Below, in pieces: positions 1 through 64,000 of a stretch of 64,000 nucleotides of DNA. The notes beneath the pieces were generated by a model, which was not told where the DNA came from, did no database searches, and saw only the letters and a program-made list of their open reading frames with translations. Source of the DNA: Lancefieldella rimae ATCC 49626. GTDB lineage: Bacteria > Actinomycetota > Coriobacteriia > Coriobacteriales > Atopobiaceae. The stretch lies in assembly GCF_000174015.1 (NCBI RefSeq), contig NZ_ACFE01000005.1:1-64000 (forward strand), written 5' to 3'. The stretch's first letter is position 1; each line of letters opens with the position of its first letter. The position numbers were made by a program, and so were the translations under genes.

Positions 1-1089
1 GAAACCAAGCCTGGCTCAAAATCATTTGCTTCCAAAGAAGGTGCTTTTGTTTCCGGATGGCATTACACCACAGGCGGTAAGCTTTTTTACTTTGATGAAG
101 AACAGCCGGATCATCCGGTAAAACTCGGCGAGGTTGCTCTGGGTGGAAACTATTATTGGTTTGATAAAACGGAGGGTCTTGCTCGCAAGCAGTGGGTTAC
201 GCTCCCCAATGGTGATAAAGCATGGGCAACTCAAGAAGGTTCTCTCACGGGAAGAATTATCAACGGTGAATTCTTTGCAGCCGACGGCTCTCAGCCAACG
301 GGTAAAGTCGATTTGGGAGACATTGTAGTCTATGTTTCTGAGGACCATAAACTTCTGACCGGCTGGCAAAAAATTGACGGAAAAGATTATTTCTTCAACG
401 ACGACGGTCGGCCCGCTTCCGGATGGCTGAACTACGGCGGTTCTTGGTACTTCCTCGATTCAAGCGGTTTAATGCAAACCGGCTGGGTGCATCCAAGCGG
501 AAGTTATTGGTACCACTTGGCAACCAATGGAAAGATGGACACCGGATGGATTAAAGACGGAGGTAAAGACTACTATCTTGACCCTACAAGCGGAGCTATG
601 AAGACCGGATATCTAAGCTGGGGCGGAAAGCTCTACCACGCTGACTCCGACGGAGCCATGTATGAAGCTCCCTGTTACTATCCCGATATGCTCTATTATG
701 CGCAAAATATTTACAGCGCAACCAGATGGCTCATTCAAATTGATACACACCAGAACCGCTTTGCCGTCTATTACGGCTCATACGGAAATTGGGTTCCGTG
801 GCACGAGTGGTATTGTACAACGGGTGCTCCTGGTATGTGGACTCCTCATGGCCAGTTCAGCGCCGGCATGAAAGGTCTTTATTTCGGTTCCGGATATCGC
901 TGCTGGTATTACACACAAATTTCAGGAGACTATCTCATTCATTCAATTCTTTACAACAGCGATGGATATACCGTGCGAGACGGACGACTTGGGTATCACG
1001 GATCACATGGCTGTGTGCGTCTTGCCACCGAAAATGCCAAGTGGGTCTATAACAACATTCCATACGGAACCAAGATTTACATTTGGTAA
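1..1089 (+). CDS. L,D-transpeptidase with N-terminal cell-wall-binding repeats (5' truncated by window edge)
   Basis: The frame is open from base 1, so the gene starts upstream of the window; 362 codons are visible, ending in TAA at 1087-1089. The first two thirds hold Gly/Trp/Tyr-rich choline-binding-type repeats (units such as SGWLNYGGSWYF, TGWVHPSGSYWYH and TGWIKDGGKDYY). These usually hold a secreted protein on cell-wall polymer. The last ~130 residues form a YkuD domain with the catalytic signature SHGCVRL (Cys at visible residue 338), which makes 3-3 peptidoglycan cross-links or attaches proteins to the wall. The signal peptide is not in view. It is the only plus-strand gene in the first 28 kb and converges on mglC. 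Family assignment is firm; the exact substrate is not known. Confidence 0.9.
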   Translation, partial: ETKPGSKSFASKEGAFVSGWHYTTGGKLFYFDEEQPDHPVKLGEVALGGNYYWFDKTEGLARKQWVTLPNGDKAWATQEGSLTGRIINGEFFAADGSQPTGKVDLGDIVVYVSEDHKLLTGWQKIDGKDYFFNDDGRPASGWLNYGGSWYFLDSSGLMQTGWVHPSGSYWYHLATNGKMDTGWIKDGGKDYYLDPTSGAMKTGYLSWGGKLYHADSDGAMYEAPCYYPDMLYYAQNIYSATRWLIQIDTHQNRFAVYYGSYGNWVPWHEWYCTTGAPGMWTPHGQFSAGMKGLYFGSGYRCWYYTQISGDYLIHSILYNSDGYTVRDGRLGYHGSHGCVRLATENAKWVYNNIPYGTKIYIW

Positions 1090-1164
1090 ACCCTCGAACC
1101 TTCTTTGTATCTCTTCTTCTTTGTATCTCTCCATCTCTACATGAAAGCTCAAAAACAAGGTCAA

Positions 1165-1200
1165 AAACAGGGGCTGGTCTTAAAAGACCAGCCCCTGTTT
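1165..1200. terminator. Bidirectional intrinsic terminator between the transpeptidase and mglC
   Basis: A perfect 16-bp inverted repeat (1165-1180 and 1185-1200) encloses a 4-nt loop, TAAA. It is flanked by A-rich sequence on the left and ends in TTT on the right, so it can act as a terminator for both convergent transcripts. It lies 75 bp after the transpeptidase stop and 84 bp after the mglC stop. Confidence 0.9.
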
Positions 1201-1283
1201 GATCTACATAAAGGCAATCGTATTGTCAGTGCTCAAATCAAAGACGCTCGTATCGTCAGCGCCGCATTTGTCCTCTGTGTACC

Positions 1284-2939
1284 TTACTTCTTCTGTACGT
1301 ACTTCAAGGAATCGAGCGTGACCGCAGCAAGGATGATGACACCCGAGAATACAAACTGCAGGTTCGTATCAATACCCAAGATAGTAAGCGAATACGTCAG
1401 AGCGGTGAAGATGAGCACACCCGTTGTGACGCCCGAAATCTTACCGATACCGCCGGTAAATGAAACGCCACCGACTACGCAGGCCGCAATGGCATCCATA
1501 TCCCAACCCTGCCCGTATGCAGCGGAGCCGGAGCCGACCATACGCATGCACTCAAGCCAAGAACCAAAACCGTACAAAATACCGGCCATGACAAAAGCAC
1601 CAAGCATGACTTTGAACACATTGATACCGGAAACGGCCGCCGCTTCGGGGTTGCCACCGACGGCATAGAGGTTCTTACCAAAGGTGGTTTTGTTCCAAAT
1701 GAACCACACGAGCGCAATGGCGGCAACCGCCCACAAAATGATTGTCGGGAAACCGTTGACGCGAGGAATAACTGCAGTAGGGATGCTTGCTTCAATTGCG
1801 CCGAAAGAAACGCCTTTTGTGGCATAGGTCACAATGCCAAAGATGATGAGCATGTTTGCCATCGTCGAGATGAACGGATGAATCTTGAACTTTGCCGTAA
1901 AGAAACCGGCAATGGAGGTGAACACTGTACAGAGCAAAATACAGGTAAGCAATGCAAATATAATGCGCACGGGAATGGGAAGACCGGTAAAGTCAAAGAT
2001 GTGACCGAAGACGCCACCGGTATTGATACCTTGGTGCATGATGATGGTTGAAGCCGTCATGCCCATACCTACCATACGCCCGATGGACAGATCGGTACCA
2101 GTGAGCAAGATAAGACCGGCAACACCCAAAGCCAGAAACATGCGAGGAGACGCCTGCTGCAAAATATTAAGTACGTTGTTATAGGTTAAAAGCTGCGTAC
2201 CTTTTACGGCCGGAGTCACAACACACAAACCAATGAAGACCAGCAAAATGACAATATACAGACCGTTTTGCAGAAGGAATGAGCGCATATTAAAGGAATA
2301 CTTATAGTTCTCCCACTTCTGTTTCTGCGTCTCAAGAAGCGTAAACTTCGACATGCGCAACTGGTCAATCAAATGATACTCATAGCTAAACGCATCGTGG
2401 CTGCGATCCTTAATACGCTGGAGCTCTTTTTCGTAGGTCACCTTTGCGTCAAATTGACGATTCTTGTAGACGTACTTTTCGTCTTTTATTTCTTGGGAAT
2501 CAGTCAAGGCAGAGAGTGTCTGCGTATGCTCTGTTTCAAGCTGAGCCAAGCGCTTCTCGTACTCTTGCTTTGCTATGACCTTCTCCGCTTTGCAGCTTGC
2601 TTTAACGGGCTCCAAATAATCAGGCGAGAAGTGCTGCTTAAGGTAGCTTTCTGCATCGGCAATGAGTTTGGAAATCTCTTCCTTATGCGATGCTTCAACC
2701 GCCTTTGCCTTATCGAGAAGAGCCTTCTGCTCGGCAATTTGTGCGGAGCGCTCATCGGCAGTAATCGACTTGTCACGTTTTGCGGATTCAATGTTGCTCA
2801 TCGCAAGAACAACCTGGTCGGTGCCATCAAGACGAAGATCGTCAATCTTCTTTTGAATGGAGCCGATATACTCATCAATAGGCTTGCGCAGTTTCAACTC
2901 CTGCTCAGCCGTCAGGACCGTATCACCTGTGTTTGGCAT
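1284..2939 (-). CDS. mglC: MglC-type sugar ABC transporter permease with ~215-residue N-terminal coiled-coil extension
   Basis: Membrane component of a galactose/methyl-galactoside-type importer. The last ~330 residues (from about residue 225) form the hydrophobic permease, including GTDLSIGRMVGMGM and AVGGNPEAAAVSGI, typical of the RbsC/MglC family. Before this comes a charged, Lys/Glu/Gln-rich segment with heptad character (residues ~10-215, e.g. KKIDDLRLDG, EYEKRLAQLETEH). E. coli MglC, about 336 residues, lacks it. The segment precedes the first membrane helix and has no signal peptide, so it is probably cytosolic. I chose the ATG at 2939, nine bases after AAGGAAGG; an ATG at 2945 and a TTG at 2948 are alternatives. 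It is the last gene of mglBAC. Confidence 0.9.
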   Translation of the reverse strand: MPNTGDTVLTAEQELKLRKPIDEYIGSIQKKIDDLRLDGTDQVVLAMSNIESAKRDKSITADERSAQIAEQKALLDKAKAVEASHKEEISKLIADAESYLKQHFSPDYLEPVKASCKAEKVIAKQEYEKRLAQLETEHTQTLSALTDSQEIKDEKYVYKNRQFDAKVTYEKELQRIKDRSHDAFSYEYHLIDQLRMSKFTLLETQKQKWENYKYSFNMRSFLLQNGLYIVILLVFIGLCVVTPAVKGTQLLTYNNVLNILQQASPRMFLALGVAGLILLTGTDLSIGRMVGMGMTASTIIMHQGINTGGVFGHIFDFTGLPIPVRIIFALLTCILLCTVFTSIAGFFTAKFKIHPFISTMANMLIIFGIVTYATKGVSFGAIEASIPTAVIPRVNGFPTIILWAVAAIALVWFIWNKTTFGKNLYAVGGNPEAAAVSGINVFKVMLGAFVMAGILYGFGSWLECMRMVGSGSAAYGQGWDMDAIAACVVGGVSFTGGIGKISGVTTGVLIFTALTYSLTILGIDTNLQFVFSGVIILAAVTLDSLKYVQKK

Positions 2940-2956
2940 ATACATCAACCTTCCTT

Positions 2957-4465
2957 CTACAGGTACTTTGCGCTGAGGCGCAGGAGTTCTTCTTGATTCG
3001 TATCTTTGGTATCTACAATGCCGGAAAGTCGTCCTGCCGACATAACACCGATACGGTTGGTAATGCCTAAAATTTCAGGCATCTCGGAAGAGACAACGAT
3101 AATGGTTGTCCCCTTCTTAGCCATATCAATAATGAGCTCGTAGATTTCGTATTTTGCACCAACGTCGATGCCTCGAGTTGGCTCGTCCATCAAAAAAACC
3201 TTAGGATAGCGCTCAAGCCATTTGCCGAAAATAACTTTCTGCTGATTGCCGCCGGAGAGGCTTGAAATGAGATCGTCGGGTCCCATTGCTTTCGTGTTCA
3301 TGACCTTAAGTTCTTTAACGGTTGCCTTCGTCATCTTTGGATCGGAAAGAAGCGGTCCCGATTTGTACTGATTGAGATTGGCAATGGTCGTATTAAACGT
3401 CAGGTCGCCTTTCAAAAAGAGGCCATTTGCCTTACGTTCCTCGGTAATCATGGCAAAGCCGTGGTCCATGGCCTCAGTGGCACTTGAGAAGTTCATCAAG
3501 TGACCGTTGACATACACGCGGCCGGCAGCACGCGTACGAACGCCAAAGATAGTCTCCAGAAGTTCCGTACGCCCCGCGCCTACCAGACCATAGAGGCCAA
3601 AAATCTCACCTTTCTTAACTTCAAAAGTCACATCTTGCAGATATGGCGCATATTTTGTCGAAAGGTGCTGTACCGAGAGATACGTGTCTCCCGGATTGTT
3701 GTCAACTTCAGGAAAACGATTCTCAAGAGAACGACCAACCATGGCGGCGATAAGCTCGTTCATGTTGGTCTCGGCACACGGCTTTGTCATAACCAGCTTG
3801 CCGTCCCTCAAAACCGAAATGTCATCGCATATCTCAAAGATTTCATCCATCTTATGAGAGATATACACCAAAGAAATGCCCTGCTCTTTCAACATGCGAA
3901 TCATCGAAAAGAGCTTCTCGACCTCTTGCGCCATGAGTGAAGAAGTCGGCTCGTCAAGCACAATTATTTTTGCGTTATAGGAGATTGCCTTTGCAATCTC
4001 AACCATCTGGCGCTGAGAAACGGACATCTTTTTCATCGGTTGCGTCAGATTAACCGTCATCCCCAAACGACGAAACAGCTCGTTTGCCTCTTTTTTCATG
4101 CGACCTTCGTCAATGACGCCCATCGCATTAACCGGATAACGACCAAGAAAAAGATTGTCAATAACATTGCGCTCAAGGCACTGATTAAGCTCCTGGTGGA
4201 CCATGGCAACACCGTTTTCCAAGGCGTCTTTTGGTCCGGAGAAGCTTACTTCCCTACCATCGAGAAAAATCTGGCCCTCGTCTTTTTGATACGTGCCAAA
4301 CAGGCACTTCATCATGGTGGACTTGCCGGCACCGTTCTCTCCCATAAGACCCATAACGCTGCCCTTACGCACGTCAAGATCGATATGGTCAAGTACGCGG
4401 TTTCGCCCAAAGGACTTGCTCATCCCTTTGATCGAAAGAACAATGTCGTCTTGCAAATCGGCCAT
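2957..4465 (-). CDS. mglA: MglA-type sugar ABC transporter ATP-binding protein
   Basis: 502-residue tandem ATPase that powers the Mgl importer at the inner face of the membrane. The first cassette has Walker A GENGAGKST (residues 42-50) and the Walker B stretch IIVLDEPTSSL. The second has a degenerate P-loop, GLVGAGRTE, with signature LSGGNQQK and the Walker B stretch VFLMDEPTRGID, the usual pattern for RbsA/MglA proteins. The ATG at 4465 follows AAAGGGGTG; an in-frame upstream extension to 4507 lacks support. The gene lies 135 bp after mglB, with a hairpin between them, and 17 bp before mglC. Confidence 0.95.
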   Translation of the reverse strand: MADLQDDIVLSIKGMSKSFGRNRVLDHIDLDVRKGSVMGLMGENGAGKSTMMKCLFGTYQKDEGQIFLDGREVSFSGPKDALENGVAMVHQELNQCLERNVIDNLFLGRYPVNAMGVIDEGRMKKEANELFRRLGMTVNLTQPMKKMSVSQRQMVEIAKAISYNAKIIVLDEPTSSLMAQEVEKLFSMIRMLKEQGISLVYISHKMDEIFEICDDISVLRDGKLVMTKPCAETNMNELIAAMVGRSLENRFPEVDNNPGDTYLSVQHLSTKYAPYLQDVTFEVKKGEIFGLYGLVGAGRTELLETIFGVRTRAAGRVYVNGHLMNFSSATEAMDHGFAMITEERKANGLFLKGDLTFNTTIANLNQYKSGPLLSDPKMTKATVKELKVMNTKAMGPDDLISSLSGGNQQKVIFGKWLERYPKVFLMDEPTRGIDVGAKYEIYELIIDMAKKGTTIIVVSSEMPEILGITNRIGVMSAGRLSGIVDTKDTNQEELLRLSAKYL

Positions 4466-4496
4466 TTTATCACCCCTTTGTTTCTCCGTGCTCGTT

Positions 4497-4577
4497 CTTC
4501 TCGCCACATGCTTCTTACCTGCAAGAAGCTCGGCTGTCGAGAAACAAGGAGGAGAGGAGTAACTCCCCTCCTCCCGT
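4497..4577 (-). other. mglB-mglA intercistronic hairpin and DUS-like site
   Basis: Between mglB and mglA the minus-strand transcript can form a long GC-rich stem (left arm about 4546-4559, right arm 4562-4576; GGAGGAG opposite CTCCTCC) followed by TTGTTT. Such hairpins after binding-protein genes often protect the upstream message or attenuate the downstream genes, which fits the need for more binding protein than ATPase; that role is inferred. A copy of the GGCGAGAAGNNC motif (minus strand, octamer 4497-4504) lies between the hairpin and the mglA ribosome site. Confidence 0.55.
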
Positions 4578-4600
4578 GTACCACGCGTCTACAACGTTTA

Positions 4601-5899
4601 CTAGTTCTGGAGCAGCTGCGTGTAAGAAGAACCGTTGTCGGTCTTAACCATGTTGATGGCAAAGGCATCGTACTCGCTCGGGTTACCAAGACGGTTGGTG
4701 ATGTTTGCCTCGGTCTGGCCGTCGCCACCGATGTATTCAACCTTGAGGTTCAGAAGCTTGTCATACTTCTGAAGAAGCGGCTGATAGGTGGAGCTCAAGA
4801 AGTTGTCGGCGGAGTTGTAGATATTCAGCCATACCTTCTTCTCAGGGCTCTTGGATGCATCAAGCTGCTTGGAAGCATCGGGATATGTTGTGGTGGCATC
4901 CATGAAGTCTTTGTAGTTTTCGCCGGTAACGGCAACGTTCAAAGCGTAGTAGGAGCGCTCATCTGCACTGTACTTGTAGTCCTTCTCGGACAAAACGTTA
5001 CCTGCGTCATCTTTCGTGGAAATACCGGTGTTGATGTCAACGCCATCAAGAGCATTGCGAAGCAGGCGGAGCGTCAGATATGCCTGAACATCGGGGTGCT
5101 GGGAAATGGTGCCGGTAAATCCGTCTGCAATAGCTGCAACCGCGTCAGAGTTGGCATCGTACCCAAAGGTCGGGAGGCCTTCTTTCTTGGAATAGGCATT
5201 AAACATTGCCATGCCCATACCGTCATTATTGGAGACAACGACGTCAATCTGGTCGCCAAAGTCGGCTGCCCATGCGGAAATGGCGTTACCTGCAGTTGCG
5301 GCATCCCATGTGGCACCGGCAGAGTTCTTCATTTCCTGAGACGCAAGCTCACGGATTACATACGTCTTGCCGTCTGCCTCAAGCTTACCGTCCTGAACAA
5401 CCGTTGCCGAGCCATCCAGGTTCTTTCCGACGGGATCAGACACGATCTTGCCGTCTTTCTCGACAGCCGTACCCAAAGCCTTGCGGACGCCGCGCGTACG
5501 TGCGATGGAATCGTTGTGTCCGATGTCGCCGATGGCAAGGACGTAGCCAATGGTGCCATCGTTGTTGTGGTCAAGCTTAGCGGCGTTTTTCTTAACATAC
5601 TCAAGAACCATCTTGCCCTGCTCTTCAGCACCCTGATTCGCATCAAAGCCAACGTAGTAGGTATCTTTATTGAAGTTCAAGGTGGTCATATCAAGCTCAC
5701 CGGTTGAGCTATTGGAAGGCTGACGGTTGAAGAAGACAACCGGCTTATCCTTATTGGCAACAGCACCACCGGCAGAATTTTCCTTACCGGAATCATCGCC
5801 CTTCTTGCCACCATCACAACCAGCAAGAACACTGGTGCCAGCGACGCTCAGAACGCCAAGACCACAGAACTCAACAAACTTACGACGAGACATATCCAT
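4601..5899 (-). CDS. mglB: MglB-type galactose/glucose-binding lipoprotein
   Basis: 432-residue substrate-binding lipoprotein of the Mgl importer. The N-terminus is MDMSRRKFVEF, then a hydrophobic stretch and the lipobox VLAGC with Cys28 as the lipidated residue. The SRRKF motif suggests Tat export. The mature part is a periplasmic-binding-protein-I fold with a HNNDGTIGY stretch and VVVSNNDGMGM, as in galactose/glucose-binding proteins. It is about 100 residues longer than E. coli MglB. The ATG at 5899 follows AGAAAGGG; ATG 5893 is less well spaced. The sugar is inferred from family similarity and could be another hexose. Confidence 0.9.
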   Translation of the reverse strand: MDMSRRKFVEFCGLGVLSVAGTSVLAGCDGGKKGDDSGKENSAGGAVANKDKPVVFFNRQPSNSSTGELDMTTLNFNKDTYYVGFDANQGAEEQGKMVLEYVKKNAAKLDHNNDGTIGYVLAIGDIGHNDSIARTRGVRKALGTAVEKDGKIVSDPVGKNLDGSATVVQDGKLEADGKTYVIRELASQEMKNSAGATWDAATAGNAISAWAADFGDQIDVVVSNNDGMGMAMFNAYSKKEGLPTFGYDANSDAVAAIADGFTGTISQHPDVQAYLTLRLLRNALDGVDINTGISTKDDAGNVLSEKDYKYSADERSYYALNVAVTGENYKDFMDATTTYPDASKQLDASKSPEKKVWLNIYNSADNFLSSTYQPLLQKYDKLLNLKVEYIGGDGQTEANITNRLGNPSEYDAFAINMVKTDNGSSYTQLLQN

Positions 5900-5954
5900 A
5901 GGATTTGCCCTTTCTCTGTATGTCGCGCCCTTTTACGCGACGCCAACCTTATTG

Positions 5955-5965
5955 GATACGGTATC
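5955..5965. promoter_or_regulatory. Candidate operator upstream of mglB
   Basis: An 11-bp perfect inverted repeat (GATAC-N-GTATC, read on either strand), partly extended by flanking TT/AA, lies 56 bp upstream of the mglB start. Position and size fit a repressor site. No regulator gene is adjacent, and I could not place a convincing -35/-10 pair around it. Confidence 0.3.
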
Positions 5966-6117
5966 AAACTTGAGTGTTAACGTACCCATAAGTTCGCCAG
6001 ACGGTCGTTTGTGAGTGGTAAACGGAGGTTGATAACAAAAATTGCGTTCTTTTTGTGACGAGAAGTTTTTCCGACCATAGGGGAAATCTTAGAAAGCCTG
6101 CGCGGCAAATTCTCGGG

Positions 6118-6275
6118 CTGTGATGTATTTTCTTGTGGGTCGTGATATAGATACTGCGGGCTGTGATGTAGATTCTGAAAGCTGTGATGTACTTTTCTGC
6201 TTCAAAAGTCGGGGCTGTGATGCACATTTTGCTAAGAAATCGCTCCTTTCGCTTTGAAAAAGTACATCACAGGTC
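6118..6275. repeat. Phased array of six CTGTGATGTA-like sites upstream of mglB
   Basis: Five direct copies close to CTGTGATGTANATTTTCT begin at 6118, 6140, 6161, 6182 and 6215. A sixth lies inverted at 6263-6272 as TACATCACAG. Start-to-start spacing is 22, 21, 21 and 33 bp, near two or three helical turns, so the direct copies would face the same side of the helix. The copy at 6182 and the inverted one share a 14-base core. The array lies between the tRNA-Asn terminator and the mgl operon. It most resembles a cooperative protein-binding array or the multi-site end of an element. No transposase or regulator gene lies nearby. Confidence 0.65.
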
Positions 6276-6328
6276 TGCGCGAACCGTCGAACCGTCGTCA
6301 AAGCTCCCAAAGAGGCTCCGCTGTCTAC

Positions 6329-6357
6329 AAAAAGGCCGAGACAAATGCCTCGGCCCG
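6329..6357 (-). terminator. Rho-independent terminator of tRNA-Asn
   Basis: On the minus strand GGCCGAG pairs with CTCGGCC around an 8-nt loop and is followed by TTTTTG. It sits 8 bp downstream of the tRNA 3' end, as expected for a tRNA or sigA-tRNA transcript. Confidence 0.9.
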
Positions 6358-6364
6358 AAAATTC

Positions 6365-6439
6365 TGGCTCCCCGAGCAGGATTCGAACCTGCGACACGCT
6401 GATTAACAGTCAGCTGCGCTACCGCTGCGCCATCGGGGA
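6365..6439 (-). tRNA. tRNA-Asn (anticodon GTT)
   Basis: A full cloverleaf is visible on the minus strand. The acceptor stem is TCCCCGA/TCGGGGA, the D-arm contains AGCGGTAGC, the anticodon loop is CTGTTAA with GTT at 6407-6405, and the T-loop contains GTTCGAATCC. The discriminator is G and the 3' CCA is encoded. The gene lies 101 bp downstream of sigA, followed by its own terminator. Confidence 0.97.
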
Positions 6440-6540
6440 ATATGTAAAAGTACCGCTCGTACAAAGACGAGAAATCCTTTGCGGTGTTTAAGTATAAAGA
6501 CAGTCTTGCACCCATGCAAGTACTAATTTGATTGGTTTCT

Positions 6541-7908
6541 CTATTCTTCCATATAATCTTTCAGGCGAGAAGAACGCGACGGATGGCGAAGCTTTGCCAA
6601 CGTCTTTGACTCAATCTGACGAATACGCTCACGCGTTACGCCAAACTCGCGACCAACCTCTTCAAGCGTGCGGGGACGACCGTCCTCAAGGCCAAAGCGG
6701 AACTTGATAACTTTACGTTCACGATCCGCAAGACCATCAAGTACCTGCTCCAATTGCTCACGAAGCATGGAATCAGATGCTGCGTCCGGAGGTGCAATCG
6801 CCGTTGAATCCTCAATGAAATCGCCAAGCTGAGAATCTTCCTCTTCACCGATAGGCGTTTCAAGCGAAACCGGTTCTTGGGAAATCTTCTGAATTTCACG
6901 TACGCGATCAGGAGACATCCCCATCTCGGCACCAATCTCTTCCGGCGTGGGATCGCGGCCAAGATCTTGCAGAAGCTGGCGCTGTACGCGGATAAGCTTG
7001 TTGATGGTCTCAACCATATGCACGGGAATACGAATCGTACGTGCCTGATCGGCAATCGCACGTGTAATGGCCTGACGGATCCACCACGTTGCGTACGTGG
7101 AAAACTTAAATCCCTTGGTATAGTCGAACTTCTCGACTGCTCGAATAAGGCCCAGATTACCTTCTTGAATAAGATCCAAAAACAGCATGCCACGGCCAAC
7201 ATATCGTTTGGCAATGGAAACAACAAGTCTCAGATTAGCACTGATAAGCTGCTGTTTTGCATCAAGACCAACCTGCTCAATACGCATCAGACGACGCTGC
7301 TCTGCTCTTGAAAGCTCAATTTTCTCGTCTTCAAAGTCTTCAAGCTTCTGCGTTGCCTCGGTACCGGCTTCAATTTTCATTGCAAGATTGACCTCTTCCG
7401 ATGCGGTGAGAAGGTCAACTTTGCCGATCTCCTTGAGGTACATGCGTACCGGATCTCCCGTAAGCATAACGGTAGAGGTATCGGCTCGACGGGCACGAGC
7501 GCGAGAAGAGCGCTTGGGTTTGGAAGTTTTTGCTTTAGGAACCGACCTCAACGCCTCTTTAACCTGCCGCGCCTCATTGAGCACGCCGGCATCTTCATCG
7601 TCTTCGTCCTCATCGTCGAGAGGAGCATCGTCAAAATCATCGTCAGCGCTCACGAAATCATCATCAGAGACCGTATCGGAAAACTCTACCGATCCGTCGG
7701 ATACGGAAGTGATTTCAACGTTTTTGCTACGAAGCGTCTCATAAAGAAGAGAAAGTTCGCTGTCAGAGACATCAACTTCCTGCAGAGCAATCTGAATATC
7801 ATCTTCTGATATTGAGCCCGATCCTTTTGCGGAAATAACCAATTCATCTGCAACTTTGGCAAGCTCATCGGGAAGTTTAACACTCTCTTTTGTCTTCTTT
7901 GCAGCCAC
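6541..7908 (-). CDS. sigA: Primary RNA polymerase sigma factor (sigma-70, RpoD/SigA)
   Basis: 455-residue housekeeping sigma factor. It has a long acidic N-terminal region with a [11 protein letters not shown] run and a basic stretch, then region 1.2 ([17 protein letters not shown]). Regions 2.3-2.4 include [20 protein letters not shown], region 3 follows, and region 4.2 contains [17 protein letters not shown]. It ends in the usual LKDYMEE. I chose the GTG at 7908 because GAAAGGAT precedes it by 7 bases; longer in-frame starts upstream lack family support. The gene follows dnaG by 126 bp and has its own likely promoter. Two copies of the GCGAGAAG motif lie in the gene, one at its extreme 3' end. 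Confidence 0.97.
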
Positions 7909-7938
7909 GTAAATCCTTTCGACGGAACAACTGGAGGA

Positions 7939-7969
7939 AGTATACCCACTTACCAGCAACTTATTGCAA
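7939..7969 (-). promoter_or_regulatory. Candidate sigA promoter
   Basis: In the dnaG-sigA gap the minus strand reads TTGCAA (7969-7964), a 19-bp spacer, then TATACT (7944-7939), about 30 bp before the sigA GTG. The spacer is longer than ideal. The position suggests sigA can be expressed apart from dnaG. Confidence 0.4.
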
Positions 7970-8034
7970 AACTTTTTCTCTTTATGGCGCTTTGTTCTGC
8001 TTTGTTGCACATTGTTATCTTTGTTGTGCTTTGA

Positions 8035-9921
8035 CTACTGGCTCGTTGATAAGCGCGAGCCAATCTCATTCATGCGAACCTGCATCCGGGAAATCTCTTC
8101 AAGAAATTCCTGAGATTTATTGGTTGGGCTCTCGCGCATCTTCAGACGAAGCGCCCGTATTTGTCGTTTAAGGGAGAAGAACTCAAGCGTATCGACGATT
8201 AAATTGAGCTTTTCCTGCTCGTTCATACCTTCTGCGGAAAACACCTTTCCGGCAGAAAGCACCTGCAGCGCATGTGGCTCAACCACCTCAGCTGCCGCAA
8301 TCACATCATGTGAAGACGTACCTTGCGGTGTTGCAAGCATGGCCCATGCCATGGACTCATGACGACTATCAACCCACGAAAGAGCGGCAATGCGCTGTCC
8401 ATACGCCCGCACCGCATCAATGCGTGATGCCATGGCAGATAGGAGCTCTCGTTCCGACTGTAACTGCGTGCGGTCGTCATGCGAAAGTGCCCGCAGATCA
8501 TACGTAGAGGCCATAGAGCGAGAAGTATTGTCTGCGTGTGAGGCAATATCCACGCGAGAAGTGCCTCTTGTATTTGTGCGCTCCTCTGGAGGTATCGGCT
8601 GAGTATTTTGGTAGCGCGGCTCTGAAATCTCTTTTATGGGCGTGGCCGTGATAGTACGTTTTGCCTCGGCAACATTAACTCCCAATGTATCTGCCAAGCG
8701 CAAGGCATACTCATCAAGAAGCACTGAATTTTTAAGCGGAGCCAAGATTTCTGCCAACGCATGCAGTGCGGCAACACGATTCCCCGGAATAGAAAGATCA
8801 AATTCACCCAGTTTGCTCTCAAATACGAAATCCATCAAAGGACGCGCACGGGCAAGATATGGTTTAAGGGCATCCGCGCCATGTGCCGCAAGAAACTCCA
8901 TCGGGTCTTGATTGTCCGGTAACACGACACACAAAAAAGCAGCGGCGGTCTTATCGATAAACTGCACAGAACGAGCAGCAGCTCTCTGACCTGCCGCATC
9001 GCCGTCAAACATACAGATAATCTTTTTGACCCGCTGCCGTTCAAGCAATTTTACGTGATCAAGTCTAAAGGCCGTACCCAACGCCGCAACGGTATTGGTA
9101 AACCCAGCCTCATGCATGGCAATGACGTCGGTATAGCCCTCGCACACAATGGCGACGCCGGTGGCGGCAATGGTTTCTTTGGCTCGGTCGTATGCAAAAA
9201 GGTGCTTTCCTTTATTAAAAACCACCGTATCTCGTGTATTGAGGTATTTGGGGGCATTTTCCGCCTTAGTAAGAATACGTCCGCCAAAAGCGATTGTCCG
9301 GCCCCGCTCGTCATGAATGGGAAACATGACGCGCCCATAAAACCAATCCGAGGTACGCCCTCCTCTATCAACGGCAAGGTTGGCGGCAATCATTTCCTTA
9401 TTGGTAAAGCCCAATTCTCGCAAGTGCGCGACAAGCGTTCCTCTTCCCGGCGCATATCCAAGATTCCACCGCTTGCAAACGTCTCCGCCAAAACCACGCC
9501 CGGCAAGATAGCTGCGCGCGGCGGCAAAGTCCTCCCCTTTACCCCGCATAAGCATGAGGTGGAAGAAATCATCGGCCGCAGCCAGACAGTCAAAAAGCCG
9601 CTTCTTTCGAGGACCTTTCGTATACTGTTTCTCCTCCGAAAGCGTAATGCCGGCTCTGTCCGCTAAATATCGGATGGCATCGGGAAATTCAAGGTTTTCT
9701 CGCTTCTGGACATAGCTGAAGACATCGCCGCCGTCGGAGCAGCCAAAACAATGCCAGAGGCCCGTTTGGGGGTTTACCTTAAACGACGGGCTCTTCTCAC
9801 CATGAAAAGGACAGCAGCCCCAAAACTCGTTGCCTCGTTGTCGAAGATCAACGGTCTCACCAACAAGCTGCACAAAGTCAGTTGCTTGACGAACTCTCTC
9901 TTTATCCTCATCAGTTATCAC
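8035..9921 (-). CDS. dnaG: DNA primase
   Basis: 628-residue primase that lays down RNA primers at the replication fork. The N-terminal zinc finger is CCPFHGEKSPSFKVNPQTGLWHC-like (Cys/His ligands CPFH and CFGC). The TOPRIM core contains VCEGYTDVIAMHEAGF and MFDGDAAGQ. The C-terminal helicase-binding region is divergent. The GTG at 9921 follows GGAGG with 6-base spacing and overlaps the ribF stop by 11 bp, so translation is probably coupled. The pairing with sigA recalls the macromolecular-synthesis operon. Confidence 0.95.
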   Translation of the reverse strand: MITDEDKERVRQATDFVQLVGETVDLRQRGNEFWGCCPFHGEKSPSFKVNPQTGLWHCFGCSDGGDVFSYVQKRENLEFPDAIRYLADRAGITLSEEKQYTKGPRKKRLFDCLAAADDFFHLMLMRGKGEDFAAARSYLAGRGFGGDVCKRWNLGYAPGRGTLVAHLRELGFTNKEMIAANLAVDRGGRTSDWFYGRVMFPIHDERGRTIAFGGRILTKAENAPKYLNTRDTVVFNKGKHLFAYDRAKETIAATGVAIVCEGYTDVIAMHEAGFTNTVAALGTAFRLDHVKLLERQRVKKIICMFDGDAAGQRAAARSVQFIDKTAAAFLCVVLPDNQDPMEFLAAHGADALKPYLARARPLMDFVFESKLGEFDLSIPGNRVAALHALAEILAPLKNSVLLDEYALRLADTLGVNVAEAKRTITATPIKEISEPRYQNTQPIPPEERTNTRGTSRVDIASHADNTSRSMASTYDLRALSHDDRTQLQSERELLSAMASRIDAVRAYGQRIAALSWVDSRHESMAWAMLATPQGTSSHDVIAAAEVVEPHALQVLSAGKVFSAEGMNEQEKLNLIVDTLEFFSLKRQIRALRLKMRESPTNKSQEFLEEISRMQVRMNEIGSRLSTSQ

Positions 9922-10954
9922 AGCTTGCCTCCTGCGCCACTGAATCCAAATGTGTCCGCACCCACTCAATGTTTTTGAGAACCGTTGTGCTCAACTCCTC
10001 GACACTCTGAAAGACAATCGGAGGTCGAAGGTAATTCATAAATACACAGTTTAAAGTATGCCCATAGAGGTTGCCCTTAAATCCAAGAAGGTTGGCCTCA
10101 AGAAGAGGGGTTTTCTTGACCTCAAAACTGCGAGGTACTCCCACATTGACGGCGGCAGGCCAAATTTCTTCTCCCCCAGGCTTTTGCGTATCCACTATAT
10201 AGCACGCATATACGCCATCGGCCGGCATGCAGTCTTTTGGAGAGAGGCTAATGTTGGCAGTCGGAAAGCCAAATGATGCGCCTTGACCGCGACCATGCAT
10301 AACCGTACCCGAAAGAAAATGCGGCCTACCCAAAAGAGCTGCGGCCTCGTCAATCCGGGCAGCTTCTATAAGATTTCTGATGCGAGTGGAGCTAATTGCA
10401 GAGCCGTCTTTTTCAATCAGTTGATGCGCAATGACTTCAAACCCATGCTTTGTGCCCAAAGTTGCAAGGTCGCGCGCACGTCCCTCACCACGGGCTCCAA
10501 AGCCAAAATCGGATCCGACATGTATCGCAACGGGGTGGATATAGGGCAGCAGTGCCTTCTCAACATACTCGCACACGGAGAGGCCCGCAAACTCGGGAGT
10601 AAACGCATGAACCAAAATTGCATCAACCGAGCAGGTGGTAAGCGCACGAATCCTCGTCTCGTCTTGCAGAAGACGTCGAGGAGAACGGCTGCATACAACC
10701 TCTGCAGGGTCAGGGTCAAATGTCACTGCAACCAAAGGCACTTCACGCCTTTGAGCATCGGCACGAGCTTCTGCGATAAGCGCCTTGTGGCCCTCATGCA
10801 AGCCATCGAATACCCCAATGGCACACACGCACTCATGCCCAAGCACGTCGGGTGCACAGGAGTAGAAAACTCCCCCGGACAGCTCTATTGGAGTTGGCAG
10901 CAGCGCGTGCGCAAAGACGGCGCGTGTAATCTTTTGTCTCGTAGCTTCAATCAT
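9911..10954 (-). CDS. ribF: Bifunctional riboflavin kinase / FAD synthetase
   Basis: 347-residue enzyme making FMN from riboflavin and FAD from FMN. The N-terminal nucleotidyltransferase domain has IGVFDGLHEGHKALI, the HxGH-like motif, and SSTRIRNLI. The C-terminal flavokinase domain has GRGQGASFGFPTANI. The ATG at 10954 shares an ATGA overlap with the truB stop, so the two genes are translationally coupled; the longer in-frame extension is not needed. Confidence 0.95.
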   Translation of the reverse strand: MIEATRQKITRAVFAHALLPTPIELSGGVFYSCAPDVLGHECVCAIGVFDGLHEGHKALIAEARADAQRREVPLVAVTFDPDPAEVVCSRSPRRLLQDETRIRALTTCSVDAILVHAFTPEFAGLSVCEYVEKALLPYIHPVAIHVGSDFGFGARGEGRARDLATLGTKHGFEVIAHQLIEKDGSAISSTRIRNLIEAARIDEAAALLGRPHFLSGTVMHGRGQGASFGFPTANISLSPKDCMPADGVYACYIVDTQKPGGEEIWPAAVNVGVPRSFEVKKTPLLEANLLGFKGNLYGHTLNCVFMNYLRPPIVFQSVEELSTTVLKNIEWVRTHLDSVAQEASCDN

Positions 10955-11934
10955 GCTATAACCCCACTGATTCCCTGGGGAAAATTTGCTTTGCAAATCA
11001 ACTCGGATCCTTGGCAGTACCACACCCCAAAAAGGCGACGGTCATGCACGATTGCAACTTTTTCCTGCTGCAATGGCATACGGCGAGAAGTACCTTTGTC
11101 CGTCTCTTCTACCTCACCTGCCGCGATATGTCTTCCGACCAACACGTCCGTAAGTTCTTGTGAGCTTACCTGCCGAATGGGAAGTTCCAGAGCGCGTACC
11201 GGGTCAAGGCAGCACTCGTTCCAGAGAGTTCCACCGCGCTCCTCAAACAAAGCAAGCTCCACGCAGTCGGCTAAGCTGATTGTTCCGGAAACCACTCGTC
11301 TCAACGCGGAGATATGCGCACCACAGCCCAGCTCTCTACCCAAATCTCGCGCGATACTTCTGATGTAGGTGCCCTTTGATACGCAAAAATCAACAACCCA
11401 CAGACATGTATTGGGCACAAGAGAATCGGCTTGAGAATCTCTCTCAATGGATACAAGCTGTGCCTGGTGAATGGTGATGTGACGTGCCGCAAGCTCAGGT
11501 GCCTTACCTTCTCTGGCCAATGCATACGCACGTTTTCCCTCAACGGATACGGCAGAGAACTGAGGAGGTATTTGCTCATGCTCTCCTACGAGCTTTTCCA
11601 AAACACGTTTCGCGTAAGCACTGTCAAATAACTCCGAAGGAACGGGTGCTGTTCTCACAACTGCCCCTTCGGAATCATCGGTCTGTGTTTCAGCTCCAAA
11701 CGAAATGGTTGCCCGGTAGCACTTCTCGGCAAGGGTAAGCATGCCTAAAAGCCTGGTTGCAAGCCCGACACCCACTATCAAAACGCCACTCGCAAGCGGA
11801 TCGAGCGTACCCGCGTGTCCGACGCGCTTCTCATGTAAAGCTCGCCGAACATGCGAAACAACATCATGACTTGTCATTCCAACCGGCTTGTCAATGGCGA
11901 GAAGGGCATTGATGGTGCTTGCCGTACGTTTCAT
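10951..11934 (-). CDS. truB: tRNA pseudouridine-55 synthase
   Basis: 327 residues. TruB converts U55 of the tRNA T-loop to pseudouridine. It shows the catalytic motif GHAGTLDPLASGVL with the active Asp, an N-terminal LLAIDKPVGMTSHDVV, and SKGTYIRSIARDLG. It lies between the nrnA-like gene and ribF in the ribosome-maturation run and overlaps ribF by ATGA. Confidence 0.96.
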   Translation of the reverse strand: MKRTASTINALLAIDKPVGMTSHDVVSHVRRALHEKRVGHAGTLDPLASGVLIVGVGLATRLLGMLTLAEKCYRATISFGAETQTDDSEGAVVRTAPVPSELFDSAYAKRVLEKLVGEHEQIPPQFSAVSVEGKRAYALAREGKAPELAARHITIHQAQLVSIERDSQADSLVPNTCLWVVDFCVSKGTYIRSIARDLGRELGCGAHISALRRVVSGTISLADCVELALFEERGGTLWNECCLDPVRALELPIRQVSSQELTDVLVGRHIAAGEVEETDKGTSRRMPLQQEKVAIVHDRRLFGVWYCQGSELICKANFPQGISGVIA

Positions 11935-11945
11935 CTATCACGCCT

Positions 11946-12971
11946 CTATCGGAGAGTATGAGTTTTGTCTTCAAACAGGGCCAAGATCTTAGGCAAGATG
12001 CAGGAAAATGCTTCATCAACGGTAGCGTGAATGGTAAAACCTGCAGCTGCCTTATGACCGCCGCCACCCAGCTCGCGCGCGATATCTGAAATGTCTAAAT
12101 CCGACTTAGAACGCAGGTTGCCCCGAACCACACCATCTGCAACTTCTTTCAAAAAGAGTGCAATTTCGGTACCGTCAACACAACGGACAATATCCACAAG
12201 ACCGTCCATCTCCGAGACGGGAACTCCTGAAGTGGCAAGGTCTTGCGCCGTAATATAGCTGTAGGAAAGCCTGCCCTCGCCAAATGTACGAATTCGGCCC
12301 ATGACTTTTGCGGCAAGGTGCATATAGGCCAAGCTGTCGCTTTGATAGACATGCAACGCCACCTCGGCAGGACTTGCGCCCGCCCCCACCAAAATACCGG
12401 CAATCGCAAATGCTTCATTATCTGCATTTTGATACTGAAAACGACCGGTATCGGTAACCAACGCGCAAAAAAGGCATTGCGCTTCTTCTTTTGACAAACG
12501 CACTCCCAAATGAAGCGCAAACTCCGTAACGATAACGCCGGCCGCTGCGGCACCGGGACGTACAAGTCCCGCATCCCAAAAAGGTTTTGAAGACGGATGA
12601 TGATCGAATACGGCAACCATCTTTGAGCGGGCGAGAATAGGCTGTGCGTCGGCAAGACGATCCGGCGCAGACAAGTCAACACAGATAAAAAGGTCCGGAG
12701 TACCTTCATATACAGAAGCGCTCACACAATCGTCAGACCCCGGTAAAAACTGATAGATGCGAGGAATCTCTCCGGCTGCATCAGCCAAAAGATGCACGAC
12801 ATGCTTCAGAGGCCAATGACGCCTGATTATGCTCGTCAAAGCCAAGCCCGAGCCAATGGCATCTCCGTCCGGCGAGGTATGCGCACATACAACAATCGAC
12901 GAGGCTTTTTCAATTAATGCGATAACCTCATCAAATTCAGTTTTTTGGATGTTGGTTGAAAGATCAAGCAA
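11946..12971 (-). CDS. DHH-family phosphoesterase, NrnA-like oligoribonuclease/pAp phosphatase
   Basis: 341 residues with the DHH domain motifs TSPDGDAIGSGLAL, CVDLSAPDRL and FDHHPSS, then a DHHA1 domain ending in GGGGHKAAAGF. These are the hallmarks of NrnA, which degrades short RNA and 3'-phosphoadenosine 5'-phosphate. It starts 2 bp after the rbfA stop, within the rimP-to-ribF run, the usual place for this gene in Gram-positive bacteria. Confidence 0.9.
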   Translation of the reverse strand: MLDLSTNIQKTEFDEVIALIEKASSIVVCAHTSPDGDAIGSGLALTSIIRRHWPLKHVVHLLADAAGEIPRIYQFLPGSDDCVSASVYEGTPDLFICVDLSAPDRLADAQPILARSKMVAVFDHHPSSKPFWDAGLVRPGAAAAGVIVTEFALHLGVRLSKEEAQCLFCALVTDTGRFQYQNADNEAFAIAGILVGAGASPAEVALHVYQSDSLAYMHLAAKVMGRIRTFGEGRLSYSYITAQDLATSGVPVSEMDGLVDIVRCVDGTEIALFLKEVADGVVRGNLRSKSDLDISDIARELGGGGHKAAAGFTIHATVDEAFSCILPKILALFEDKTHTLR

Positions 12972-12973
12972 CC

Positions 12974-13390
12974 TTACTCCTTTGGACTTTCGTCTGAAAC
13001 GGTTGAATCTGAGACAATCGGGTAGCCAAACTCGTCTTTTTCTATTTCAAGAGTAGAGGGAACCTGCTCAAGCGCACGTGCAATACGCTCTGCTTCATCG
13101 GTTGTCGTATCAATCTTAAACTCAAGATCCGGAGTTACCCGCCACTTGAGTGCATGACCCAAAAGCGTGCGGATGCGCCCTTTTGCCCGTTTGCATGCCG
13201 CTGTTACCACTTCATAGCGATCGGGTTCACATGAGATGAATACCCTCATAAAGGACTTATCGACCGAGACCTCACAGCCTGTGACGGTCACAAGCTGGAG
13301 ATCGGGATCGGATATTTCAAACAGAAGGATATTCGCGAGTTTCTCGCGAGCAATCTCATTGGTACGGCGGGAATACTGATTTTGCTTCAT
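12974..13390 (-). CDS. rbfA: Ribosome-binding factor A
   Basis: 138 residues with the single KH-like domain of RbfA (start MKQNQYSRRTNEIAREKLANIL; conserved ISDPDLQLVTVTG and KSFMRVFIS). It binds helix 1 of 16S rRNA during 30S maturation and cold adaptation. It lies 15 bp after infB, the standard order. The C-terminal tail is acidic. Confidence 0.95.
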   Translation of the reverse strand: MKQNQYSRRTNEIAREKLANILLFEISDPDLQLVTVTGCEVSVDKSFMRVFISCEPDRYEVVTAACKRAKGRIRTLLGHALKWRVTPDLEFKIDTTTDEAERIARALEQVPSTLEIEKDEFGYPIVSDSTVSDESPKE

Positions 13391-13405
13391 AGTTTTCCCT
13401 CTCTT

Positions 13406-16048
13406 CTATTCTGTACGAGCCACCTGCTCGATACGATAGGCCTCAAGCTGATCACCCGGCTTGATGTCTTGGAAGTTCTCAAGACCGATACCGCATTCAA
13501 AGCCTGATTTGACGCTCTTGACGTCGTCTTTGAAGCGACGAAGCGACGCAATATGCCCGTCGTATACCACAATGCCATCACGTACCAAACGGATCTGATC
13601 GTCGCGGGAAATTTCACCCTCAACAATCATGCAGCCTGCTGCAATGCCAACCTTCGGGACCTTAAAGGTATCTCGGACATCTGCAATGCCTGTTTGTATC
13701 TCCTGCTCGGTTGGTTTAAGCATACCGATACGTGCCGCATCGATATCCTCAATGGCCTTATAGATGACGCTGTAGGTACGAATCTCAACACCATCGCGCT
13801 CGGCGGCAAGACGCGCTTTTGCATCAGGACGAACACCGAAGCCGATGATGATGGCATTTGAAGCATCCGCCAAAACAACATCCGTTTCGGTAATGGCACC
13901 AACTGCGGAGTGAATGGTAGTGATACGAACCTCGGATTGATCCATCTTGTCCAAAGAGTCCTGCAGCGCCTCGATGGATCCTTGGACGTCCGCTTTGATA
14001 ATGAGGTTGAGCTCTTTAACGTCAGCATCGGCCATCGTATCAAAGAGGTTTTCAAGCGTAACGTGCTTGACGCGATTCTGCTCCTCAATACGGGCCTTCA
14101 AAGCACGCTGATCGGCAAGCTCGCGGGCATCACGTTCTTCAGGGAAGACACGGAATTCATCGCCGGCGCCGGGTACCGTTTGAAGACCAAGGATCTCAAC
14201 GGCATCCGAAGGTCCGGCCTGTGTTACGGCATTGCCCTTAGGATCAAGCATGGCACGGACGCGGCCAAATGCCATACCCGCCACAAGAGCATCACCAACG
14301 TGCAGCGTACCGCGGGTTACCAAAACCGTTGCAACGGAACCGCGACCGCGATCGAGCTTTGCCTCCAAAACATTACCGGAAGCAAAGGTATCAGGGTTGG
14401 CTTTCAGCTCAAGTACGTCTGCCTGCAACAAAACGGTTTCAAGAAGCTCGTCAATACCCTGGCCCTTCTTAGCGGAAATATCAACGAACATGTTCTGTCC
14501 GCCCCACTCTTCAGGAATGACACCATGCTCGGTAAGTTCTTGCCGGACACGGGTTGGATCGGCGCCGGGCTTATCGATTTTGTTAACGGCAACGACAATG
14601 GGAACGCCTGCAGCCTTTGCGTGGTTGATGGATTCAATGGTCTGCGGCATCACGCCGTCGTCCGCCGCAACAATCAAAATAACGATGTCGGTCACCTTTG
14701 CACCACGGGCACGCATGGCGGTAAACGTCTCGTGACCGGGCGTGTCAATAAAGGTAATACGGCGGCCGTTGATGGTAACTTGAGAAGCACCGATGGCCTG
14801 CGTAATACCGCCTGCCTCACCGGCAGCAACACCCGTATGCCGGATGGCGTCCAGAAGCGAAGTCTTACCGTGGTCAACGTGGCCCATAACGGTAACGACA
14901 GGAGGACGGGGCTTAAGATCTTTTGGATCGTCATAGAAAGTAAAGGAATTTTCTTCTTCCTTTGTCATGATCTTAATTTCCCGGCCCAAATCTTCCGCAA
15001 CAAGATCAATCAAATCATCGGACATGGTCTCGGTAAGCGTCAGTGGGCTTCCAAGCAAAAAGAGGCGTTTGATAATGTCATTGGCGGAAACGCCGAGAAG
15101 ATCTGCAAGCTCGGAGACGGTTGAACCCTGAGGAACTTTGACCGTATCAAGCTGAGAGATATCCTGGTCATTTGCAAGCGCTTCTTCAATCCTCTGCTCC
15201 ATTGCGGCCTCGGCAGCCTGCTTCTGACGACGCTCTTTACGCTTTTTACGACGTCCCGTAGACTCTCTTGACGCTTCTTCGATATCACGGCGGGCTTCAT
15301 CTAAAACCTTGCTGCGGTTATATGCCTCTGCCTCACGGGCCATACGGCTATAGCGATCTTCACTCTCTTCTCCCCCGCGGCGATTCTTTTTACGGCGGCC
15401 CTGAGAAGGACGGTCCTCTTGCGCATCAAGATCTTTACGATTTGCATATCTATTGTTGCGGCGCTCGTTACCAATGCTTTCTTCAGCCTTTGCCCGCGCG
15501 TGATTTCTGTTGCTCTTCTCCGATTTCTTCTGTGCAGCCGACTCAGCAGCCTGCTGCTTTAAAACTTCTTCCTGCTGGGCAATCTGATCAAGGAGCGTAT
15601 TGAAAGACGGCGTGGATTTTGGAGCCGTATCTTTGACGCGCTTGCGCTCGGCCTCCTCTGCTGCCTTCCGCTCGGCCTCTGCCTGGGCGGCCTTTTGAGC
15701 CTCAGCCTTCTTGCGAGCCGCTTCTTCGGCAGCACGCTTCTTCTCCTCGGCGGCACGCTCAACTTCACGGCGCTTCTCGGCAGCAAGACGCTCTGCCTCA
15801 GCCTCTGCGGCAGCACGCTTCTTCTCTTCCTCTTCCCTCTTTTTAGCCTCAGCCTGTTTCTTTCTAATCTCCGCAGCACGAGCCTCAAGGATAGGCTTGA
15901 GCTTTTTGCGAGCCATTGCCACATAGGCATCTTCAAGCGTTGAAGATGGAGACTTGGCAGGAATCTTCATTTCAGCAAGATGCTCAAGCATCTCTTTACT
16001 TTGCATGCCATATTCTTTAGCAAGGTCATGTACGCGCATTTTTGCCAT
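13406..16048 (-). CDS. infB: Translation initiation factor IF-2
   Basis: 880 residues. The N-terminus (residues ~50-300) is a very charged Lys/Glu/Ala/Arg-rich coiled coil, variable in this family. The IF2-N motif [13 protein letters not shown]-like ([14 protein letters not shown]) follows. The GTPase domain has G1 [13 protein letters not shown]3 DTPGHETF and G4 NKID, and domains II-IV reach the C-terminus. It brings fMet-tRNA to the 30S subunit. The ATG at 16048 follows GGAAGG. It is flanked by nusA and rbfA; no ylxR or rpl7Ae-like gene lies between nusA and infB. Confidence 0.97.
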
Positions 16049-16089
16049 ATATGAAACCTTCCGATCGTAGTCTTACAGCAGAACACGTC

Positions 16090-17337
16090 TTAGATAAGCG
16101 AGTCTTCGTCATCAGAAACCTGAACTTCAGCCATCCTCTCGTGAATGCCGCAGTAGTTTGAACCCGGGCGAGCCATGTTGCGGCAAGGCACGCCATCAGG
16201 GCTCACATAGATGCAGCGATGAGCCTCTTCTTTCTTTGTCTGCTCAGGAAGATCGGCGGGAGTAGCCGGAAGGTCGCGCAAAATCTTGGCTGCCAGCGTC
16301 TCGTTTTTGATGTCAATGTGCAGACCCGTTAGACGAGCAGCAAGTCGTGCATTCTGACCTTCCTTACCGATGGCCAAAGAAAGCTGATCGTCAGGAACAA
16401 TAACGGTGGCATGACGGGTTTCAGCATCGATAATCACGCGAGAAACACGTGCGGGAGAAAGTGCGGAAGCAACGCAGCGTGCCGGATCATCGAACCATGG
16501 CACCACGTCAACACGCTCGCCTCTAAGCTCAGAGACAACCGTACGCACGCGGCTTCCCTTTGGACCCACGCAGGCACCAACGGGATCAAGGCGCTCGTCG
16601 GAAGAAGAAACCGCAATCTTGGAACGGATACCCGGCTCGCGAGCAACGGAGCGGATGCTCACAATTCCCTCGTATACCTCAGGAACCTCAAGCTCAAAGA
16701 GGCGGCGGATAAGATCGGGGTGTGTACGGGAAACGACGATAGGCGGACGCTGACGCTCACCACGAACTGCCGGTTGCGCGTTGTTTGGATTGCGTACATC
16801 AATGATTATTGCCTTGATGCGCTGATTGTGTCCATAACGCTCGCCAAAGGGCCTCTCGTCACGCTCTTCCGGAAACCTTCTGAGGTCAAAATGAGGAAGC
16901 TCAGCCTCAACGCCCTCACGAATTTTGATAATGGTAAAGTCAGGCGTTGACTGAAGCACCGTTCCTGTGATGATATCGCCGATACGATGCGAGAACTCCT
17001 CATAAATCTGTTGACGTGCAGCGTCACGTACCAGAGCGCGAATCTCATTTTTTGCATGTTGAGCCGCAAAACGACTGGTGCCCTCGGGGGTTACATCAAC
17101 CTCATCAAATTCCGCATACTCTCCCGTTTCCTCATCAGGTTCACCTTTGGGTACGAGTTCGTATACATACACCTTGCCGGTTGTACGATCAATGGTTACT
17201 CGTGCGCCATAACTCAGATGTAGTACGTCTGCGTAGCTCTTTGCCAAAGACTGCTCAAGACGATCAAGAAGATACAGCTCATCAATATGTTTTTCTTGGC
17301 AAAGCGTCATCAGGGCTTCCATCATCTCAGATGCCAT
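16090..17337 (-). CDS. nusA: Transcription factor NusA with C-terminal Cys3His motif
   Basis: 415 residues: N-terminal RNA-polymerase-binding domain, S1 domain (GDIITGTVLQSTPDFTIIKI), and two KH domains (GACVGPKGSRVRTVVSEL and AIGKEGQNARLAARL). It modulates pausing and termination. After the KH domains comes a ~46-residue tail with C375-x9-C385-x10-C396-x2-H399, spaced as in the small GxxC..YCxxH zinc motif found in many unrelated bacterial proteins. This tail is not part of standard NusA. The gene follows rimP by 15 bp. Confidence 0.96.
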   Translation of the reverse strand: MASEMMEALMTLCQEKHIDELYLLDRLEQSLAKSYADVLHLSYGARVTIDRTTGKVYVYELVPKGEPDEETGEYAEFDEVDVTPEGTSRFAAQHAKNEIRALVRDAARQQIYEEFSHRIGDIITGTVLQSTPDFTIIKIREGVEAELPHFDLRRFPEERDERPFGERYGHNQRIKAIIIDVRNPNNAQPAVRGERQRPPIVVSRTHPDLIRRLFELEVPEVYEGIVSIRSVAREPGIRSKIAVSSSDERLDPVGACVGPKGSRVRTVVSELRGERVDVVPWFDDPARCVASALSPARVSRVIIDAETRHATVIVPDDQLSLAIGKEGQNARLAARLTGLHIDIKNETLAAKILRDLPATPADLPEQTKKEEAHRCIYVSPDGVPCRNMARPGSNYCGIHERMAEVQVSDDEDSLI

Positions 17338-17352
17338 GTCAATTCCTTCCTC

Positions 17353-17847
17353 TTAGTTCTTGTTTTGACCCGAAAAGTCAAACGTTGGTTTAAGCGTGCA
17401 CTTTTTTATCTCAGTAAGAGGTATGTCATAGGTCATACCGTCAGACTCAAGTGAAACAATATTTTCTTGAATGCCTAAAAGTTTGCCGGTATACCGACGA
17501 CGCCCCTCCAAAGCCGTGGTCTGCAAAGAAACCTGACTGCCGGAAAAGCGCTCGAAATCACGGACTCGACGCAAAGGTCTGTCCATGCCCGGCGAAGACA
17601 CTTCCAACGTAAAAGACCCCGGAAATACATCAATCTCATCAAGGGCATCAGAAATCCATCCTGTCTCCGCTGCCACTTCATCAAGACTGATGGTTTTACC
17701 GTCCTCGTCGGCATGATCAATACGAACTCGCACGACAGGTGCCTTAGCAGATCCTACCACTTCAACATCAACGATATCGATATCATGACCAAGAGCTCTC
17801 TCTTCAAGCACGGAAATAATGCGCTCTACGGAACCCTCAACTGACAT
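17353..17847 (-). CDS. rimP: Ribosome maturation factor RimP
   Basis: 164 residues with the RimP/YhbC fold. DIDVVDVEVVGSAKAPVVRVRID and the signature LEVSSPGMDRPLRRVRDFERF are clear, and a C-terminal SH3-like domain carries the RRRYTGKLLGI strand. It assists 30S assembly. It is first in the rimP-nusA-infB-rbfA run. The ATG follows AAGGAGG with good spacing, 27 bp after the leuS-side terminator. Confidence 0.95.
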   Translation of the reverse strand: MSVEGSVERIISVLEERALGHDIDIVDVEVVGSAKAPVVRVRIDHADEDGKTISLDEVAAETGWISDALDEIDVFPGSFTLEVSSPGMDRPLRRVRDFERFSGSQVSLQTTALEGRRRYTGKLLGIQENIVSLESDGMTYDIPLTEIKKCTLKPTFDFSGQNKN

Positions 17848-17869
17848 GAAACCTCCTTATCTACATATA

Positions 17870-17904
17870 GAAAGGAAGCGGGACGAAAACTCCGTCCCAC
17901 TTCC
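17870..17904 (-). terminator. Hairpin terminator between leuS and rimP
   Basis: A 12-bp stem with one G-U pair (17893-17904 with 17874-17885; GGAAGTGGGACG opposite CGTCCCGCTTCC) and a 7-nt loop, then TTTCTA. The short T-run makes it a moderate terminator, or an attenuator letting some leuS transcription enter the rimP operon. Confidence 0.65.
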
Positions 17905-17970
17905 CACAAGTACAACTTCATAGCAGAAATACTCTACGCCATGAGGTCCTTCTCGTCAAGTAATTTCCTG

Positions 17971-20550
17971 CTAAGCTACGATATTTACAAGACGTCCCGG
18001 AACTACAATGACCTTGCGAATCTCTCTTCCCTCAAGCTGCTGTGCAACCGCCTGTTGTGCCGCATGAGAAAGTTCGTCCTCAGATGCATCGGCATCAACC
18101 ATGATTCGGGCGCGCACCTTGCCCTTAATCTGCACTGCAATTTCAATGGTATTGCTTTTTGCCTGCGCTTCGTCAAAGATTGGCCACGGTTCATGGTAGA
18201 CCGGTGTCTCTTTGTGGAGAGCGGTATGCTGAAGCTCTTCTGCCCAGTGCGGAATGATGGGTGCAAGCATGGCGACAATATCAGAGGCAACTCGATAACA
18301 AAGAGCTTGTGAGCGCTCGCTCTCCGCTACGTCATTGAGATATGAGCTGACCGCATTGATGAGTTCCATAATCGCCGAAATTGCCGTATTGAACTGACCT
18401 TCATCAAACTCATGAGTACAGCGAAGACCCAGTGCGTGCAGTTCTCGGTTCAGTGCCGCTGACGCCGCATCAAGCGTTGTAGGATCAAGAGTCGCAGAAG
18501 CGTCTGCTGTTTTGGTAAGCTCCCAGACAATACGCCAGGCGCGCTTAATAAAGCGATTTGCTCCGGCAACAGCTTTTTCATCCCAATCGAAATCTTTTTC
18601 GGGTGGTGCCACGAAAAGAATGGCTAGACGCATGGTGTCGGCACCGTATGGTTCAATAACAGAGCTTGGAGGCACCACGTTGCCCTTAGATTTTGACATG
18701 GTGTCGCCATGTTCATCTTTCACCATTCCCTGCGTCAACAGATTCTTAAACGGCTCGTCAATTCCGATCATGCCAAGATCACGCAGAACCTTGGTAAAGA
18801 ACCTCGAATACAGCAGGTGCAAAATAGCGTGTTCAATACCGCCGATGTAATTATCGACCGGCATCCAGCGATCGACGGATTCCTTTGAAAACGGCAGCTC
18901 TTCATTATGTGGGTCGCAATATCTCAGGTAATACCAACTTGAGCAGGTGAAGGTATCCATCGTATCGGTAATGCGATGTGCGGGACGTCCGCAAGTCGGA
19001 CAGATTGTTTCATAGAACTCTTTGCACTCGGCAAGCGTGTCACCTGCGGAAAGGTCAAGGTCATCAGGAAGTTTCACGGGAAGTTCGTCATAGGGTACCG
19101 GCACATCCCCGCAATGATCGCAGTGGATCATAGGAATCGGATTTCCCCAATACCTCTGACGTGAAATAAGCCAGTCACGCAAACGGAACTGTACCGTGCG
19201 TCGCCCGACGCTATGTTTGGTTAAAAATGCAACGACGGCTTTCTCTGCTTCGGAATGCTTGCCTCCTCGAAGGCCCGTGAACTCACCGGATTGAACAAGG
19301 ATGCCCGTCGTATCCATAGGGCCATCCCAATCCACCGAAGTCATACGGCGCTCTTGAACTCCTTTAAGCTCATCGTAAATATCAGTGCCTTCTTCACAGA
19401 TGATAGGAACGATGGGAAGGTCATACTTCTTGGCAAAATCAAAGTCGCGCTTATCGCCGGCAGGCACACCCATAACGGCGCCGGTACCGTAATCGAGAAG
19501 CACATAATCAGACACCCAAATAGGAACGGATTCGCCGGTAACGGGATTGAGTGCGTAGCGTCCCGTGAATACGCCGTGCTTCTCGCGGTCGGTTCCTTGC
19601 CGCTCAATGGAAGTAACTTTTGTGGCAGCTTCCTTCAAATCGGTAAAGGCAGCCTCATATTCTGTGTCGGCAACAAGTTCTGCCGCAAGCGAGGACTCAG
19701 GCGGCAACAGCATAAACGTACAACCATAAATAGTGTCCGCACGGGTGGTAAAGACGGTGATTTTGGTGTCAGTGGGTGTGACGCCGTCAACGTCTGCTAA
19801 AACAAAATCAATCTCCGCGCCCTCCGAGCGACCAATCCAGTTTGCCTGCATGGCTTTTACTCGCTCGGGCCATCCGTCTAGCTGGTTAAGATCGTCGAGA
19901 AGTTCCTGGGCATAATCGGTAATACGAAGATACCACTGAGAAAGTTCGCGTTTTTCGGGAACGGCGCCACATCTCCAACACCGGCCGTTAACAACCTGCT
20001 CGTTTGCGAGAACGGTTTTATCATTGGGACACCAATTTACCGGAGACGTTGCGCGGTATACCAGTCCCTTCTCGTACATCTTCAAAAAGATCCACTGACC
20101 CCACTTGTAATATTCGGGATCACAGGTATTGAACATACGGTCTTTGTCGTATGCAAAACCCATACGAAACATCGTCTTCACGGCTTGATCGATGTTTTTG
20201 TGTGTCCAGACTGAAGGTTGCGTATTGTGTTTGATAGCAGCATTTTCTGCAGGAAGACCAAAGGCGTCAAAGCCCATAGGATGCAGTACGTCATAGCCTC
20301 TCATGCGGGCTTGGCGAGCCATGGCGTCACCGATGGTGTAATTGCGTGCGTGCCCCATATGAAGATCGCCCGAAGGATACGGAAACATTTCGAGTACATA
20401 TTTCTTTGGCCGCGCAGGGTCTTCTTCTGTTTTGTATAGGCCTTCTTCATCCCAAATATGCTGCCACTTTGTTTCTATTGCCTCAGCGTCATAGGCAGGA
20501 AAATCATCTTGTGGCTGGTTGTTTTTCTCGGTATCAGATTGCTCTGCCAT
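17971..20550 (-). CDS. leuS: Leucyl-tRNA synthetase
   Basis: 859-residue class Ia synthetase. It has the HIGH-type motif [16 protein letters not shown], the KMSKS-type motif [11 protein letters not shown], a Zn-ribbon-like insertion (CPTCGRPAH), and the CP1 editing domain with the TTRADT stretch. The ATG at 20550 follows AAAGGAG; the upstream in-frame extension overlaps a hairpin and is not supported. I found no T-box upstream, unlike ileS. Confidence 0.97.
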
Positions 20551-20569
20551 CTGACGACTCCTTTCTAAA

Positions 20570-20602
20570 GCAAACGCCACCGGAAAACTCCAGTGGCTGT
20601 TG
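20570..20602 (-). terminator. guaB-leuS intercistronic hairpin (terminator or attenuator)
   Basis: On the minus strand GCCACTGG pairs with CCGGTGGC around the loop AGTTTT. An outer GCAAAC/GTTTGC helix extends the stem, with AACA unpaired between the two helices on the 5' side. It is followed by TTTAGAAAGGAG, the leuS ribosome site. It lies directly between the guaB stop and leuS, so it may end guaB transcripts or meter leuS. Confidence 0.6.
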
Positions 20603-20624
20603 TTTGCATTACCTGAACTTCATA

Positions 20625-22148
20625 CTACGAACGGAAATTGTAACTGACTTGCTGGTGTTGATCTTTCAGCAGCACGTCATGCGCGCCACCCTCAACGATG
20701 GAAGTCGCAGACACCAAGGTGATCTTTGCTTTCTCGCGAAGTTCGTTGATATCCAAAGCACCGCAGTTGCACATCGTGGACTTTACCTTCAAAAGCGAGC
20801 CTTCAACTCCCTCTTTAAGCGGTCCGGCATACGGAACATAGGAATCAACGCCCTCAACAAACGAGAGGCCACGCTTGTTGCCGCCAAGATCGTAGCGCTG
20901 CCAATTACGCGCGCGAGCAGAACCTTCACCCCAATATTCTTTCATATAGGAGCCGTTAACGTTCACGCGATTAGAAGGACTCTCATCAAAACGTGCAAAA
21001 TAGCGACCCAACATCATGAAATCGGAACCCATCGCAAGGGCAAGAGTCATGTGGTAGTCATACACAATACCGCCGTCGGAGCAAATGGGAATGTAGATGC
21101 CTGTTTCCTCAAAGTACGCATCACGTGCACGGGCTACGTCAATAACCGAGGTGGCTTGGCCGCGGCCAATGCCCTTCTGCTCTCGCGTAATGCAGATGGA
21201 GCCTCCGCCGATGCCGATCTTGACAAAGTCAGCTCCTGCATCTGCAAGGAACCTGAAGCCTTCTGCATCGACAACGTTTCCTGCTCCTACTTTGACTGAA
21301 TCCCCATAGGTCTGGCGAATCCACTTGAGCGTACGAGCCTGCCACTCCGAATATCCCTCGGAAGAATCAATACAAAGCACATCCGCGCCAGCCTCTACCA
21401 AAAGCGGCACACGGGTTTCATAATCACGCGTATTGATGCCCGCACCAACCAGATAGCGCTTTGATGCGTCAAGCAGCTCATTCGGAGCCGATTTATGAGA
21501 ATCATAGTCTTTGCGGAATACAAGGCTTACCAAATATCCGCTGGTATCCACAATGGGAAGCGCATTGAGTTTATTGTTCCAGATGATATCGTTTGCTTCT
21601 TTGAGTGTTGTGGTCTCAGGAGCAGAAATAATCTCATCCACGGGAGTCATAAACTCGGCAACTTTCTTGGTTATATCATCGCGAGAAGGACGATAATCCC
21701 GAGACGTCACGATACCCACAAGCTTGCCATATGAGGTACCATCAGCGGTCACAGGCATTGTTGAGTGTCCGGTTTTCTCTTTTAGTTCAAGTACCTCGGC
21801 CAAGGTCATGTCGGGCGTCAGTGTGGAATCGGACACAACAAATCCTGCTTTATAGCTCTTAACCTCACGAATCATCTGAGCTTCATCCTCAGCGGATTGA
21901 GAGCCATAAATAAAGGAAAGGCCGCCTTGCTGTGCCAACGCAATCGCAAGACGAGGACCGGAAACAGCCTGCATAACTGCAGAAACCATAGGAATGTTAA
22001 GACTTAGGGCAGGTTCTTCTCCCTTTTTAAACTTAACAAGAGGAGTTTTGAGCGACACGTTTGCAGGAATGTTCTCAGCAGAAGAATAACCTGGAACGAG
22101 CAGATATTCAGAAAAGGTATGTGACTCACCCTCGAAGAACTTTGCCAT
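20625..22148 (-). CDS. guaB: Inosine-5'-monophosphate dehydrogenase
   Basis: 507-residue enzyme oxidising IMP to XMP, the committed step to GMP. A TIM-barrel core is interrupted by two CBS domains ([31 protein letters not shown]). The active-site loop [13 protein letters not shown] carries the catalytic Cys, followed by the C-terminal [12 protein letters not shown] and [18 protein letters not shown]. The ATG at 22148 follows GGAAAGGAG by 9 bases; the frame is open further upstream but without family match. The flap differs from the more common GPGSICTTR. Confidence 0.93.
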
Positions 22149-22255
22149 TACGTATGGCTCCTTTCCGGCCTTATAGCCACCCAAAGTCTTTTGCCTTGAC
22201 ACTTTAACACCATATGCATCCAACATCCATATAAAACCAGTTTTGACATCACGTG

Positions 22256-23548
22256 TTAATCGGCTACGACATCCTCAAAATTAACCGCAATGTCATGCTT
22301 TGTGGGCACCCATTCCACTTTTTTGAAAAGAGCCACGATGGTAATGGGAACGTAGGTAATCATGAAAATCGGAAACGTAAAGAGATTGGTAAAAATGCGC
22401 CAGCGCTTCTTAACATGAAAGTGCTTGTGCTCAGATACTGTAGTGATCACGCCGAGAATAAAAAAGACGATGTACATGGAAAAGACCGTCATCACAAGAG
22501 AACCCGAGCAAAGAGCGAGCTCTGCATCTGTGGCGATAAATCCGTGACTTAGATATCCCACCAACAAGTACGTACCGTTAATGAACGTTGAAAGCAGTGT
22601 CAAAATCATGCCGGGAGCAACGGTCATAAGCATGTCGTACGAAGCAAATTGTCCTTTTATAATTCCTTTTAAGAGATCAGTTCCATACGAGAAAAACACC
22701 TGGTAAAAACCCTTGGTCCAACGTAGGCGTTGTATCCATGAAGCTTTAAACGTCAAAGGCTGCTCGTCGAAAAACTCCGCCGGAGCATACCCAATCTGAA
22801 TATTATGAGCGCAGCAAAACGTTGAAAACTGAATGTCTTCCGTAAGTGTATGAAAATCCCACCCATGCATACCTTTGACAATACGGGCGGATACCATCCA
22901 TCCGGAACCGGAAATAGCGCAGCTAGTGCCCATCATCATTCGGGCGTTGTTCAAAAACTTTGCCTCACGCATAAACCATGTGGCATATGCCGAGCTTATC
23001 CAACTGGAGTCAAAGTTCTTTGAATTTCGATAGCTTGTACAAACCAGATACCCTGCATCAAACGCTTGATTGATAACGGAAAGGTAATTTGGGGCCACGA
23101 GGTTATCTGCGTCCATAACCACAAACGCCTCGTAGGTATCTCCATATTCATTGAGGATGCGATTAAACCCATAATCCATAACCCAGCTTTTTCCCTTACG
23201 GGCAAGGTCATTTCTCTCCCACGTAATGGCTCCCGCTTTGCGTGCCTCTTCTGCGGTCTTATCCGTACAGGCATCGGCTACCACAAAGACGTCCATAAGC
23301 TCCCGCGGATAATCCTGTGCCAAGATTGAACGCACCAGATTTCCAATCACAGGCTCTTCATTATGAGCGGCAATAAAAAAAGCATACCGATGCTGCTTTT
23401 TGGCAGGTGGAAGACGCACCTCACCCTTGAACATCACGCGAATGATATAGATGATCTGATAGAAGTATGCCAACGTAAAGAAGAGCCATATAACCAGGTT
23501 AAAAATAACAATTGGTGTCAACCCAAGCCTATTTAGTTGCATTGGCAT
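22256..23548 (-). CDS. Membrane-bound family 2 glycosyltransferase
   Basis: 430 residues: an N-terminal membrane helix, then a GT2 domain ([35 protein letters not shown], the metal-binding VVMDADN, the acceptor-site TEDIQ and the QxxRW motif QRLRW), then three or four C-terminal helices. This layout fits processive or semi-processive polysaccharide synthases (BcsA/IcaA/hyaluronan-like). The product is unknown. The ATG at 23548 follows AGGGG and lies 8 bp after the pseudouridine synthase, so it is likely the last gene of the ileS-lspA-rluD run. Confidence 0.85.
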
Positions 23549-23556
23549 ATATACCC

Positions 23557-24573
23557 CTACGCTCCAAGCCGAGGACAAATCTCCGTACCGGCTGCTGTTC
23601 TTCCCATAGAAAGCTCTTCTTGTGATTTTAACGCAGCGAGAAGGTCTTGCGGCAGAGAGTCTGTAAGCTCTATCGTTTCTCCCGTAACCGGATGTTCAAA
23701 CTGAATGTGCCAAGAATGGAGAAACTGACGCTTGAGACCTAAATTAAGTCGCTCGTCTTTACGGCCGTACAGCTGATCTCCTACCACGGGATGACCCACA
23801 TGACGCATGTGGACACGAATCTGATGGGTACGTCCTGTGTAAAGATGACACTCCAAAAGCGAATAACCCTCACCTCTACGACCTGCCTCAAAACGTTCAA
23901 GCGTCCGGAAGGTAGTAATGGCTTCTCGAGCACCGGGTGCATCCGTTACCGTCATCTTTAAGCGATCACGTATGGAGCGAGCAATGCCCGTTTCAATGGT
24001 CCCCTCGTCAGGGGCAACATAGCCCTGTACCAAAACCACGTAACGACGATCGAGCACTCGAAGGCGAATAAGATCTTGAAGAGCTTTCTGAACCTCATCA
24101 GACTTGGCCGCCACCATAAGACCCGAGGTATCCATATCCAAGCGATGTACGATACCAGGGCGATCCTCGCCCTGCAAAAGCCCCAAATGCTCGTAGCCAC
24201 AATGAGCCACCAAGGCATTGGCAAGGGTATCGTCAATATGTCCGGGTGAAGGATGACAGACAAGCCCTGCCTGTTTGGAAAGCACGATAAGATATTGATC
24301 TTCAAAGCGGATATCAAGTGGAATGTCAGGATTTGGAACAAGAAGCCCCGCCTCAGGTTCTCCCTTTGGAAGCACTACCATAAGGCGATCACCAAGCAAC
24401 ACTTTCTCAGACTTAGAAGATACCGGCGTCCCATTAATGAATACCTTGCCCTCTTCAACAAGCTTTGCACAAGCACTCCGTGAAGGAAGCTCATCTTGAG
24501 CAGCGAGAAAAGCGTCAATCCTGATGCCATCACCTTCCGGTCCCACCAGTATGTCAAAGACGCGTTCAGCCAC
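23557..24573 (-). CDS. RluD-family 23S rRNA pseudouridine synthase
   Basis: 338 residues. An N-terminal S4 RNA-binding domain (RIDAFLAAQDELPSRSACAKLVEEGKVFING) precedes the RluA/RluD catalytic domain with HRLDMDTSGLMV (active Asp) and GRTHQIRVHMRHVGHPVVGD. It modifies uridines in the large rRNA. The start overlaps the lspA stop by 8 bp. The lspA-rluD pair is common in Gram-positives. Confidence 0.93.
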   Translation of the reverse strand: MAERVFDILVGPEGDGIRIDAFLAAQDELPSRSACAKLVEEGKVFINGTPVSSKSEKVLLGDRLMVVLPKGEPEAGLLVPNPDIPLDIRFEDQYLIVLSKQAGLVCHPSPGHIDDTLANALVAHCGYEHLGLLQGEDRPGIVHRLDMDTSGLMVAAKSDEVQKALQDLIRLRVLDRRYVVLVQGYVAPDEGTIETGIARSIRDRLKMTVTDAPGAREAITTFRTLERFEAGRRGEGYSLLECHLYTGRTHQIRVHMRHVGHPVVGDQLYGRKDERLNLGLKRQFLHSWHIQFEHPVTGETIELTDSLPQDLLAALKSQEELSMGRTAAGTEICPRLGA

Positions 24574-25150
24574 GCGCTACTTCGCCGTCCTTCTCGCCGT
24601 CCTCATCGTTCTCTTTGTTGGCTCCGCTCTCTTTCTCACCGGCGTCCTCACCATTTTTATCAGAGCGTCTTTTGGAATCCCACACAAACCAGTAGATACA
24701 CGCCGCGATAATGCCGCATGTCACAAAGATGTCCGCCACATTAAAAATCGCAAAGTTCATAAACGTGGTAGCCAAAAAATCAGTTACACTCCCATGAGCC
24801 ACGCGCTCAAGACCATTACCGATGCCGCCACCGGCCACAAGTCCGAGGATGGCAATGAGCGGCAACGGCAGGTTTTTCTCGCGCATGACTGCATATATCA
24901 TGCCAAGTACCACAACGGCGGTAAGGGCTGCAAAAAACAGAGGTCGCCCGCTCCCGATGGAAAAAGCGGCGCCATCGTTTTGGACATGAAAGAGATCAAG
25001 CATGCCTGGAATAAACGGCCGCCTTGAACCTGCAGGGATGTTTGAGAGAACCCAGCGCTTCGTTAACTGATCAAGTGAAAAAGCAATGGCACCCGCCCAG
25101 CAAAAGATTGCCAGGCGGATACCAAGACTTTGTTGCGTGCGAACAGTCAC
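24566..25150 (-). CDS. lspA: Lipoprotein signal peptidase II with charged C-terminal tail
   Basis: 194-residue membrane aspartyl protease that removes prolipoprotein signal peptides. Four hydrophobic segments are visible, with catalytic Asp motifs GSVTDFL and FNVADIF, plus NDGAAFSIG. After the last helix comes a 37-residue, very charged Glu/Lys/Asp/Gly tail, unusual for LspA, that contains a GGCGAGAAG copy (24590-24598). It would process the MglB and amino-acid-binding lipoproteins in this window. Confidence 0.93.
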   Translation of the reverse strand: MTVRTQQSLGIRLAIFCWAGAIAFSLDQLTKRWVLSNIPAGSRRPFIPGMLDLFHVQNDGAAFSIGSGRPLFFAALTAVVVLGMIYAVMREKNLPLPLIAILGLVAGGGIGNGLERVAHGSVTDFLATTFMNFAIFNVADIFVTCGIIAACIYWFVWDSKRRSDKNGEDAGEKESGANKENDEDGEKDGEVARG

Positions 25151-25158
25151 ACGTACTC

Positions 25159-27972
25159 CTATTCAATCGTGCTCTGTGCAACCACCTCATGGCAGCGGTG
25201 ACAGAGATGATCCTCACCGAGGTTGCGCCAGTTCCAGCAACGGTCGCAGCGCTCTCCATCCGCCAAAAAGACAGAGACGGCAAGCTCGGCACCTTCTGAA
25301 ACAGTTACCGCAGAGCATACAAATACCTCGGCAAAGTCTACATCAGCATCGTTTACGCATTGGAATGCCTCGGCGGGAAGCACTACCTCGGCGCGCGTTG
25401 CCTGCGTAGTCTTTTCCGTAATCTCTCCGGCCTCAAGTGCCGTCTCATATGCCTTGGTATATGCCGCACGAGCATCGGAAAGTACCTGGTAGGCAGGAAG
25501 GAGTTTCTCGTATTCTAGGCGTGTTAACGGTGCCTGGTACCAATCGAGAAGTGCTGCGAATTTCTGACCCTCGCGCAAAGATTCAGGTAAAAATTCCATT
25601 GCCTCATCGGTGGTGTATACCAAAATAGGCTGCAAATCATGCACAAGCATAGAGAGGATTTCCGCCCACACTGTCTGTGCGCAGCGGCGGGACTCGGAAT
25701 CAGCGGCATCACAATACATGCGGTCTTTGGTGGCATTGAGGTATCCATTGGAAAGTTCAATGATGTAGTCATAGAGCACGCGGAAAACGTTATTAAACCG
25801 ATAGCCCTCATACGCCTCGGTCACGACATCATGTACCTCGCACATGCGAGCCAATACCAAACGATCATACGCAGTAAGTTTTGCAACAGGAACGGCATCG
25901 GTTGCAGGATTGAATTGACCTTCAAGCTCACCTAAAAGGAAACGAATGGTATTGCGGAAACGACGATAGGCATCTCCGACCTGAGCCAAAATGGCATCGT
26001 CGCAAGGAACGTCATTGGAAGTATCAACGGAGGCAACCCACAGGCGCAACACATCCGCACCGCGCTCGGCACACACCTTATTGGGGTCAATAACATTACC
26101 CAAAGACTTACTCATCTTGCGGCCCTGACCGTCAAGGGTAAAGCCCTGGGAAACAACGGCTTTATACGGTGCCATATCATACGCACCCACAGACGTCATG
26201 AGCGAACTCATGAACCATCCGCGGTGCTGATCCGAGCCTTCCAAATACATATCGGCCGGGAAACGAAGTTCAGGCCGATGTTTGCACACTGCCGTATGGG
26301 AAACGCCTGAGTCCCACCATACGTCCAGGATGTCCTTATTGGCTTTGAGATGATGTCCGCCACATTGAGGACAAGTGCACGCATCCCCTAAATAACTTGC
26401 AGGGTCATCGGTAAACCAGGCGTCGGAGCCCTTCGCCCTAAAGAGTTTGATCACGGCGTCAAGCGTATCATCGTTGATGATCGTCTCGCCGCAGTCCTCG
26501 CAGGTATAGGCAGGAATTGGTACACCCCAGTTGCGCTGGCGAGAAATACACCAGTCGGGACGTCCCTCAACCATCGAGCCAATACGCTTTACGGCATTCG
26601 CAGGATAGAAGGCCACCTTGGAGAGCTCATCGAGCGCCTCCTGACGGAGGTTTGTCTTATCCATGGAAACAAACCATTGGCTGGTGGCGCGGAAGATAAC
26701 GGGATTCTTGCAGCGCCAACAGTGTGGATAGCTGTGGGTAATGTCTTCTGCGAGAATAAGCACGCCACGCTCACGCAACCACTCAACAATGACGGGATTT
26801 GCCTCATTGACCTCCATACCCGAGAAGGGACCACCCGTACCGGGGCCTTCTCCGGTAAAGAAATGGCCGTCATCGTCAACCGGCATGGTCTGAGGAATGT
26901 CAAACTTTACGCCGGCATTGTAGTCGTCAACGCCATGACCGGGTGCTGAGTGGACAACGCCGGTACCGTCGTCAAGGGTTACGTAGTCGGCATAGATAAA
27001 CGCGCCTTCGCGGCCCTGCTCGCCAAAGATGGGTTGCTTGTAGGTATTACCCGCAAGCTCAACGCCTGTCTTTTTCCAAGTATTGCCGCTTGAGTCTTTT
27101 GCCAGAGTATAGCTGTCGTAGCCGAACTTCTCGGCACATTTTTGTGCAAGCGCTTCTGCCACAATCTCAACATGACCGTCAGAAAGCTCAAGCGCCACAT
27201 AGGTTGCTTCAGGATGCAGAATAACCGCCTCATCGGCCGGCAATGTCCAAGGCGTCGTAGTCCAAATATCAACCCACGTTTTACCCACATACGCCTCAAG
27301 GCCTTCAGGAACGCTCGTAAGTTCAAAGCGAACAAAAATGGCCATGGAGGTGACGTCGTGGTATTCAATCTCTGCCTCAGCCAAAGCGGTATGGCAGTGT
27401 GTACACCAGTGCACCGGCTTGGTCCCGCGATATACCGCTCCCTTGTCAAAGATAGCCTTAAAAATCTCAATATCGGTTGCATCGTAATCGGGTGTATACG
27501 TCAGATACGGATCGTCCCACTTTGCCAAAACACCAAGGCGCTTAAAGCCCTGGCGCTGCGTGTCAACCTGCTCAACGGCCATCTTTCGGCAGAGTTCACG
27601 AATCTTTTCCGTAGGCAGTGCATTGAACTTCTCGGTGCCGAGCATTTCCTCAACCTTATGTTCAATGGGCTGGCCGTGGCAGTCCCATCCGGGGATATAG
27701 GGAGTTTGAAAACCGCGCATGGCCTTGTAGCGATTGATGATGTCTTTGGAAATCTTGTTCTGTGCATGGCCTAGGTGAATGGGGCCATTGGCATAGGGAG
27801 GGCCATCATGGAGCACGAACTTCTCGTGACCCTCGTTCTTCTTCATAAGCAGCTCATAGAGGGCATTTTGGTTCCACAAAGCCAAACGCTTGGGCTCATT
27901 TTGCGCCAGCGACGCACGCATGGGGAACCCTGTGCGTGGCAAGTTTGTGGTCTTCTTATACTCGTTTGCCAT
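25159..27972 (-). CDS. ileS: Isoleucyl-tRNA synthetase
   Basis: 937-residue class Ia synthetase with HIGH-type motif GPPYANGPIHLGHAQNK, WDCHGQPIEHKVE, editing domain TTTPWTLPADEAV, KMSKS motif GRKMSKSLGNVIDP, and a C-terminal zinc finger with CDRCWNWRNLGEDHLCHRC. The ATG at 27972 (MANEYKKT) follows AGAAAGG. Expression is controlled by the upstream T-box with an isoleucine specifier. Confidence 0.98.
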   Translation of the reverse strand: MANEYKKTTNLPRTGFPMRASLAQNEPKRLALWNQNALYELLMKKNEGHEKFVLHDGPPYANGPIHLGHAQNKISKDIINRYKAMRGFQTPYIPGWDCHGQPIEHKVEEMLGTEKFNALPTEKIRELCRKMAVEQVDTQRQGFKRLGVLAKWDDPYLTYTPDYDATDIEIFKAIFDKGAVYRGTKPVHWCTHCHTALAEAEIEYHDVTSMAIFVRFELTSVPEGLEAYVGKTWVDIWTTTPWTLPADEAVILHPEATYVALELSDGHVEIVAEALAQKCAEKFGYDSYTLAKDSSGNTWKKTGVELAGNTYKQPIFGEQGREGAFIYADYVTLDDGTGVVHSAPGHGVDDYNAGVKFDIPQTMPVDDDGHFFTGEGPGTGGPFSGMEVNEANPVIVEWLRERGVLILAEDITHSYPHCWRCKNPVIFRATSQWFVSMDKTNLRQEALDELSKVAFYPANAVKRIGSMVEGRPDWCISRQRNWGVPIPAYTCEDCGETIINDDTLDAVIKLFRAKGSDAWFTDDPASYLGDACTCPQCGGHHLKANKDILDVWWDSGVSHTAVCKHRPELRFPADMYLEGSDQHRGWFMSSLMTSVGAYDMAPYKAVVSQGFTLDGQGRKMSKSLGNVIDPNKVCAERGADVLRLWVASVDTSNDVPCDDAILAQVGDAYRRFRNTIRFLLGELEGQFNPATDAVPVAKLTAYDRLVLARMCEVHDVVTEAYEGYRFNNVFRVLYDYIIELSNGYLNATKDRMYCDAADSESRRCAQTVWAEILSMLVHDLQPILVYTTDEAMEFLPESLREGQKFAALLDWYQAPLTRLEYEKLLPAYQVLSDARAAYTKAYETALEAGEITEKTTQATRAEVVLPAEAFQCVNDADVDFAEVFVCSAVTVSEGAELAVSVFLADGERCDRCWNWRNLGEDHLCHRCHEVVAQSTIE

Positions 27973-27994
27973 CCAAAACAACCTTTCTGGGCAC

Positions 27995-28031
27995 AAAAAA
28001 GCGCCCGTCCCCTGTTGCTGGGACGAAGCGC
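27995..28031 (-). terminator. T-box-controlled terminator before ileS
   Basis: GCGCTTCGTCCC (28031-28020) pairs with GGGGACGGGCGC (28012-28001) over 12 positions with two G-U pairs, followed by TTTTTTG. It is the regulated terminator of the T-box leader and ends 23 bases before the ileS start. Confidence 0.9.
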
Positions 28032-28130
28032 TTACGTCTACACTTCGCTTGTAACCACCCAGCGGCGAATGATCGCATACTCGGTTGGTCTGTTACGGCG
28101 ACCATATCCGGCAGCATCTACTTACGCTTG

Positions 28131-28150
28131 GGCGAGAAGATCTTCTCGCC
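28131..28150. repeat. Perfect 20-bp palindrome made of two DUS-like motifs
   Basis: GGCGAGAAGATCTTCTCGCC is its own reverse complement and joins two opposed copies of the GGCGAGAAGNNC motif. It sits in the T-box leader between stem I and the antiterminator, where the RNA would form a stem-loop, taking the place of a linker stem. Confidence 0.9.
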
Positions 28151-28272
28151 ACGCTTTTGAACTGCAGCTCCAAGGTGATTTTCACACGGACGCAAACGCG
28201 GGCTCTCAGCTTTCCCACTCTCTGTAGTTTGCGCTGCCCGAGCTACTCTCCTCTTCACAGCCGATGTGCACC

Positions 28273-28281
28273 ATAGTAGCA
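28273..28281 (-). promoter_or_regulatory. Candidate extended -10 promoter for the ileS T-box transcript
   Basis: The minus strand reads TGCTACTAT, an extended -10 (TGn plus TACTAT), just upstream of the first recognisable T-box bases. No good -35 is present, which extended -10 promoters tolerate. Confidence 0.4.
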
Positions 28282-28434
28282 CGCCTCACAAGCAATACCA
28301 CCCCTCAATTTGCCCGTTTACCCTTGCCGAAATTGACGGAAAGAGAACGGACCGTTTAAAACGGCTGTCAGATATCTTCAAAACGTCAAAGATGGTATAT
28401 TTTTTGCCATTTGTTTTCGTCGATTTGGAGAAGT

Positions 28435-29214
28435 ATGACCGATACTGCAGACATTCTTTCAAAACGTTATCAGGACCTCAACGCAGAAACCGTTGACCGC
28501 TGGGCAGCCGAAGGTTGGGAATGGTCTCAGCCCATATCACATAAGACGTATCAACAAGCACTTACGGGAAACTGGAATATTGTGCTTACGCCTACAAAAC
28601 CAGTGCCTCACTCATGGTTTGGAAACCTTAAAAATACCCGAGTACTTGGCCTTGCTTCAGGCGGCGCACAGCAGATGCCCATTCTTACCGCAGCCGGCGC
28701 GCATTGCACCGTACTTGATTATTCACAAGCCCAAATTGATTCTGAAATAACTTTCGCAGCTCAAGAAAATTATGAGATTACTACTATCCGTGCTGACATG
28801 ACACGTCCCCTTCCGTTTGAAGATGCCTCTTTTGATCTCGTGTTCAATCCGGTTTCAATTTGCTACATCCGCGAAGTTGCACCTGTTTGGAAAGAGGTTG
28901 CACGAGTGCTCAAGCCCCAAGGCACCTTCCTCTTTGGTTTCAGCACTCCCTATAATGACATCGTTGACGATGACGAGAAGTGCATTGTACGTAGACTGCC
29001 CGTTGATCCCACTCTTGATAAAGAGGTAGCACATCAAATGATTGATGGTGATTGGGGTATACAGTTTTCTCATACTGTTGCCGAAGTCCTTCTCGCCACG
29101 CTCAAGGCAGGATTTTCCATCGATGATCTCTATGAAGATACCAACGGTGAGGGCCGCCTCCATGAACTCAACATTCCTTCCATGCTGGCGGTTAAGGCCA
29201 CAAAAATTGGGTAG
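28435..29214 (+). CDS. Class I SAM-dependent methyltransferase
   Basis: 259 residues. Rossmann motif I reads VLGLASGGAQQMPILTAAGA, motif II ends with the acidic VLDYS, and a later FDLVFNPVSICYI plus VLKPQGTFLFGF follow, as in UbiE/ArsM-type methyltransferases. The substrate cannot be told. The ATG at 28435 follows TTGGAGAAG. It is divergent from ileS and 68 bp upstream of ftsH on the same strand. A GGCGAGAAG copy lies on the opposite strand within it (29089-29097). Confidence 0.85.
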   Translation: MTDTADILSKRYQDLNAETVDRWAAEGWEWSQPISHKTYQQALTGNWNIVLTPTKPVPHSWFGNLKNTRVLGLASGGAQQMPILTAAGAHCTVLDYSQAQIDSEITFAAQENYEITTIRADMTRPLPFEDASFDLVFNPVSICYIREVAPVWKEVARVLKPQGTFLFGFSTPYNDIVDDDEKCIVRRLPVDPTLDKEVAHQMIDGDWGIQFSHTVAEVLLATLKAGFSIDDLYEDTNGEGRLHELNIPSMLAVKATKIG

Positions 29215-29282
29215 AACATACCTCAATATGTGAGTGGCTCTATAGCAAGTTTTATATAGCCCAGAAGTAAGAAAGGCTGTGT

Positions 29283-31208
29283 ATGGATAACGACAACAGG
29301 CGACGCAGATCGATGTTGCTTTATGTACTCCTTGCCATCGTAGTGTATCTTGTAATCAACCAGGGACTTCTCCCTAACGTAACAAAATCACAGGTGCAAG
29401 ACGTATCGTATAGCCAGTTTTTGAGTGACGTAAAAGATGGTAAAGTCAAAAAAGTAGACCTTAACGAGGGTACCAAGGTTATTCGTTTCACCGAGGGCGA
29501 AGGCGATTCAGAAAAAATCTACACCACCAAAGCATTTCCTCATGATGTTGATCTTGTAAAAACACTGCAGGACAAGGGCGTGGATTTCTCCGCAACCATC
29601 CCGGATCCCACGGCAAACCTATGGATGAACATCCTGATTGAATTTGGTATACCGCTTCTCATCTTCCTTGTTGCCGGATACTTTGTGAACCGCGCACTCA
29701 AACGTGCTATGGGTGACGACAACCCCTCTATGAACTTTGGTGGAGGCAATCCGTTTGGCGGATTTGGCGGTGGCCTTGGACGCTCCAACGCCAAAGAGAT
29801 TAAGGGAGAAGACACCGGCGTCACTTTCAAAGACGTTGCCGGACAAGAAGAAGCCAAGGAATCCATGCAGGAAATCGTTGGCTTTCTAAAGACCCCCGAT
29901 AAGTACACCGAGATTGGTGCTCGCTCACCGCGCGGTGCGCTTTTGGTAGGTCCTCCGGGCACCGGAAAAACGCTCATTGCCAAAGCCGTTGCTGGTGAAG
30001 CGGGAGTCCCCTTCTTCCAGATTGCAGGTTCCGAGTTTGTTGAGATGTTTGTTGGTCGCGGCGCCGCAAAGGTTCGTGACCTCTTCAAACAGGCAAACGA
30101 AAAAGCACCTTGCATCATCTTTATCGATGAGATCGACGCCGTTGGTAAGCGCCGCGATGCCCCCCTGAATACCAACGATGAGCGTGAACAGACGCTCAAC
30201 CAGCTCCTCTCTGAAATGGACGGCTTTGACAACCACAAGGGTATCGTTGTTTTGGCCGCAACCAACCGTCCCGAAACGCTGGACCAGGCACTGCTTCGCC
30301 CCGGCCGCTTTGACCGGCGCATTCCCGTGGAACTTCCTGACCTTGCCGGTCGCGAGGACATCCTTAAGGTGCATGCAAACGATGTCAAGATGGAGCCCGG
30401 CGTGGATCTCTCGCTTGTAGCAAAATCCACACCAGGCGCCTCCGGTGCCGACCTTGCAAACATTATCAACGAAGCAGCCCTGCGTGCCGTTCGTATGGGA
30501 CGTCGCCGCGTTACCACGGAAGACCTTACTGAGTCTGTTGACGTTGTTATCGCAGGCGCCAAGAAAAAGAACGCCGTTCTTACGGAGCACGAAAAAGACG
30601 TGGTTGCATATCACGAAACCGGCCATGCCATCGTTGGAGCCCTGCAAAAAGGATCGGCGCCGGTAACCAAGATTACCATCGTTCCGCGTACGTCGGGCGC
30701 ACTGGGCTTCACCATGCAGGTTGATGATGACGAGAAGCACCTCATGAGCAGAAGCGAAGCCATGAATGAAATTGCGGTACTTTGTGGTGGACGTGCCGCC
30801 GAGGAGCTCATTTTCGGTGAGATGACCAACGGAGCCTCCAATGACATTGAGCGTGCCACAAGCATTGCTCGTGCCATGGTTACGCAATATGGCATGTCCG
30901 ATAAGCTCGGCATGGTTACTCTTTCCCAGCAACAAAGCCGATACCTTGGCGGTGGATCTGCTCTCACCTGCTCCCAAAAAACTGCCGAGGAAATTGATGA
31001 AGAGGTACGCCGTATTGTTGAAGAGTGCCACCAAAGTGCACTGAAAACCTTGCAAGAAAATCGTTTCAAGCTCCACGAGATTGCACACTACTTGCAGAAG
31101 AAGGAAACAATTACGGGCGAAGAGTTTATGAATATCTTGAATCGGGATAATGGATTTGCTTCTCCGTCAGGCTCAAGCTCGCATACTCCAAACACGGATA
31201 CCCACTAA
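29283..31208 (+). CDS. ftsH: ATP-dependent zinc metalloprotease FtsH
   Basis: 641-residue membrane-anchored AAA+ protease for quality control of membrane and short-lived proteins. It has two membrane segments (about residues 11-33 and 112-136), a Gly/Phe-rich linker, Walker A GPPGTGKT (223-230), Walker B FIDEID (280-285), the second region of homology with GRFDR, and the zinc site HETGH (444-448). The ATG at 29283 follows AGAAAGG. Full length; convergent with xerD, whose stop lies 8 bp beyond. Confidence 0.98.
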
Positions 31209-31216
31209 ATCAAAAG

Positions 31217-32152
31217 TCAACGATGAGACTCACGAGGTTTTCCGTCTTTACGAAAGGCCTCGTGAGCTCGCGGATGAGCACTTAGATACACTTCTCGCAC
31301 ATGCGAGCGATCCACATGCGTATAGAGTTGCGTCGTAGAAATATCAACATGGCCAAGAAGCTCTTGTACCGAGCGTAAATCTGCACCACCCTCTAAAAGA
31401 TGTGTTGCAAAAGAATGACGCAGGGTATGGGGGTGTAAATTCTCAATACCCACGGCTCGTCCATACGCAGCAACGGAAGTATGAATCCACTGACGAGAAA
31501 GACGTCCTCCTCTGCGGTTTAAGAACACATAGGGTGACTGCCCGTGAATAAGAAACGCCCCTCGTGCTCCTTCGAGATATTCACGAAGCGCCTCCTGTGC
31601 GGTGCCAAAAATAGGAACCACACGTTCTTTTGATCCCTTGCCAAATACGCGCAAAAGCTCTTCATCAAGAAGTACGCCGCGCACTTCAAGCCCACTTACC
31701 TCGCTCACGCGCAGTCCGCATCCATACAACACCTCAAGTATGGCCTTGTCTCGTATGCCGCGAGGACTTCTCTCAAACGGCTGGTCGAGAAGTTCTGCAG
31801 CCTTCTCACGAGATATTACATCCGGAAGACGCAGTGGACGTGCCGTTGAAGAAAGATCGTCGGCAGGTGACGTTGCGCAAATCTGCTCGGCCACCAAAAA
31901 GCGGTGGAAATTACGAATGGCTGCGGTATGGCGCTCCACAGAAGCCGGCGCAAGACCTATTTCTCTGAGCTCCGCGATATAGGTCTCAAGAATCTGCTGC
32001 GTTACCGCACACGGGTTATGTATCCCACAACTGGAAAGCCAGTCGGAATAACCGTTAAGATCACGCTCATACGCATCGAGCGTGTTGTGGGAGAGTCCCC
32101 TCTCAACGGCAACGTAGGCTAAAAATTCCTTGAGCGCTTGAACAAGATCCAC
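31217..32152 (-). CDS. xerD: Tyrosine site-specific recombinase XerD
   Basis: 311 residues: N-terminal SAM-like core-binding domain (residues 1-105) and catalytic domain with R148 (GLRVSE), K172, H242-x-x-R245 (HTLRHSFATH), H268 (LLGHVDISTT) and nucleophile Y277 (YTHV). It resolves chromosome dimers at dif with a partner recombinase. The size and the lack of integrase features or attachment repeats favour housekeeping Xer over a phage integrase. XerC versus XerD is judged from overall similarity. Confidence 0.88.
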   Translation of the reverse strand: MDLVQALKEFLAYVAVERGLSHNTLDAYERDLNGYSDWLSSCGIHNPCAVTQQILETYIAELREIGLAPASVERHTAAIRNFHRFLVAEQICATSPADDLSSTARPLRLPDVISREKAAELLDQPFERSPRGIRDKAILEVLYGCGLRVSEVSGLEVRGVLLDEELLRVFGKGSKERVVPIFGTAQEALREYLEGARGAFLIHGQSPYVFLNRRGGRLSRQWIHTSVAAYGRAVGIENLHPHTLRHSFATHLLEGGADLRSVQELLGHVDISTTQLYTHVDRSHVREVYLSAHPRAHEAFRKDGKPRESHR

Positions 32153-32229
32153 GGCAGATCCTTTTCAACAAAAGCGATTCTCATAAAAGATACCAGGCAC
32201 AACCTCGCTGAAAGCGTACGTGTTTACAC

Positions 32230-33879
32230 CTAGCGTACGGGACGGACATCATGGCGATCAATTTCTTCATGATGGGCAATTGCCGCACGAGCAAACTCAC
32301 GAAAGAGCGGAGCCGGCGAAGTGGGACGGCTTTTGAACTCAGGGTGTGCCTGTGAAGCCACAAACCACGGGTGTACGTCTTTTGGAAGCTCCACCATCTC
32401 AACAAGTCTCTCATCCGGTGAAACGCCGGAAATAACCAAGCCTGCCTCACTCAGCTGCTTGCGATATGCGTTATTGAACTCAAAACGGTGACGGTGACGC
32501 TCGTAGATAAGCTCACTTCCATACGCTTCAAAGGCAAGAGTTGCAGGCACTACCTTGCAGGGATATGAACCGAGACGCATGGTTCCGCCCTTATCGGTAA
32601 TGTCTTCTTGATCGGGCATAAGATCAATGACCGGGTAGGTCGTCTCAGGAGCAAATTCAGCCGAGTTTGCCCCTTCAAGACCGACGACATCGCGTGCAAA
32701 CTCAATAACCGCCGTTTGCATGCCAAGACAAACCCCGAGATACGGGATCTTTTGTTCGCGAGCCCTTCGTATAGCAACCATCTTGCCGTCAACACCACGG
32801 ATACCAAAACCACCCGGAACAAGGATGCCATCCGCATCCTTCAGCTCTTCATCAACGCTTTCTTCAGTGAGCTCCTCACCGTTGACCAGTCGGATATCCA
32901 CATGGCGGCCATAGAAGATTCCTGAGTGGTGCAGCGCCTCAATCACGGAAAGATATGCGTCAGGAAGCTGCGTGTATTTACCGACCACGTAAATTCGAGT
33001 AGTAGTAGCAAGGGCATTTGCTGTGTGCATTGATGCTGTAAAGTCCTGCCATCCGGACAGATCCGAAACACGCGTATCAAGTCCAAGGCGCTCACAAACT
33101 TTGCGGTCGAATCCCTGCTCTTTGAGATGTGCCGGGACGTCATAAATTGAAGGCAGATCATTGTTTTCAAACACGCAGTCAGCATCAACATCACAGAAGT
33201 TAGCAATTTTCTCACGAATTGACGGCTCAACCGCATGACTTGAGCGGCACACAATGAAGTCGGGTTGAATACCCATTGAGCGCAGCTCTTTAACGGAGTG
33301 CTGTGTGGGTTTCGTTTTTACTTCATGTGCCGCGGCGATATAAGGCACCAATGAAACGTGGATGATGGCAACGTTGGCCATACCGCGCTCTTTACGGAAT
33401 TGGCGAATTGCCTCCACAAATGGCTGAGACTCGATATCTCCGATAGTGCCGCCAAGCTCGGTAATAACCACGTCGGCATCGGTAACCTCTTCAATACGTG
33501 CAAAACGGGCTTTAATGGCATTGGTCACATGCGGAATGACCTGTACCGTACCGCCCAAAAAATCCCCGGCGCGTTCGCGCTGAATAAGCGACTGATAAAT
33601 CAAGCCCGTAGTGAAATTAGACTCACGCGTGAGGTTCTCGTCAATAAAGCGCTCATAATGGCCAAGATCCAAATCGGTTTCTTTGCCGTCCTCCGTTACA
33701 AATACTTCTCCATGCTGAAACGGACTCATGGTACCCGGGTCAACATTGAGATACGGATCGGCTTTCTGCATCATGACCTTATATCCACGAGCCTTTAACA
33801 AACGACCCAATGAAGCCGCCGTAATTCCCTTTCCCAGTGAAGAAACGACGCCACCTGTTACAAAAATATGTTTGGTCAT
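32230..33879 (-). CDS. pyrG: CTP synthase
   Basis: 549-residue enzyme making CTP from UTP and glutamine. The N-terminal amidoligase domain starts [25 protein letters not shown], with [21 protein letters not shown]. The C-terminal class I glutaminase has GGFGIRG and the nucleophile motif [10 protein letters not shown]. The ATG at 33879 follows GGGAG. Transcribed after recN with a 148-bp gap holding one DUS-like motif and a likely promoter, but no clear G-run for reiterative initiation. Confidence 0.97.
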
Positions 33880-34027
33880 GAAATAATCTCCCGTAAACCC
33901 AAAGCAAGCCATCCGGCACTGCCAAAACCACTTCTACGGGTCTCTATACTATCGCGTTCTCGTGCAAAGTGTAGCGAGAAAATCAATTGCACATAACGTT
34001 AAAACGCTCAGGCGAGAAGAACTCGTG

Positions 34028-35671
34028 CTACCCCGCGTTGAGTGCACCCGCTGCCTCTTTAAGCATCTCGCGCGCATGCGCACACGAAGCCTTTGAAAGC
34101 GATCCCGAAAGCATACGCGCAATCTCCTCTACGCGAGCCTCTCCCGAAACTTCACCAAGCATTGTCTTTGGAAGTGCGTCTTCTGACTTGTGCACCACGT
34201 AGTGCTTTTCTCCCATTACCGCTACCTGCGCCAAATGAGTGACTACGATTACTTGGTGGGTCTGAGCAAGACGTGCAAGCACTTCTGCAAGTGCCACCGC
34301 AGCGGTTCCTCCAACGCCGGCGTCCACCTCATCAAACACAAGCGTCTTGCAGCCATCCGCCAATCCAAGAACTACCTTACACGCCAGCATTACACGCGAA
34401 ACTTCTCCGCCGGATGCAATCTTGCGCAAGGGTCGCGCACGAAGCTCTTTGCCCGGCTTATACAAAAACTCCACCTGACTTGGTCCTGCATCGGTCCATT
34501 GTGTACGGTTCAGACGTTTGTGTTCAATGGTAATCTCAGCGGTTCCCATTTCAAGAAAGGCCATCTGATGCGTAATCTCTGCCGCAAGTTTGGGTGCGTT
34601 ATGTATACGTACCTCATCAAGTGCATCGGCGGCTGCCTCAAGGTTCTTCTCGGCTGCCGCGCACGCTGCTTCCGCCTGAGCAATGCGCTCATCACCGTCC
34701 TCAAGAGCATCCATGACCTCTTGGGCTTCTTTGGCACGGGCAAACACATCTTCCATCGTAGGACCATACGTACGCATAAGACCCTGAAACGCAGCAAAAC
34801 GAGACTGCAGCCGCTCAAGCGCTTGCTCGTCAAACTCAAGCGTATCGGTGTATGACCGGAGCTCAGAAGCGGTATCTTCCAGGTCAATCAGCGAAGACTC
34901 AAGAGTTTCTGCGAGCGTTGCAAGCTTTGTATCAAAAGAGGAGACCCCTCGAAGCGCCGAAAGTGCCTCTGCTATCCTATCCGTTGCTCCCTCGTCATCA
35001 GAGAGGGTACCATGGGCAAGATGGGTGGCCTCCATGAGTGCCTCTGCATGCTCCAAGCGAGGCAGTTGTCCTTGAAGTGCTTCATACTCCCCTTTTTTGG
35101 GTCCTACCTCGCCAATCTTTCGCACGACGAAGGCTGCTTCTTCTATTTTTGAAGTGGCCGCACTACTCATCGCACGAACACGCTCAAGTTCACTGTGCGC
35201 CTGCTTTGCCACCGCCAAGCAAGACCGATAGTGCGCCAGCGCTTCACACGCCTGCGCTCCAATCCATGCATCGAGAAGAGCGACGTGCGTATGTACGTCC
35301 AAAAGACGTTGATGCTCATGCTGTCCGCACAGATCAACCGTTGTTCCTATTTTTTCCGCAAGCTCTCCTACCGAAGCCATATGACCGTCAATTTCTACCC
35401 GACCACGGCCATCCGTGTTCATACGACGACGTACGATGGTTCCTTCTTCACCCGAGTCAGCCAGAAAAAACCGTGCTTCTACGTGAAGCTCATCGCTGCC
35501 TTCCCGAATGGCAGTTACGTCACCGCGCTCTCCTATCAAAAGCTTAATGGCGGAAAGCAGAGCGGTTTTACCGGCACCGGTTTCACCGGTAAGCACCGTA
35601 AGACCTTTGGCAGGCACAAGAGATGCCTCTTCGATAAGTGCAACGTTTTGAACAAAAAGCTCGTCAATCAT
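34028..35671 (-). CDS. recN: DNA repair protein RecN
   Basis: 547-residue SMC-like ATPase acting in double-strand-break repair. Walker A GETGAGKT is at residues 29-36, followed by two long coiled-coil arms, then the C-terminal signature LRKIASGGEVSRVMLACK and Walker B TLVFDEVDAGVGG. The start overlaps the nadK stop by ATGA. The tlyA-nadK-recN order is conserved in many Gram-positives. Confidence 0.96.
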   Translation of the reverse strand: MIDELFVQNVALIEEASLVPAKGLTVLTGETGAGKTALLSAIKLLIGERGDVTAIREGSDELHVEARFFLADSGEEGTIVRRRMNTDGRGRVEIDGHMASVGELAEKIGTTVDLCGQHEHQRLLDVHTHVALLDAWIGAQACEALAHYRSCLAVAKQAHSELERVRAMSSAATSKIEEAAFVVRKIGEVGPKKGEYEALQGQLPRLEHAEALMEATHLAHGTLSDDEGATDRIAEALSALRGVSSFDTKLATLAETLESSLIDLEDTASELRSYTDTLEFDEQALERLQSRFAAFQGLMRTYGPTMEDVFARAKEAQEVMDALEDGDERIAQAEAACAAAEKNLEAAADALDEVRIHNAPKLAAEITHQMAFLEMGTAEITIEHKRLNRTQWTDAGPSQVEFLYKPGKELRARPLRKIASGGEVSRVMLACKVVLGLADGCKTLVFDEVDAGVGGTAAVALAEVLARLAQTHQVIVVTHLAQVAVMGEKHYVVHKSEDALPKTMLGEVSGEARVEEIARMLSGSLSKASCAHAREMLKEAAGALNAG

Positions 35672-36528
35672 GAGTTATTTGCCTTGCCATAAAACACACG
35701 GGACACTGAGCGATAGAAACTTTGCGCGCTTCGGTCAAGCAAAATAATATCGCCGGGTCCACGCTTTACGGTAGCGCAAATTGCCACCGCTCCATCCGGA
35801 TGAACAACATTTTGTCCGTCTGCAAAGAAGTGACAATATGCCGGACGTTCTCGCGACATGGTAATCTCCACAATATCGGAAGACGACGTTAAAAACGCAC
35901 GCGCCATAATGGTGTGCGGTGCAATGGGAACGCACGACATGCCCGTAAACTCAGGAGTCACAATAGGGCCTCCCGCTGCAAGTGCATAGCCGGTAGAGCC
36001 CGTAGCGGTGCTGACAATAAAGCCGTCTCCTCTGAGCGTATCAATGTAGTTGCCCGAGACGGAAACGCTAAACTCAATCATGTCTCCGTTTCCGCCACGA
36101 GAAACCGCAAAGTCATTCAAAGCAAAGCTCTTCTCGCTATATTGGGTGCCGTCCGGCGCCTCGTAAACCGATTCTATCTCCAATGTAGCTCGCCGCGATA
36201 CATGAAGTTCTCCTGACAAGGCATCGGTGAGCGTTTGAAGCATTTCATCAGGTGTAGCGGATGTCAAAAACCCCAAATGGCCGTAAGAAATACCGATGAT
36301 TGGAATTTCTGAATACCCCACAATTCGAGCTGCCCGTAAAAGCGTTCCGTCGCCACCAAGCGAAATAACCAACTGGCAGTCGGAAGGATCGATCCTCTTA
36401 TGGGGGAAAAGTTTTTTATCATGAGCCCATACGACGTCGCAGCCTTGGTCAAAAAGCCATTCTTCCAGCATATGGGCACTGCTTACCGCTACCTCGCGTG
36501 AATAATTAGGGACGAGAAGCACTTTCAC
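35668..36528 (-). CDS. nadK: NAD kinase
   Basis: 286 residues. Phosphorylates NAD to NADP. Conserved motifs are GGDGTLLRAARI, the NE/D-type region SFALNDFAVSRG, and DGFIVSTATGSTGYALAAGGPIV. It follows tlyA by 70 bp and is translationally coupled to recN. Confidence 0.96.
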   Translation of the reverse strand: MKVLLVPNYSREVAVSSAHMLEEWLFDQGCDVVWAHDKKLFPHKRIDPSDCQLVISLGGDGTLLRAARIVGYSEIPIIGISYGHLGFLTSATPDEMLQTLTDALSGELHVSRRATLEIESVYEAPDGTQYSEKSFALNDFAVSRGGNGDMIEFSVSVSGNYIDTLRGDGFIVSTATGSTGYALAAGGPIVTPEFTGMSCVPIAPHTIMARAFLTSSSDIVEITMSRERPAYCHFFADGQNVVHPDGAVAICATVKRGPGDIILLDRSAQSFYRSVSRVFYGKANNS

Positions 36529-36598
36529 GTAGAACCACTCTCCTGTGCCGTATCATCTCAACCAACAACCACCATAAAGTATAGCGAATGCCGCTTCT

Positions 36599-37402
36599 CT
36601 ATACACGAACAAATGTATGCTTTTTTACCACTGCTTCTAAATCTAAGGTTGCCGGGAGACTGCCCTTTTTCCCATATAACAGATACTCGGTATTTCCCTT
36701 TGCTCCGTAAATCGGACTTTCACAAGCGGCGAGAGGCCCCAGTGAAGCTTTCGAGAAAAGCTCTGCCACATGGGTAAGCGTCTTCAGACGCACTGCCGGA
36801 CTTCGTACAATGCCTCCCTCACCAACCTCTGCTTTTTGGGCTTCAAACTGAGGTTTTACCAACGTAATAAAAGCTCCTTGTGACTTAAGCGTGCAAAGTA
36901 CTGTATCCAAGATATTCTCGATTGAAGTGAAAGAAACATCACATACCGCCAAATCGAACGCGGCGTCATATCCCAAAGACGGAAGCTCTACGATATTGGT
37001 ACGCTCAAGCAGTTTTACGCGGCTATCGTTTCTGAGTGCCCAGTCAAACTGAGCATATCCCACATCGACAGAGACTACATGACGTGCACCGCGACGAAGC
37101 AGACAGTCAGTAAATCCTCCGGTAGAAGCCCCGACATCAAGGCAGGTAAGCCCTTGAGGATCAACGCAGAAAGTATCCAAGGCTTTCTCGAGTTTGAGAC
37201 CTCCCCTGCTTACATAGGGAGTTTTTCCTTTGACGTGGAGAAAAATGCCCTCTTCTACCGGCTCGCCCGCAAAGCTCAGCCGTCTGTCGTGTGTGGAAAC
37301 ATCACCTGCAAGGATAGAGCGCAGCGCTGTCTTTGTATCGGGAAACAAGCCCTGACGTACGAGCTCAGCATCAAGGCGGCGCTTGGAAGTGCGCTTTACC
37401 AC
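36599..37402 (-). CDS. tlyA: TlyA-family rRNA 2'-O-methyltransferase
   Basis: 267 residues: N-terminal S4 domain (RLDAELVRQGLFPDTKTALRSILAGDV) and an FtsJ-like methyltransferase domain with LDVGASTGGFTDCLLRRGA. Members methylate 16S and 23S rRNA and can set capreomycin sensitivity; some are called haemolysins. It starts immediately after the xseB stop. Confidence 0.93.
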   Translation of the reverse strand: MVKRTSKRRLDAELVRQGLFPDTKTALRSILAGDVSTHDRRLSFAGEPVEEGIFLHVKGKTPYVSRGGLKLEKALDTFCVDPQGLTCLDVGASTGGFTDCLLRRGARHVVSVDVGYAQFDWALRNDSRVKLLERTNIVELPSLGYDAAFDLAVCDVSFTSIENILDTVLCTLKSQGAFITLVKPQFEAQKAEVGEGGIVRSPAVRLKTLTHVAELFSKASLGPLAACESPIYGAKGNTEYLLYGKKGSLPATLDLEAVVKKHTFVRV

Positions 37403-37696
37403 TTACGCCTCAGGGCTCTCAGATACCGCTTGCGGTGTATCGGATAGTGCAGGCTCCGTAGGCTCACCGTCTTGGGAATCGGTATGCACATCTGCAAGAC
37501 GTGCTTCTTCCTCAGCAGTAAACTCCGTGGTATCAACCATGTCTACTGCTTTTGACCCCAAAGCAATGGCCTCATCAAAAAGGTCAAGAGAATGTTCCAG
37601 CGAAACATCTTTGTTGCGGACTTGAGACACAATGTCATCAAGACGATCGGTAATTTGATCAAACGTTTGATATGCAGAGGTATCAGGCTTTGCCAT
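37403..37696 (-). CDS. xseB: Exodeoxyribonuclease VII small subunit, with acidic C-terminal tail
   Basis: 97 residues. The first ~65 match XseB (TFDQITDRLDDIVSQV, SLEHSLDLFDEAIAL), a helical hairpin that binds XseA. The last ~30 form an acidic, Pro/Ser-rich tail not usual for XseB. The large subunit xseA is not adjacent or in this window, whereas in many bacteria it lies just upstream. It sits between nusB and tlyA. Confidence 0.85.
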   Translation of the reverse strand: MAKPDTSAYQTFDQITDRLDDIVSQVRNKDVSLEHSLDLFDEAIALGSKAVDMVDTTEFTAEEEARLADVHTDSQDGEPTEPALSDTPQAVSESPEA

Positions 37697-37698
37697 AG

Positions 37699-38184
37699 CT
37701 ACTCGCCATCCTCTTGAGACGCGCTCTTCTCGCCCGCACTTACACAGCGAGAATGCTCATATACATCCATACCTTCCGCTATGTCGGCGGCTACACGCCC
37801 CAAAATGCCATTAATAAAGCGAGGAGATTCATCTCCGCAATACGCGTGCGAAAGCTCGATAACCTCGTTGATGGTTATCGAAACATCGACTTCGGAAACC
37901 TCAAGCATCTCGTAAAGCGACAGTTGGAGCAGGTTTCTGTCAACGGAGGGCATACGAGAGACGCTCCACCCGTGTGAATAGGCATTCAGTATCATGTCAA
38001 GATCGTCTCGAATGCCATCGGTACCGCAGGCAAGCTTTTCTGCATACGGATCGAGAGGTCCTTCAGAGAGAACGTATTCTCCCTGGAGAACCTCCTCTAC
38101 GGTACGATTTGTCTGCTCAGCCTGAAAAAGAAGCTGCAGTGCCTGGCTTCGAGCTAATGTGCGGCCAAAGAACTTTGCGCTCAA
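37699..38184 (-). CDS. nusB: Transcription antitermination factor NusB
   Basis: 161 residues with the all-helical NusB fold (GRTLARSQALQLLFQAEQT; VDRNLLQLSLYEM; ITINEVIELSHAYCGDESPRFINGILGRVA). It works with NusE/S10 at boxA of rRNA operons. The C-terminal tail is Ser/Glu-rich and contains a DUS-like copy (37726-37734). It is 2 bp from both neighbours. Confidence 0.95.
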   Translation of the reverse strand: MSAKFFGRTLARSQALQLLFQAEQTNRTVEEVLQGEYVLSEGPLDPYAEKLACGTDGIRDDLDMILNAYSHGWSVSRMPSVDRNLLQLSLYEMLEVSEVDVSITINEVIELSHAYCGDESPRFINGILGRVAADIAEGMDVYEHSRCVSAGEKSASQEDGE

Positions 38185-38186
38185 AG

Positions 38187-38552
38187 CTACTCCTTGGGAA
38201 AGACGAGGCTGTCGATATAGATATCAACCGCAGAAATACTGACACCAATCTGTTCGTTCACCGCAGTTGCTACAACTCCGCGAACTTCGGCGGCAAGTTT
38301 CGTGAACGGATAGCCGTAAAAAACAGCAAGATGAACCCCAATATGCAAAGCGTCGTTTTCAACAACCGACTCAACCACTTGACTTGGAGCAATGGATTTA
38401 TTGGTAAAGACGTTAATCAGATTTGACGCAATGGTATCGTTTCCACCTACAGAAGCTACTCCGGCTACACTTCCCGCAGCACGTGAGACAATTGCAGAAA
38501 CCACTTCTTTTGAAATACCGATACCGGCAATGCGAAGCTCACTGTCAGCCAT
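38187..38552 (-). CDS. Asp23/Gls24 family envelope stress response protein
   Basis: 121 residues of the Asp23 domain: GIGISKEVVSAIVSRAAGSVAGVASV near the start and the amphipathic LAVFYGYPFTKLAAEVRGVVATAV. Family members are abundant cytosolic proteins tethered to the membrane and linked to cell-wall stress. The gene regularly sits between efp and nusB in Gram-positives, as here. Confidence 0.9.
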   Translation of the reverse strand: MADSELRIAGIGISKEVVSAIVSRAAGSVAGVASVGGNDTIASNLINVFTNKSIAPSQVVESVVENDALHIGVHLAVFYGYPFTKLAAEVRGVVATAVNEQIGVSISAVDIYIDSLVFPKE

Positions 38553-38596
38553 ACGACCTCCTCAACATAGATGCGAGACGTACATTCATGCGTGCA

Positions 38597-39160
38597 TTAT
38601 ACGCGGGAAACAAACTTGCCCACGCGCGTATCAACCTTAATGCGCTCACCTTGATTTAAATACATGGGAACCTGAAGGGTTGCACCCGTTTCAACGGTGG
38701 CAGGCTTTGAGCCACCCTGCACCGTATCTCCCTTAAAGCCCGGATCGGTCTCCGTAATCTCAACCTCAATGAACATGGGAGGCTCAACACCAAGAAGCTC
38801 GGTGTCAGCGTAAAGAAGCTGGCACGTATCATTCTCTTTGAACCAAACACTCTTCTCACCAATAAAATCAGCGGGAACGGCAATCTGGTCATAGGTCTCG
38901 TTGTCCATAAAGTAATATGACTCACCGTCATTGTAGAGATACTGCATCTCTTTGGTGATGAGCTGCACGTTTTCAAATTTGGTTCCGGCATTGCAAGTCT
39001 GATCAATGACACGACCACTTTTAAGATCACGGATCTTGTAACGGACAAACGCTCCGCCCTTACCAGGCTTTACGTGTTGAAATTCCACGATTGTGTAGTA
39101 CTTGTCGTTAATCTTAAGGCCCATGCCATTTCTGAAATCTGCCGTACTAATGGTTGCCAC
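38597..39160 (-). CDS. efp: Translation elongation factor P
   Basis: 187 residues. The GTG at 39160 gives MATISTADFRNGMGLKI, the family start; the frame extends 26 codons further without similarity. The three-domain protein has the modifiable loop HVKPGKGGAFVRYKIRD, whose tip Lys follows PGKG, and a C-terminal VPMYLNQGERIKVDTR. It relieves stalling at polyproline. Confidence 0.95.
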   Translation of the reverse strand: MATISTADFRNGMGLKINDKYYTIVEFQHVKPGKGGAFVRYKIRDLKSGRVIDQTCNAGTKFENVQLITKEMQYLYNDGESYYFMDNETYDQIAVPADFIGEKSVWFKENDTCQLLYADTELLGVEPPMFIEVEITETDPGFKGDTVQGGSKPATVETGATLQVPMYLNQGERIKVDTRVGKFVSRV

Positions 39161-39243
39161 GTCTATCTCTTTCTTCTTGTATGTCGCGAGAAGTGCTTGG
39201 ATTATCTCTCCAAAACACGGGCGATCGGGTATATGCATGGTGC

Positions 39244-39252
39244 ATTTTAGCA
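39244..39252 (-). promoter_or_regulatory. Candidate efp promoter (extended -10)
   Basis: The minus strand reads TGCTAAAAT about 84 bp upstream of the efp start, an extended -10. A separate TTGACA lies at 39312-39307 on the minus strand, but its best -10 (TACAAA) is only 15 bp away. A DUS-like copy (39186-39193) lies in the leader. Confidence 0.35.
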
Positions 39253-39319
39253 GTTTTGGGACGCTACATGTCCCGGCTCCGTCGTTTTGTACACGAAAAC
39301 CAAGACTGTCAATAAAATG

Positions 39320-39724
39320 CTACTTCTTTTTCCGGGAATCTCGTATGAGGCTCAATGCATGCGGAAGCGACAGCAACCCGTGCTTAAACACATACCAGAA
39401 ATTCGGAGACTGAAGGAGCTTGTCTTCTCCAACATGAGCGCGAATCGCACGAAGAGTTGCCTTGTTGTCACGAGTGGAAAAGGAATACGTACCGTTTTTC
39501 TTGGTAAAAAGAGCAAAGCGAGAAATGGCTTTCCCCTTCCCTATAACCGAAGCGGCTACATGATCAACCTCATCCCACGGGATCTGGATATAGTCCTCGG
39601 GATTTTTCTCGTTATAAAACTCAAAAGCTTTGTTGCCAATGAGAACATCCCCATAGGTTGTCAGACCGTGAAACGAGCTTGCTTTTATAGTCAAATCAAC
39701 GCTGCTGTTTTGAGACTGTGCCAT
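39320..39724 (-). CDS. DUF956 / ManO-like protein
   Basis: 134 residues beginning MAQSQNSSVDLTIKASSFHG, with TTYGDVLIGNKAFEFYN and IPWDEVDHVAASVIGKGK, typical of DUF956. These small cytosolic proteins occur almost only at the end of mannose-family PTS operons, as here after manZ; a regulatory role in PTS activity is suspected but not settled. Confidence 0.87.
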   Translation of the reverse strand: MAQSQNSSVDLTIKASSFHGLTTYGDVLIGNKAFEFYNEKNPEDYIQIPWDEVDHVAASVIGKGKAISRFALFTKKNGTYSFSTRDNKATLRAIRAHVGEDKLLQSPNFWYVFKHGLLSLPHALSLIRDSRKKK

Positions 39725-39818
39725 AGCTTCCTTTCAAAATGGGTCGCACTCATTATAGAGTGCGACCCACCTTTATACAGGCTACCTGTAAATACGTTGG
39801 TATCCTACGCGCATCTTA

Positions 39819-40736
39819 TTACATGAAGTTAAAGAAGCGACCAATAACGCCAACGGCAAAGAGTGCCAAGATGATGACTATTGGGGAAACCTTCTTCTTT
39901 AACAAATAGCAGCACAGAAGCGTCAGGCCAACCGCAGCAAGACCGGGAATCAACGAATCAAGGTTCTGCTGAAGCGTTGTGACCTTCATTTGCTCAAGGC
40001 CGGTTGGTCCAAGCTGTGCGTACAAGCTCAGTGCCTTATGAATTCCGTCAGCTCCTGCAGGGATGCTTGACCAATCAATATATGCACCCGCCTGCTGAGG
40101 GATGGTAGAAACTATCGGAGTAAATGAGATGGAAACCCAACGCTCAACCAACGCACCGATGATAAACATACCCAAAATAGATGCGCCCTCGGTAACCTTG
40201 CCGAGCATACCGCCGGAAAGATCGGAGGAAATGGAAGCTCCGGCCTTATAGCCAAACTCCTGGGTGTACCAGAGGAAGGCAAGACGGATGACATTCCACA
40301 ACACGAAGAAAAGAATGGGGCCGAGAATTGAGCCGCCAAGCGCCAAAGAAGCGCCCAGAGCGCCCAAAATGGGGCGAACGGTAAACCAAAATACCGGATC
40401 GCCAACGCCGGCCAGAGGTCCCATCATACCAACCTTGACACCCTGAATGGCAACGTCATCGATAGGCTCGCCATTGGCGCGACCCTCTTCGAGTGCAAGC
40501 GTAACACCGATGACCGGTGCAGACACATATGGGTGTGTGTTGTAGAACTCAAGATGGCGCTTGAGAGCTGCAATCTGATCTTCCTTCTTAGGATAGAGTT
40601 TCTTGATTGCAGGAATCATCGAAAACGCCCATCCGCCATTCTGCATACGTTCATAGTTCCAAGAACCCTGAAGGTATTGATGACGAATCGCTACCGCCAT
40701 GCGGTCTTTCTGAGAAAGCTGAATCTTTTCTGCCAT
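39819..40736 (-). CDS. manZ: PTS mannose/fructose/sorbose family IID component
   Basis: 305 residues. Membrane subunit IID of the mannose-type PTS: RQYLQGSWNYERMQNGGWAF-like start (RHQYLQGSWNYERMQNGG), VGMMGPLAGVGDP, and C-terminal hydrophobic segments. With IIC it forms the sugar channel. The ATG at 40736 follows AAGGAG; the GTG 9 bases upstream is too near that site. It lies 21 bp after manY. Confidence 0.95.
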   Translation of the reverse strand: MAEKIQLSQKDRMAVAIRHQYLQGSWNYERMQNGGWAFSMIPAIKKLYPKKEDQIAALKRHLEFYNTHPYVSAPVIGVTLALEEGRANGEPIDDVAIQGVKVGMMGPLAGVGDPVFWFTVRPILGALGASLALGGSILGPILFFVLWNVIRLAFLWYTQEFGYKAGASISSDLSGGMLGKVTEGASILGMFIIGALVERWVSISFTPIVSTIPQQAGAYIDWSSIPAGADGIHKALSLYAQLGPTGLEQMKVTTLQQNLDSLIPGLAAVGLTLLCCYLLKKKVSPIVIILALFAVGVIGRFFNFM

Positions 40737-40757
40737 TGTTATCACACTCCTTCAGGA

Positions 40758-41573
40758 TTAGTAGTTGTCGATGATGTCGCCGAGAGGATCGCCTGATCCA
40801 CCGCCGGAACCGCCACCCTGCTTTGCAAGGTCTTTGAGGCCGATATAAATAATGGCCAAGCAAACACCGATAACACCAAGAGCAATAAGGGTGAGTGGCT
40901 GAATGGCTGCAAAAACAAAGCCAAGAGCAAAGAAAGGCCAAACCTCGCGAGTAGCCATCATGTTAATAACCATTGCATAACCAACGGCAGCGACCATACC
41001 GCCGCCAACGGCCATACCACCGGTCAGCCATGCAGGCATGGCGTTCAGTGCGTCGGTTACGATGGCTGGATCAATAAAGCACAAAGCCGCAGCAGGAATT
41101 GCAATACGAGCGCCCTGCATGCAGATGGCTACAATATGCCATCTCTCAATGGCACCAAAATTGCCCTTCTCGGCAGCTGCGTCCATGGCGTGCACGATAC
41201 CGGTTGCAATGGTACGGGCAATCATGGTCAAGAAAAGACCTGCAACGGACAGAGGAATTGCCAAAGCAATAGAGGTGTTGATGGCGGCTGAGGTATCGGT
41301 ATCTCCACCATTGAGTGCAAGCACCATAATAATGGCAGAAGCAACCGAGGCGAGCGCTGCGTCAGGAGCAACGGCGGCGCCGATATTTGCCCAACCGAGA
41401 GCAATCATCTGAAGCGAGCCACCCAAAATAATACCTTCAGCAGGATGGCCGGTCACAAGACCGATAAGTGTGCAGGCAACAAGAGGCTGATGGAATTCCC
41501 ATTCATCAAGAATGCCCTCCATGCCGGCGAGAAAAGCGACAATAACGACGAGTAATATCGTAATAGGCGTCAT
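40758..41573 (-). CDS. manY: PTS mannose/fructose/sorbose family IIC component
   Basis: 271 residues, highly hydrophobic, with EWEFHQPLVACTLIGLVTGHPAEGIILGG and GWANIGAAVAPDAALASVAS, signatures of mannose-type IIC. The C-terminal end is Gly-rich (KQGGGSGGGSGDP). The ATG at 41573 follows GGAGG. It is 15 bp after manX. Confidence 0.95.
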   Translation of the reverse strand: MTPITILLVVIVAFLAGMEGILDEWEFHQPLVACTLIGLVTGHPAEGIILGGSLQMIALGWANIGAAVAPDAALASVASAIIMVLALNGGDTDTSAAINTSIALAIPLSVAGLFLTMIARTIATGIVHAMDAAAEKGNFGAIERWHIVAICMQGARIAIPAAALCFIDPAIVTDALNAMPAWLTGGMAVGGGMVAAVGYAMVINMMATREVWPFFALGFVFAAIQPLTLIALGVIGVCLAIIYIGLKDLAKQGGGSGGGSGDPLGDIIDNY

Positions 41574-41588
41574 GTCTACCTCCTTCAA

Positions 41589-42587
41589 TTACTTTTGAGC
41601 AGCAAGCTCGGACGTGGCTTTCTTAAGCATTGCATCAAAATTCTCAGCGCCATCGGCAGGAACCTTACGGACATCGAACTTGACCCCGTGATCCCTGATG
41701 GCTTCAAGGGTCTCAACGTCCTTCTTGTCCATGGCAACCGCATTGGTAACAACAACCTTACCGACGGAGTGCGCCATGGATCCGAGGTTGGCTTCTTTGA
41801 TGTCAACGCCGCCTTCAATGGCTCGAAGCATATCCTGCGGGGTTTCAAAGAGCAGCATGGCTTTGGTGTTGCCAAAGCGAGGATCGTGTGCAATCTCGAT
41901 GATCTTCTTGATTGGTACGACGTGTACGTGAACTCCTGGAGGAGCCGCCTGGACAATCATCGTCTTACGCAGTTCATCATTTGCAACGCCATCGGAGCAG
42001 ACGATAATACGGTCCGGATTGGTCATCTTGGTCCACGTGGTTGCTACCTGACCATGCAACAGACGGGTGTCAATACGTGCGAGAACAATCTTGAGCTTAC
42101 CGTCTCCGATAACCGTTCCCTCAGGAATGGCTCCGCGAGAGACTGCCGCAGGTACCTGAGCAGAAGCCGTGGCATCTTTTGGCTCAAGGTCTTCTGGCTT
42201 GATCTTTACGCCTGAGCGAGCCTCAGGGAAGATCTCCTTTGCCACCTCTTGTGCGGTTGTAGCACCCAAACGAGAGCCATACGCTGCCACCAACATGGGA
42301 AGATTGAGGCCGGTAACAGCCACCCAATCCTCTTTGTTCTGCTCCTCAAGAATACGAGAAACCTGGTTGAAGGGAGTGCCTCCCCATAGATCAACCAAGA
42401 AAAGTACGTGTTCTTGATCTTCAAGCGTGGCAATTGCATCAAGAAGCTTTTGGTGCAAATCATCCGGCCCCATATTGGGCGTAAGGGTGACAGCAACCAC
42501 ACCCTCCTGTGGGCCAAAGATCATACCGCCAGAATCTTGTATGCCCTCGGCAAACTTACCATGGCTGGCAAGAACGATACTAACCAC
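41589..42587 (-). CDS. manX: PTS mannose/fructose/sorbose family fused IIAB component
   Basis: 332 residues. The IIA domain has the phosphorylated His9 (VLASHGKFAEG) and VDLWGGTPFNQ; a ~30-residue linker leads to the IIB domain with active His178 (RIDTRLLHGQV). It passes phosphate from HPr to the sugar. It is the first gene of manXYZ-DUF956. The 147-bp upstream gap contains a GTCCGG/CCGGAC inverted repeat that may be an operator. Confidence 0.95.
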   Translation of the reverse strand: MVSIVLASHGKFAEGIQDSGGMIFGPQEGVVAVTLTPNMGPDDLHQKLLDAIATLEDQEHVLFLVDLWGGTPFNQVSRILEEQNKEDWVAVTGLNLPMLVAAYGSRLGATTAQEVAKEIFPEARSGVKIKPEDLEPKDATASAQVPAAVSRGAIPEGTVIGDGKLKIVLARIDTRLLHGQVATTWTKMTNPDRIIVCSDGVANDELRKTMIVQAAPPGVHVHVVPIKKIIEIAHDPRFGNTKAMLLFETPQDMLRAIEGGVDIKEANLGSMAHSVGKVVVTNAVAMDKKDVETLEAIRDHGVKFDVRKVPADGAENFDAMLKKATSELAAQK

Positions 42588-42634
42588 TTCTACCTCCTTT
42601 TAAGTGTTGCCGCAAACATTACCTTATACGCGTC

Positions 42635-42657
42635 CGGCCTTACATAACCGGACAATG
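42635..42657. promoter_or_regulatory. Inverted repeat upstream of manX
   Basis: GTCCGG and CCGGAC flank a 10-bp centre about 50 bp upstream of manX, close to a TATAAG that could be a -10. It may be an operator for a sugar-responsive regulator. The sequence does not fit a sigma-54 promoter, the type used by LevR/ManR-controlled man operons in Firmicutes. Confidence 0.3.
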
Positions 42658-42734
42658 TGCTTTTAATTTTATTACTTCTTCAGAAATTATGTTGCTATTT
42701 TTATGGCTATCCAAAAGCTCTCAGAAGCACCCGC

Positions 42735-43859
42735 CTAACAATCTATCACCATAAGGTCATGCGTAGACTGAGTGAAGACATCGTAGCTGTCCTCGGTAAC
42801 CACTCCAAAGTCTTCCAAGCGGATACCAAACTTGCCCGGCAGGTAAATGCCTGGTTCATCAGTAACAACAGAACCGGCAGGAAGAGGCTTGTTATAGCGA
42901 GCGTTGCAGAACGGACGCTCATGAATCTCGACACCAACGCCATGACCCAAGCCATGTCCGAAATACTCACCATACCCTGCATCGGAGATAACCTTAACGG
43001 CAAGGTTGTGGATATCAGAGCCTAAAACACCCGCATGGATTGCACGTGCACAGGTCTCGTTTGCAAGACGCACGACGTCATAGACATGCTGCTGCTCTTC
43101 GGAAGGCTGACCGAGTACGACGGTACGTGTCATATCCGAGTGATAATCCAAGTATCCCGCACCATAGTCCATAACAATCATATCGCCCTTCTCCACCACG
43201 CGCTCGCCAGGCTGTGCGTGTGGATTGGCACCGTTGGGACCGGAGGCCACAATAGAGTCAAAGGAGAGTGCATCCGCGCCGTGAGAAAGCATGTAATTCT
43301 CAAGTTCAGCACGAATCTGCTGCTCGGTAAGGCCCGGCTTGATGTAGTCAAGCATGTGCAAAAATGCCTTATCGGTAATGGTTTGAGCATGACGCATAAG
43401 CTCAATTTCGGCAGGATCTTTGACAATCCGAAGATCGGCGATGGCACCGTGCATACGAGGCATCAATGCAGAAACGCTCCGATCGGCAAGCTCTCTCTCA
43501 AGATCATCAAAAAATGCCAGCTCAACGGTATCCTCGACAGCCACCACACGGGCGCGGGACGCTGCTACATGCTGCGCCGCCCATGCCGCATGGCCAATGT
43601 TGTCCATATCAATCTGCCAAGGAGTATCGTTACCCAGGCGATCCTTAAAGGTGCCAAAGTAGCGAGAATCCGTATGCAGATAGAGCTCATCGGACGTAAT
43701 GAACGCCGTATGGGCATCCTCAAAGTCAAACGTACGTTCAGAGTCCGTCAGCCACCGAAGATCCGGGTTATGCCGAAGAACAACCGCATCATAGCCCTTC
43801 TCGGCCATAACCTCGCGAAAACGGGCAACCCGCTTTGCGCCAACCTGTGCATTTGCCAT
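42735..43859 (-). CDS. M24-family Xaa-Pro aminopeptidase
   Basis: 374 residues: N-terminal creatinase-like domain and a pita-bread catalytic domain with metal ligands in VMDYGAGYLDYHSDMTRT (two Asp), HGLGHGVG (His), and E residues in VVTDEPGIY and IRLEDFGVV. It removes N-terminal residues before proline. The aroB-pepP/Q-efp arrangement is common in Gram-positives; here the man operon separates it from efp. Confidence 0.92.
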   Translation of the reverse strand: MANAQVGAKRVARFREVMAEKGYDAVVLRHNPDLRWLTDSERTFDFEDAHTAFITSDELYLHTDSRYFGTFKDRLGNDTPWQIDMDNIGHAAWAAQHVAASRARVVAVEDTVELAFFDDLERELADRSVSALMPRMHGAIADLRIVKDPAEIELMRHAQTITDKAFLHMLDYIKPGLTEQQIRAELENYMLSHGADALSFDSIVASGPNGANPHAQPGERVVEKGDMIVMDYGAGYLDYHSDMTRTVVLGQPSEEQQHVYDVVRLANETCARAIHAGVLGSDIHNLAVKVISDAGYGEYFGHGLGHGVGVEIHERPFCNARYNKPLPAGSVVTDEPGIYLPGKFGIRLEDFGVVTEDSYDVFTQSTHDLMVIDC

Positions 43860-43928
43860 ATAACATCCCTTCTCGAGAATGATTAAAACCGCCGTTATAA
43901 AACACTGTGGCGAGAAGCACTTCTTACG

Positions 43929-45041
43929 CTATGCCCTGTGTGCATCGCACCATGCCTGTGCATGTTCGCAAAGAAGATCTTCATCAACCGATGACAGTCT
44001 TACACGACTTATATCAAGGGGCAAGACAATCATAAAACGATTTGTCGAACGGAAACATTCGGCTTTGAGCGCCGCAATCATCTGCTCTGCGCTGATATCG
44101 CACGTTACCGATCCTATTCCCAACTTCTCCAAGAGCTCGTCTTGAGCGAGCATATCATCAATGTCCAAATCTTCTTTGGCTACCGAAATCCGTGCGGCAA
44201 AACGAAGCCCATCGGCGAAAAGCGCCGCACGTGATTGGCCGGGAACAAAGCGCTCCATGGCATACATGAAATCGAAACCATATTGTACCGACTGCCTGAT
44301 GGCGATTGCTGCCGATGCAGTAAGACGCCCGCGAACCTTTATTGCATCGGCAATCTGCTCAGCCATGGCATCGAGATTGCCTTCCCGTAGGTCATCGGCA
44401 GTATCCCATACACGGCTAAACGCCGTTACGCTTTCCGACATTGCCGTTGACACCATAAGCGCACGAGCAAAATTGGCATGTTCGTCATCAAGACCCAAAG
44501 GAATCGTGTCCAGATCCACAAAACAGTACCGGGCAACTCCGGGACACGTAATGGTCCGCGGTCTTTCTGCCATAACGCTCAGCGCCCTTGGCTGCACGCA
44601 AGACAGTATTGCTGCCTCCAAATCAAGCGGCACCAGCGCAAGAGAAACACCTCCGCACCATGCGTTTGCCACAAACGATGCACTTGATACGACTCCCGAA
44701 TCACCGATTGCGACAAGTAAGTCATCGCCGGTAAGTTTTGCCTCAGCAAGCTGCGAGAAGAGCTTCTCGGCTTGGTTATATGAAGTTGCCTGATCGCCAT
44801 CCGGCATGGGATACTTTTTAACGGTAAAGCCAATCGTTGTAAGATCGTGCGTGAGAAGCTCCACGATATCATCCGGAACGGACGTTGAATATGTAATGAC
44901 ACAGCGCTCCGGATGACCTACCGCAACTCGCATCTCCGCGCTAAAACTATCAAGAACACCGGAGCCCACACGCAAGGCCATGGATCCGATGGGGAGAGAA
45001 ACCCACTGTTTGATATAGGTAGGCTCAAGCTCCTTATTCAT
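43929..45041 (-). CDS. Degenerate 3-dehydroquinate synthase (AroB) homologue, probably not a DHQ synthase
   Basis: 370 residues in the aroB position right after aroK, sharing a 4-bp ATGA overlap. The family outline is kept (AIGDSGVV in place of GGGVIGD; VPLDLEAAI in place of VPTTLLAQVD), but key residues are gone. The SSVGGKTAVN segment reads SCVQPRALSV, the Glu of the LAEVIKYG segment is missing, and GHTFGHAIE reads GFDFMYAME. The HGEAV ligand segment reads QSRAALF. The zinc and the catalytic Lys should therefore be absent. It is intact as a reading frame, so it has probably been kept for another role. Confidence 0.75.
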   Translation of the reverse strand: MNKELEPTYIKQWVSLPIGSMALRVGSGVLDSFSAEMRVAVGHPERCVITYSTSVPDDIVELLTHDLTTIGFTVKKYPMPDGDQATSYNQAEKLFSQLAEAKLTGDDLLVAIGDSGVVSSASFVANAWCGGVSLALVPLDLEAAILSCVQPRALSVMAERPRTITCPGVARYCFVDLDTIPLGLDDEHANFARALMVSTAMSESVTAFSRVWDTADDLREGNLDAMAEQIADAIKVRGRLTASAAIAIRQSVQYGFDFMYAMERFVPGQSRAALFADGLRFAARISVAKEDLDIDDMLAQDELLEKLGIGSVTCDISAEQMIAALKAECFRSTNRFMIVLPLDISRVRLSSVDEDLLCEHAQAWCDAHRA

Positions 45042-45586
45042 AAAAGACCCCTTTCCCAGAGCAGTTTGCCTGAAGCCAAGGTAACTTGCTGGAATGTTTT
45101 TTCTCGTATGTCAATGGTTATATCGGCTGCCGCTTCATAAAGTGGACGTCTATGCTCATAGAGACGGCGCGCATGATCGAGCGTTCCTAAATCGGGACGA
45201 CGGTCAACCCGCTGAATTTGTCGCAGTGAATCTTCAAGACTACCGTCGAGATACACAATGACTCCCATCTCATGCATGAGCTCAACGTTTTTTGCCCTCT
45301 CAACGATACCTCCCCCACAACTCACCAAGAGAGATTTTTTTGATCGAAGATCTCGTAAAACTTTGGTTTCTATGTTGCGAAAGTAAATCTCTCCGTCTGT
45401 GGCGTATATATCACCGAGCGATTTGCCCGCAGCTTTTTCAGCCAACCGATCCGTGTCAACATATCTGCGATGAAACATCTCGCCTAAATTACGTGCCAAA
45501 GTTGACTTGCCTGCACCCAAAAATCCTACAAAGAAAATATGGTCGCAGCCTTCATGAACGATGTATCTTGTGTCATCAAACTTCAA
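45038..45586 (-). CDS. aroK: Shikimate kinase
   Basis: About 182 residues. Walker A GFLGAGKST (21-29), substrate-binding DTDRLAEKAAG and FRNIETKVL, SCGGGIV, and the lid and adenine motifs RRPDLG and HRRPLYEAAAD are all present, so the enzyme looks active. It phosphorylates shikimate at O3. No ATG is near the expected start; a TTG at 45586 just after GGAGGG is my choice, and a TTG at 45601 is possible. Confidence 0.85.
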   Translation of the reverse strand: MKFDDTRYIVHEGCDHIFFVGFLGAGKSTLARNLGEMFHRRYVDTDRLAEKAAGKSLGDIYATDGEIYFRNIETKVLRDLRSKKSLLVSCGGGIVERAKNVELMHEMGVIVYLDGSLEDSLRQIQRVDRRPDLGTLDHARRLYEHRRPLYEAAADITIDIREKTFQQVTLASGKLLWERGLL

Positions 45587-45652
45587 AATCCCTCCAGACA
45601 ATCAAGAAAAGTGTATCATCTGGCGGCAACGTCTGGTGAACTCTATTGGGGT

Positions 45653-46156
45653 TTATTCTTCCCCTTCAAATTTTACATGGCCCAAAACAATACGCTCCAC
45701 ATGGCGCAAAAGCTTCGTATACCAAAGATCAACTTCCGATTGTGGACGCACAAGAATTGTTTTGATACCAGCCAAATTCCCTGCCGCAACGTCGGTAAAA
45801 AGTTGGTCCCCAATGAAAACGGCCTCATGTTTTTCTACGCCAAAACGTCGAAGTGCCGCAAAAACTGCAGTAGGAAGAGGCTTTAAGGCACAGCCAACAC
45901 CGTCAATTCCAAGTTCGCGCGCACTTCTCTGCACCTGATCAAGATGGATGTTGTTGGAGACAAGACAAAGCGTCAGCCCTTTTGACTGCGCATACTCAAA
46001 CCAAGAACAGACATCTTTGGGAGGCACCTTGGCGTCTCTTGGCACACACGTATTGTCTCGATCGAGAAGAACGAGTTTAATCCCACCATCTACCAGTGCA
46101 TCAACGTCGATGCGATCAACCGATGCAACATATGCCGACGCAGAAAAGATTCCCAT
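45653..46156 (-). CDS. YqeG family HAD-superfamily phosphatase
   Basis: 167 residues. HAD motif I is LVLLDRDNTCVP, motif II LCLVSNN, motif III within LKPLPTAVF, and motif IV VFIGDQLFTDVAAGNLAGI. YqeG/GEP4-like phosphatases act on phosphoglycolipids or small phosphates. The ATG at 46156 lies 4 bp after the mltG stop. It occupies the place where aroE/aroC often sit in this cluster. Confidence 0.85.
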   Translation of the reverse strand: MGIFSASAYVASVDRIDVDALVDGGIKLVLLDRDNTCVPRDAKVPPKDVCSWFEYAQSKGLTLCLVSNNIHLDQVQRSARELGIDGVGCALKPLPTAVFAALRRFGVEKHEAVFIGDQLFTDVAAGNLAGIKTILVRPQSEVDLWYTKLLRHVERIVLGHVKFEGEE

Positions 46157-46160
46157 GACG

Positions 46161-47483
46161 CTATGCTTTGTCCTTTGAATTTTGAATTGCCTCAAGGTGC
46201 TCATCGTAGGTTTTGGAGAACACGTGCTCATTTTTGGTAATCCAGAAATACAGATACTCCGTTGTATTGGGTTCAAGAGCCGCTTTGATTGAATTGAGTC
46301 CCGGTGAGCAGATGGGTGTGGGCGGAAGTCCGTCATGAGCATAGGTATTGTATGGATCGTCCGTCATGCTCTGCAACTCATCGGCGGTTGCCTCACGGCC
46401 AAGTGAGTACGCCAGCGTTGTGTCACTTTGCAGGGGCATATTCTGCGACATACGGTTATACAGAACCGATGAGACGTTTCCTCTGTCTTCTTGATTTGAG
46501 GCTTCTTTCTCAATGATTGATGCCACCGTAAGGATTTGCTGATCGGTAAAGTCAAGACCATACCGGGCTTTTAAGTTGACCCGAGCCGCGTCAAAATTAA
46601 CGTCCTCGATCTCTTGCTGGTACTGGTCAAGCATGGCACGAATAATGCTGTTGGCATCAGGAGTGCCGTCAAGGTTATACGTCTTTGGGAAAAGATATCC
46701 CTCAAGTGAATCATTGGCGTTGACGGCATCTTGTAAAAACGGATAATCATCTACGTAGTTTGATGCTTTGGCCTGAGCCATAAACTCATCCTTCGAAATA
46801 CCGTAGTACTTCTCGACAGCTTCTGCCACCTGTGAAACGGTGTATCCTTCAGGAATGACCAAGCCCTCAGCGGCAACGTTTGGTCCCTCGGACAACAAAC
46901 GTATAATCTCTGCCGGTGTCATACCGGTAACAATCTTATACGTACCGCTTTTAATCGTCTGATCTGCCTGCTGCTTTTTCAGTTGTGCGAGAAATTCAGC
47001 TTTGTTTGCAATGACTTTATTCTTGTACAAGATATCCGCAACGGCAGACGCACCCGCTCCGTCAGGAATTGTTACGGTTACCTCTTCTCCGTTTGTTATG
47101 GTCTGTGTTGGATTGACGGCATCGGTGATTTTTGGAATAACCACAAAGATAAAAATACCTGCGGCCGCCACGATAAGCGCAAGCGTAAGCAGAGCCATAA
47201 ATACCCTCGACCGACGACGCGCCTGCTTATTTCGGTGATTGATGGCTCCGCGAGCCGCTCTTTTAGTGGCCGCGGCACTCCGAGTTGAAATATGCGCCAT
47301 CTTCAAGGGCGATTTTGCCCGTGTGGTTTCCAGCCCGGATTTTACTTCCGTAGTATCCTGCAGCGTCTCTTTTGCTACGGCGCAATCTTCGGGGAACTCC
47401 TCTGAAGCTTTTGGGGCCTCTTTGCCCTCTTTAAAGTGTGTTCCGCCAACAAAAGATGTATCGGTTTCAGGCTCAACTGCCAT
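46161..47483 (-). CDS. mltG: Endolytic murein transglycosylase MltG
   Basis: 440 residues: a cytosolic Ser/Lys/Arg-rich N-terminus (~90 residues), one membrane helix (VFMALLTLALIVAAAGIFIFVV), a LysM-like domain, and the YceG catalytic domain with ASIIEKEASNQEDRGNVSSVLYNRM containing the catalytic Glu. It cuts nascent glycan strands. The start abuts the ruvX stop. Confidence 0.94.
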   Translation of the reverse strand: MAVEPETDTSFVGGTHFKEGKEAPKASEEFPEDCAVAKETLQDTTEVKSGLETTRAKSPLKMAHISTRSAAATKRAARGAINHRNKQARRRSRVFMALLTLALIVAAAGIFIFVVIPKITDAVNPTQTITNGEEVTVTIPDGAGASAVADILYKNKVIANKAEFLAQLKKQQADQTIKSGTYKIVTGMTPAEIIRLLSEGPNVAAEGLVIPEGYTVSQVAEAVEKYYGISKDEFMAQAKASNYVDDYPFLQDAVNANDSLEGYLFPKTYNLDGTPDANSIIRAMLDQYQQEIEDVNFDAARVNLKARYGLDFTDQQILTVASIIEKEASNQEDRGNVSSVLYNRMSQNMPLQSDTTLAYSLGREATADELQSMTDDPYNTYAHDGLPPTPICSPGLNSIKAALEPNTTEYLYFWITKNEHVFSKTYDEHLEAIQNSKDKA

Positions 47484-47906
47484 TTATTCTCCCTCAGTCG
47501 CGCTGCGATCAAGCCAAGCTTGTAAAAACAGTGATGCAGCCACCATATCAACTTTGCCCCGCATGGTCTTCTCGCTGAGCCCTTGTGCCCGTAAGATTCG
47601 TTTAGCCTCTGAAGAAGACAGCCTTTCATCGGTTAATTCTACTGGAAGACCCGTCCGGTCGGCAATTTTTTTTGCCTGTTCCATGATCTTTTGCGCCTGA
47701 GGTCCTTCTTCTCCCGAAAGTGTAAGGGGCTTTCCGCACACCAAAAGCTCAGGCTCCCAATCTTCAAGCACCGATCTAAAAGAACGCGCATGCGAGAAGA
47801 CCTCTTGAGCCGGAAGCACGCATACCGGAGATGCAATACGACCATCGGGATCGCTTACCGCGATCCCGACTCGAGCATCCCCAATATCCAACGCTAAAAC
47901 CCGCAT
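47484..47906 (-). CDS. ruvX: Holliday junction resolvase-like protein RuvX (YqgF)
   Basis: 140 residues with RNase H-like fold: MRVLALDIGDARVGIAVSDP at the start (first Asp), VCGKPLTLSGEEG, and VELTDERLSSSEAKRIL. YqgF acts in 16S rRNA 5'-end processing and possibly in recombination. ATG 47906 is the family start; the frame is open further upstream into alaS. alaS-ruvX-mltG is a conserved trio. Confidence 0.94.
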   Translation of the reverse strand: MRVLALDIGDARVGIAVSDPDGRIASPVCVLPAQEVFSHARSFRSVLEDWEPELLVCGKPLTLSGEEGPQAQKIMEQAKKIADRTGLPVELTDERLSSSEAKRILRAQGLSEKTMRGKVDMVAASLFLQAWLDRSATEGE

Positions 47907-47910
47907 GAGC

Positions 47911-50559
47911 CTATATTCCGAGCTTTTGTTTTGCCGCCTCAAGCGCCACATCAATACCCGAGATATCAACGCCGCCGGCCTGAGCCATGTTTGGCCGACC
48001 GCCGCCGCGACCTCCCACCAAGCCGGCAATATCTTTGATAAGAGTGCCGGCGCTAAAGCCTGCGGCTACTGCCGTATCCGTTGCCCCCGCGAGAAGAGCG
48101 ACTTTTTTATCGGGCGTTACGGATGCGATAACGCACGCCACGGGATGGCCGTCTGAGGCATCTCGTATTCCGTCCCAAACAGAACGCAGATCTTTGCCGG
48201 AAAGATCGTCAAGCCTTGTAATGACGCAGCGATAACCATCAAGCTCATGGGCATTATGCAGCGCTTCCGCTATCCGGTTTGAACCGGCGCCAACCGTTGC
48301 CGCCTCTGCTTTTTTATGTGCCTCACGAAGATCGCTCTGCAGCTGTTCAACGCGGGCAGCCACCGCTTCGGGGCGAACCTTTAAGCCGTGTGCAACCATA
48401 TCAAGCTGGACAAGACGCTCGTCTACATAGCTGATAGCGCCCATTGAAGTCACCGCCTCGATACGACGGGAGTTCGCACCAACGGAGCTCTCAGATACGA
48501 TCTTAAAAAGACCAAGCTCAGCAGTGTTTTTCGCATGGGTTCCACCACAAAGTTCCCGAGAAAACGGATGGTCTTCCTCTCCCACCGAAACAACGCGGAC
48601 CACATCACCGTACTTCTCGCCAAAAAGCGCCACCGCACCTGCGGCTTTGGCTTCATCGATGTTCATGATCTGAGTAACAATGGGTTTGGCGGCAAAAATC
48701 TCGGCATTAATCATTCCCTCAATGCGGGCAAGCTCGTCTGAAGTAAGCGCTTCAAAATGCGTGAAATCGAACCGCAAACGATCAGGGGCAACAAGCGATC
48801 CCGCCTGATTCACATGGGAACCAAGTATCAGTTTGAGAGCCGCATCAAGAAGGTGCGTTGCGGTATGGTTGCGACGGATAAGCTCGCGGCGGCCGGTATC
48901 AATCACGGCTATCAGGACATCACCTGTATGAAGCTCTCCCTCTTCTACCTGCCCCACATGCGCAATGAGGTTGCCTTCCTTGTGCTTTGTATCGCTCACT
49001 TGAACAAAAAGATTATCCGCCGAAAGCGTACCGGTATCCCCTACCTGACCGCCCATCTCCGCATAGAATGGCGTACGGTCAAGCACTACCTCAACCTCAT
49101 CGCCTACGGCCGCGCAATCAACTTCTTGCCCGCCTTTTACCAAAGCGACAACCCTACAGCCTTCCAGTTCATTGTGGTTATAACCGTCAAAGACCGTTTC
49201 ATCAAGGCGATCGGAAAGCGCCACCCACACGGACTGCGCTTTGCCCCACGCATCGCGATTGGCACTTGCACGCGCGCGCTGCTTCTGCTCTGCCATTGCA
49301 GCATCAAACTGCGCCTCATTAACGGCGTGTCCCGCACGGGCCGCAATCTCGCGCGTAAGGTCAATGGGAAAACCGTAGGTGTCATGAAGCAGGAAGGCCA
49401 CATCTCCGGAAAGGCACTCATCTCCGGTAAGCTTTTTCAGCTCATCTTCCAGTTTGGATTCACCGGCTTCAAGGGTTGTGCCAAACCGCTCTTCTTCTGC
49501 CGTCAAAATGCCTTCAATAAGTACGCGTTTCTCAACAAGCTCAGAATACGCATCTCCAAGCAGGCGCACGACCTCATTTGCATATTCAGCCATAAATGTT
49601 TTTTGGATGCCCACAAGACGGCCATGATACACCGCATGGCGCAGGAGCCGTCGTAAGATATAGCTACGACCTTCGTTTCCGGGCAGAATTCCGTCGCCAA
49701 TCATAAATGACACCGCACGGCTGTGGTCGGCCAAAATACGGAGACTGCGATCAACCTCTTCGTTTCCGGCTTGATAACGCTTACCCGAAAGCTTCTCACC
49801 AAGCTCAATAAGAGACGTCATAATGTCGCCCTCATAGTTGGAGCCCGCATGCTGCATGATGGCGGCAATACGCTCAAGGCCCATGCCGGTATCAATGTTG
49901 CGGTGCGGGAGCTCCGGCATAGAGCCGTCTTCTTGACGATCGTATTGCGTAAAGACGAGATTCCAAAACTCAAGGTAGCGGTCTCCGTCATCGCCGGGCT
50001 TCTCGCCGGAAAACTCAGGACCTTGATCGAAGTAAATCTCAGAACAAGGGCCACACGGACCCGTTGGACCGGCTGCCCAGAAGTTGTCCTCCTCGCCCAA
50101 ACGAGAAATATGATCTTCGGCAACACCTAACGAGTGCCAAATCTCGGCAGCCTCATCATCATCGGTAAATACCGTAAAATACAGACGATCAAGCGGCAGA
50201 CCAAGATGCTCTGGACTTGAAATGAACTCCATGGCCCATGTACACGCATCTCGTTTGGTATAACCTCCAAACGAGAAATTGCCCAGCATTTCAAAGAAGG
50301 ACAGGTGACGATTATCGCCGATGTTGTCGATATCATTGGTGCGCAAACACTTCTGACATGAAGTGGCACCGATCTCCTTCATCGTTTTAATGCCCTGATA
50401 GTATTCTTTGAACTGATTCATTCCCGCATTGGCGAGAAGAAGCGACGGATCTGAGGGTACCAGCGACGATGAGGGATATACCTTGCATCCCTTTGACTCA
50501 AAGAAGGCAAGGAAATTCTTGCGAATCTCAGCTGTGGTCATGGTCTTGTAATTAGACAT
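47911..50559 (-). CDS. alaS: Alanyl-tRNA synthetase
   Basis: 882-residue class II synthetase. The catalytic core opens with TTAEIRKNFLAFFESKGCKVYPSSSLVP, followed by motif 2 and GRSYILRRLLRHAV. The editing domain has HTATHLLDAALKLILG and FSRELCGGTHAKNTAELG (zinc-binding Cys and His). The DHHA1-like C-terminal domain ends VGGRGGGRPNMAQAGG. It carries three DUS-like copies on the two strands. No T-box is upstream; the AI-2E-family gene lies 16 bp away. Confidence 0.98.
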   Translation of the reverse strand: MSNYKTMTTAEIRKNFLAFFESKGCKVYPSSSLVPSDPSLLLANAGMNQFKEYYQGIKTMKEIGATSCQKCLRTNDIDNIGDNRHLSFFEMLGNFSFGGYTKRDACTWAMEFISSPEHLGLPLDRLYFTVFTDDDEAAEIWHSLGVAEDHISRLGEEDNFWAAGPTGPCGPCSEIYFDQGPEFSGEKPGDDGDRYLEFWNLVFTQYDRQEDGSMPELPHRNIDTGMGLERIAAIMQHAGSNYEGDIMTSLIELGEKLSGKRYQAGNEEVDRSLRILADHSRAVSFMIGDGILPGNEGRSYILRRLLRHAVYHGRLVGIQKTFMAEYANEVVRLLGDAYSELVEKRVLIEGILTAEEERFGTTLEAGESKLEDELKKLTGDECLSGDVAFLLHDTYGFPIDLTREIAARAGHAVNEAQFDAAMAEQKQRARASANRDAWGKAQSVWVALSDRLDETVFDGYNHNELEGCRVVALVKGGQEVDCAAVGDEVEVVLDRTPFYAEMGGQVGDTGTLSADNLFVQVSDTKHKEGNLIAHVGQVEEGELHTGDVLIAVIDTGRRELIRRNHTATHLLDAALKLILGSHVNQAGSLVAPDRLRFDFTHFEALTSDELARIEGMINAEIFAAKPIVTQIMNIDEAKAAGAVALFGEKYGDVVRVVSVGEEDHPFSRELCGGTHAKNTAELGLFKIVSESSVGANSRRIEAVTSMGAISYVDERLVQLDMVAHGLKVRPEAVAARVEQLQSDLREAHKKAEAATVGAGSNRIAEALHNAHELDGYRCVITRLDDLSGKDLRSVWDGIRDASDGHPVACVIASVTPDKKVALLAGATDTAVAAGFSAGTLIKDIAGLVGGRGGGRPNMAQAGGVDISGIDVALEAAKQKLGI

Positions 50560-50575
50560 ATAAAGTGCTCCAGTT

Positions 50576-51988
50576 CTATTTCTCTTTCGGCAAAGACGAC
50601 TTGTTTTCGGCTTCTGAGTCTACCGTACTCGACACTTGTTGGTCGCCTATATTTTCAGGAGTTGAAAATTTTGAAAAAACTTTTGCAATATCTTCGGCGA
50701 TATTGATTGTTTTTTCCGGCTTTTCATCCGCTTCAACACAAACCGCCTCGCTCTTGTCGACCAAGCGCGTGGACTCAAAGAACGAATCGTCATCCAAAGC
50801 ATCAAACGCAGGATGAATATTGCCGTCTGCGTCATGAAACGGCGTACTGTTAAAAAGCGCTCCATCATAGGAGACAATCTGTCTGCCGGTATGCGCCTCG
50901 AAGTAATATACAAAAACTCCTCGAAGAGCTGCGGTGATAGGAATGGCTAAAATTGTTCCCACAATGCCCCCGAGGGCACCGCCAATCATAATGCCTACGA
51001 GAGAAAGCCCCGGGTGCACCTTAACACTTGAGGCCATGACCACAGGAGACAGGACATTGTCGGTTACGTTTTGAGCAACGACAAGAACTAAAAGCGTCCA
51101 AAGCCCGAGCATTGGACTTTGTAATACCGAAAGAATCAACGCAATACCGGCAGAAAAAACAGGGCCAACAACCGGTATGATATGCAAAACACCCACAATG
51201 GTACCGATAAGCCCCGCATAGGGGTTTTGAATACACAAACAACCGACATAGGCAAGTACGCCGTTTGCTATAGACGTCACAATGGTGCTGCGCATATATC
51301 CGCCAACGGAACGGCTTAAAATGGCAAGAAGCAACCTCACTTCATCGTCTCGTTGAGGACCCGCAATGACGGCAAGCTCTCTTACCATAACGGGATAATC
51401 CTTGGCAAGCCAATACGCGAGTACCAGTCCCAAAAAGAAACTCATGAAGTGCTCGCCTAGCGTGGAAATATTGCTCAGGGCATTTGCGGAAAGCCACCGA
51501 AACGCTTCCCCCGCAAACGAAACACCAAGATTGGATGCCTGCAGAATAATTGAATTGACGGTACTGCGAACAGCCGAATTTCCTATGGCGTCATAGGTTA
51601 TCCACGCTTCTTGCACCATATCTTGAATCTGCCTTGCATACAGAGGGGCGTTTCTCAGCAAGATGAGCGATTCGTCTATCAACGGCTGCGCAATTAACGC
51701 AATAAAGCCTACAAGAATAAGCAGCACAACGATAAGCGCAATGAGTGCCGAAAGAGCACGCGGCACCTTCCACGTCTCAAGCTTATTGGTAAGAGGCGCA
51801 CATATAAATGCAACGATTCCACCAATGGCGAGAAGCTCTACCGCTTGACTCACGCTTCCAAGCGCCATAATTACCACAACAAACACACCGGCCATACCGA
51901 GCAAAGCCCACGCAACAATACCACGGCGTCGCCATGCCGATTCATTTACCAAAGGAACGCTGGTAAAGCGCTTGTTTTTACCTTGCAC
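50576..51988 (-). CDS. AI-2E family (PerM/YtqI-type) transporter
   Basis: 470 residues, about eight hydrophobic helices, with the family stretch GVLHIIPVVGPVFSAGIALILSVLQ and VVMASSVKVHPGLSLVGIMIGG. The soluble C-terminal ~100 residues are acidic. Some members export autoinducer-2, others act as Na+(Li+)/H+ antiporters; the substrate here is unknown. It lies 17 bp after the sigma factor gene. Confidence 0.88.
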   Translation of the reverse strand: MQGKNKRFTSVPLVNESAWRRRGIVAWALLGMAGVFVVVIMALGSVSQAVELLAIGGIVAFICAPLTNKLETWKVPRALSALIALIVVLLILVGFIALIAQPLIDESLILLRNAPLYARQIQDMVQEAWITYDAIGNSAVRSTVNSIILQASNLGVSFAGEAFRWLSANALSNISTLGEHFMSFFLGLVLAYWLAKDYPVMVRELAVIAGPQRDDEVRLLLAILSRSVGGYMRSTIVTSIANGVLAYVGCLCIQNPYAGLIGTIVGVLHIIPVVGPVFSAGIALILSVLQSPMLGLWTLLVLVVAQNVTDNVLSPVVMASSVKVHPGLSLVGIMIGGALGGIVGTILAIPITAALRGVFVYYFEAHTGRQIVSYDGALFNSTPFHDADGNIHPAFDALDDDSFFESTRLVDKSEAVCVEADEKPEKTINIAEDIAKVFSKFSTPENIGDQQVSSTVDSEAENKSSLPKEK

Positions 51989-52005
51989 AAGCCTCTCCTC
52001 CGGCC

Positions 52006-52836
52006 CTATCGGGTCACACTTTCAGGATCAATCTTTTCTTGAATGCGTTTGAGCGTACGTCTCAGAAGACGAGATACCTGTACTTGAGAAATGCCGAGTT
52101 TTTCGGCAATTTCAACCTGTGTCAAACCTTCAACAAAACGCATCCGAATAATCTCTTGTTCTCGAGGAGAAAAATCAGCAATGGCATCTTCCAAGACAAT
52201 TCGATCGTCAGATCCGGCAAGCGCTTCGTCTTCAGTAATGTACTGATCAATAATGGAGGGAGCTTCATCGCCGTCAACCGATGATCCTCCACCCTCAAGA
52301 GGAACCGAGCTATACGCACCTGAAGACTCCATCGCCTCAAGTACCTCATCGACGGAAACCCCAAGTTTTTTGGCAATCTCCTCAATGGAGGGACTGCGTT
52401 GAAGCTCTGTCGTAAGCTCATCAGTTATTTGGTTCACTTTTGCAGACAACTCTTGCAGGCGACGAGGAACCCGAACAGACCAGCCCTTATCGCGGAAATG
52501 ACGTTTGATCTCTCCCATAATGGTAGGTGTGGCATACGTAGTAAACTCAAGACCTCTTGAAGGATCAAAGCGGTCAATTGCTTTGATAAGACCGATTGTT
52601 CCAACTTGAATCAAATCATCAAGCGGCTCGCCACGGTTTTTGAATTTTGAAGCCAAAAAGCGCACGAGATTAAGATGGCTCACAATAAGCTGATCTCTTA
52701 CCTCGGAATCATGTGTCTCTTGATACTGCGCGAAGAGCTTGCGCGTACGGTCTTTATCCCATGCAGGAGTGCCCCTGGAAATCCTACGTGCCGCCCTGCG
52801 TGCCGCTTTTTGTTTGGCAGCATCGTTATCCGGCAT
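52006..52836 (-). CDS. SigB/SigF-type alternative sigma factor
   Basis: 276 residues with sigma-70 regions 2 (HLNLVRFLASKFKNRGEPLDDLIQVGTIGLIKAIDRFDPSRGLEFTTYA spread over residues ~50-105), 3 (GEIKRHFRDKGWSVRVPRRLQEL) and 4 (LTQVEIAEKLGISQVQVSRLLRRTLKRI). This matches the SigB/SigF general-stress class, normally held by an RsbW-type anti-sigma factor. It overlaps the rsbW-like gene by 11 bp. Confidence 0.92.
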   Translation of the reverse strand: MPDNDAAKQKAARRAARRISRGTPAWDKDRTRKLFAQYQETHDSEVRDQLIVSHLNLVRFLASKFKNRGEPLDDLIQVGTIGLIKAIDRFDPSRGLEFTTYATPTIMGEIKRHFRDKGWSVRVPRRLQELSAKVNQITDELTTELQRSPSIEEIAKKLGVSVDEVLEAMESSGAYSSVPLEGGGSSVDGDEAPSIIDQYITEDEALAGSDDRIVLEDAIADFSPREQEIIRMRFVEGLTQVEIAEKLGISQVQVSRLLRRTLKRIQEKIDPESVTR

Positions 52837-53215
52837 AAGGTCCGCCTGTCACCTTAAGAAGGTGGAGTGTATAGCCTTCATCGTCAAGAGAAAAATCGTC
52901 ACAAATTGCCGAAAGAAGTAACTCGACAAGCTCCAAAGGCTGACCCTCAGCCACATCTCCACAATCCTCGGGATCCTTCTCGCCAAGGCTAAAGTCCATG
53001 GCTATGGAGCCATCTTGGAGAGTAAATATAACTTCAACGTTTTCTGGCTGCGTGCCACAGGCATACACAAACCCTTCCTCAGCAGCCATGCGGATATCTT
53101 CAAGCTCATCGACGTTCATACCCACAAGAACCGCTAAATTTGCGGCAGTCATACGAACCGAGCGAGCAAAGGTACCATCAGCTGGAACCGTAAGGGTTAC
53201 GACCTTTTGATTCAT
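52826..53215 (-). CDS. RsbW-like anti-sigma factor with degraded ATP site
   Basis: 129 residues in the HATPase_c_2 family by context and layout (MNQKVVTLTVPADGTFARSVRMTAANLAVLVG; IRMAAEEGFVYACG). The N-box expected as SExxTNAV reads EEGFVYAC, with Tyr51 where the Mg-binding Asn should be. No DxGxGF G1-box is seen; the matching stretch reads MDFSLGEKDPED. It probably binds the adjacent sigma factor but may lack kinase activity. No RsbV-type antagonist gene is nearby. ATG 53215 is chosen; GTG 53224 is possible. Confidence 0.72.
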   Translation of the reverse strand: MNQKVVTLTVPADGTFARSVRMTAANLAVLVGMNVDELEDIRMAAEEGFVYACGTQPENVEVIFTLQDGSIAMDFSLGEKDPEDCGDVAEGQPLELVELLLSAICDDFSLDDEGYTLHLLKVTGGPYAG

Positions 53216-53223
53216 CCCCACCA

Positions 53224-53871
53224 CTACTCTTTATCTTTTGACGGCTTGGTATCCTGTGTGGTGTTTACCACAAAAGAGGATTTTGTTCCTTTAGCCTCAT
53301 CACCATAGTCAACATATGCAGGGCCGTCATGCTTTGGCTTTGGAGATGTTCTCTCTTGAGATAGCAAAGGAAGCTCTTCCAAAACTTCATCCGTTCCTTC
53401 TCTTGCTTCTTTTGAAGCACCGTGAAGGCGAGCCTGAGCGGCAGCGGCAAGCTTTGAGGGATTTACCACAGAGCCAATACCGCTTCCGAGCTTAGAGACG
53501 GAATCGACGACACCGCTTACTGCATCGGAGGCGGCTTTGCTTACGGTTGCCGTTACTGCCGATGCGGCTCCTGACACCGCGGCAACGTCTCCTAAAACCA
53601 CATTAAGGCTCTCAAGAGAGGTATTAGCGCTGTCAACGGTAGTATCGACCTTTTCCATAAGAGCGGGAATCTGCTTGATTGTGGGATCAAGATCATCCAT
53701 CATGCCATCAAGCTTGGCTATGATGGGCTGCGCCTGCTCGATAGTCTGATTAGCCGAAACGGTTACCTCTTCAATCGACTTGCGTGCCGAACGCACCGTC
53801 AAGGCAATTTCAACTACCGCCCAAATACCGGCGATTACCAAAAGTATCAGTACGATATCTATGTAATTCAT
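53224..53871 (-). CDS. DUF948 membrane-anchored protein
   Basis: 215 residues. One N-terminal membrane helix (IDIVLILLVIAGIWAVVEIALTV), then a long helical domain with repeated polar heptads (DUF948), a Ser/Ala/Val-rich middle and a polar tail. Family members are often near stress or cell-envelope genes; no function is established. ATG 53871 follows GGAGAGG by 7 bases. It lies just upstream of the anti-sigma gene, so a link to the sigma module is possible. Confidence 0.8.
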   Translation of the reverse strand: MNYIDIVLILLVIAGIWAVVEIALTVRSARKSIEEVTVSANQTIEQAQPIIAKLDGMMDDLDPTIKQIPALMEKVDTTVDSANTSLESLNVVLGDVAAVSGAASAVTATVSKAASDAVSGVVDSVSKLGSGIGSVVNPSKLAAAAQARLHGASKEAREGTDEVLEELPLLSQERTSPKPKHDGPAYVDYGDEAKGTKSSFVVNTTQDTKPSKDKE

Positions 53872-53948
53872 TGAGTACCTCTCCTTACAGACGATGCAGT
53901 ACCACGGGGCAAGCAATCAGTGACAGTTCCTATTCTACCCATCTCAAA

Positions 53949-55346
53949 CTACTTTGACCCTTTGGGCTTGGATTTTTTGTTTGTTTGTGAAGATGTTGTT
54001 TCCCCTCTGTCGCGGGCAATGGCCTCAAGCCTCCACGCCTCCCAACCTCGATCAGACGGCGAGAAGAACGCGCCACGGGAAAGACCTTTGGGCAAGTAGC
54101 GCTGCTCGACCCATCCTCCTGGGTAATTGTGGGGGTACAGATAAGCTCCATACTCATCCGAACCGGGCCTGTGACGATCTCGCAAATACGGAGGAACCTC
54201 ACGGCGAGGACCTTTTCGCACTTCTGCCAAAGCAGCATCAATGCCTGCTTCAGCGGCATTTGATTTGGGAGCCAGTGCCATATAGAGTACCGCCTGAGCA
54301 AGATTGATGCGGCACTCCGGATATCCGATGACTTCTGCCGACCGAAACGCCGCCTCGGCAATAAGCAAGGCCTCCGGATCGGCGTTACCGATATCTTCGG
54401 ATGCCAAAATCATAATACGGCGAGCAATAAACTTAGGATCTTCTCCGGCATCAATCATACGCGCAAGCCAATAAAGAGCAGCGTCAGGATCGGATCCTCT
54501 CATGGACTTGATAAAAGCAGAGATAACGTCATAGTGCATATCACCCGCCTTATCATAAGGCAGGCCGCGGCGAGGATTTGCCTCCAAAACATGCTGCAAC
54601 GTAATAACAATGGGTTCTTTTTGACCCACATCCTTTTGGTCTGCATCTTTTGTCTCGGTATTTTCAGCCGGAGACGCCATCTGGCTTGCAAGCTCAAGAG
54701 ACGTGAGGGCCGCTCTTGCATCGCCGCCCGCAAGGGTAACAATCTCTTGCAGAGCATCGGGGTTAAGCGTATACGCGCCCGCAAGACCATCAGAACTTTC
54801 ACATGCACGCTCAATCAGATGAGAAATGGCTTCATCATCAAGCGGATAGAGCTCCACGACGCGAGAGCGTGAAATCAGTGCGCTATTGACCTCAAAATAC
54901 GGATTTTCCGTAGTGGCACCGATAAGCACTACCGTACGATCTTCCACTGCATGGAGCAGAGCATCTTGCTGAGAGCGATTAAATCGATGGATCTCGTCAA
55001 TAAATAGAATCGTACGCGTTCCTGCGGTAAGAAGACGAGACTCGGCAGCTTCTATTTCACGACGCAAGTCTTTTACCGTACCCGTAATTGCCGAAACCTC
55101 AACAAACGCCGCATGGGTGCTGTTTGCAATAATATGCGCGAGCGTTGTCTTTCCGGTACCCGCAGGCCCATAGAGCAACACAGAAGAAAGGGTATCGTGC
55201 TCAATGGCGCGACGCAGCCATGAACCCTCGCCCACCGCCTGCGTCTGTCCCACATACCCCTCAAGTGTCTGGGGCCTCATGCGGGCGGCAAGGGGCGCAT
55301 TTGCGTGCTTGGCAGCACGATGTATGCCTGAAAACAATGTATCCAT
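53949..55346 (-). CDS. rarA: Replication-associated recombination protein RarA (MgsA)
   Basis: 465-residue AAA+ ATPase acting at stalled forks. Walker A GPAGTGKTTLAHIIA, Walker B LFIDEIHRFNRSQQD, sensor 1 GATTENPYFEVN, and the family C-terminus with RGSDPDAALYWLARMIDAGEDP and APKSNAAEAGIDAAL. Full length. One DUS-like copy lies antisense near its 3' end (54058-54066). Confidence 0.95.
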   Translation of the reverse strand: MDTLFSGIHRAAKHANAPLAARMRPQTLEGYVGQTQAVGEGSWLRRAIEHDTLSSVLLYGPAGTGKTTLAHIIANSTHAAFVEVSAITGTVKDLRREIEAAESRLLTAGTRTILFIDEIHRFNRSQQDALLHAVEDRTVVLIGATTENPYFEVNSALISRSRVVELYPLDDEAISHLIERACESSDGLAGAYTLNPDALQEIVTLAGGDARAALTSLELASQMASPAENTETKDADQKDVGQKEPIVITLQHVLEANPRRGLPYDKAGDMHYDVISAFIKSMRGSDPDAALYWLARMIDAGEDPKFIARRIMILASEDIGNADPEALLIAEAAFRSAEVIGYPECRINLAQAVLYMALAPKSNAAEAGIDAALAEVRKGPRREVPPYLRDRHRPGSDEYGAYLYPHNYPGGWVEQRYLPKGLSRGAFFSPSDRGWEAWRLEAIARDRGETTSSQTNKKSKPKGSK

Positions 55347-55387
55347 ACATCTATTGTAACGAACCGACTGCCAAGAGACACCTGCAC

Positions 55388-56629
55388 TTACACATAAACC
55401 CCATCCTCAAAATAAGACCTTTGAGGAAACAGCTTGCGAGCTTCCGGAAAGAGAGCTTCACAGGTTGCTACAAAGTAATCATCAGTCATTGCAGAGATGA
55501 AATCTACCACGACACGATGGGGGTCCTGTTCCCAATCATAGGTATTGCCGTAATAGGAAAGATGTTTCTGGAGTGGCTCTATATGATGCTTAAAAAGAGC
55601 GTGTGACGTATTTCCTGAGGCAAGAACAGAAAGCTCATAGTCATAAAGCCTGGCAAAAAGGTCTTTAATATCCTCAGAAAAATCTCCATTGGCCTCCGCT
55701 GAACCATAGATCTTCTGATAATTCTCACGTTTAGCACGCTTCATCTCTTGAAATGCCGCTTCACTCATTGAGATGCGGTTCTTACCAAAACTGTGCTCAA
55801 TAATATCCGCCGTAAAGGCAGAAAGAGCCCACGTATTATACGCACCACCAAGACCGTCATCAAAGGACTTTTCAGTGGCTGCGCCGGCACGAATGGCATC
55901 TTGGCGATCTTTTCCCACATACGCAATGATATCTGAGATGCGCACCACACAGCCTTCAAGCGTCATAGGCCGCAGATGACCAATGGTCTGATCTCCCCTT
56001 ACCCAGCAATCTTCAACAATCCGATCAAATTCTTCAAACGAGCCGAGATTGCTCATTTCCAAAATCTGCTGTTCGAACTCACCGTTATGACAAATGACCC
56101 CATCAAGCGTCTGCAAAGAAAGATTTCTCTTGTAGAGCCCATCGAGTACGCGCACGCTCTGGACGTTATGGAAAAACCAACGCCCCGTGTGTTTTTGATA
56201 CACGTCATTTAAGAAATACTCACCCGCATGACCAAAGGGAGTATGTCCAACATCATGACCGAGGGCAATGGCTTCAATGAGATCGAGATTAAGCCCAAGA
56301 GCTCGTCCGATATCACGCGCTATGCGGCCAACAAGCTGTTCATGTAAGCCGCGTCTCGTAATGTCGTCATGGGAGCGAAACGAAAATACCTGCGTTTTTC
56401 CGTTCAGTCGATTGTATGCCGGCGTATGCAGGATTTTCTCGGTATCGCGCACAAAAGCAGGCCTGAGCGCACTGTCTGTATCGCGCGACATATCACGACG
56501 TACTATAGCCTCCTCCCGACACGCAAACGGGCTCAACGTACCCGAATTCACCTGGGCCGCAATTTCTTTCTCAAGCTCTTTTGATACGGACCCTGTAAGC
56601 GTTGGAGCAAGGGTGTTCATGCGTATCAT
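55388..56629 (-). CDS. dGTPase-like HD-domain phosphohydrolase
   Basis: 413 residues with the Dgt layout: ILHTPAYNRLNGKTQVF, the first His in HDDITRRGLHEQLVGRIA, the HD motif ALGHDVGHTPFGHAGE, and VVRISDIIAYVGKD with the last Asp. It likely hydrolyses dGTP or other dNTPs to nucleoside and triphosphate, as an auxiliary triphosphohydrolase. ATG 56629 is placed 5 bases after GGAGG; ATG 56620 is possible. Confidence 0.88.
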   Translation of the reverse strand: MIRMNTLAPTLTGSVSKELEKEIAAQVNSGTLSPFACREEAIVRRDMSRDTDSALRPAFVRDTEKILHTPAYNRLNGKTQVFSFRSHDDITRRGLHEQLVGRIARDIGRALGLNLDLIEAIALGHDVGHTPFGHAGEYFLNDVYQKHTGRWFFHNVQSVRVLDGLYKRNLSLQTLDGVICHNGEFEQQILEMSNLGSFEEFDRIVEDCWVRGDQTIGHLRPMTLEGCVVRISDIIAYVGKDRQDAIRAGAATEKSFDDGLGGAYNTWALSAFTADIIEHSFGKNRISMSEAAFQEMKRAKRENYQKIYGSAEANGDFSEDIKDLFARLYDYELSVLASGNTSHALFKHHIEPLQKHLSYYGNTYDWEQDPHRVVVDFISAMTDDYFVATCEALFPEARKLFPQRSYFEDGVYV

Positions 56630-56684
56630 GTACGCCTCCAATCCTTAATTTTGAAACTATGATAAAGGTGTGTCCGGACACAAA

Positions 56685-57824
56685 TTAAAACCGCTCGAAA
56701 GTCTTGGAAACTTCTTTGAGAGCATCTGCAAGACGAGATGCTATCTGAGTGGCTCCGTGTACATTGGGATGGTCATCGTCCGCAAAGAGTTTGGGGTTTG
56801 CGTCAATCAGATCCGCTCCACGAATGACTTCAATATGCTCGGATCTCGCCGATTCAAAAATAAAATCCTCTACGTCAGAAAAACAAGAAAGAGGATGCGT
56901 GGGATACCGTGTTTCAAAGTGAGGAAATGGTGTTATTGCAATGATTCGGGAGTTTTTATATTCTTGTGCAACTTCATGCAATGTCCGCCTGATATCCTGC
57001 TTTACCTGCCCTTTATTGGTTTTTTCAAAACGATAATTTGAACCCAAGGCTACAATTACAAGCTCTATATCCCAAGCCACATTTGGCTTCTCAATCACTT
57101 CTGCCTGAAAGATTTGTCCGCCAATGCTTTGATTACACAGACTGAGTTTGAGTTTATGCGCAAGCTGTGCGGGCCACGTCCGAGTCGGGCTTCCCGCCAC
57201 AAAACCTTGGGCGATAGAATCTCCTATGACTACCAGTCCTTTTTGTGCCTCTACTGGCGAGAAGAACGATCCGTCTCCAAAAAGGGTTCGGACCAAAACA
57301 CCTGTCAGACAAGGAAACCATATCCGTACCTGATGAACCTCACCAAACCCCGGAAGCCGCGGCGTCCCTTTTGTATCTTCTTGGTCCTCTACGCTAAAAC
57401 GCAAAACATCGGGCTCTCCAAAAGAGAGTCGTGAGGTCTTGTTCTCATTGTCTATCGAAATAGGTACCAGGACCGTTTGCTTCTTATCGACACTAACGGC
57501 CAAGGAATCCTGTATGCCTGAAGGTACCTGACGCAGTACCGCTTGGGTGCCTTGCGGCGGTTTTTCTACCAAGAGCTCAAGCGCAATATGTTGAGAGTCG
57601 GTTGTAAAAGAAAGCAAAACACCGGACGTGCATCGCGCCATTTGGCGATAGAGTCCGGGATGCCAAGCCAGACAACTGCCAAGAGCGCGCATTTGACTTT
57701 TGGAAAATCGCTCGGGGTGAACCCAGCCATCCGCAAGCTCTTCACAGCACAAAGCACCCTGTAAAAAGCGGGCAGCAGGACAAGCAAGTGAATACCCTGA
57801 TATGTCCTGCCGCAGTTTTGACAT
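56685..57824 (-). CDS. SGNH/GDSL-family hydrolase
   Basis: 379 residues. An N-terminal ~190-residue domain of mostly beta character, without a signal peptide, precedes an SGNH hydrolase domain. That domain has block I VVIGDSIAQGF (Ser), block III-like VALGSNYRF (Asn) and block V DDDHPNVHGATQIA (Asp, His). Related proteins deacetylate carbohydrates or esters. ATG 57824 follows AAGGAAG. It lies 30 bp after the KdgT-type permease, hinting at a shared carbohydrate role. Confidence 0.8.
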   Translation of the reverse strand: MSKLRQDISGYSLACPAARFLQGALCCEELADGWVHPERFSKSQMRALGSCLAWHPGLYRQMARCTSGVLLSFTTDSQHIALELLVEKPPQGTQAVLRQVPSGIQDSLAVSVDKKQTVLVPISIDNENKTSRLSFGEPDVLRFSVEDQEDTKGTPRLPGFGEVHQVRIWFPCLTGVLVRTLFGDGSFFSPVEAQKGLVVIGDSIAQGFVAGSPTRTWPAQLAHKLKLSLCNQSIGGQIFQAEVIEKPNVAWDIELVIVALGSNYRFEKTNKGQVKQDIRRTLHEVAQEYKNSRIIAITPFPHFETRYPTHPLSCFSDVEDFIFESARSEHIEVIRGADLIDANPKLFADDDHPNVHGATQIASRLADALKEVSKTFERF

Positions 57825-57854
57825 CCGCTTCCTTATCGTCACGCCACCCATAAC

Positions 57855-58907
57855 CTACTTCCGTATTGGCGGCTCCTTCGAAGAAGGCACTGTTGCAGCA
57901 TTCTCTTCTTGGACACCGTCACTACTAAGCGTATCGTGACAGAATTTTTTATCAACCCATCCGGTAATGATCGGTGCAAAAAACGCCGTAATGACCACTG
58001 CCGCCGCAATTTGAGCCGTAGCAACGGGGGCGATGGCAGTATAGGACGCGTCGGCTTCCACAAAAGCTTTTGGCGTTGTAGCAGCGGTTCCTGCGACCGT
58101 ACCGGAAGCGACGCCGGCTTTGCCCGATCCTCCGCACAGTTTCTCAAAAAGTGAAGTCAAAATACCAATGACAATGCAGAGCACCGCGAGAAGTACCCCG
58201 GAAAGACCGCCTTGAATAAGCTGCTCAAGGCTCATGCCACAGCCAAGAGAAAAGCCCACGACCGCAATGCAGGGGTTAATGCCGGGAACCAACAGGTTTT
58301 TCAAAAACGGACTTGCGTTTCCCATGATGATGCCCAATACCAAAGGCAGCAGCGTTCCCACGTATACCAAAGGTTTGATGTCGGCAAGGCCGGAAACTCC
58401 AAGGGCAAGCATGGTGATGGTCGGGCCTGCGGTAAGGGCGAGAAGCGCCGTTGCTCCCTGCTCTCCTGAGTCGCCGTATTCTGTCATGATGCCGGAATAA
58501 AGAGCAACATTGCAAAATGCAATACCGCCAATAATGGACAGTGCGGAAAGGCCAAAGAAATTGTTTCCGCAGAAAGCGGCTACACCAAGACCAAGGGCAA
58601 TGGAGAGAGCCAACTTTGGCACAAGAACCACAACACCCGTCTTCAAGGCTTCGGGAACTGCACGTAAATTAATACTTGCACCCATAAAGATCAAAAGCAG
58701 GCCGACAATGGTAGAAGAGCCTTTGACAACCGCCGTTGTAAAGCTTCCAACGGCAAGCACCTGTGGACAAAAAGAGTTTAGAAGCAGACCGACAAGAAGC
58801 GGATAGAGCATGATGTCTCCTGGGATACGCGGAACCTTGAATCCCTTTTTTTCCTGCTTCGCCGTTGAGGCCACTTCTCTGTTCTGCCTTTTAGTAGAAT
58901 CTGCCAT
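57855..58907 (-). CDS. 2-keto-3-deoxygluconate permease family (KdgT-like)
   Basis: 350 residues, ten or so hydrophobic segments, with VPRIPGDIMLYPLLVGLLLNS at the start and GTVAGTAATTPKAFVEADASYT near the C-terminus, as in KdgT symporters. It would import ketodeoxygluconate with H+. No kduD/kdgK/kdgA-type catabolic gene is in the window, so the real substrate is uncertain. ATG 58907 is 10 bases after GGGAGG; ATG 58916 is too near. Confidence 0.83.
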   Translation of the reverse strand: MADSTKRQNREVASTAKQEKKGFKVPRIPGDIMLYPLLVGLLLNSFCPQVLAVGSFTTAVVKGSSTIVGLLLIFMGASINLRAVPEALKTGVVVLVPKLALSIALGLGVAAFCGNNFFGLSALSIIGGIAFCNVALYSGIMTEYGDSGEQGATALLALTAGPTITMLALGVSGLADIKPLVYVGTLLPLVLGIIMGNASPFLKNLLVPGINPCIAVVGFSLGCGMSLEQLIQGGLSGVLLAVLCIVIGILTSLFEKLCGGSGKAGVASGTVAGTAATTPKAFVEADASYTAIAPVATAQIAAAVVITAFFAPIITGWVDKKFCHDTLSSDGVQEENAATVPSSKEPPIRK

Positions 58908-59047
58908 ACGATACATACCTCCCCTTGCGCCGTGCTCACGTACTGTCAAACGCTGCATTCAAGCAAAACGTTTCAGCTACTCTAACAGCTCAAAGATTGA
59001 GATCTTTGAGCTTTCGAGGTAATTAACCATTTGGTAGCAAACGAGAG

Positions 59048-59938
59048 CTACACTTTCCCGCCTTCAACCACAATGGTCTCCGGATCAACGTCGTCACCGA
59101 AAACCGGTTTGAGCGTTTCTTCATAATCTTTGTGAAAGAAGTTTTCTTCTGCAAGCGGCCCCGTAATCTCATTGTTAATAAACTCAAGAAGCGACGTATT
59201 GCCTTTATGCACGGCAGCGGCAATGGTATCGGCATTTCCTAAATCATCTACACCCACCACAAAGCCGGGGTTAGATTTCACCCATGCCAAAACCTCGGTG
59301 TTATCGGTTGAAAACGCGTCTCCGCGACCGTCCAAAAGCGCATTGTAGGCATCGGCATACGAGTCAAACTTAACCATGGTGACCTCAGGATAGTTCTTCT
59401 CAAAATACGTCTCGGCAGTAGTGCCTTTAGATACGATAAGTTTTTTACCCTTGAGTTCATCGACACTTTTAATAACCGCCGACTCAGGGGAAACAATACC
59501 GAGCTTGATCTTCATGTACGGAAGCGAGAAATCAACCTTCTCGGCACGCTCGTCGGTTACCGTAAAGTTTGCAAGCATAATGTCTGCCTTGTTTGACTGC
59601 AAAAAGGGAACACGATTGAGGCCATCGGTAGAAATGTAGTTAGCCTCTACCCCAAGGTCTTTTGCAAGTCGGTTGCCAAAAACCACATCGTAGCCGGCAG
59701 GTTTACCGTCCTTATCGACATAGCCGAAAGGAGCCTTATCGGAAAAATATCCAATATTGACTGTTCCTGCCTTTTTGATGTCATCGACACTGCGGAATGT
59801 ATCGGATGCGCCTGCAGAACCGCCGCCCGTTGCCGTTTGACCGCCGCCATGGTCGCATGCGGAAAGGAGCATTGTGGAAAAGCTTGCGGCACCCGCAAGA
59901 AATGCGCGACGGGATACGTTTGCAAATAAGTTGTTCAT
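59048..59938 (-). CDS. Polar amino-acid ABC transporter substrate-binding lipoprotein
   Basis: 296 residues. The N-terminus has NVSRRAFLAG, a hydrophobic core and lipobox LLSAC with Cys28, so a Tat-type lipoprotein signal is likely. The mature part is SBP family 3: VNIGYFSDKAPFGYVDKDGKPAGYDV, FLQSNKADIMLANFTVTDERAEKVDFSLPY and LKGKKLIVSKGTTAE, closest in style to Asp/Glu/Cys-binding proteins (PEB1-like). It is the last gene of the importer operon. Confidence 0.88.
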   Translation of the reverse strand: MNNLFANVSRRAFLAGAASFSTMLLSACDHGGGQTATGGGSAGASDTFRSVDDIKKAGTVNIGYFSDKAPFGYVDKDGKPAGYDVVFGNRLAKDLGVEANYISTDGLNRVPFLQSNKADIMLANFTVTDERAEKVDFSLPYMKIKLGIVSPESAVIKSVDELKGKKLIVSKGTTAETYFEKNYPEVTMVKFDSYADAYNALLDGRGDAFSTDNTEVLAWVKSNPGFVVGVDDLGNADTIAAAVHKGNTSLLEFINNEITGPLAEENFFHKDYEETLKPVFGDDVDPETIVVEGGKV

Positions 59939-59950
59939 ATAAACTCTTTT

Positions 59951-60775
59951 CTAGTCCGAAGTAGTATGACGAGAGGTCTTATCAAACTCAAAAGTTTTAA
60001 GGAATTCTTTTGCACGAGTTGTTGTGGGAGCCGAGAAGAACTTCTCGGCATCATCCGATTCCTCAACGATCTTGCCCTGGTCAATGAAGACGATATGGTC
60101 GGCCACCGCACGTGCAAAATTCATCTCATGCGTCACGATTATCATCGTGCGACCTTGCTTGGCGAGCTCCATCACCACTTCCAGAACTTCGTACACCATT
60201 TCAGGATCAAGAGCTGCGGTAATTTCATCAAAAAGCATGACCTCAGGATTGGTCATAAGGGCTCTTACAATAGCCACCCGCTGCTTTTGCCCACCCGAAA
60301 GAGATGAAGGATACGCCTCACGTAAATCCCAAAGCCCCACACGGCGAAGCAGCTCTTCCGCCTGCGCATATACCTCTTCCTTGTTGCGCTTTTGAGCAAT
60401 GAGGGGCGACAAGGACACGTTTTTCAGAACGTTCATATTGGGGAAGAGATCATAGCTCTGAAACACCATTCCGATACCTGAATGGACGTGAGTGTGTTTC
60501 TCGCCAGAGATTTTTTGGCCCGCAAGGATTACTTCTCCCCCTTGAATGTCTTCAAGTCCGACAACGCAACGCAAAAGCGTTGACTTGCCGCAGCCGGAAG
60601 GACCCAAAACCACAACGGCCTGTCCCTTCTTGACGGAAAATGAAACGTCGTCAAGCACGGGCGCATTACTTTTATAGGACTTTACAAGATTCTTAATCTC
60701 AAGCACCGGTACCTGCACAGCACCGTCCATAATACCGGTGGTTTTTTCAGGAGTTTTCGCGGTATTGACACTCAT
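59951..60775 (-). CDS. Polar amino-acid ABC transporter ATP-binding protein
   Basis: 274 residues. Walker A GPSGCGKST, Q-loop VFQSYDLFPNMNV, signature LSGGQKQRVAIVRAL, Walker B VMLFDEITAALDPE, and switch His in VTHEMNFARAVAD, matching GlnQ-type ATPases. Overlaps the second permease by ATGA. The gene contains an imperfect inverted pair of the CGAGAAG core (60030-60049). Confidence 0.94.
   Translation of the reverse strand: MSVNTAKTPEKTTGIMDGAVQVPVLEIKNLVKSYKSNAPVLDDVSFSVKKGQAVVVLGPSGCGKSTLLRCVVGLEDIQGGEVILAGQKISGEKHTHVHSGIGMVFQSYDLFPNMNVLKNVSLSPLIAQKRNKEEVYAQAEELLRRVGLWDLREAYPSSLSGGQKQRVAIVRALMTNPEVMLFDEITAALDPEMVYEVLEVVMELAKQGRTMIIVTHEMNFARAVADHIVFIDQGKIVEESDDAEKFFSAPTTTRAKEFLKTFEFDKTSRHTTSD
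60030..60049. repeat. Inverted pair of variant DUS-like motifs
   Basis: GCCGAGAAGAACTTCTCGGC is an inverted repeat with a 2-bp centre inside the ABC ATPase gene, where it encodes AEKFFSA. A near copy occurs at 44753-44771 in the aroB-like gene, where it encodes AEKLFSQ. Confidence 0.8.
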
Positions 60776-61446
60776 TTTTGAGCACTCCTTTCAAGTCTGC
60801 GCGCAAGAAGCGACAAGGGAAAACAGGCGGCAAAATACAAGAAGAAAATGGCGCCATAGATCCACAAGGCTCCCGTTGTCGGAAATTTGAAACGATAAAA
60901 ATCAGTGATCTGAGAGCCGACGCGAATGAGTTCAACAACTCCGATCAAATTACAAAGTGCCGTCGTCTTAATCATGCGTGTAATAAGGTTGATTGCAGGC
61001 GGAAGCAAGCGTCGTATTGCCTGAGGTAAAACGACTCGTAGAAATGTTTGACGGCGAGAAAGTCCCAGCACAAATGCACTGTCATATTGAGAACTTGGAA
61101 TTGACGTAAGTGCGCCACGAACAAGGTCTCCCATCTCGGCAGCTCCCCAAAAGGTAAACACTGCAACTGAAGCCTCAAATCCGTCAAGGTTGGCACCAAA
61201 CCAGGCTGCGGTGCCAAAAAAGACCACATAGAGTAAGACAAGCTGGGGCATCACACGAACAACTTCGAGATACATCCTCAAAATCGCACGAATAACTTTG
61301 GAGCGGGACGTCATCAAAAGACCAACAAACACTCCAAGAGGAATCGAAAGCGCGACGGAAAGAAATCCAATCTCAACGGTGACCCACAGCCCTCCCAAAA
61401 GACGAGGAATAACACCCTCTTGCAAAAGAATATTATCTGCGAGCAT
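60772..61446 (-). CDS. Polar amino-acid ABC transporter permease (second)
   Basis: 224 residues of the HisM/GlnP type. Membrane helices surround the EAA loop ALTSIPSSQYDSAFVLGLSRRQTFLRVVLPQAIRRLLPP. ATG 61446 follows GGAGG by 7 bases and overlaps the first permease by 14 bp; a longer in-frame extension is unlikely. Confidence 0.93.
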   Translation of the reverse strand: MLADNILLQEGVIPRLLGGLWVTVEIGFLSVALSIPLGVFVGLLMTSRSKVIRAILRMYLEVVRVMPQLVLLYVVFFGTAAWFGANLDGFEASVAVFTFWGAAEMGDLVRGALTSIPSSQYDSAFVLGLSRRQTFLRVVLPQAIRRLLPPAINLITRMIKTTALCNLIGVVELIRVGSQITDFYRFKFPTTGALWIYGAIFFLYFAACFPLSLLARRLERSAQK

Positions 61447-62086
61447 AGTCAAACCTCCTCTCAAGCCGGCTTCCCATAAGAGAAACAGGTACCAAAATGA
61501 GAATGTAGGCAACCACCAGCATAAAGAGAGCTTCTGTTGTGTTGTACATCATGCCGATGAGATCTTTTGCAACAAACATAAGGTCAGCCAGAGCAATAGC
61601 CGAGACAACCGACGATTCTTTAATGAGAAAAATCGTATTGGCAACAAGACTTGGCAGTGATACGGAAAGTGCTTGTGGGAGAACCACATACCAAAGCGAT
61701 TGCTTCTGTGAGAGACCAAGCACCCACGCCGACTCCTCCTGTATGCGCTCTACAGAGTCAAAGCCGGAGCGTAAAGCCTCGGCCATATATGAGCCGCCCA
61801 AAAAAGTTAACCCGACTACCGCCGCCACTTCCGCATCCATCTTGATACCGATTTTGGTAAGTCCAAAGTAAATGAGAAAGAGCTGCACCAATAAGGGGGT
61901 ATTACGCGAGAGTTCAACGTATACCGATACACATTGTCTCAGTACGGGAGTTTTTGCTTGTACAACTACCGTGCAGATTAAACCCACTATAAGTGAAGCT
62001 ACGATACCAAAAAATGAAATACCAATGGTTATGCGTGCAGCCGTGGCATACAGGGGAAGATATTTCCCGATGAAGCCCCAATCCAT
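61433..62086 (-). CDS. Polar amino-acid ABC transporter permease (first)
   Basis: 217 residues, HisQ/GlnP type, with ELSRNTPLLVQLFLIYFGL and EAA loop ALRSGFDSVERIQEESAWVLGLSQKQSLWYVVLPQAL. It is the first gene of the importer operon, preceded by a ~220-nt leader with a good promoter. Confidence 0.93.
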   Translation of the reverse strand: MDWGFIGKYLPLYATAARITIGISFFGIVASLIVGLICTVVVQAKTPVLRQCVSVYVELSRNTPLLVQLFLIYFGLTKIGIKMDAEVAAVVGLTFLGGSYMAEALRSGFDSVERIQEESAWVLGLSQKQSLWYVVLPQALSVSLPSLVANTIFLIKESSVVSAIALADLMFVAKDLIGMMYNTTEALFMLVVAYILILVPVSLMGSRLERRFDYARR

Positions 62087-62183
62087 GCGATTACAATCCT
62101 CTCCAAAGCTTGCAGCACATTTTGCATATACAAGCCAATTATCTGCGTATTATTTTTCCGAAAGGTAAAACAAACAGCTTAAC

Positions 62184-62277
62184 GCCCGAACCCTTACCAG
62201 AAGAGGACACAGAGCACCCGACCCCTGGCCATAGCAGACCCGGGCTTTTGACAGATTGCGGTGTATGCACACGGCAT
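62184..62277 (-). promoter_or_regulatory. Structured leader with possible Cys-containing leader peptide
   Basis: In the leader of the amino-acid importer a 27-codon frame (62277-62194, minus strand) encodes a peptide with three Cys and the ending VLCVLFW. Its 3' half overlaps a long-range stem, GCCCGGGTC with GGTTCGGGC, that is followed by a T-rich stretch. This arrangement recalls attenuation, but no ribosome site precedes the ATG, so coding is unproven. Confidence 0.25.
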
Positions 62278-62311
62278 GGTGTATGTCATCGTCTTAAATC
62301 GCATGAGAATA

Positions 62312-62339
62312 ATCCTACTTGCAACTAGGAATTTGTCAA
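62312..62339 (-). promoter_or_regulatory. Promoter of the amino-acid importer operon
   Basis: Minus strand TTGACA (62339-62334), a 16-bp spacer and TAGGAT (62317-62312). The -35 is perfect and the -10 matches at four of six positions. Transcription would begin near 62305, giving a leader of about 220 nt. Confidence 0.6.
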
Positions 62340-62378
62340 CCACATCATAAAATCGATAATCATTTGGAAACAATTATG

Positions 62379-62903
62379 CTATCTGAATGCCTCTGCCGTT
62401 TTCCGTACAACGGTAAACGCCGAAATTAAATCGTCCAGAGTCATGCGAGCATTCGCGGGGCTTGTTGACGGCAATGACGTAGCGGCAAGGTGAGTTGTCG
62501 GTTCAATATGGCGATGGTAAAGCCGTGTAGCCATGCCTCCAAGCGTATATATCTGCACAATGTTTGCCTGCTCAAGCAAACTCGCAATGTCATTGGGAAC
62601 CGGATTTTCAATGCTCGCATCACTGGCGCCTATAATGTCACACGCCTTCAAAACATCACAGATGGCCACATGGTGTAGGTGGCAGAAGCGTATCTTTTCT
62701 TCACTGCTTTCCAAGGGCTTCTCGCCCCAAAGACCGGCCATAACACGCCAAAAACGATTCTGTGGATTACCAAAGTAAAAGCCAATTTCCCGAGATTTAG
62801 GACTTGGCATCGAACCCAATAACAGAACGCGAGAATCCCTATCTACAATGGGAGGCAAGGGATTTACGATATGCTCGCGCCCGGATTGTGGGAGCTTTCC
62901 CAT
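62379..62903 (-). CDS. UDG-superfamily DNA-deoxyinosine glycosylase (Mug-like)
   Basis: 174 residues. Active-site region VLLLGSMPSPKSREIGFYFGNPQNRFWRVMAG and C-terminal ATSLPSTSPANARM match the hypoxanthine-DNA glycosylase branch of the uracil-DNA glycosylase superfamily, which removes deaminated bases. ATG 62903 follows GGGAG and lies 4 bp after the phosphatase gene. Confidence 0.87.
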   Translation of the reverse strand: MGKLPQSGREHIVNPLPPIVDRDSRVLLLGSMPSPKSREIGFYFGNPQNRFWRVMAGLWGEKPLESSEEKIRFCHLHHVAICDVLKACDIIGASDASIENPVPNDIASLLEQANIVQIYTLGGMATRLYHRHIEPTTHLAATSLPSTSPANARMTLDDLISAFTVVRKTAEAFR

Positions 62904-62907
62904 GTAT

Positions 62908-63711
62908 TTAGTCTCCCACCTGAAGCGGCTCGGTAAATTCCGCTTCATCATCAAGACGAATTACGCTCACTTGCCCGTATCCGGCGCCTCCGACCGTTCC
63001 CGTATCAATGCCCCACTTATCATGCACGTTACCGGTGGCGGGAGTTGCGCCAGCGCGGATATACTGCGCAAGGCCCTCCTCATTTTGCGCACTCCGATTA
63101 ATATTTGAAGCACCCACGGAAGCGAGATATGGCGTAGGGGTATGTCCGCAAATGACAATGGGACCGTTTCCCCCGGAATCAACGAGTCCAGTAGGCCGAG
63201 ACCAAAAGTCTTCGCGAATCCACAGGAGATCCTCCGTGTTCTGTAACTCTACAAACGAATGCAGAGTCTCAAGGTTCCACGCCGGAGGCACCGGAGAAAT
63301 ACCTGCACGAATACCGGCATGCACAAGAATGTATGGACGCCCTCCCCTGATGCATTCATAATGCAAGGGTAAACTTTGCAGCCACTCCAAAAGATCAAAT
63401 CGTTGCTGCTGAGAGTAGCTCTTAAGCTGATCGCGTGTTGTCTCGCCGCCGTTGTATATCCACGTAATAAGCGCTTCCGTATCGTCTTCATTCGCTAAAA
63501 AACGCCCGAGCATCTGCTCATGGTTGCCCTGGAGAACTACCGCGTGTGGCAACGTTTTGACCGTTTCGATGACACCAAGCGGATCAGGACCGCGATCAAT
63601 CATATCGCCAAGGCAAATAAATTGATCCTCATCTTGAGGCGCAATGCGTTCAAGTATCCGCCTGAGCGGCTTGGCGTGCCCGTGAATATCGGTAAAAACG
63701 TATGTTGCCAC
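62908..63711 (-). CDS. PP2A-like serine/threonine protein phosphatase / metallophosphoesterase
   Basis: 267 residues with the metallophosphatase signatures VFTDIHGHAKPLRRIL (DxH), CLGDMIDRGPD (GDxxDRG), VVLQGNHEQM (GNHE) and ICGHTPTPY (GHTP). These are typical of bacterial Ser/Thr phosphatases and diadenosine tetraphosphatases (ApaH/PrpA). The GTG at 63711 is the most likely start; its AGGAG is close (4 bases). The target is unknown. Confidence 0.87.
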   Translation of the reverse strand: MATYVFTDIHGHAKPLRRILERIAPQDEDQFICLGDMIDRGPDPLGVIETVKTLPHAVVLQGNHEQMLGRFLANEDDTEALITWIYNGGETTRDQLKSYSQQQRFDLLEWLQSLPLHYECIRGGRPYILVHAGIRAGISPVPPAWNLETLHSFVELQNTEDLLWIREDFWSRPTGLVDSGGNGPIVICGHTPTPYLASVGASNINRSAQNEEGLAQYIRAGATPATGNVHDKWGIDTGTVGGAGYGQVSVIRLDDEAEFTEPLQVGD

Positions 63712-63718
63712 AAAACTC

Positions 63719-63988
63719 CTAACGATTATGCGATCCCAAACAGTCTTCCACAGACGGCTTGCCGTCAAAATTAAGACCATGCGTCAATTTTCTTGCAGCT
63801 TCCAAATTAAAATCATGCGAGAAGAACATGTCAAGTGCATAGGGAACATTGGCAAGTGCGGCATCATAGAGATCCCAGAAACTTTCATGGCGTTTCGTAC
63901 CTGTTGCAGGATCAATCCACGCATGGCCTTCATGGTTGTCAAAGTCAGAATCAGCCGAAGCCCGTAGCCGATGCGAGATTGCTTCCAT
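63719..63988 (-). CDS. Hypothetical protein, possibly 5'-incomplete
   Basis: 89 residues from an ATG at 63988, but the frame stays open to the window edge, so this may be the C-terminal part of a longer protein. It is rich in Asp, His and Phe (SDFDNHEGHAWIDPATG; ALDMFFSHDFNLEAARKL). I recognise no domain with confidence. It lies 7 bp before the phosphatase gene, so probably the same transcript. One DUS-like copy (63817-63824) lies antisense in it. Confidence 0.5.
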   Translation of the reverse strand: MEAISHRLRASADSDFDNHEGHAWIDPATGTKRHESFWDLYDAALANVPYALDMFFSHDFNLEAARKLTHGLNFDGKPSVEDCLGSHNR

Positions 63989-64000
63989 GAGAGAATACCG

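Follow-up and report, generated by a model that had tools for sequence, protein, structure and literature searches.

The 12-mer GGCGAGAAGNNC, with its core CGAGAAGNNC, is a candidate DNA uptake sequence that probably serves as a self tag in natural transformation within one branch of the Atopobiaceae. An uptake- or exchange-promoting sequence had been put forward in the original prediction, which was made from the 64-kb stretch of DNA analysed here (the window), and this proposal is supported by the enrichment of the motif, its balance between strands, its presence in relatives, the com and pilus genes of the genome and the exclusion of codon use. The broader reading, that a self-recognising uptake system evolved independently in Actinomycetota, with a Tad/Flp instead of a type IVa pilus and with at least two dialects partly separating gene exchange between genera, is given an even chance.

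Form and abundance of the motif

The octamer GCGAGAAG was counted 36 times on both strands of the window (mean after dinucleotide shuffling 2.71; highest count 7 among 100 such shuffles), close to the 35 copies against about 2 expected that had been claimed. The full GGCGAGAAGNNC was found in 19 copies, with a shuffle mean of 0.18. G preceded 21 of the 36 octamers and C stood at the third base after 32 of them, which agrees with the claim of a unit larger than the octamer (21 with G, 31 with C); the shorter CGAGAAG was present 70 times, with this C retained in 60. Under a first-order model, GCGAGAAG was the top over-represented 8-mer of the window and GGCGAGAAG the top 9-mer. Open frames were defined by a simple longest-ORF rule, so that every statement here on genes, coding or intergenic sequence is an approximation.

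Exact matches to the 12-mer were located on the forward strand of the window at 2623..2634, 6564..6575, 11082..11093, 11896..11907, 51827..51838, 54058..54069, 57256..57267 and 58437..58448, and on the reverse strand at 4494..4505, 24587..24598, 29086..29097, 37723..37734, 48610..48621, 49996..50007 and 62715..62726. Further full copies lie between open frames at 34011..34022 and 43909..43920 (both forward), and two copies, 28131..28142 (forward) and 28139..28150 (reverse), form the left and right arms of a perfect overlapping palindrome (28131-28150), the right arm being placed between divergent open frames. Octamers with the downstream C and a first base other than G were found at 7501..7508, 8554..8561, 21681..21688, 23636..23643, 39186..39193, 48089..48096, 58186..58193 and 63817..63824 (forward) and at 19579..19586 and 36130..36137 (reverse). 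Others with the downstream C lie between open frames at 47568..47575 (reverse) and 47792..47799 (forward), or form an arm of an overlapping palindrome within an open frame at 44753..44760 (forward; cores 44754-44769). The downstream C was lacking at 8518..8525 (forward) and 31291..31298 (reverse), as well as at 50432..50439 (forward) and 52976..52983 (reverse), where the preceding G was present.

Across the 1.63 Mb genome, the 12-mer was present in 430 copies (212 forward and 218 reverse), and the reversed-pattern control in 9 (8 + 1). A total of 1,064 copies of the core CGAGAAGNNC were identified in 1.197 Mb sampled, about one per 1.1 kb, with sites in every contig sampled and near-random spacing. 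Hundreds to thousands of copies on both strands, far over expectation, are a feature of DNA uptake sequences, and the whole-genome count suggested as a check on the prediction thereby returned enrichment on both strands. In the sample 330 exact copies of the 12-mer were counted, and each single-base variant at positions 3-8 and 12 was present only 0 to 44 times, the two-base gap inside it being unconstrained. Outside the 12-mer, every position within 25 bases on either side carried at most 0.24 bit; since the flanks are not conserved, a dispersed repeat, a transposon or a REP/MITE-type repeat was ruled out.

Motif pairs within 20 bp (n = 22) comprised 20 convergent, 1 divergent and 1 same-strand pair. 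Among the 29 convergent pairs within 40 bp, 17 lay between open frames and 12 formed the perfect palindrome CGAGAAGNNCTTCTCG. A palindromic dimer site was considered and rejected, as most copies are not palindromic and independent pressure on the two strands would give about 12, by a rough estimate rather than a computed one. The relative genome G004 had a slight excess of such pairs (6 convergent, 0 divergent and 2 same-strand), and the 100 kb taken from the dialect genome G026 showed no convergent-pair excess (1:1). According to the available part of PMC1852404, pairs of uptake signal sequences (USS) occur in terminators of Neisseria and Pasteurellaceae; the head-to-head pairs found here fit this feature of DNA uptake sequences, and a terminator role for them is putative.

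Scarcity in newly acquired DNA, another such feature, was observed in one prophage, a region chosen because it was cold, with 6 copies versus 29.3 expected (P 2e-7); shorter and control words were also somewhat scarce there (GAGAAG 41 versus 60, GAAGAGC 7 versus 12). Of 321 cores compared with a sister species (77.8% identity), 163 were kept, as against 105 of 653 letter-shuffled words. The final C was not conserved above its control (76/103 versus 49/70, P 0.61), and conservation of Leu-Leu codons was not significant (47/82 versus 14/33, P 0.16).

Codon use, replication direction and other explanations

The motif might be a by-product of codon use in Glu-Lys and Leu-Leu pairs, and of the 952 coding copies in the genome sample, 427 translate as xEK and 290 as LL. 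Synonymous shuffling, however, yielded 111 copies versus the 952 observed, and all six coding frames were over-represented, 6- to 23-fold each, the four frames besides xEK and LL being 9- to 23-fold enriched, and there are copies in intergenic DNA as well. Of 522 Glu-Lys pairs inside the C...NNC context, 427 were written as GAG-AAG, compared with 345 of the 1,020 outside it. Codon use as the cause of the abundance is excluded by the shuffling, and we give this reading practically no chance. The same had been argued from copies in several frames and in gaps, and neither of the results named as fatal to the prediction, an octamer at background level or an explanation by Glu-Lys codons, was obtained.

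A Chi-type signal, up to which AddAB would degrade broken DNA before loading RecA, is unlikely. The genome encodes AddA (UvrD helicase and PDDEXK_1 nuclease by Pfam) with an adjoining AddB-like gene, named by position and reading only, so that a signal of this type could exist, and the motif resembles Chi in being over-represented and in being rare in acquired DNA, here a prophage. Known Chi sites, however, are short words, unlike a gapped 12-base site with dialects. Relative to replication direction the motif was divided 555:505 (P 0.13; 552:500 in a second count), its slight leading-strand excess tracking the genes that lie on the leading strand, while AGGGGAG in the same genome was divided 118:5 (54:3 in 400 kb of a sister species) and is the better candidate for a polarised signal, which counts against both Chi and KOPS. 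A strong leading-strand bias had been named beforehand as favouring these two, and no significant bias was seen; the KOPS (FtsK-orienting) reading was rejected, the strong strand bias toward the terminus being absent. The division in G004 was 193:158. In the available part of PMC8022716, Chi is likewise described as rarer in acquired genes, and the leading-strand polarity of E. coli Chi, which this motif lacks, is used as a criterion, with unpolarised candidates also listed.

That the motif is bound across the chromosome by a nucleoid protein, or by another protein that organises the chromosome, is a rather improbable reading, which would suit the presence of sites on all sampled contigs, their near-random spacing and their depletion in the prophage. 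The motif is nevertheless not palindromic and does not avoid genes (10.6% of sites are intergenic, versus 9.2% of bases), and its more than tenfold differences in abundance, together with an altered left half in a sister genus, are unlike what is expected of conserved chromosome proteins. HIP1 of cyanobacteria is a palindromic, highly iterated motif, and a comparable element without a dedicated reader, kept by mutation or repair bias, is highly improbable here. As for HIP1, which has no reader known to us, no reader was found for the present motif, which unlike HIP1 is asymmetric, with a free two-base gap, and is present in genomes of 44 to 68% G+C.

Relatives, competence genes and a proposed mechanism

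A comparison with relatives had also been suggested, and of 272 Coriobacteriales genomes, 52 showed the same enrichment and were classed as motif-rich, most of them from Atopobiaceae. Abundance differed more than tenfold between genera within one family and was graded rather than all-or-none, many "poor" genomes being several-fold above the reversed control. Two species of the sister genus g23 carried TGCCGAGAANNNC, in which the left half of the motif is altered, in 676 and 673 copies, and the first form in 40 and 26; TGCCGAGAANNNC is a dialect in the manner of neisserial dialects. When dialects of their own were sought in G031, G012 and G030, none was clear, the word in G030 being a local repeat. 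The hosts are gut and mouth bacteria, with the motif about once per kilobase.

The genome encodes comEA-comEC, dprA, a Flp-like pilin, TadE and tadA/B/C, and no PilC-type (type IVa) pilus protein was found in it; the search for com and pil genes advised in the prediction thus gave com genes and a pilus locus of the Tad/Flp rather than the type IVa kind. Among 60 relatives, judged by genes only, comEC was present in 57, dprA in 58, T2SSF in 57 and HHH_3 (ComEA-type and others) in 57. The motif-poor G031 (8 copies) carries comEC, an adjoining ComEA-type gene, dprA and a tad T2SSF pair. Since these genes are also found in relatives poor in the motif, the motif cannot be predicted from the machinery, which is near-universal and so uninformative with respect to motif abundance. 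A receptor was sought in the Tad loci of 21 genomes with crude ORFs and no clear one was found; four small families there were confined to motif-rich genomes, each in 3-4 of 11, one of them a Flp-like pilin whose absence elsewhere may reflect a missed small gene. Basic surface proteins were screened as receptor candidates with nothing decisive, pI values of 8.9 to 9.5 being obtained for three proteins, namely the Flp-like pilin, a TadE protein and an unassigned protein of the Tad locus.

According to the proposed uptake mechanism, a surface DNA-binding part (a Tad/Flp minor pilin, ComEA or another protein) would bind the tag in double-stranded DNA, and a strand would be brought in by the Tad pilus and ComEA/ComEC and recombined by DprA and RecA. 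Tagged DNA would be taken up more often, and this bias in uptake, together with recombination, would spread the tag over both strands of the genome wherever the protein sequence tolerates it, while in newly arrived DNA it would stay rare. We infer the role of the motif in uptake, the Tad pilus as the presumptive uptake machine and the possible identity of any receptor.

Comparison with known uptake systems

No report of an uptake sequence in Coriobacteriia, Actinobacteria or Olsenella and no paper with the motif letters as words was found in a literature search that excluded bioRxiv and covered subscription papers thinly, nor any uptake or transformation test for these genera among the matches listed; an earlier report of a DNA uptake sequence in this phylum may therefore exist. 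If the reading is true, it would represent a further origin, in another phylum and with other machinery, and would offer an independent way to test why bacteria tag DNA as their own, for which molecular drive and mate choice are the explanations at stake. It would also suggest a sequence-specific receptor for DNA within a Tad/Flp system, predict natural competence of common mouth and gut anaerobes and supply a testable rule for the DNA that they accept.

The DNA uptake sequence (DUS) of Neisseriaceae, with its receptor ComP, resembles the present motif in its length of 10-12 bases, its copy number, from hundreds to more than a thousand over the whole chromosome, its close complementary pairs and its dialects in relatives. 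The present motif differs in its unrelated sequence, its two-base gap, its phylum and the PilC-type protein not found, and to our knowledge its host is without an outer membrane, unlike Neisseriaceae. These DUS features (length, copy number, spread, pairs and dialects) are described in the available parts of PMC5031613, PMC1852404 and PMC3630211, the first of which reviews sequence-specific uptake as found in species from two families, the Pasteurellaceae and the Neisseriaceae. One orientation of the DUS is commoner in genes, as far as the accessible text of PMC2346458 goes, and here 510 sense and 436 antisense copies were counted in genes. The USS of Pasteurellaceae is similar in having a core in over a thousand copies and, in the portion of PMC1852404 at hand, complementary pairs in terminators; it differs in sequence, phylum and pilus type, and its receptor is described as only predicted in the available part of PMC12616744. 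For Micrococcus luteus, an actinobacterium, Tad-dependent natural transformation is reported in the accessible part of PMC4322843. Although an uptake sequence is not mentioned in the available parts of PMC4322843 and PMC6370729, the tad genes, comEA and comEC and the lack of a comG cluster described there for M. luteus make its Flp/Tad transformation similar to the present case, which likewise belongs to Actinomycetota and combines tad genes with comEA and comEC.

Abundance, form and coding context of the motif

A total of 36 copies of the octamer GCGAGAAG were counted on both strands of the window (shuffle mean 2.71, maximum 7 in 100 shuffles), together with 19 copies of the full 12-mer GGCGAGAAGNNC (shuffle mean 0.18). 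G preceded 21 of the 36 octamers and C followed three bases downstream in 32, which places the original counts of 35, 21 and 31 within one of ours; this base was kept by 60 of the 70 CGAGAAG in the window. In the genome of L. rimae (1,626,291 bases in nine contigs, with the window opening C5) the 12-mer was found 430 times, with 212 forward copies and 218 reverse ones, and a control in which it is read backwards gave 8 + 1; enrichment is thus genome-wide and on both strands, the outcome that the original prediction had tied to an uptake role.

The form of the motif was studied on 1.197 Mb of this genome, where 330 copies of the 12-mer were present and 3.1 were expected under a second-order model. 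Single-base variants changed at position 1 or 2 were common, each having 56 to 153 copies; they numbered 0 to 44 at positions 3-8 and 12, and depended on the base at position 9 (A 63, T 19, C 8); positions 10-11 were free, some variants exceeded their own expectation (e.g. T at position 6, 44 vs 2.2), and every other position within 25 bases on either side carried at most 0.24 bit. The core CGAGAAGNNC occurred 1,064 times at a mean distance of 1,099 bases, with near-random spacing and slight over-dispersion per 20-kb block (P 0.015).

Crude gene calls on the five large contigs gave 1,045 open frames. Coding cores numbered 952, against 111 when synonymous codons were shuffled inside genes, with an excess in all six frames (290/49, 52/3.6, 97/4.2, 62/7.1, 24/1.5 and 427/46, real/shuffled), and codon use was therefore rejected as the cause, in agreement with the earlier claim. 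GAG-AAG encoded Glu-Lys in 427 of 522 cases with C before and NNC after, and in 345 of 1,020 elsewhere. Intergenic copies were also present as described, 112 of 1,060 cores (10.6%) lying between these crude frames, on 9.2% of bases.

Strands were assigned from GC skew for most 20-kb blocks. The core showed no significant replication bias in this sample (G-rich strand 555, other strand 505, P 0.13), and the small excess goes with genes, since the leading strand holds 75% of coding and sense copies are slightly commoner. A separate word, AGGGGAG, was over-represented and polarised to the leading strand (118:5, and 45:1 for CAGGGGAG, on C9 and C5-C8, 1.17 Mb) and is a candidate KOPS or Chi of the lineage; a 400-kb sample of G004, a sister species, gave ratios of 54:3 and 12:0 for these words and 193:158 for the motif.

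Other repeats were recorded as well. TACCGATA, seen 12 times where 0.8 copies were expected, and ATCGGTAA, seen 17 times where 1.4 were, were over-represented on both strands of the window (1441, 12449, 18963, 32592, 43370, 54385, 63687 and others) and occurred on all five large contigs sampled. Arrays of ACCACTAAAC/GTTTAGTGGT, with nested inverted repeats and 58 exact copies in the sample, on C6, C7 and C9 (C6:12431-12562, C6:178117-178354, C7:229290-229503, C9:500028-500158 and other places), look like a non-coding mobile repeat and were absent from C5, the contig of the window.

Distribution and a second form among the Coriobacteriales

The survey of relatives, which included the Atopobiaceae named in the original prediction (taken as family f1), covered 272 genomes of the Coriobacteriales with a completeness of 90% or more. 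Family and species names were attached through named records whose motif counts equalled those of surveyed genomes, and the families of these records are given in the ComEC tree described below. At least 200 copies of the 12-mer were found in 52 of them, the next highest count being 179. Rich genomes comprised 5/5 of the own genus (215-430 copies), 25/25 of g4 (287-1,393; taken to include Thermophilibacter provencensis and Olsenella sp. An270), 8/8 of g29 (399-521; taken to include Olsenella sp. KH3B4), 3/3 of g30, 2/2 each of g16 and g26, 1/1 each of g6 and g12, 1/2 of g32 and 4/4 of g53. Strands, counted by contig and not by replication, were near-balanced in rich genomes (most uneven 190:245, in G032). 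Low counts were found in Collinsella (38-58), Enorma (81), Atopobium fossor (43) and Slackia (30), still several times the reversed control, which ignores codon use; abundance of the motif is graded, not all-or-none. Outside the order, no genome stood out among 396 drawn from the phylum, the maxima of 180-193 copies belonging to genomes of about 10 Mb with reversed controls of 60-90.

Genus g53 (G132-G135) belongs to f10, taken as Coriobacteriaceae, and had 389-753 copies, the other f10 genomes listed having at most 99; its motif may have been gained a second time or have passed between families. A ComEC tree had 33 rows, 10 of them with at least 250 copies (g53 and motif-rich G009 not being in the tree); on it, richness required 2 changes against an average of 8.7 with shuffled labels (0/500 as low), and 9 of the 10 rich rows were grouped (support 94/91), G029 standing apart.

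A second form, TGCCGAGAANNNC, was found in the sister genus g23. G026 of this genus has just 40 copies of the first 12-mer, and in 118 kb of it the octamers GCCGAGAA, TGCCGAGA and CCGAGAAA ranked 1, 2 and 5 among all octamers; 38 exact copies of TGCCGAGAANNNC stood against few single-base variants, except at bases 1, 2 and 7. Whole-genome counts were 676 (321:355) in G026 and 673 (334:339) in G066, against reversed controls of 9 and 6. CGAGAA and a C at equal distance are common to both forms, which were mixed in G014 (161 first, 281 second, contig strands uneven at 107:174), in g29 (399-521 and 229-296) and in L. rimae (430 and 158); G027, taken as Olsenella uli, was low in both (95 and 35). 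In another genome, G030 (L043:15426-16094, L216:777-2968), repeats were clustered around CAGATGCACG, with spacings of 73 or 146 bases in many cases.

Conservation, depletion in a probable prophage, and com and tad genes

Comparison with the 400 kb of G004 aligned 318 kb at 77.8% identity. All fixed bases were retained in 163 of 321 cores, against 105 of 653 letter-shuffled words, and conserved Glu-Lys retained GAG-AAG in 87/108 motif and 41/70 outside cases (P 0.002); Leu-Leu codons (47/82 vs 14/33, P 0.16) and the final C (76/103 vs 49/70, P 0.61) showed no significant difference.

A probable prophage of about 32 kb lies at C7:117899-149835 (L116-L119 and part of their neighbours); its genes, identified by reading the sequences of the frames, include those for an integrase, a repressor, a terminase, a portal and tail-like proteins. 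C7:117.9-149.8 kb contains several stretches free of the motif, among them the longest of all, and in it 6 cores were seen and 29.3 expected, the P of 2e-7 being flattering because the region was examined for being cold. Motif parts and a control word were also scarcer there, though less so (seen/expected: GAGAAG 41/60, CGAGAA 32/58, GCGAGA 26/40, GAAGAGC 7/12).

Of the com/pil genes sought, comEA (SLBB and helix-hairpin-helix) directly upstream of comEC (Competence and Lactamase_B), dprA and a Tad locus were present in L. rimae; no PilC or ComGB was found, the only two T2SSF matches being the TadB/TadC pair. This locus also encodes TadA (T2SSE), TadE, a SAF-domain CpaB-like protein, a TadZ-like protein (by reading) and a Flp-like pilin of 65 residues (Flp1_like below the Pfam cut-off). 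Motif-rich G015, G019, G032 and G033 had two T2SSF matches each, G007 four and G029 six. Tad genes are needed for transformation of Micrococcus luteus (PMC4322843). Among 60 relatives, comEC was present in 57, dprA in 58, HHH_3 in 57 and T2SSF in 57, and motif-poor genomes were among them. The distribution of the motif is therefore not accounted for by these genes; a receptor would account for it.

Proposed reading, alternatives and comparison with known systems

Number, sharpness, two-strand spread, pairing, prophage depletion, clade limits and the second form together suggest that the motif is probably a DNA uptake sequence, a reading that fits the evidence better than any other known explanation, with the step from pattern to function inferred. 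A recombination signal of the Chi type is unlikely: Chi of E. coli is described as nearly confined to the leading strand (PMC8022716), whereas the motif here divides 555:505. We consider a binding site for a chromosome protein slightly less probable still, and a word iterated without any reader very improbable. A literature search found no earlier description of an uptake sequence in Actinomycetota.

Core pairs at most 20 bases apart were convergent in 20 cases, divergent in 1 and same-strand in 1. Among 29 convergent pairs within 40 bases, 12 were overlapping palindromes and 17 lay between open frames; 13 of these 17 were at most 75 bases from a 3' end, a raw count with no control for closeness, one of them (C9:484937) having a long stem and T run, and 2 of the 17 lay between divergent frames. 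Intergenic core density was somewhat lower in divergent gaps (0.74/kb) than in tandem (1.12) and convergent (1.16) ones, and antisense cores leaned to gene 3' ends (66/436 in the last tenth), which sense cores did not. In Neisseria and Pasteurellaceae such pairs form part of terminators (PMC1852404), and their genes carry one orientation more often than the other (PMC2346458); in L. rimae, 510 sense and 436 antisense cores were counted.
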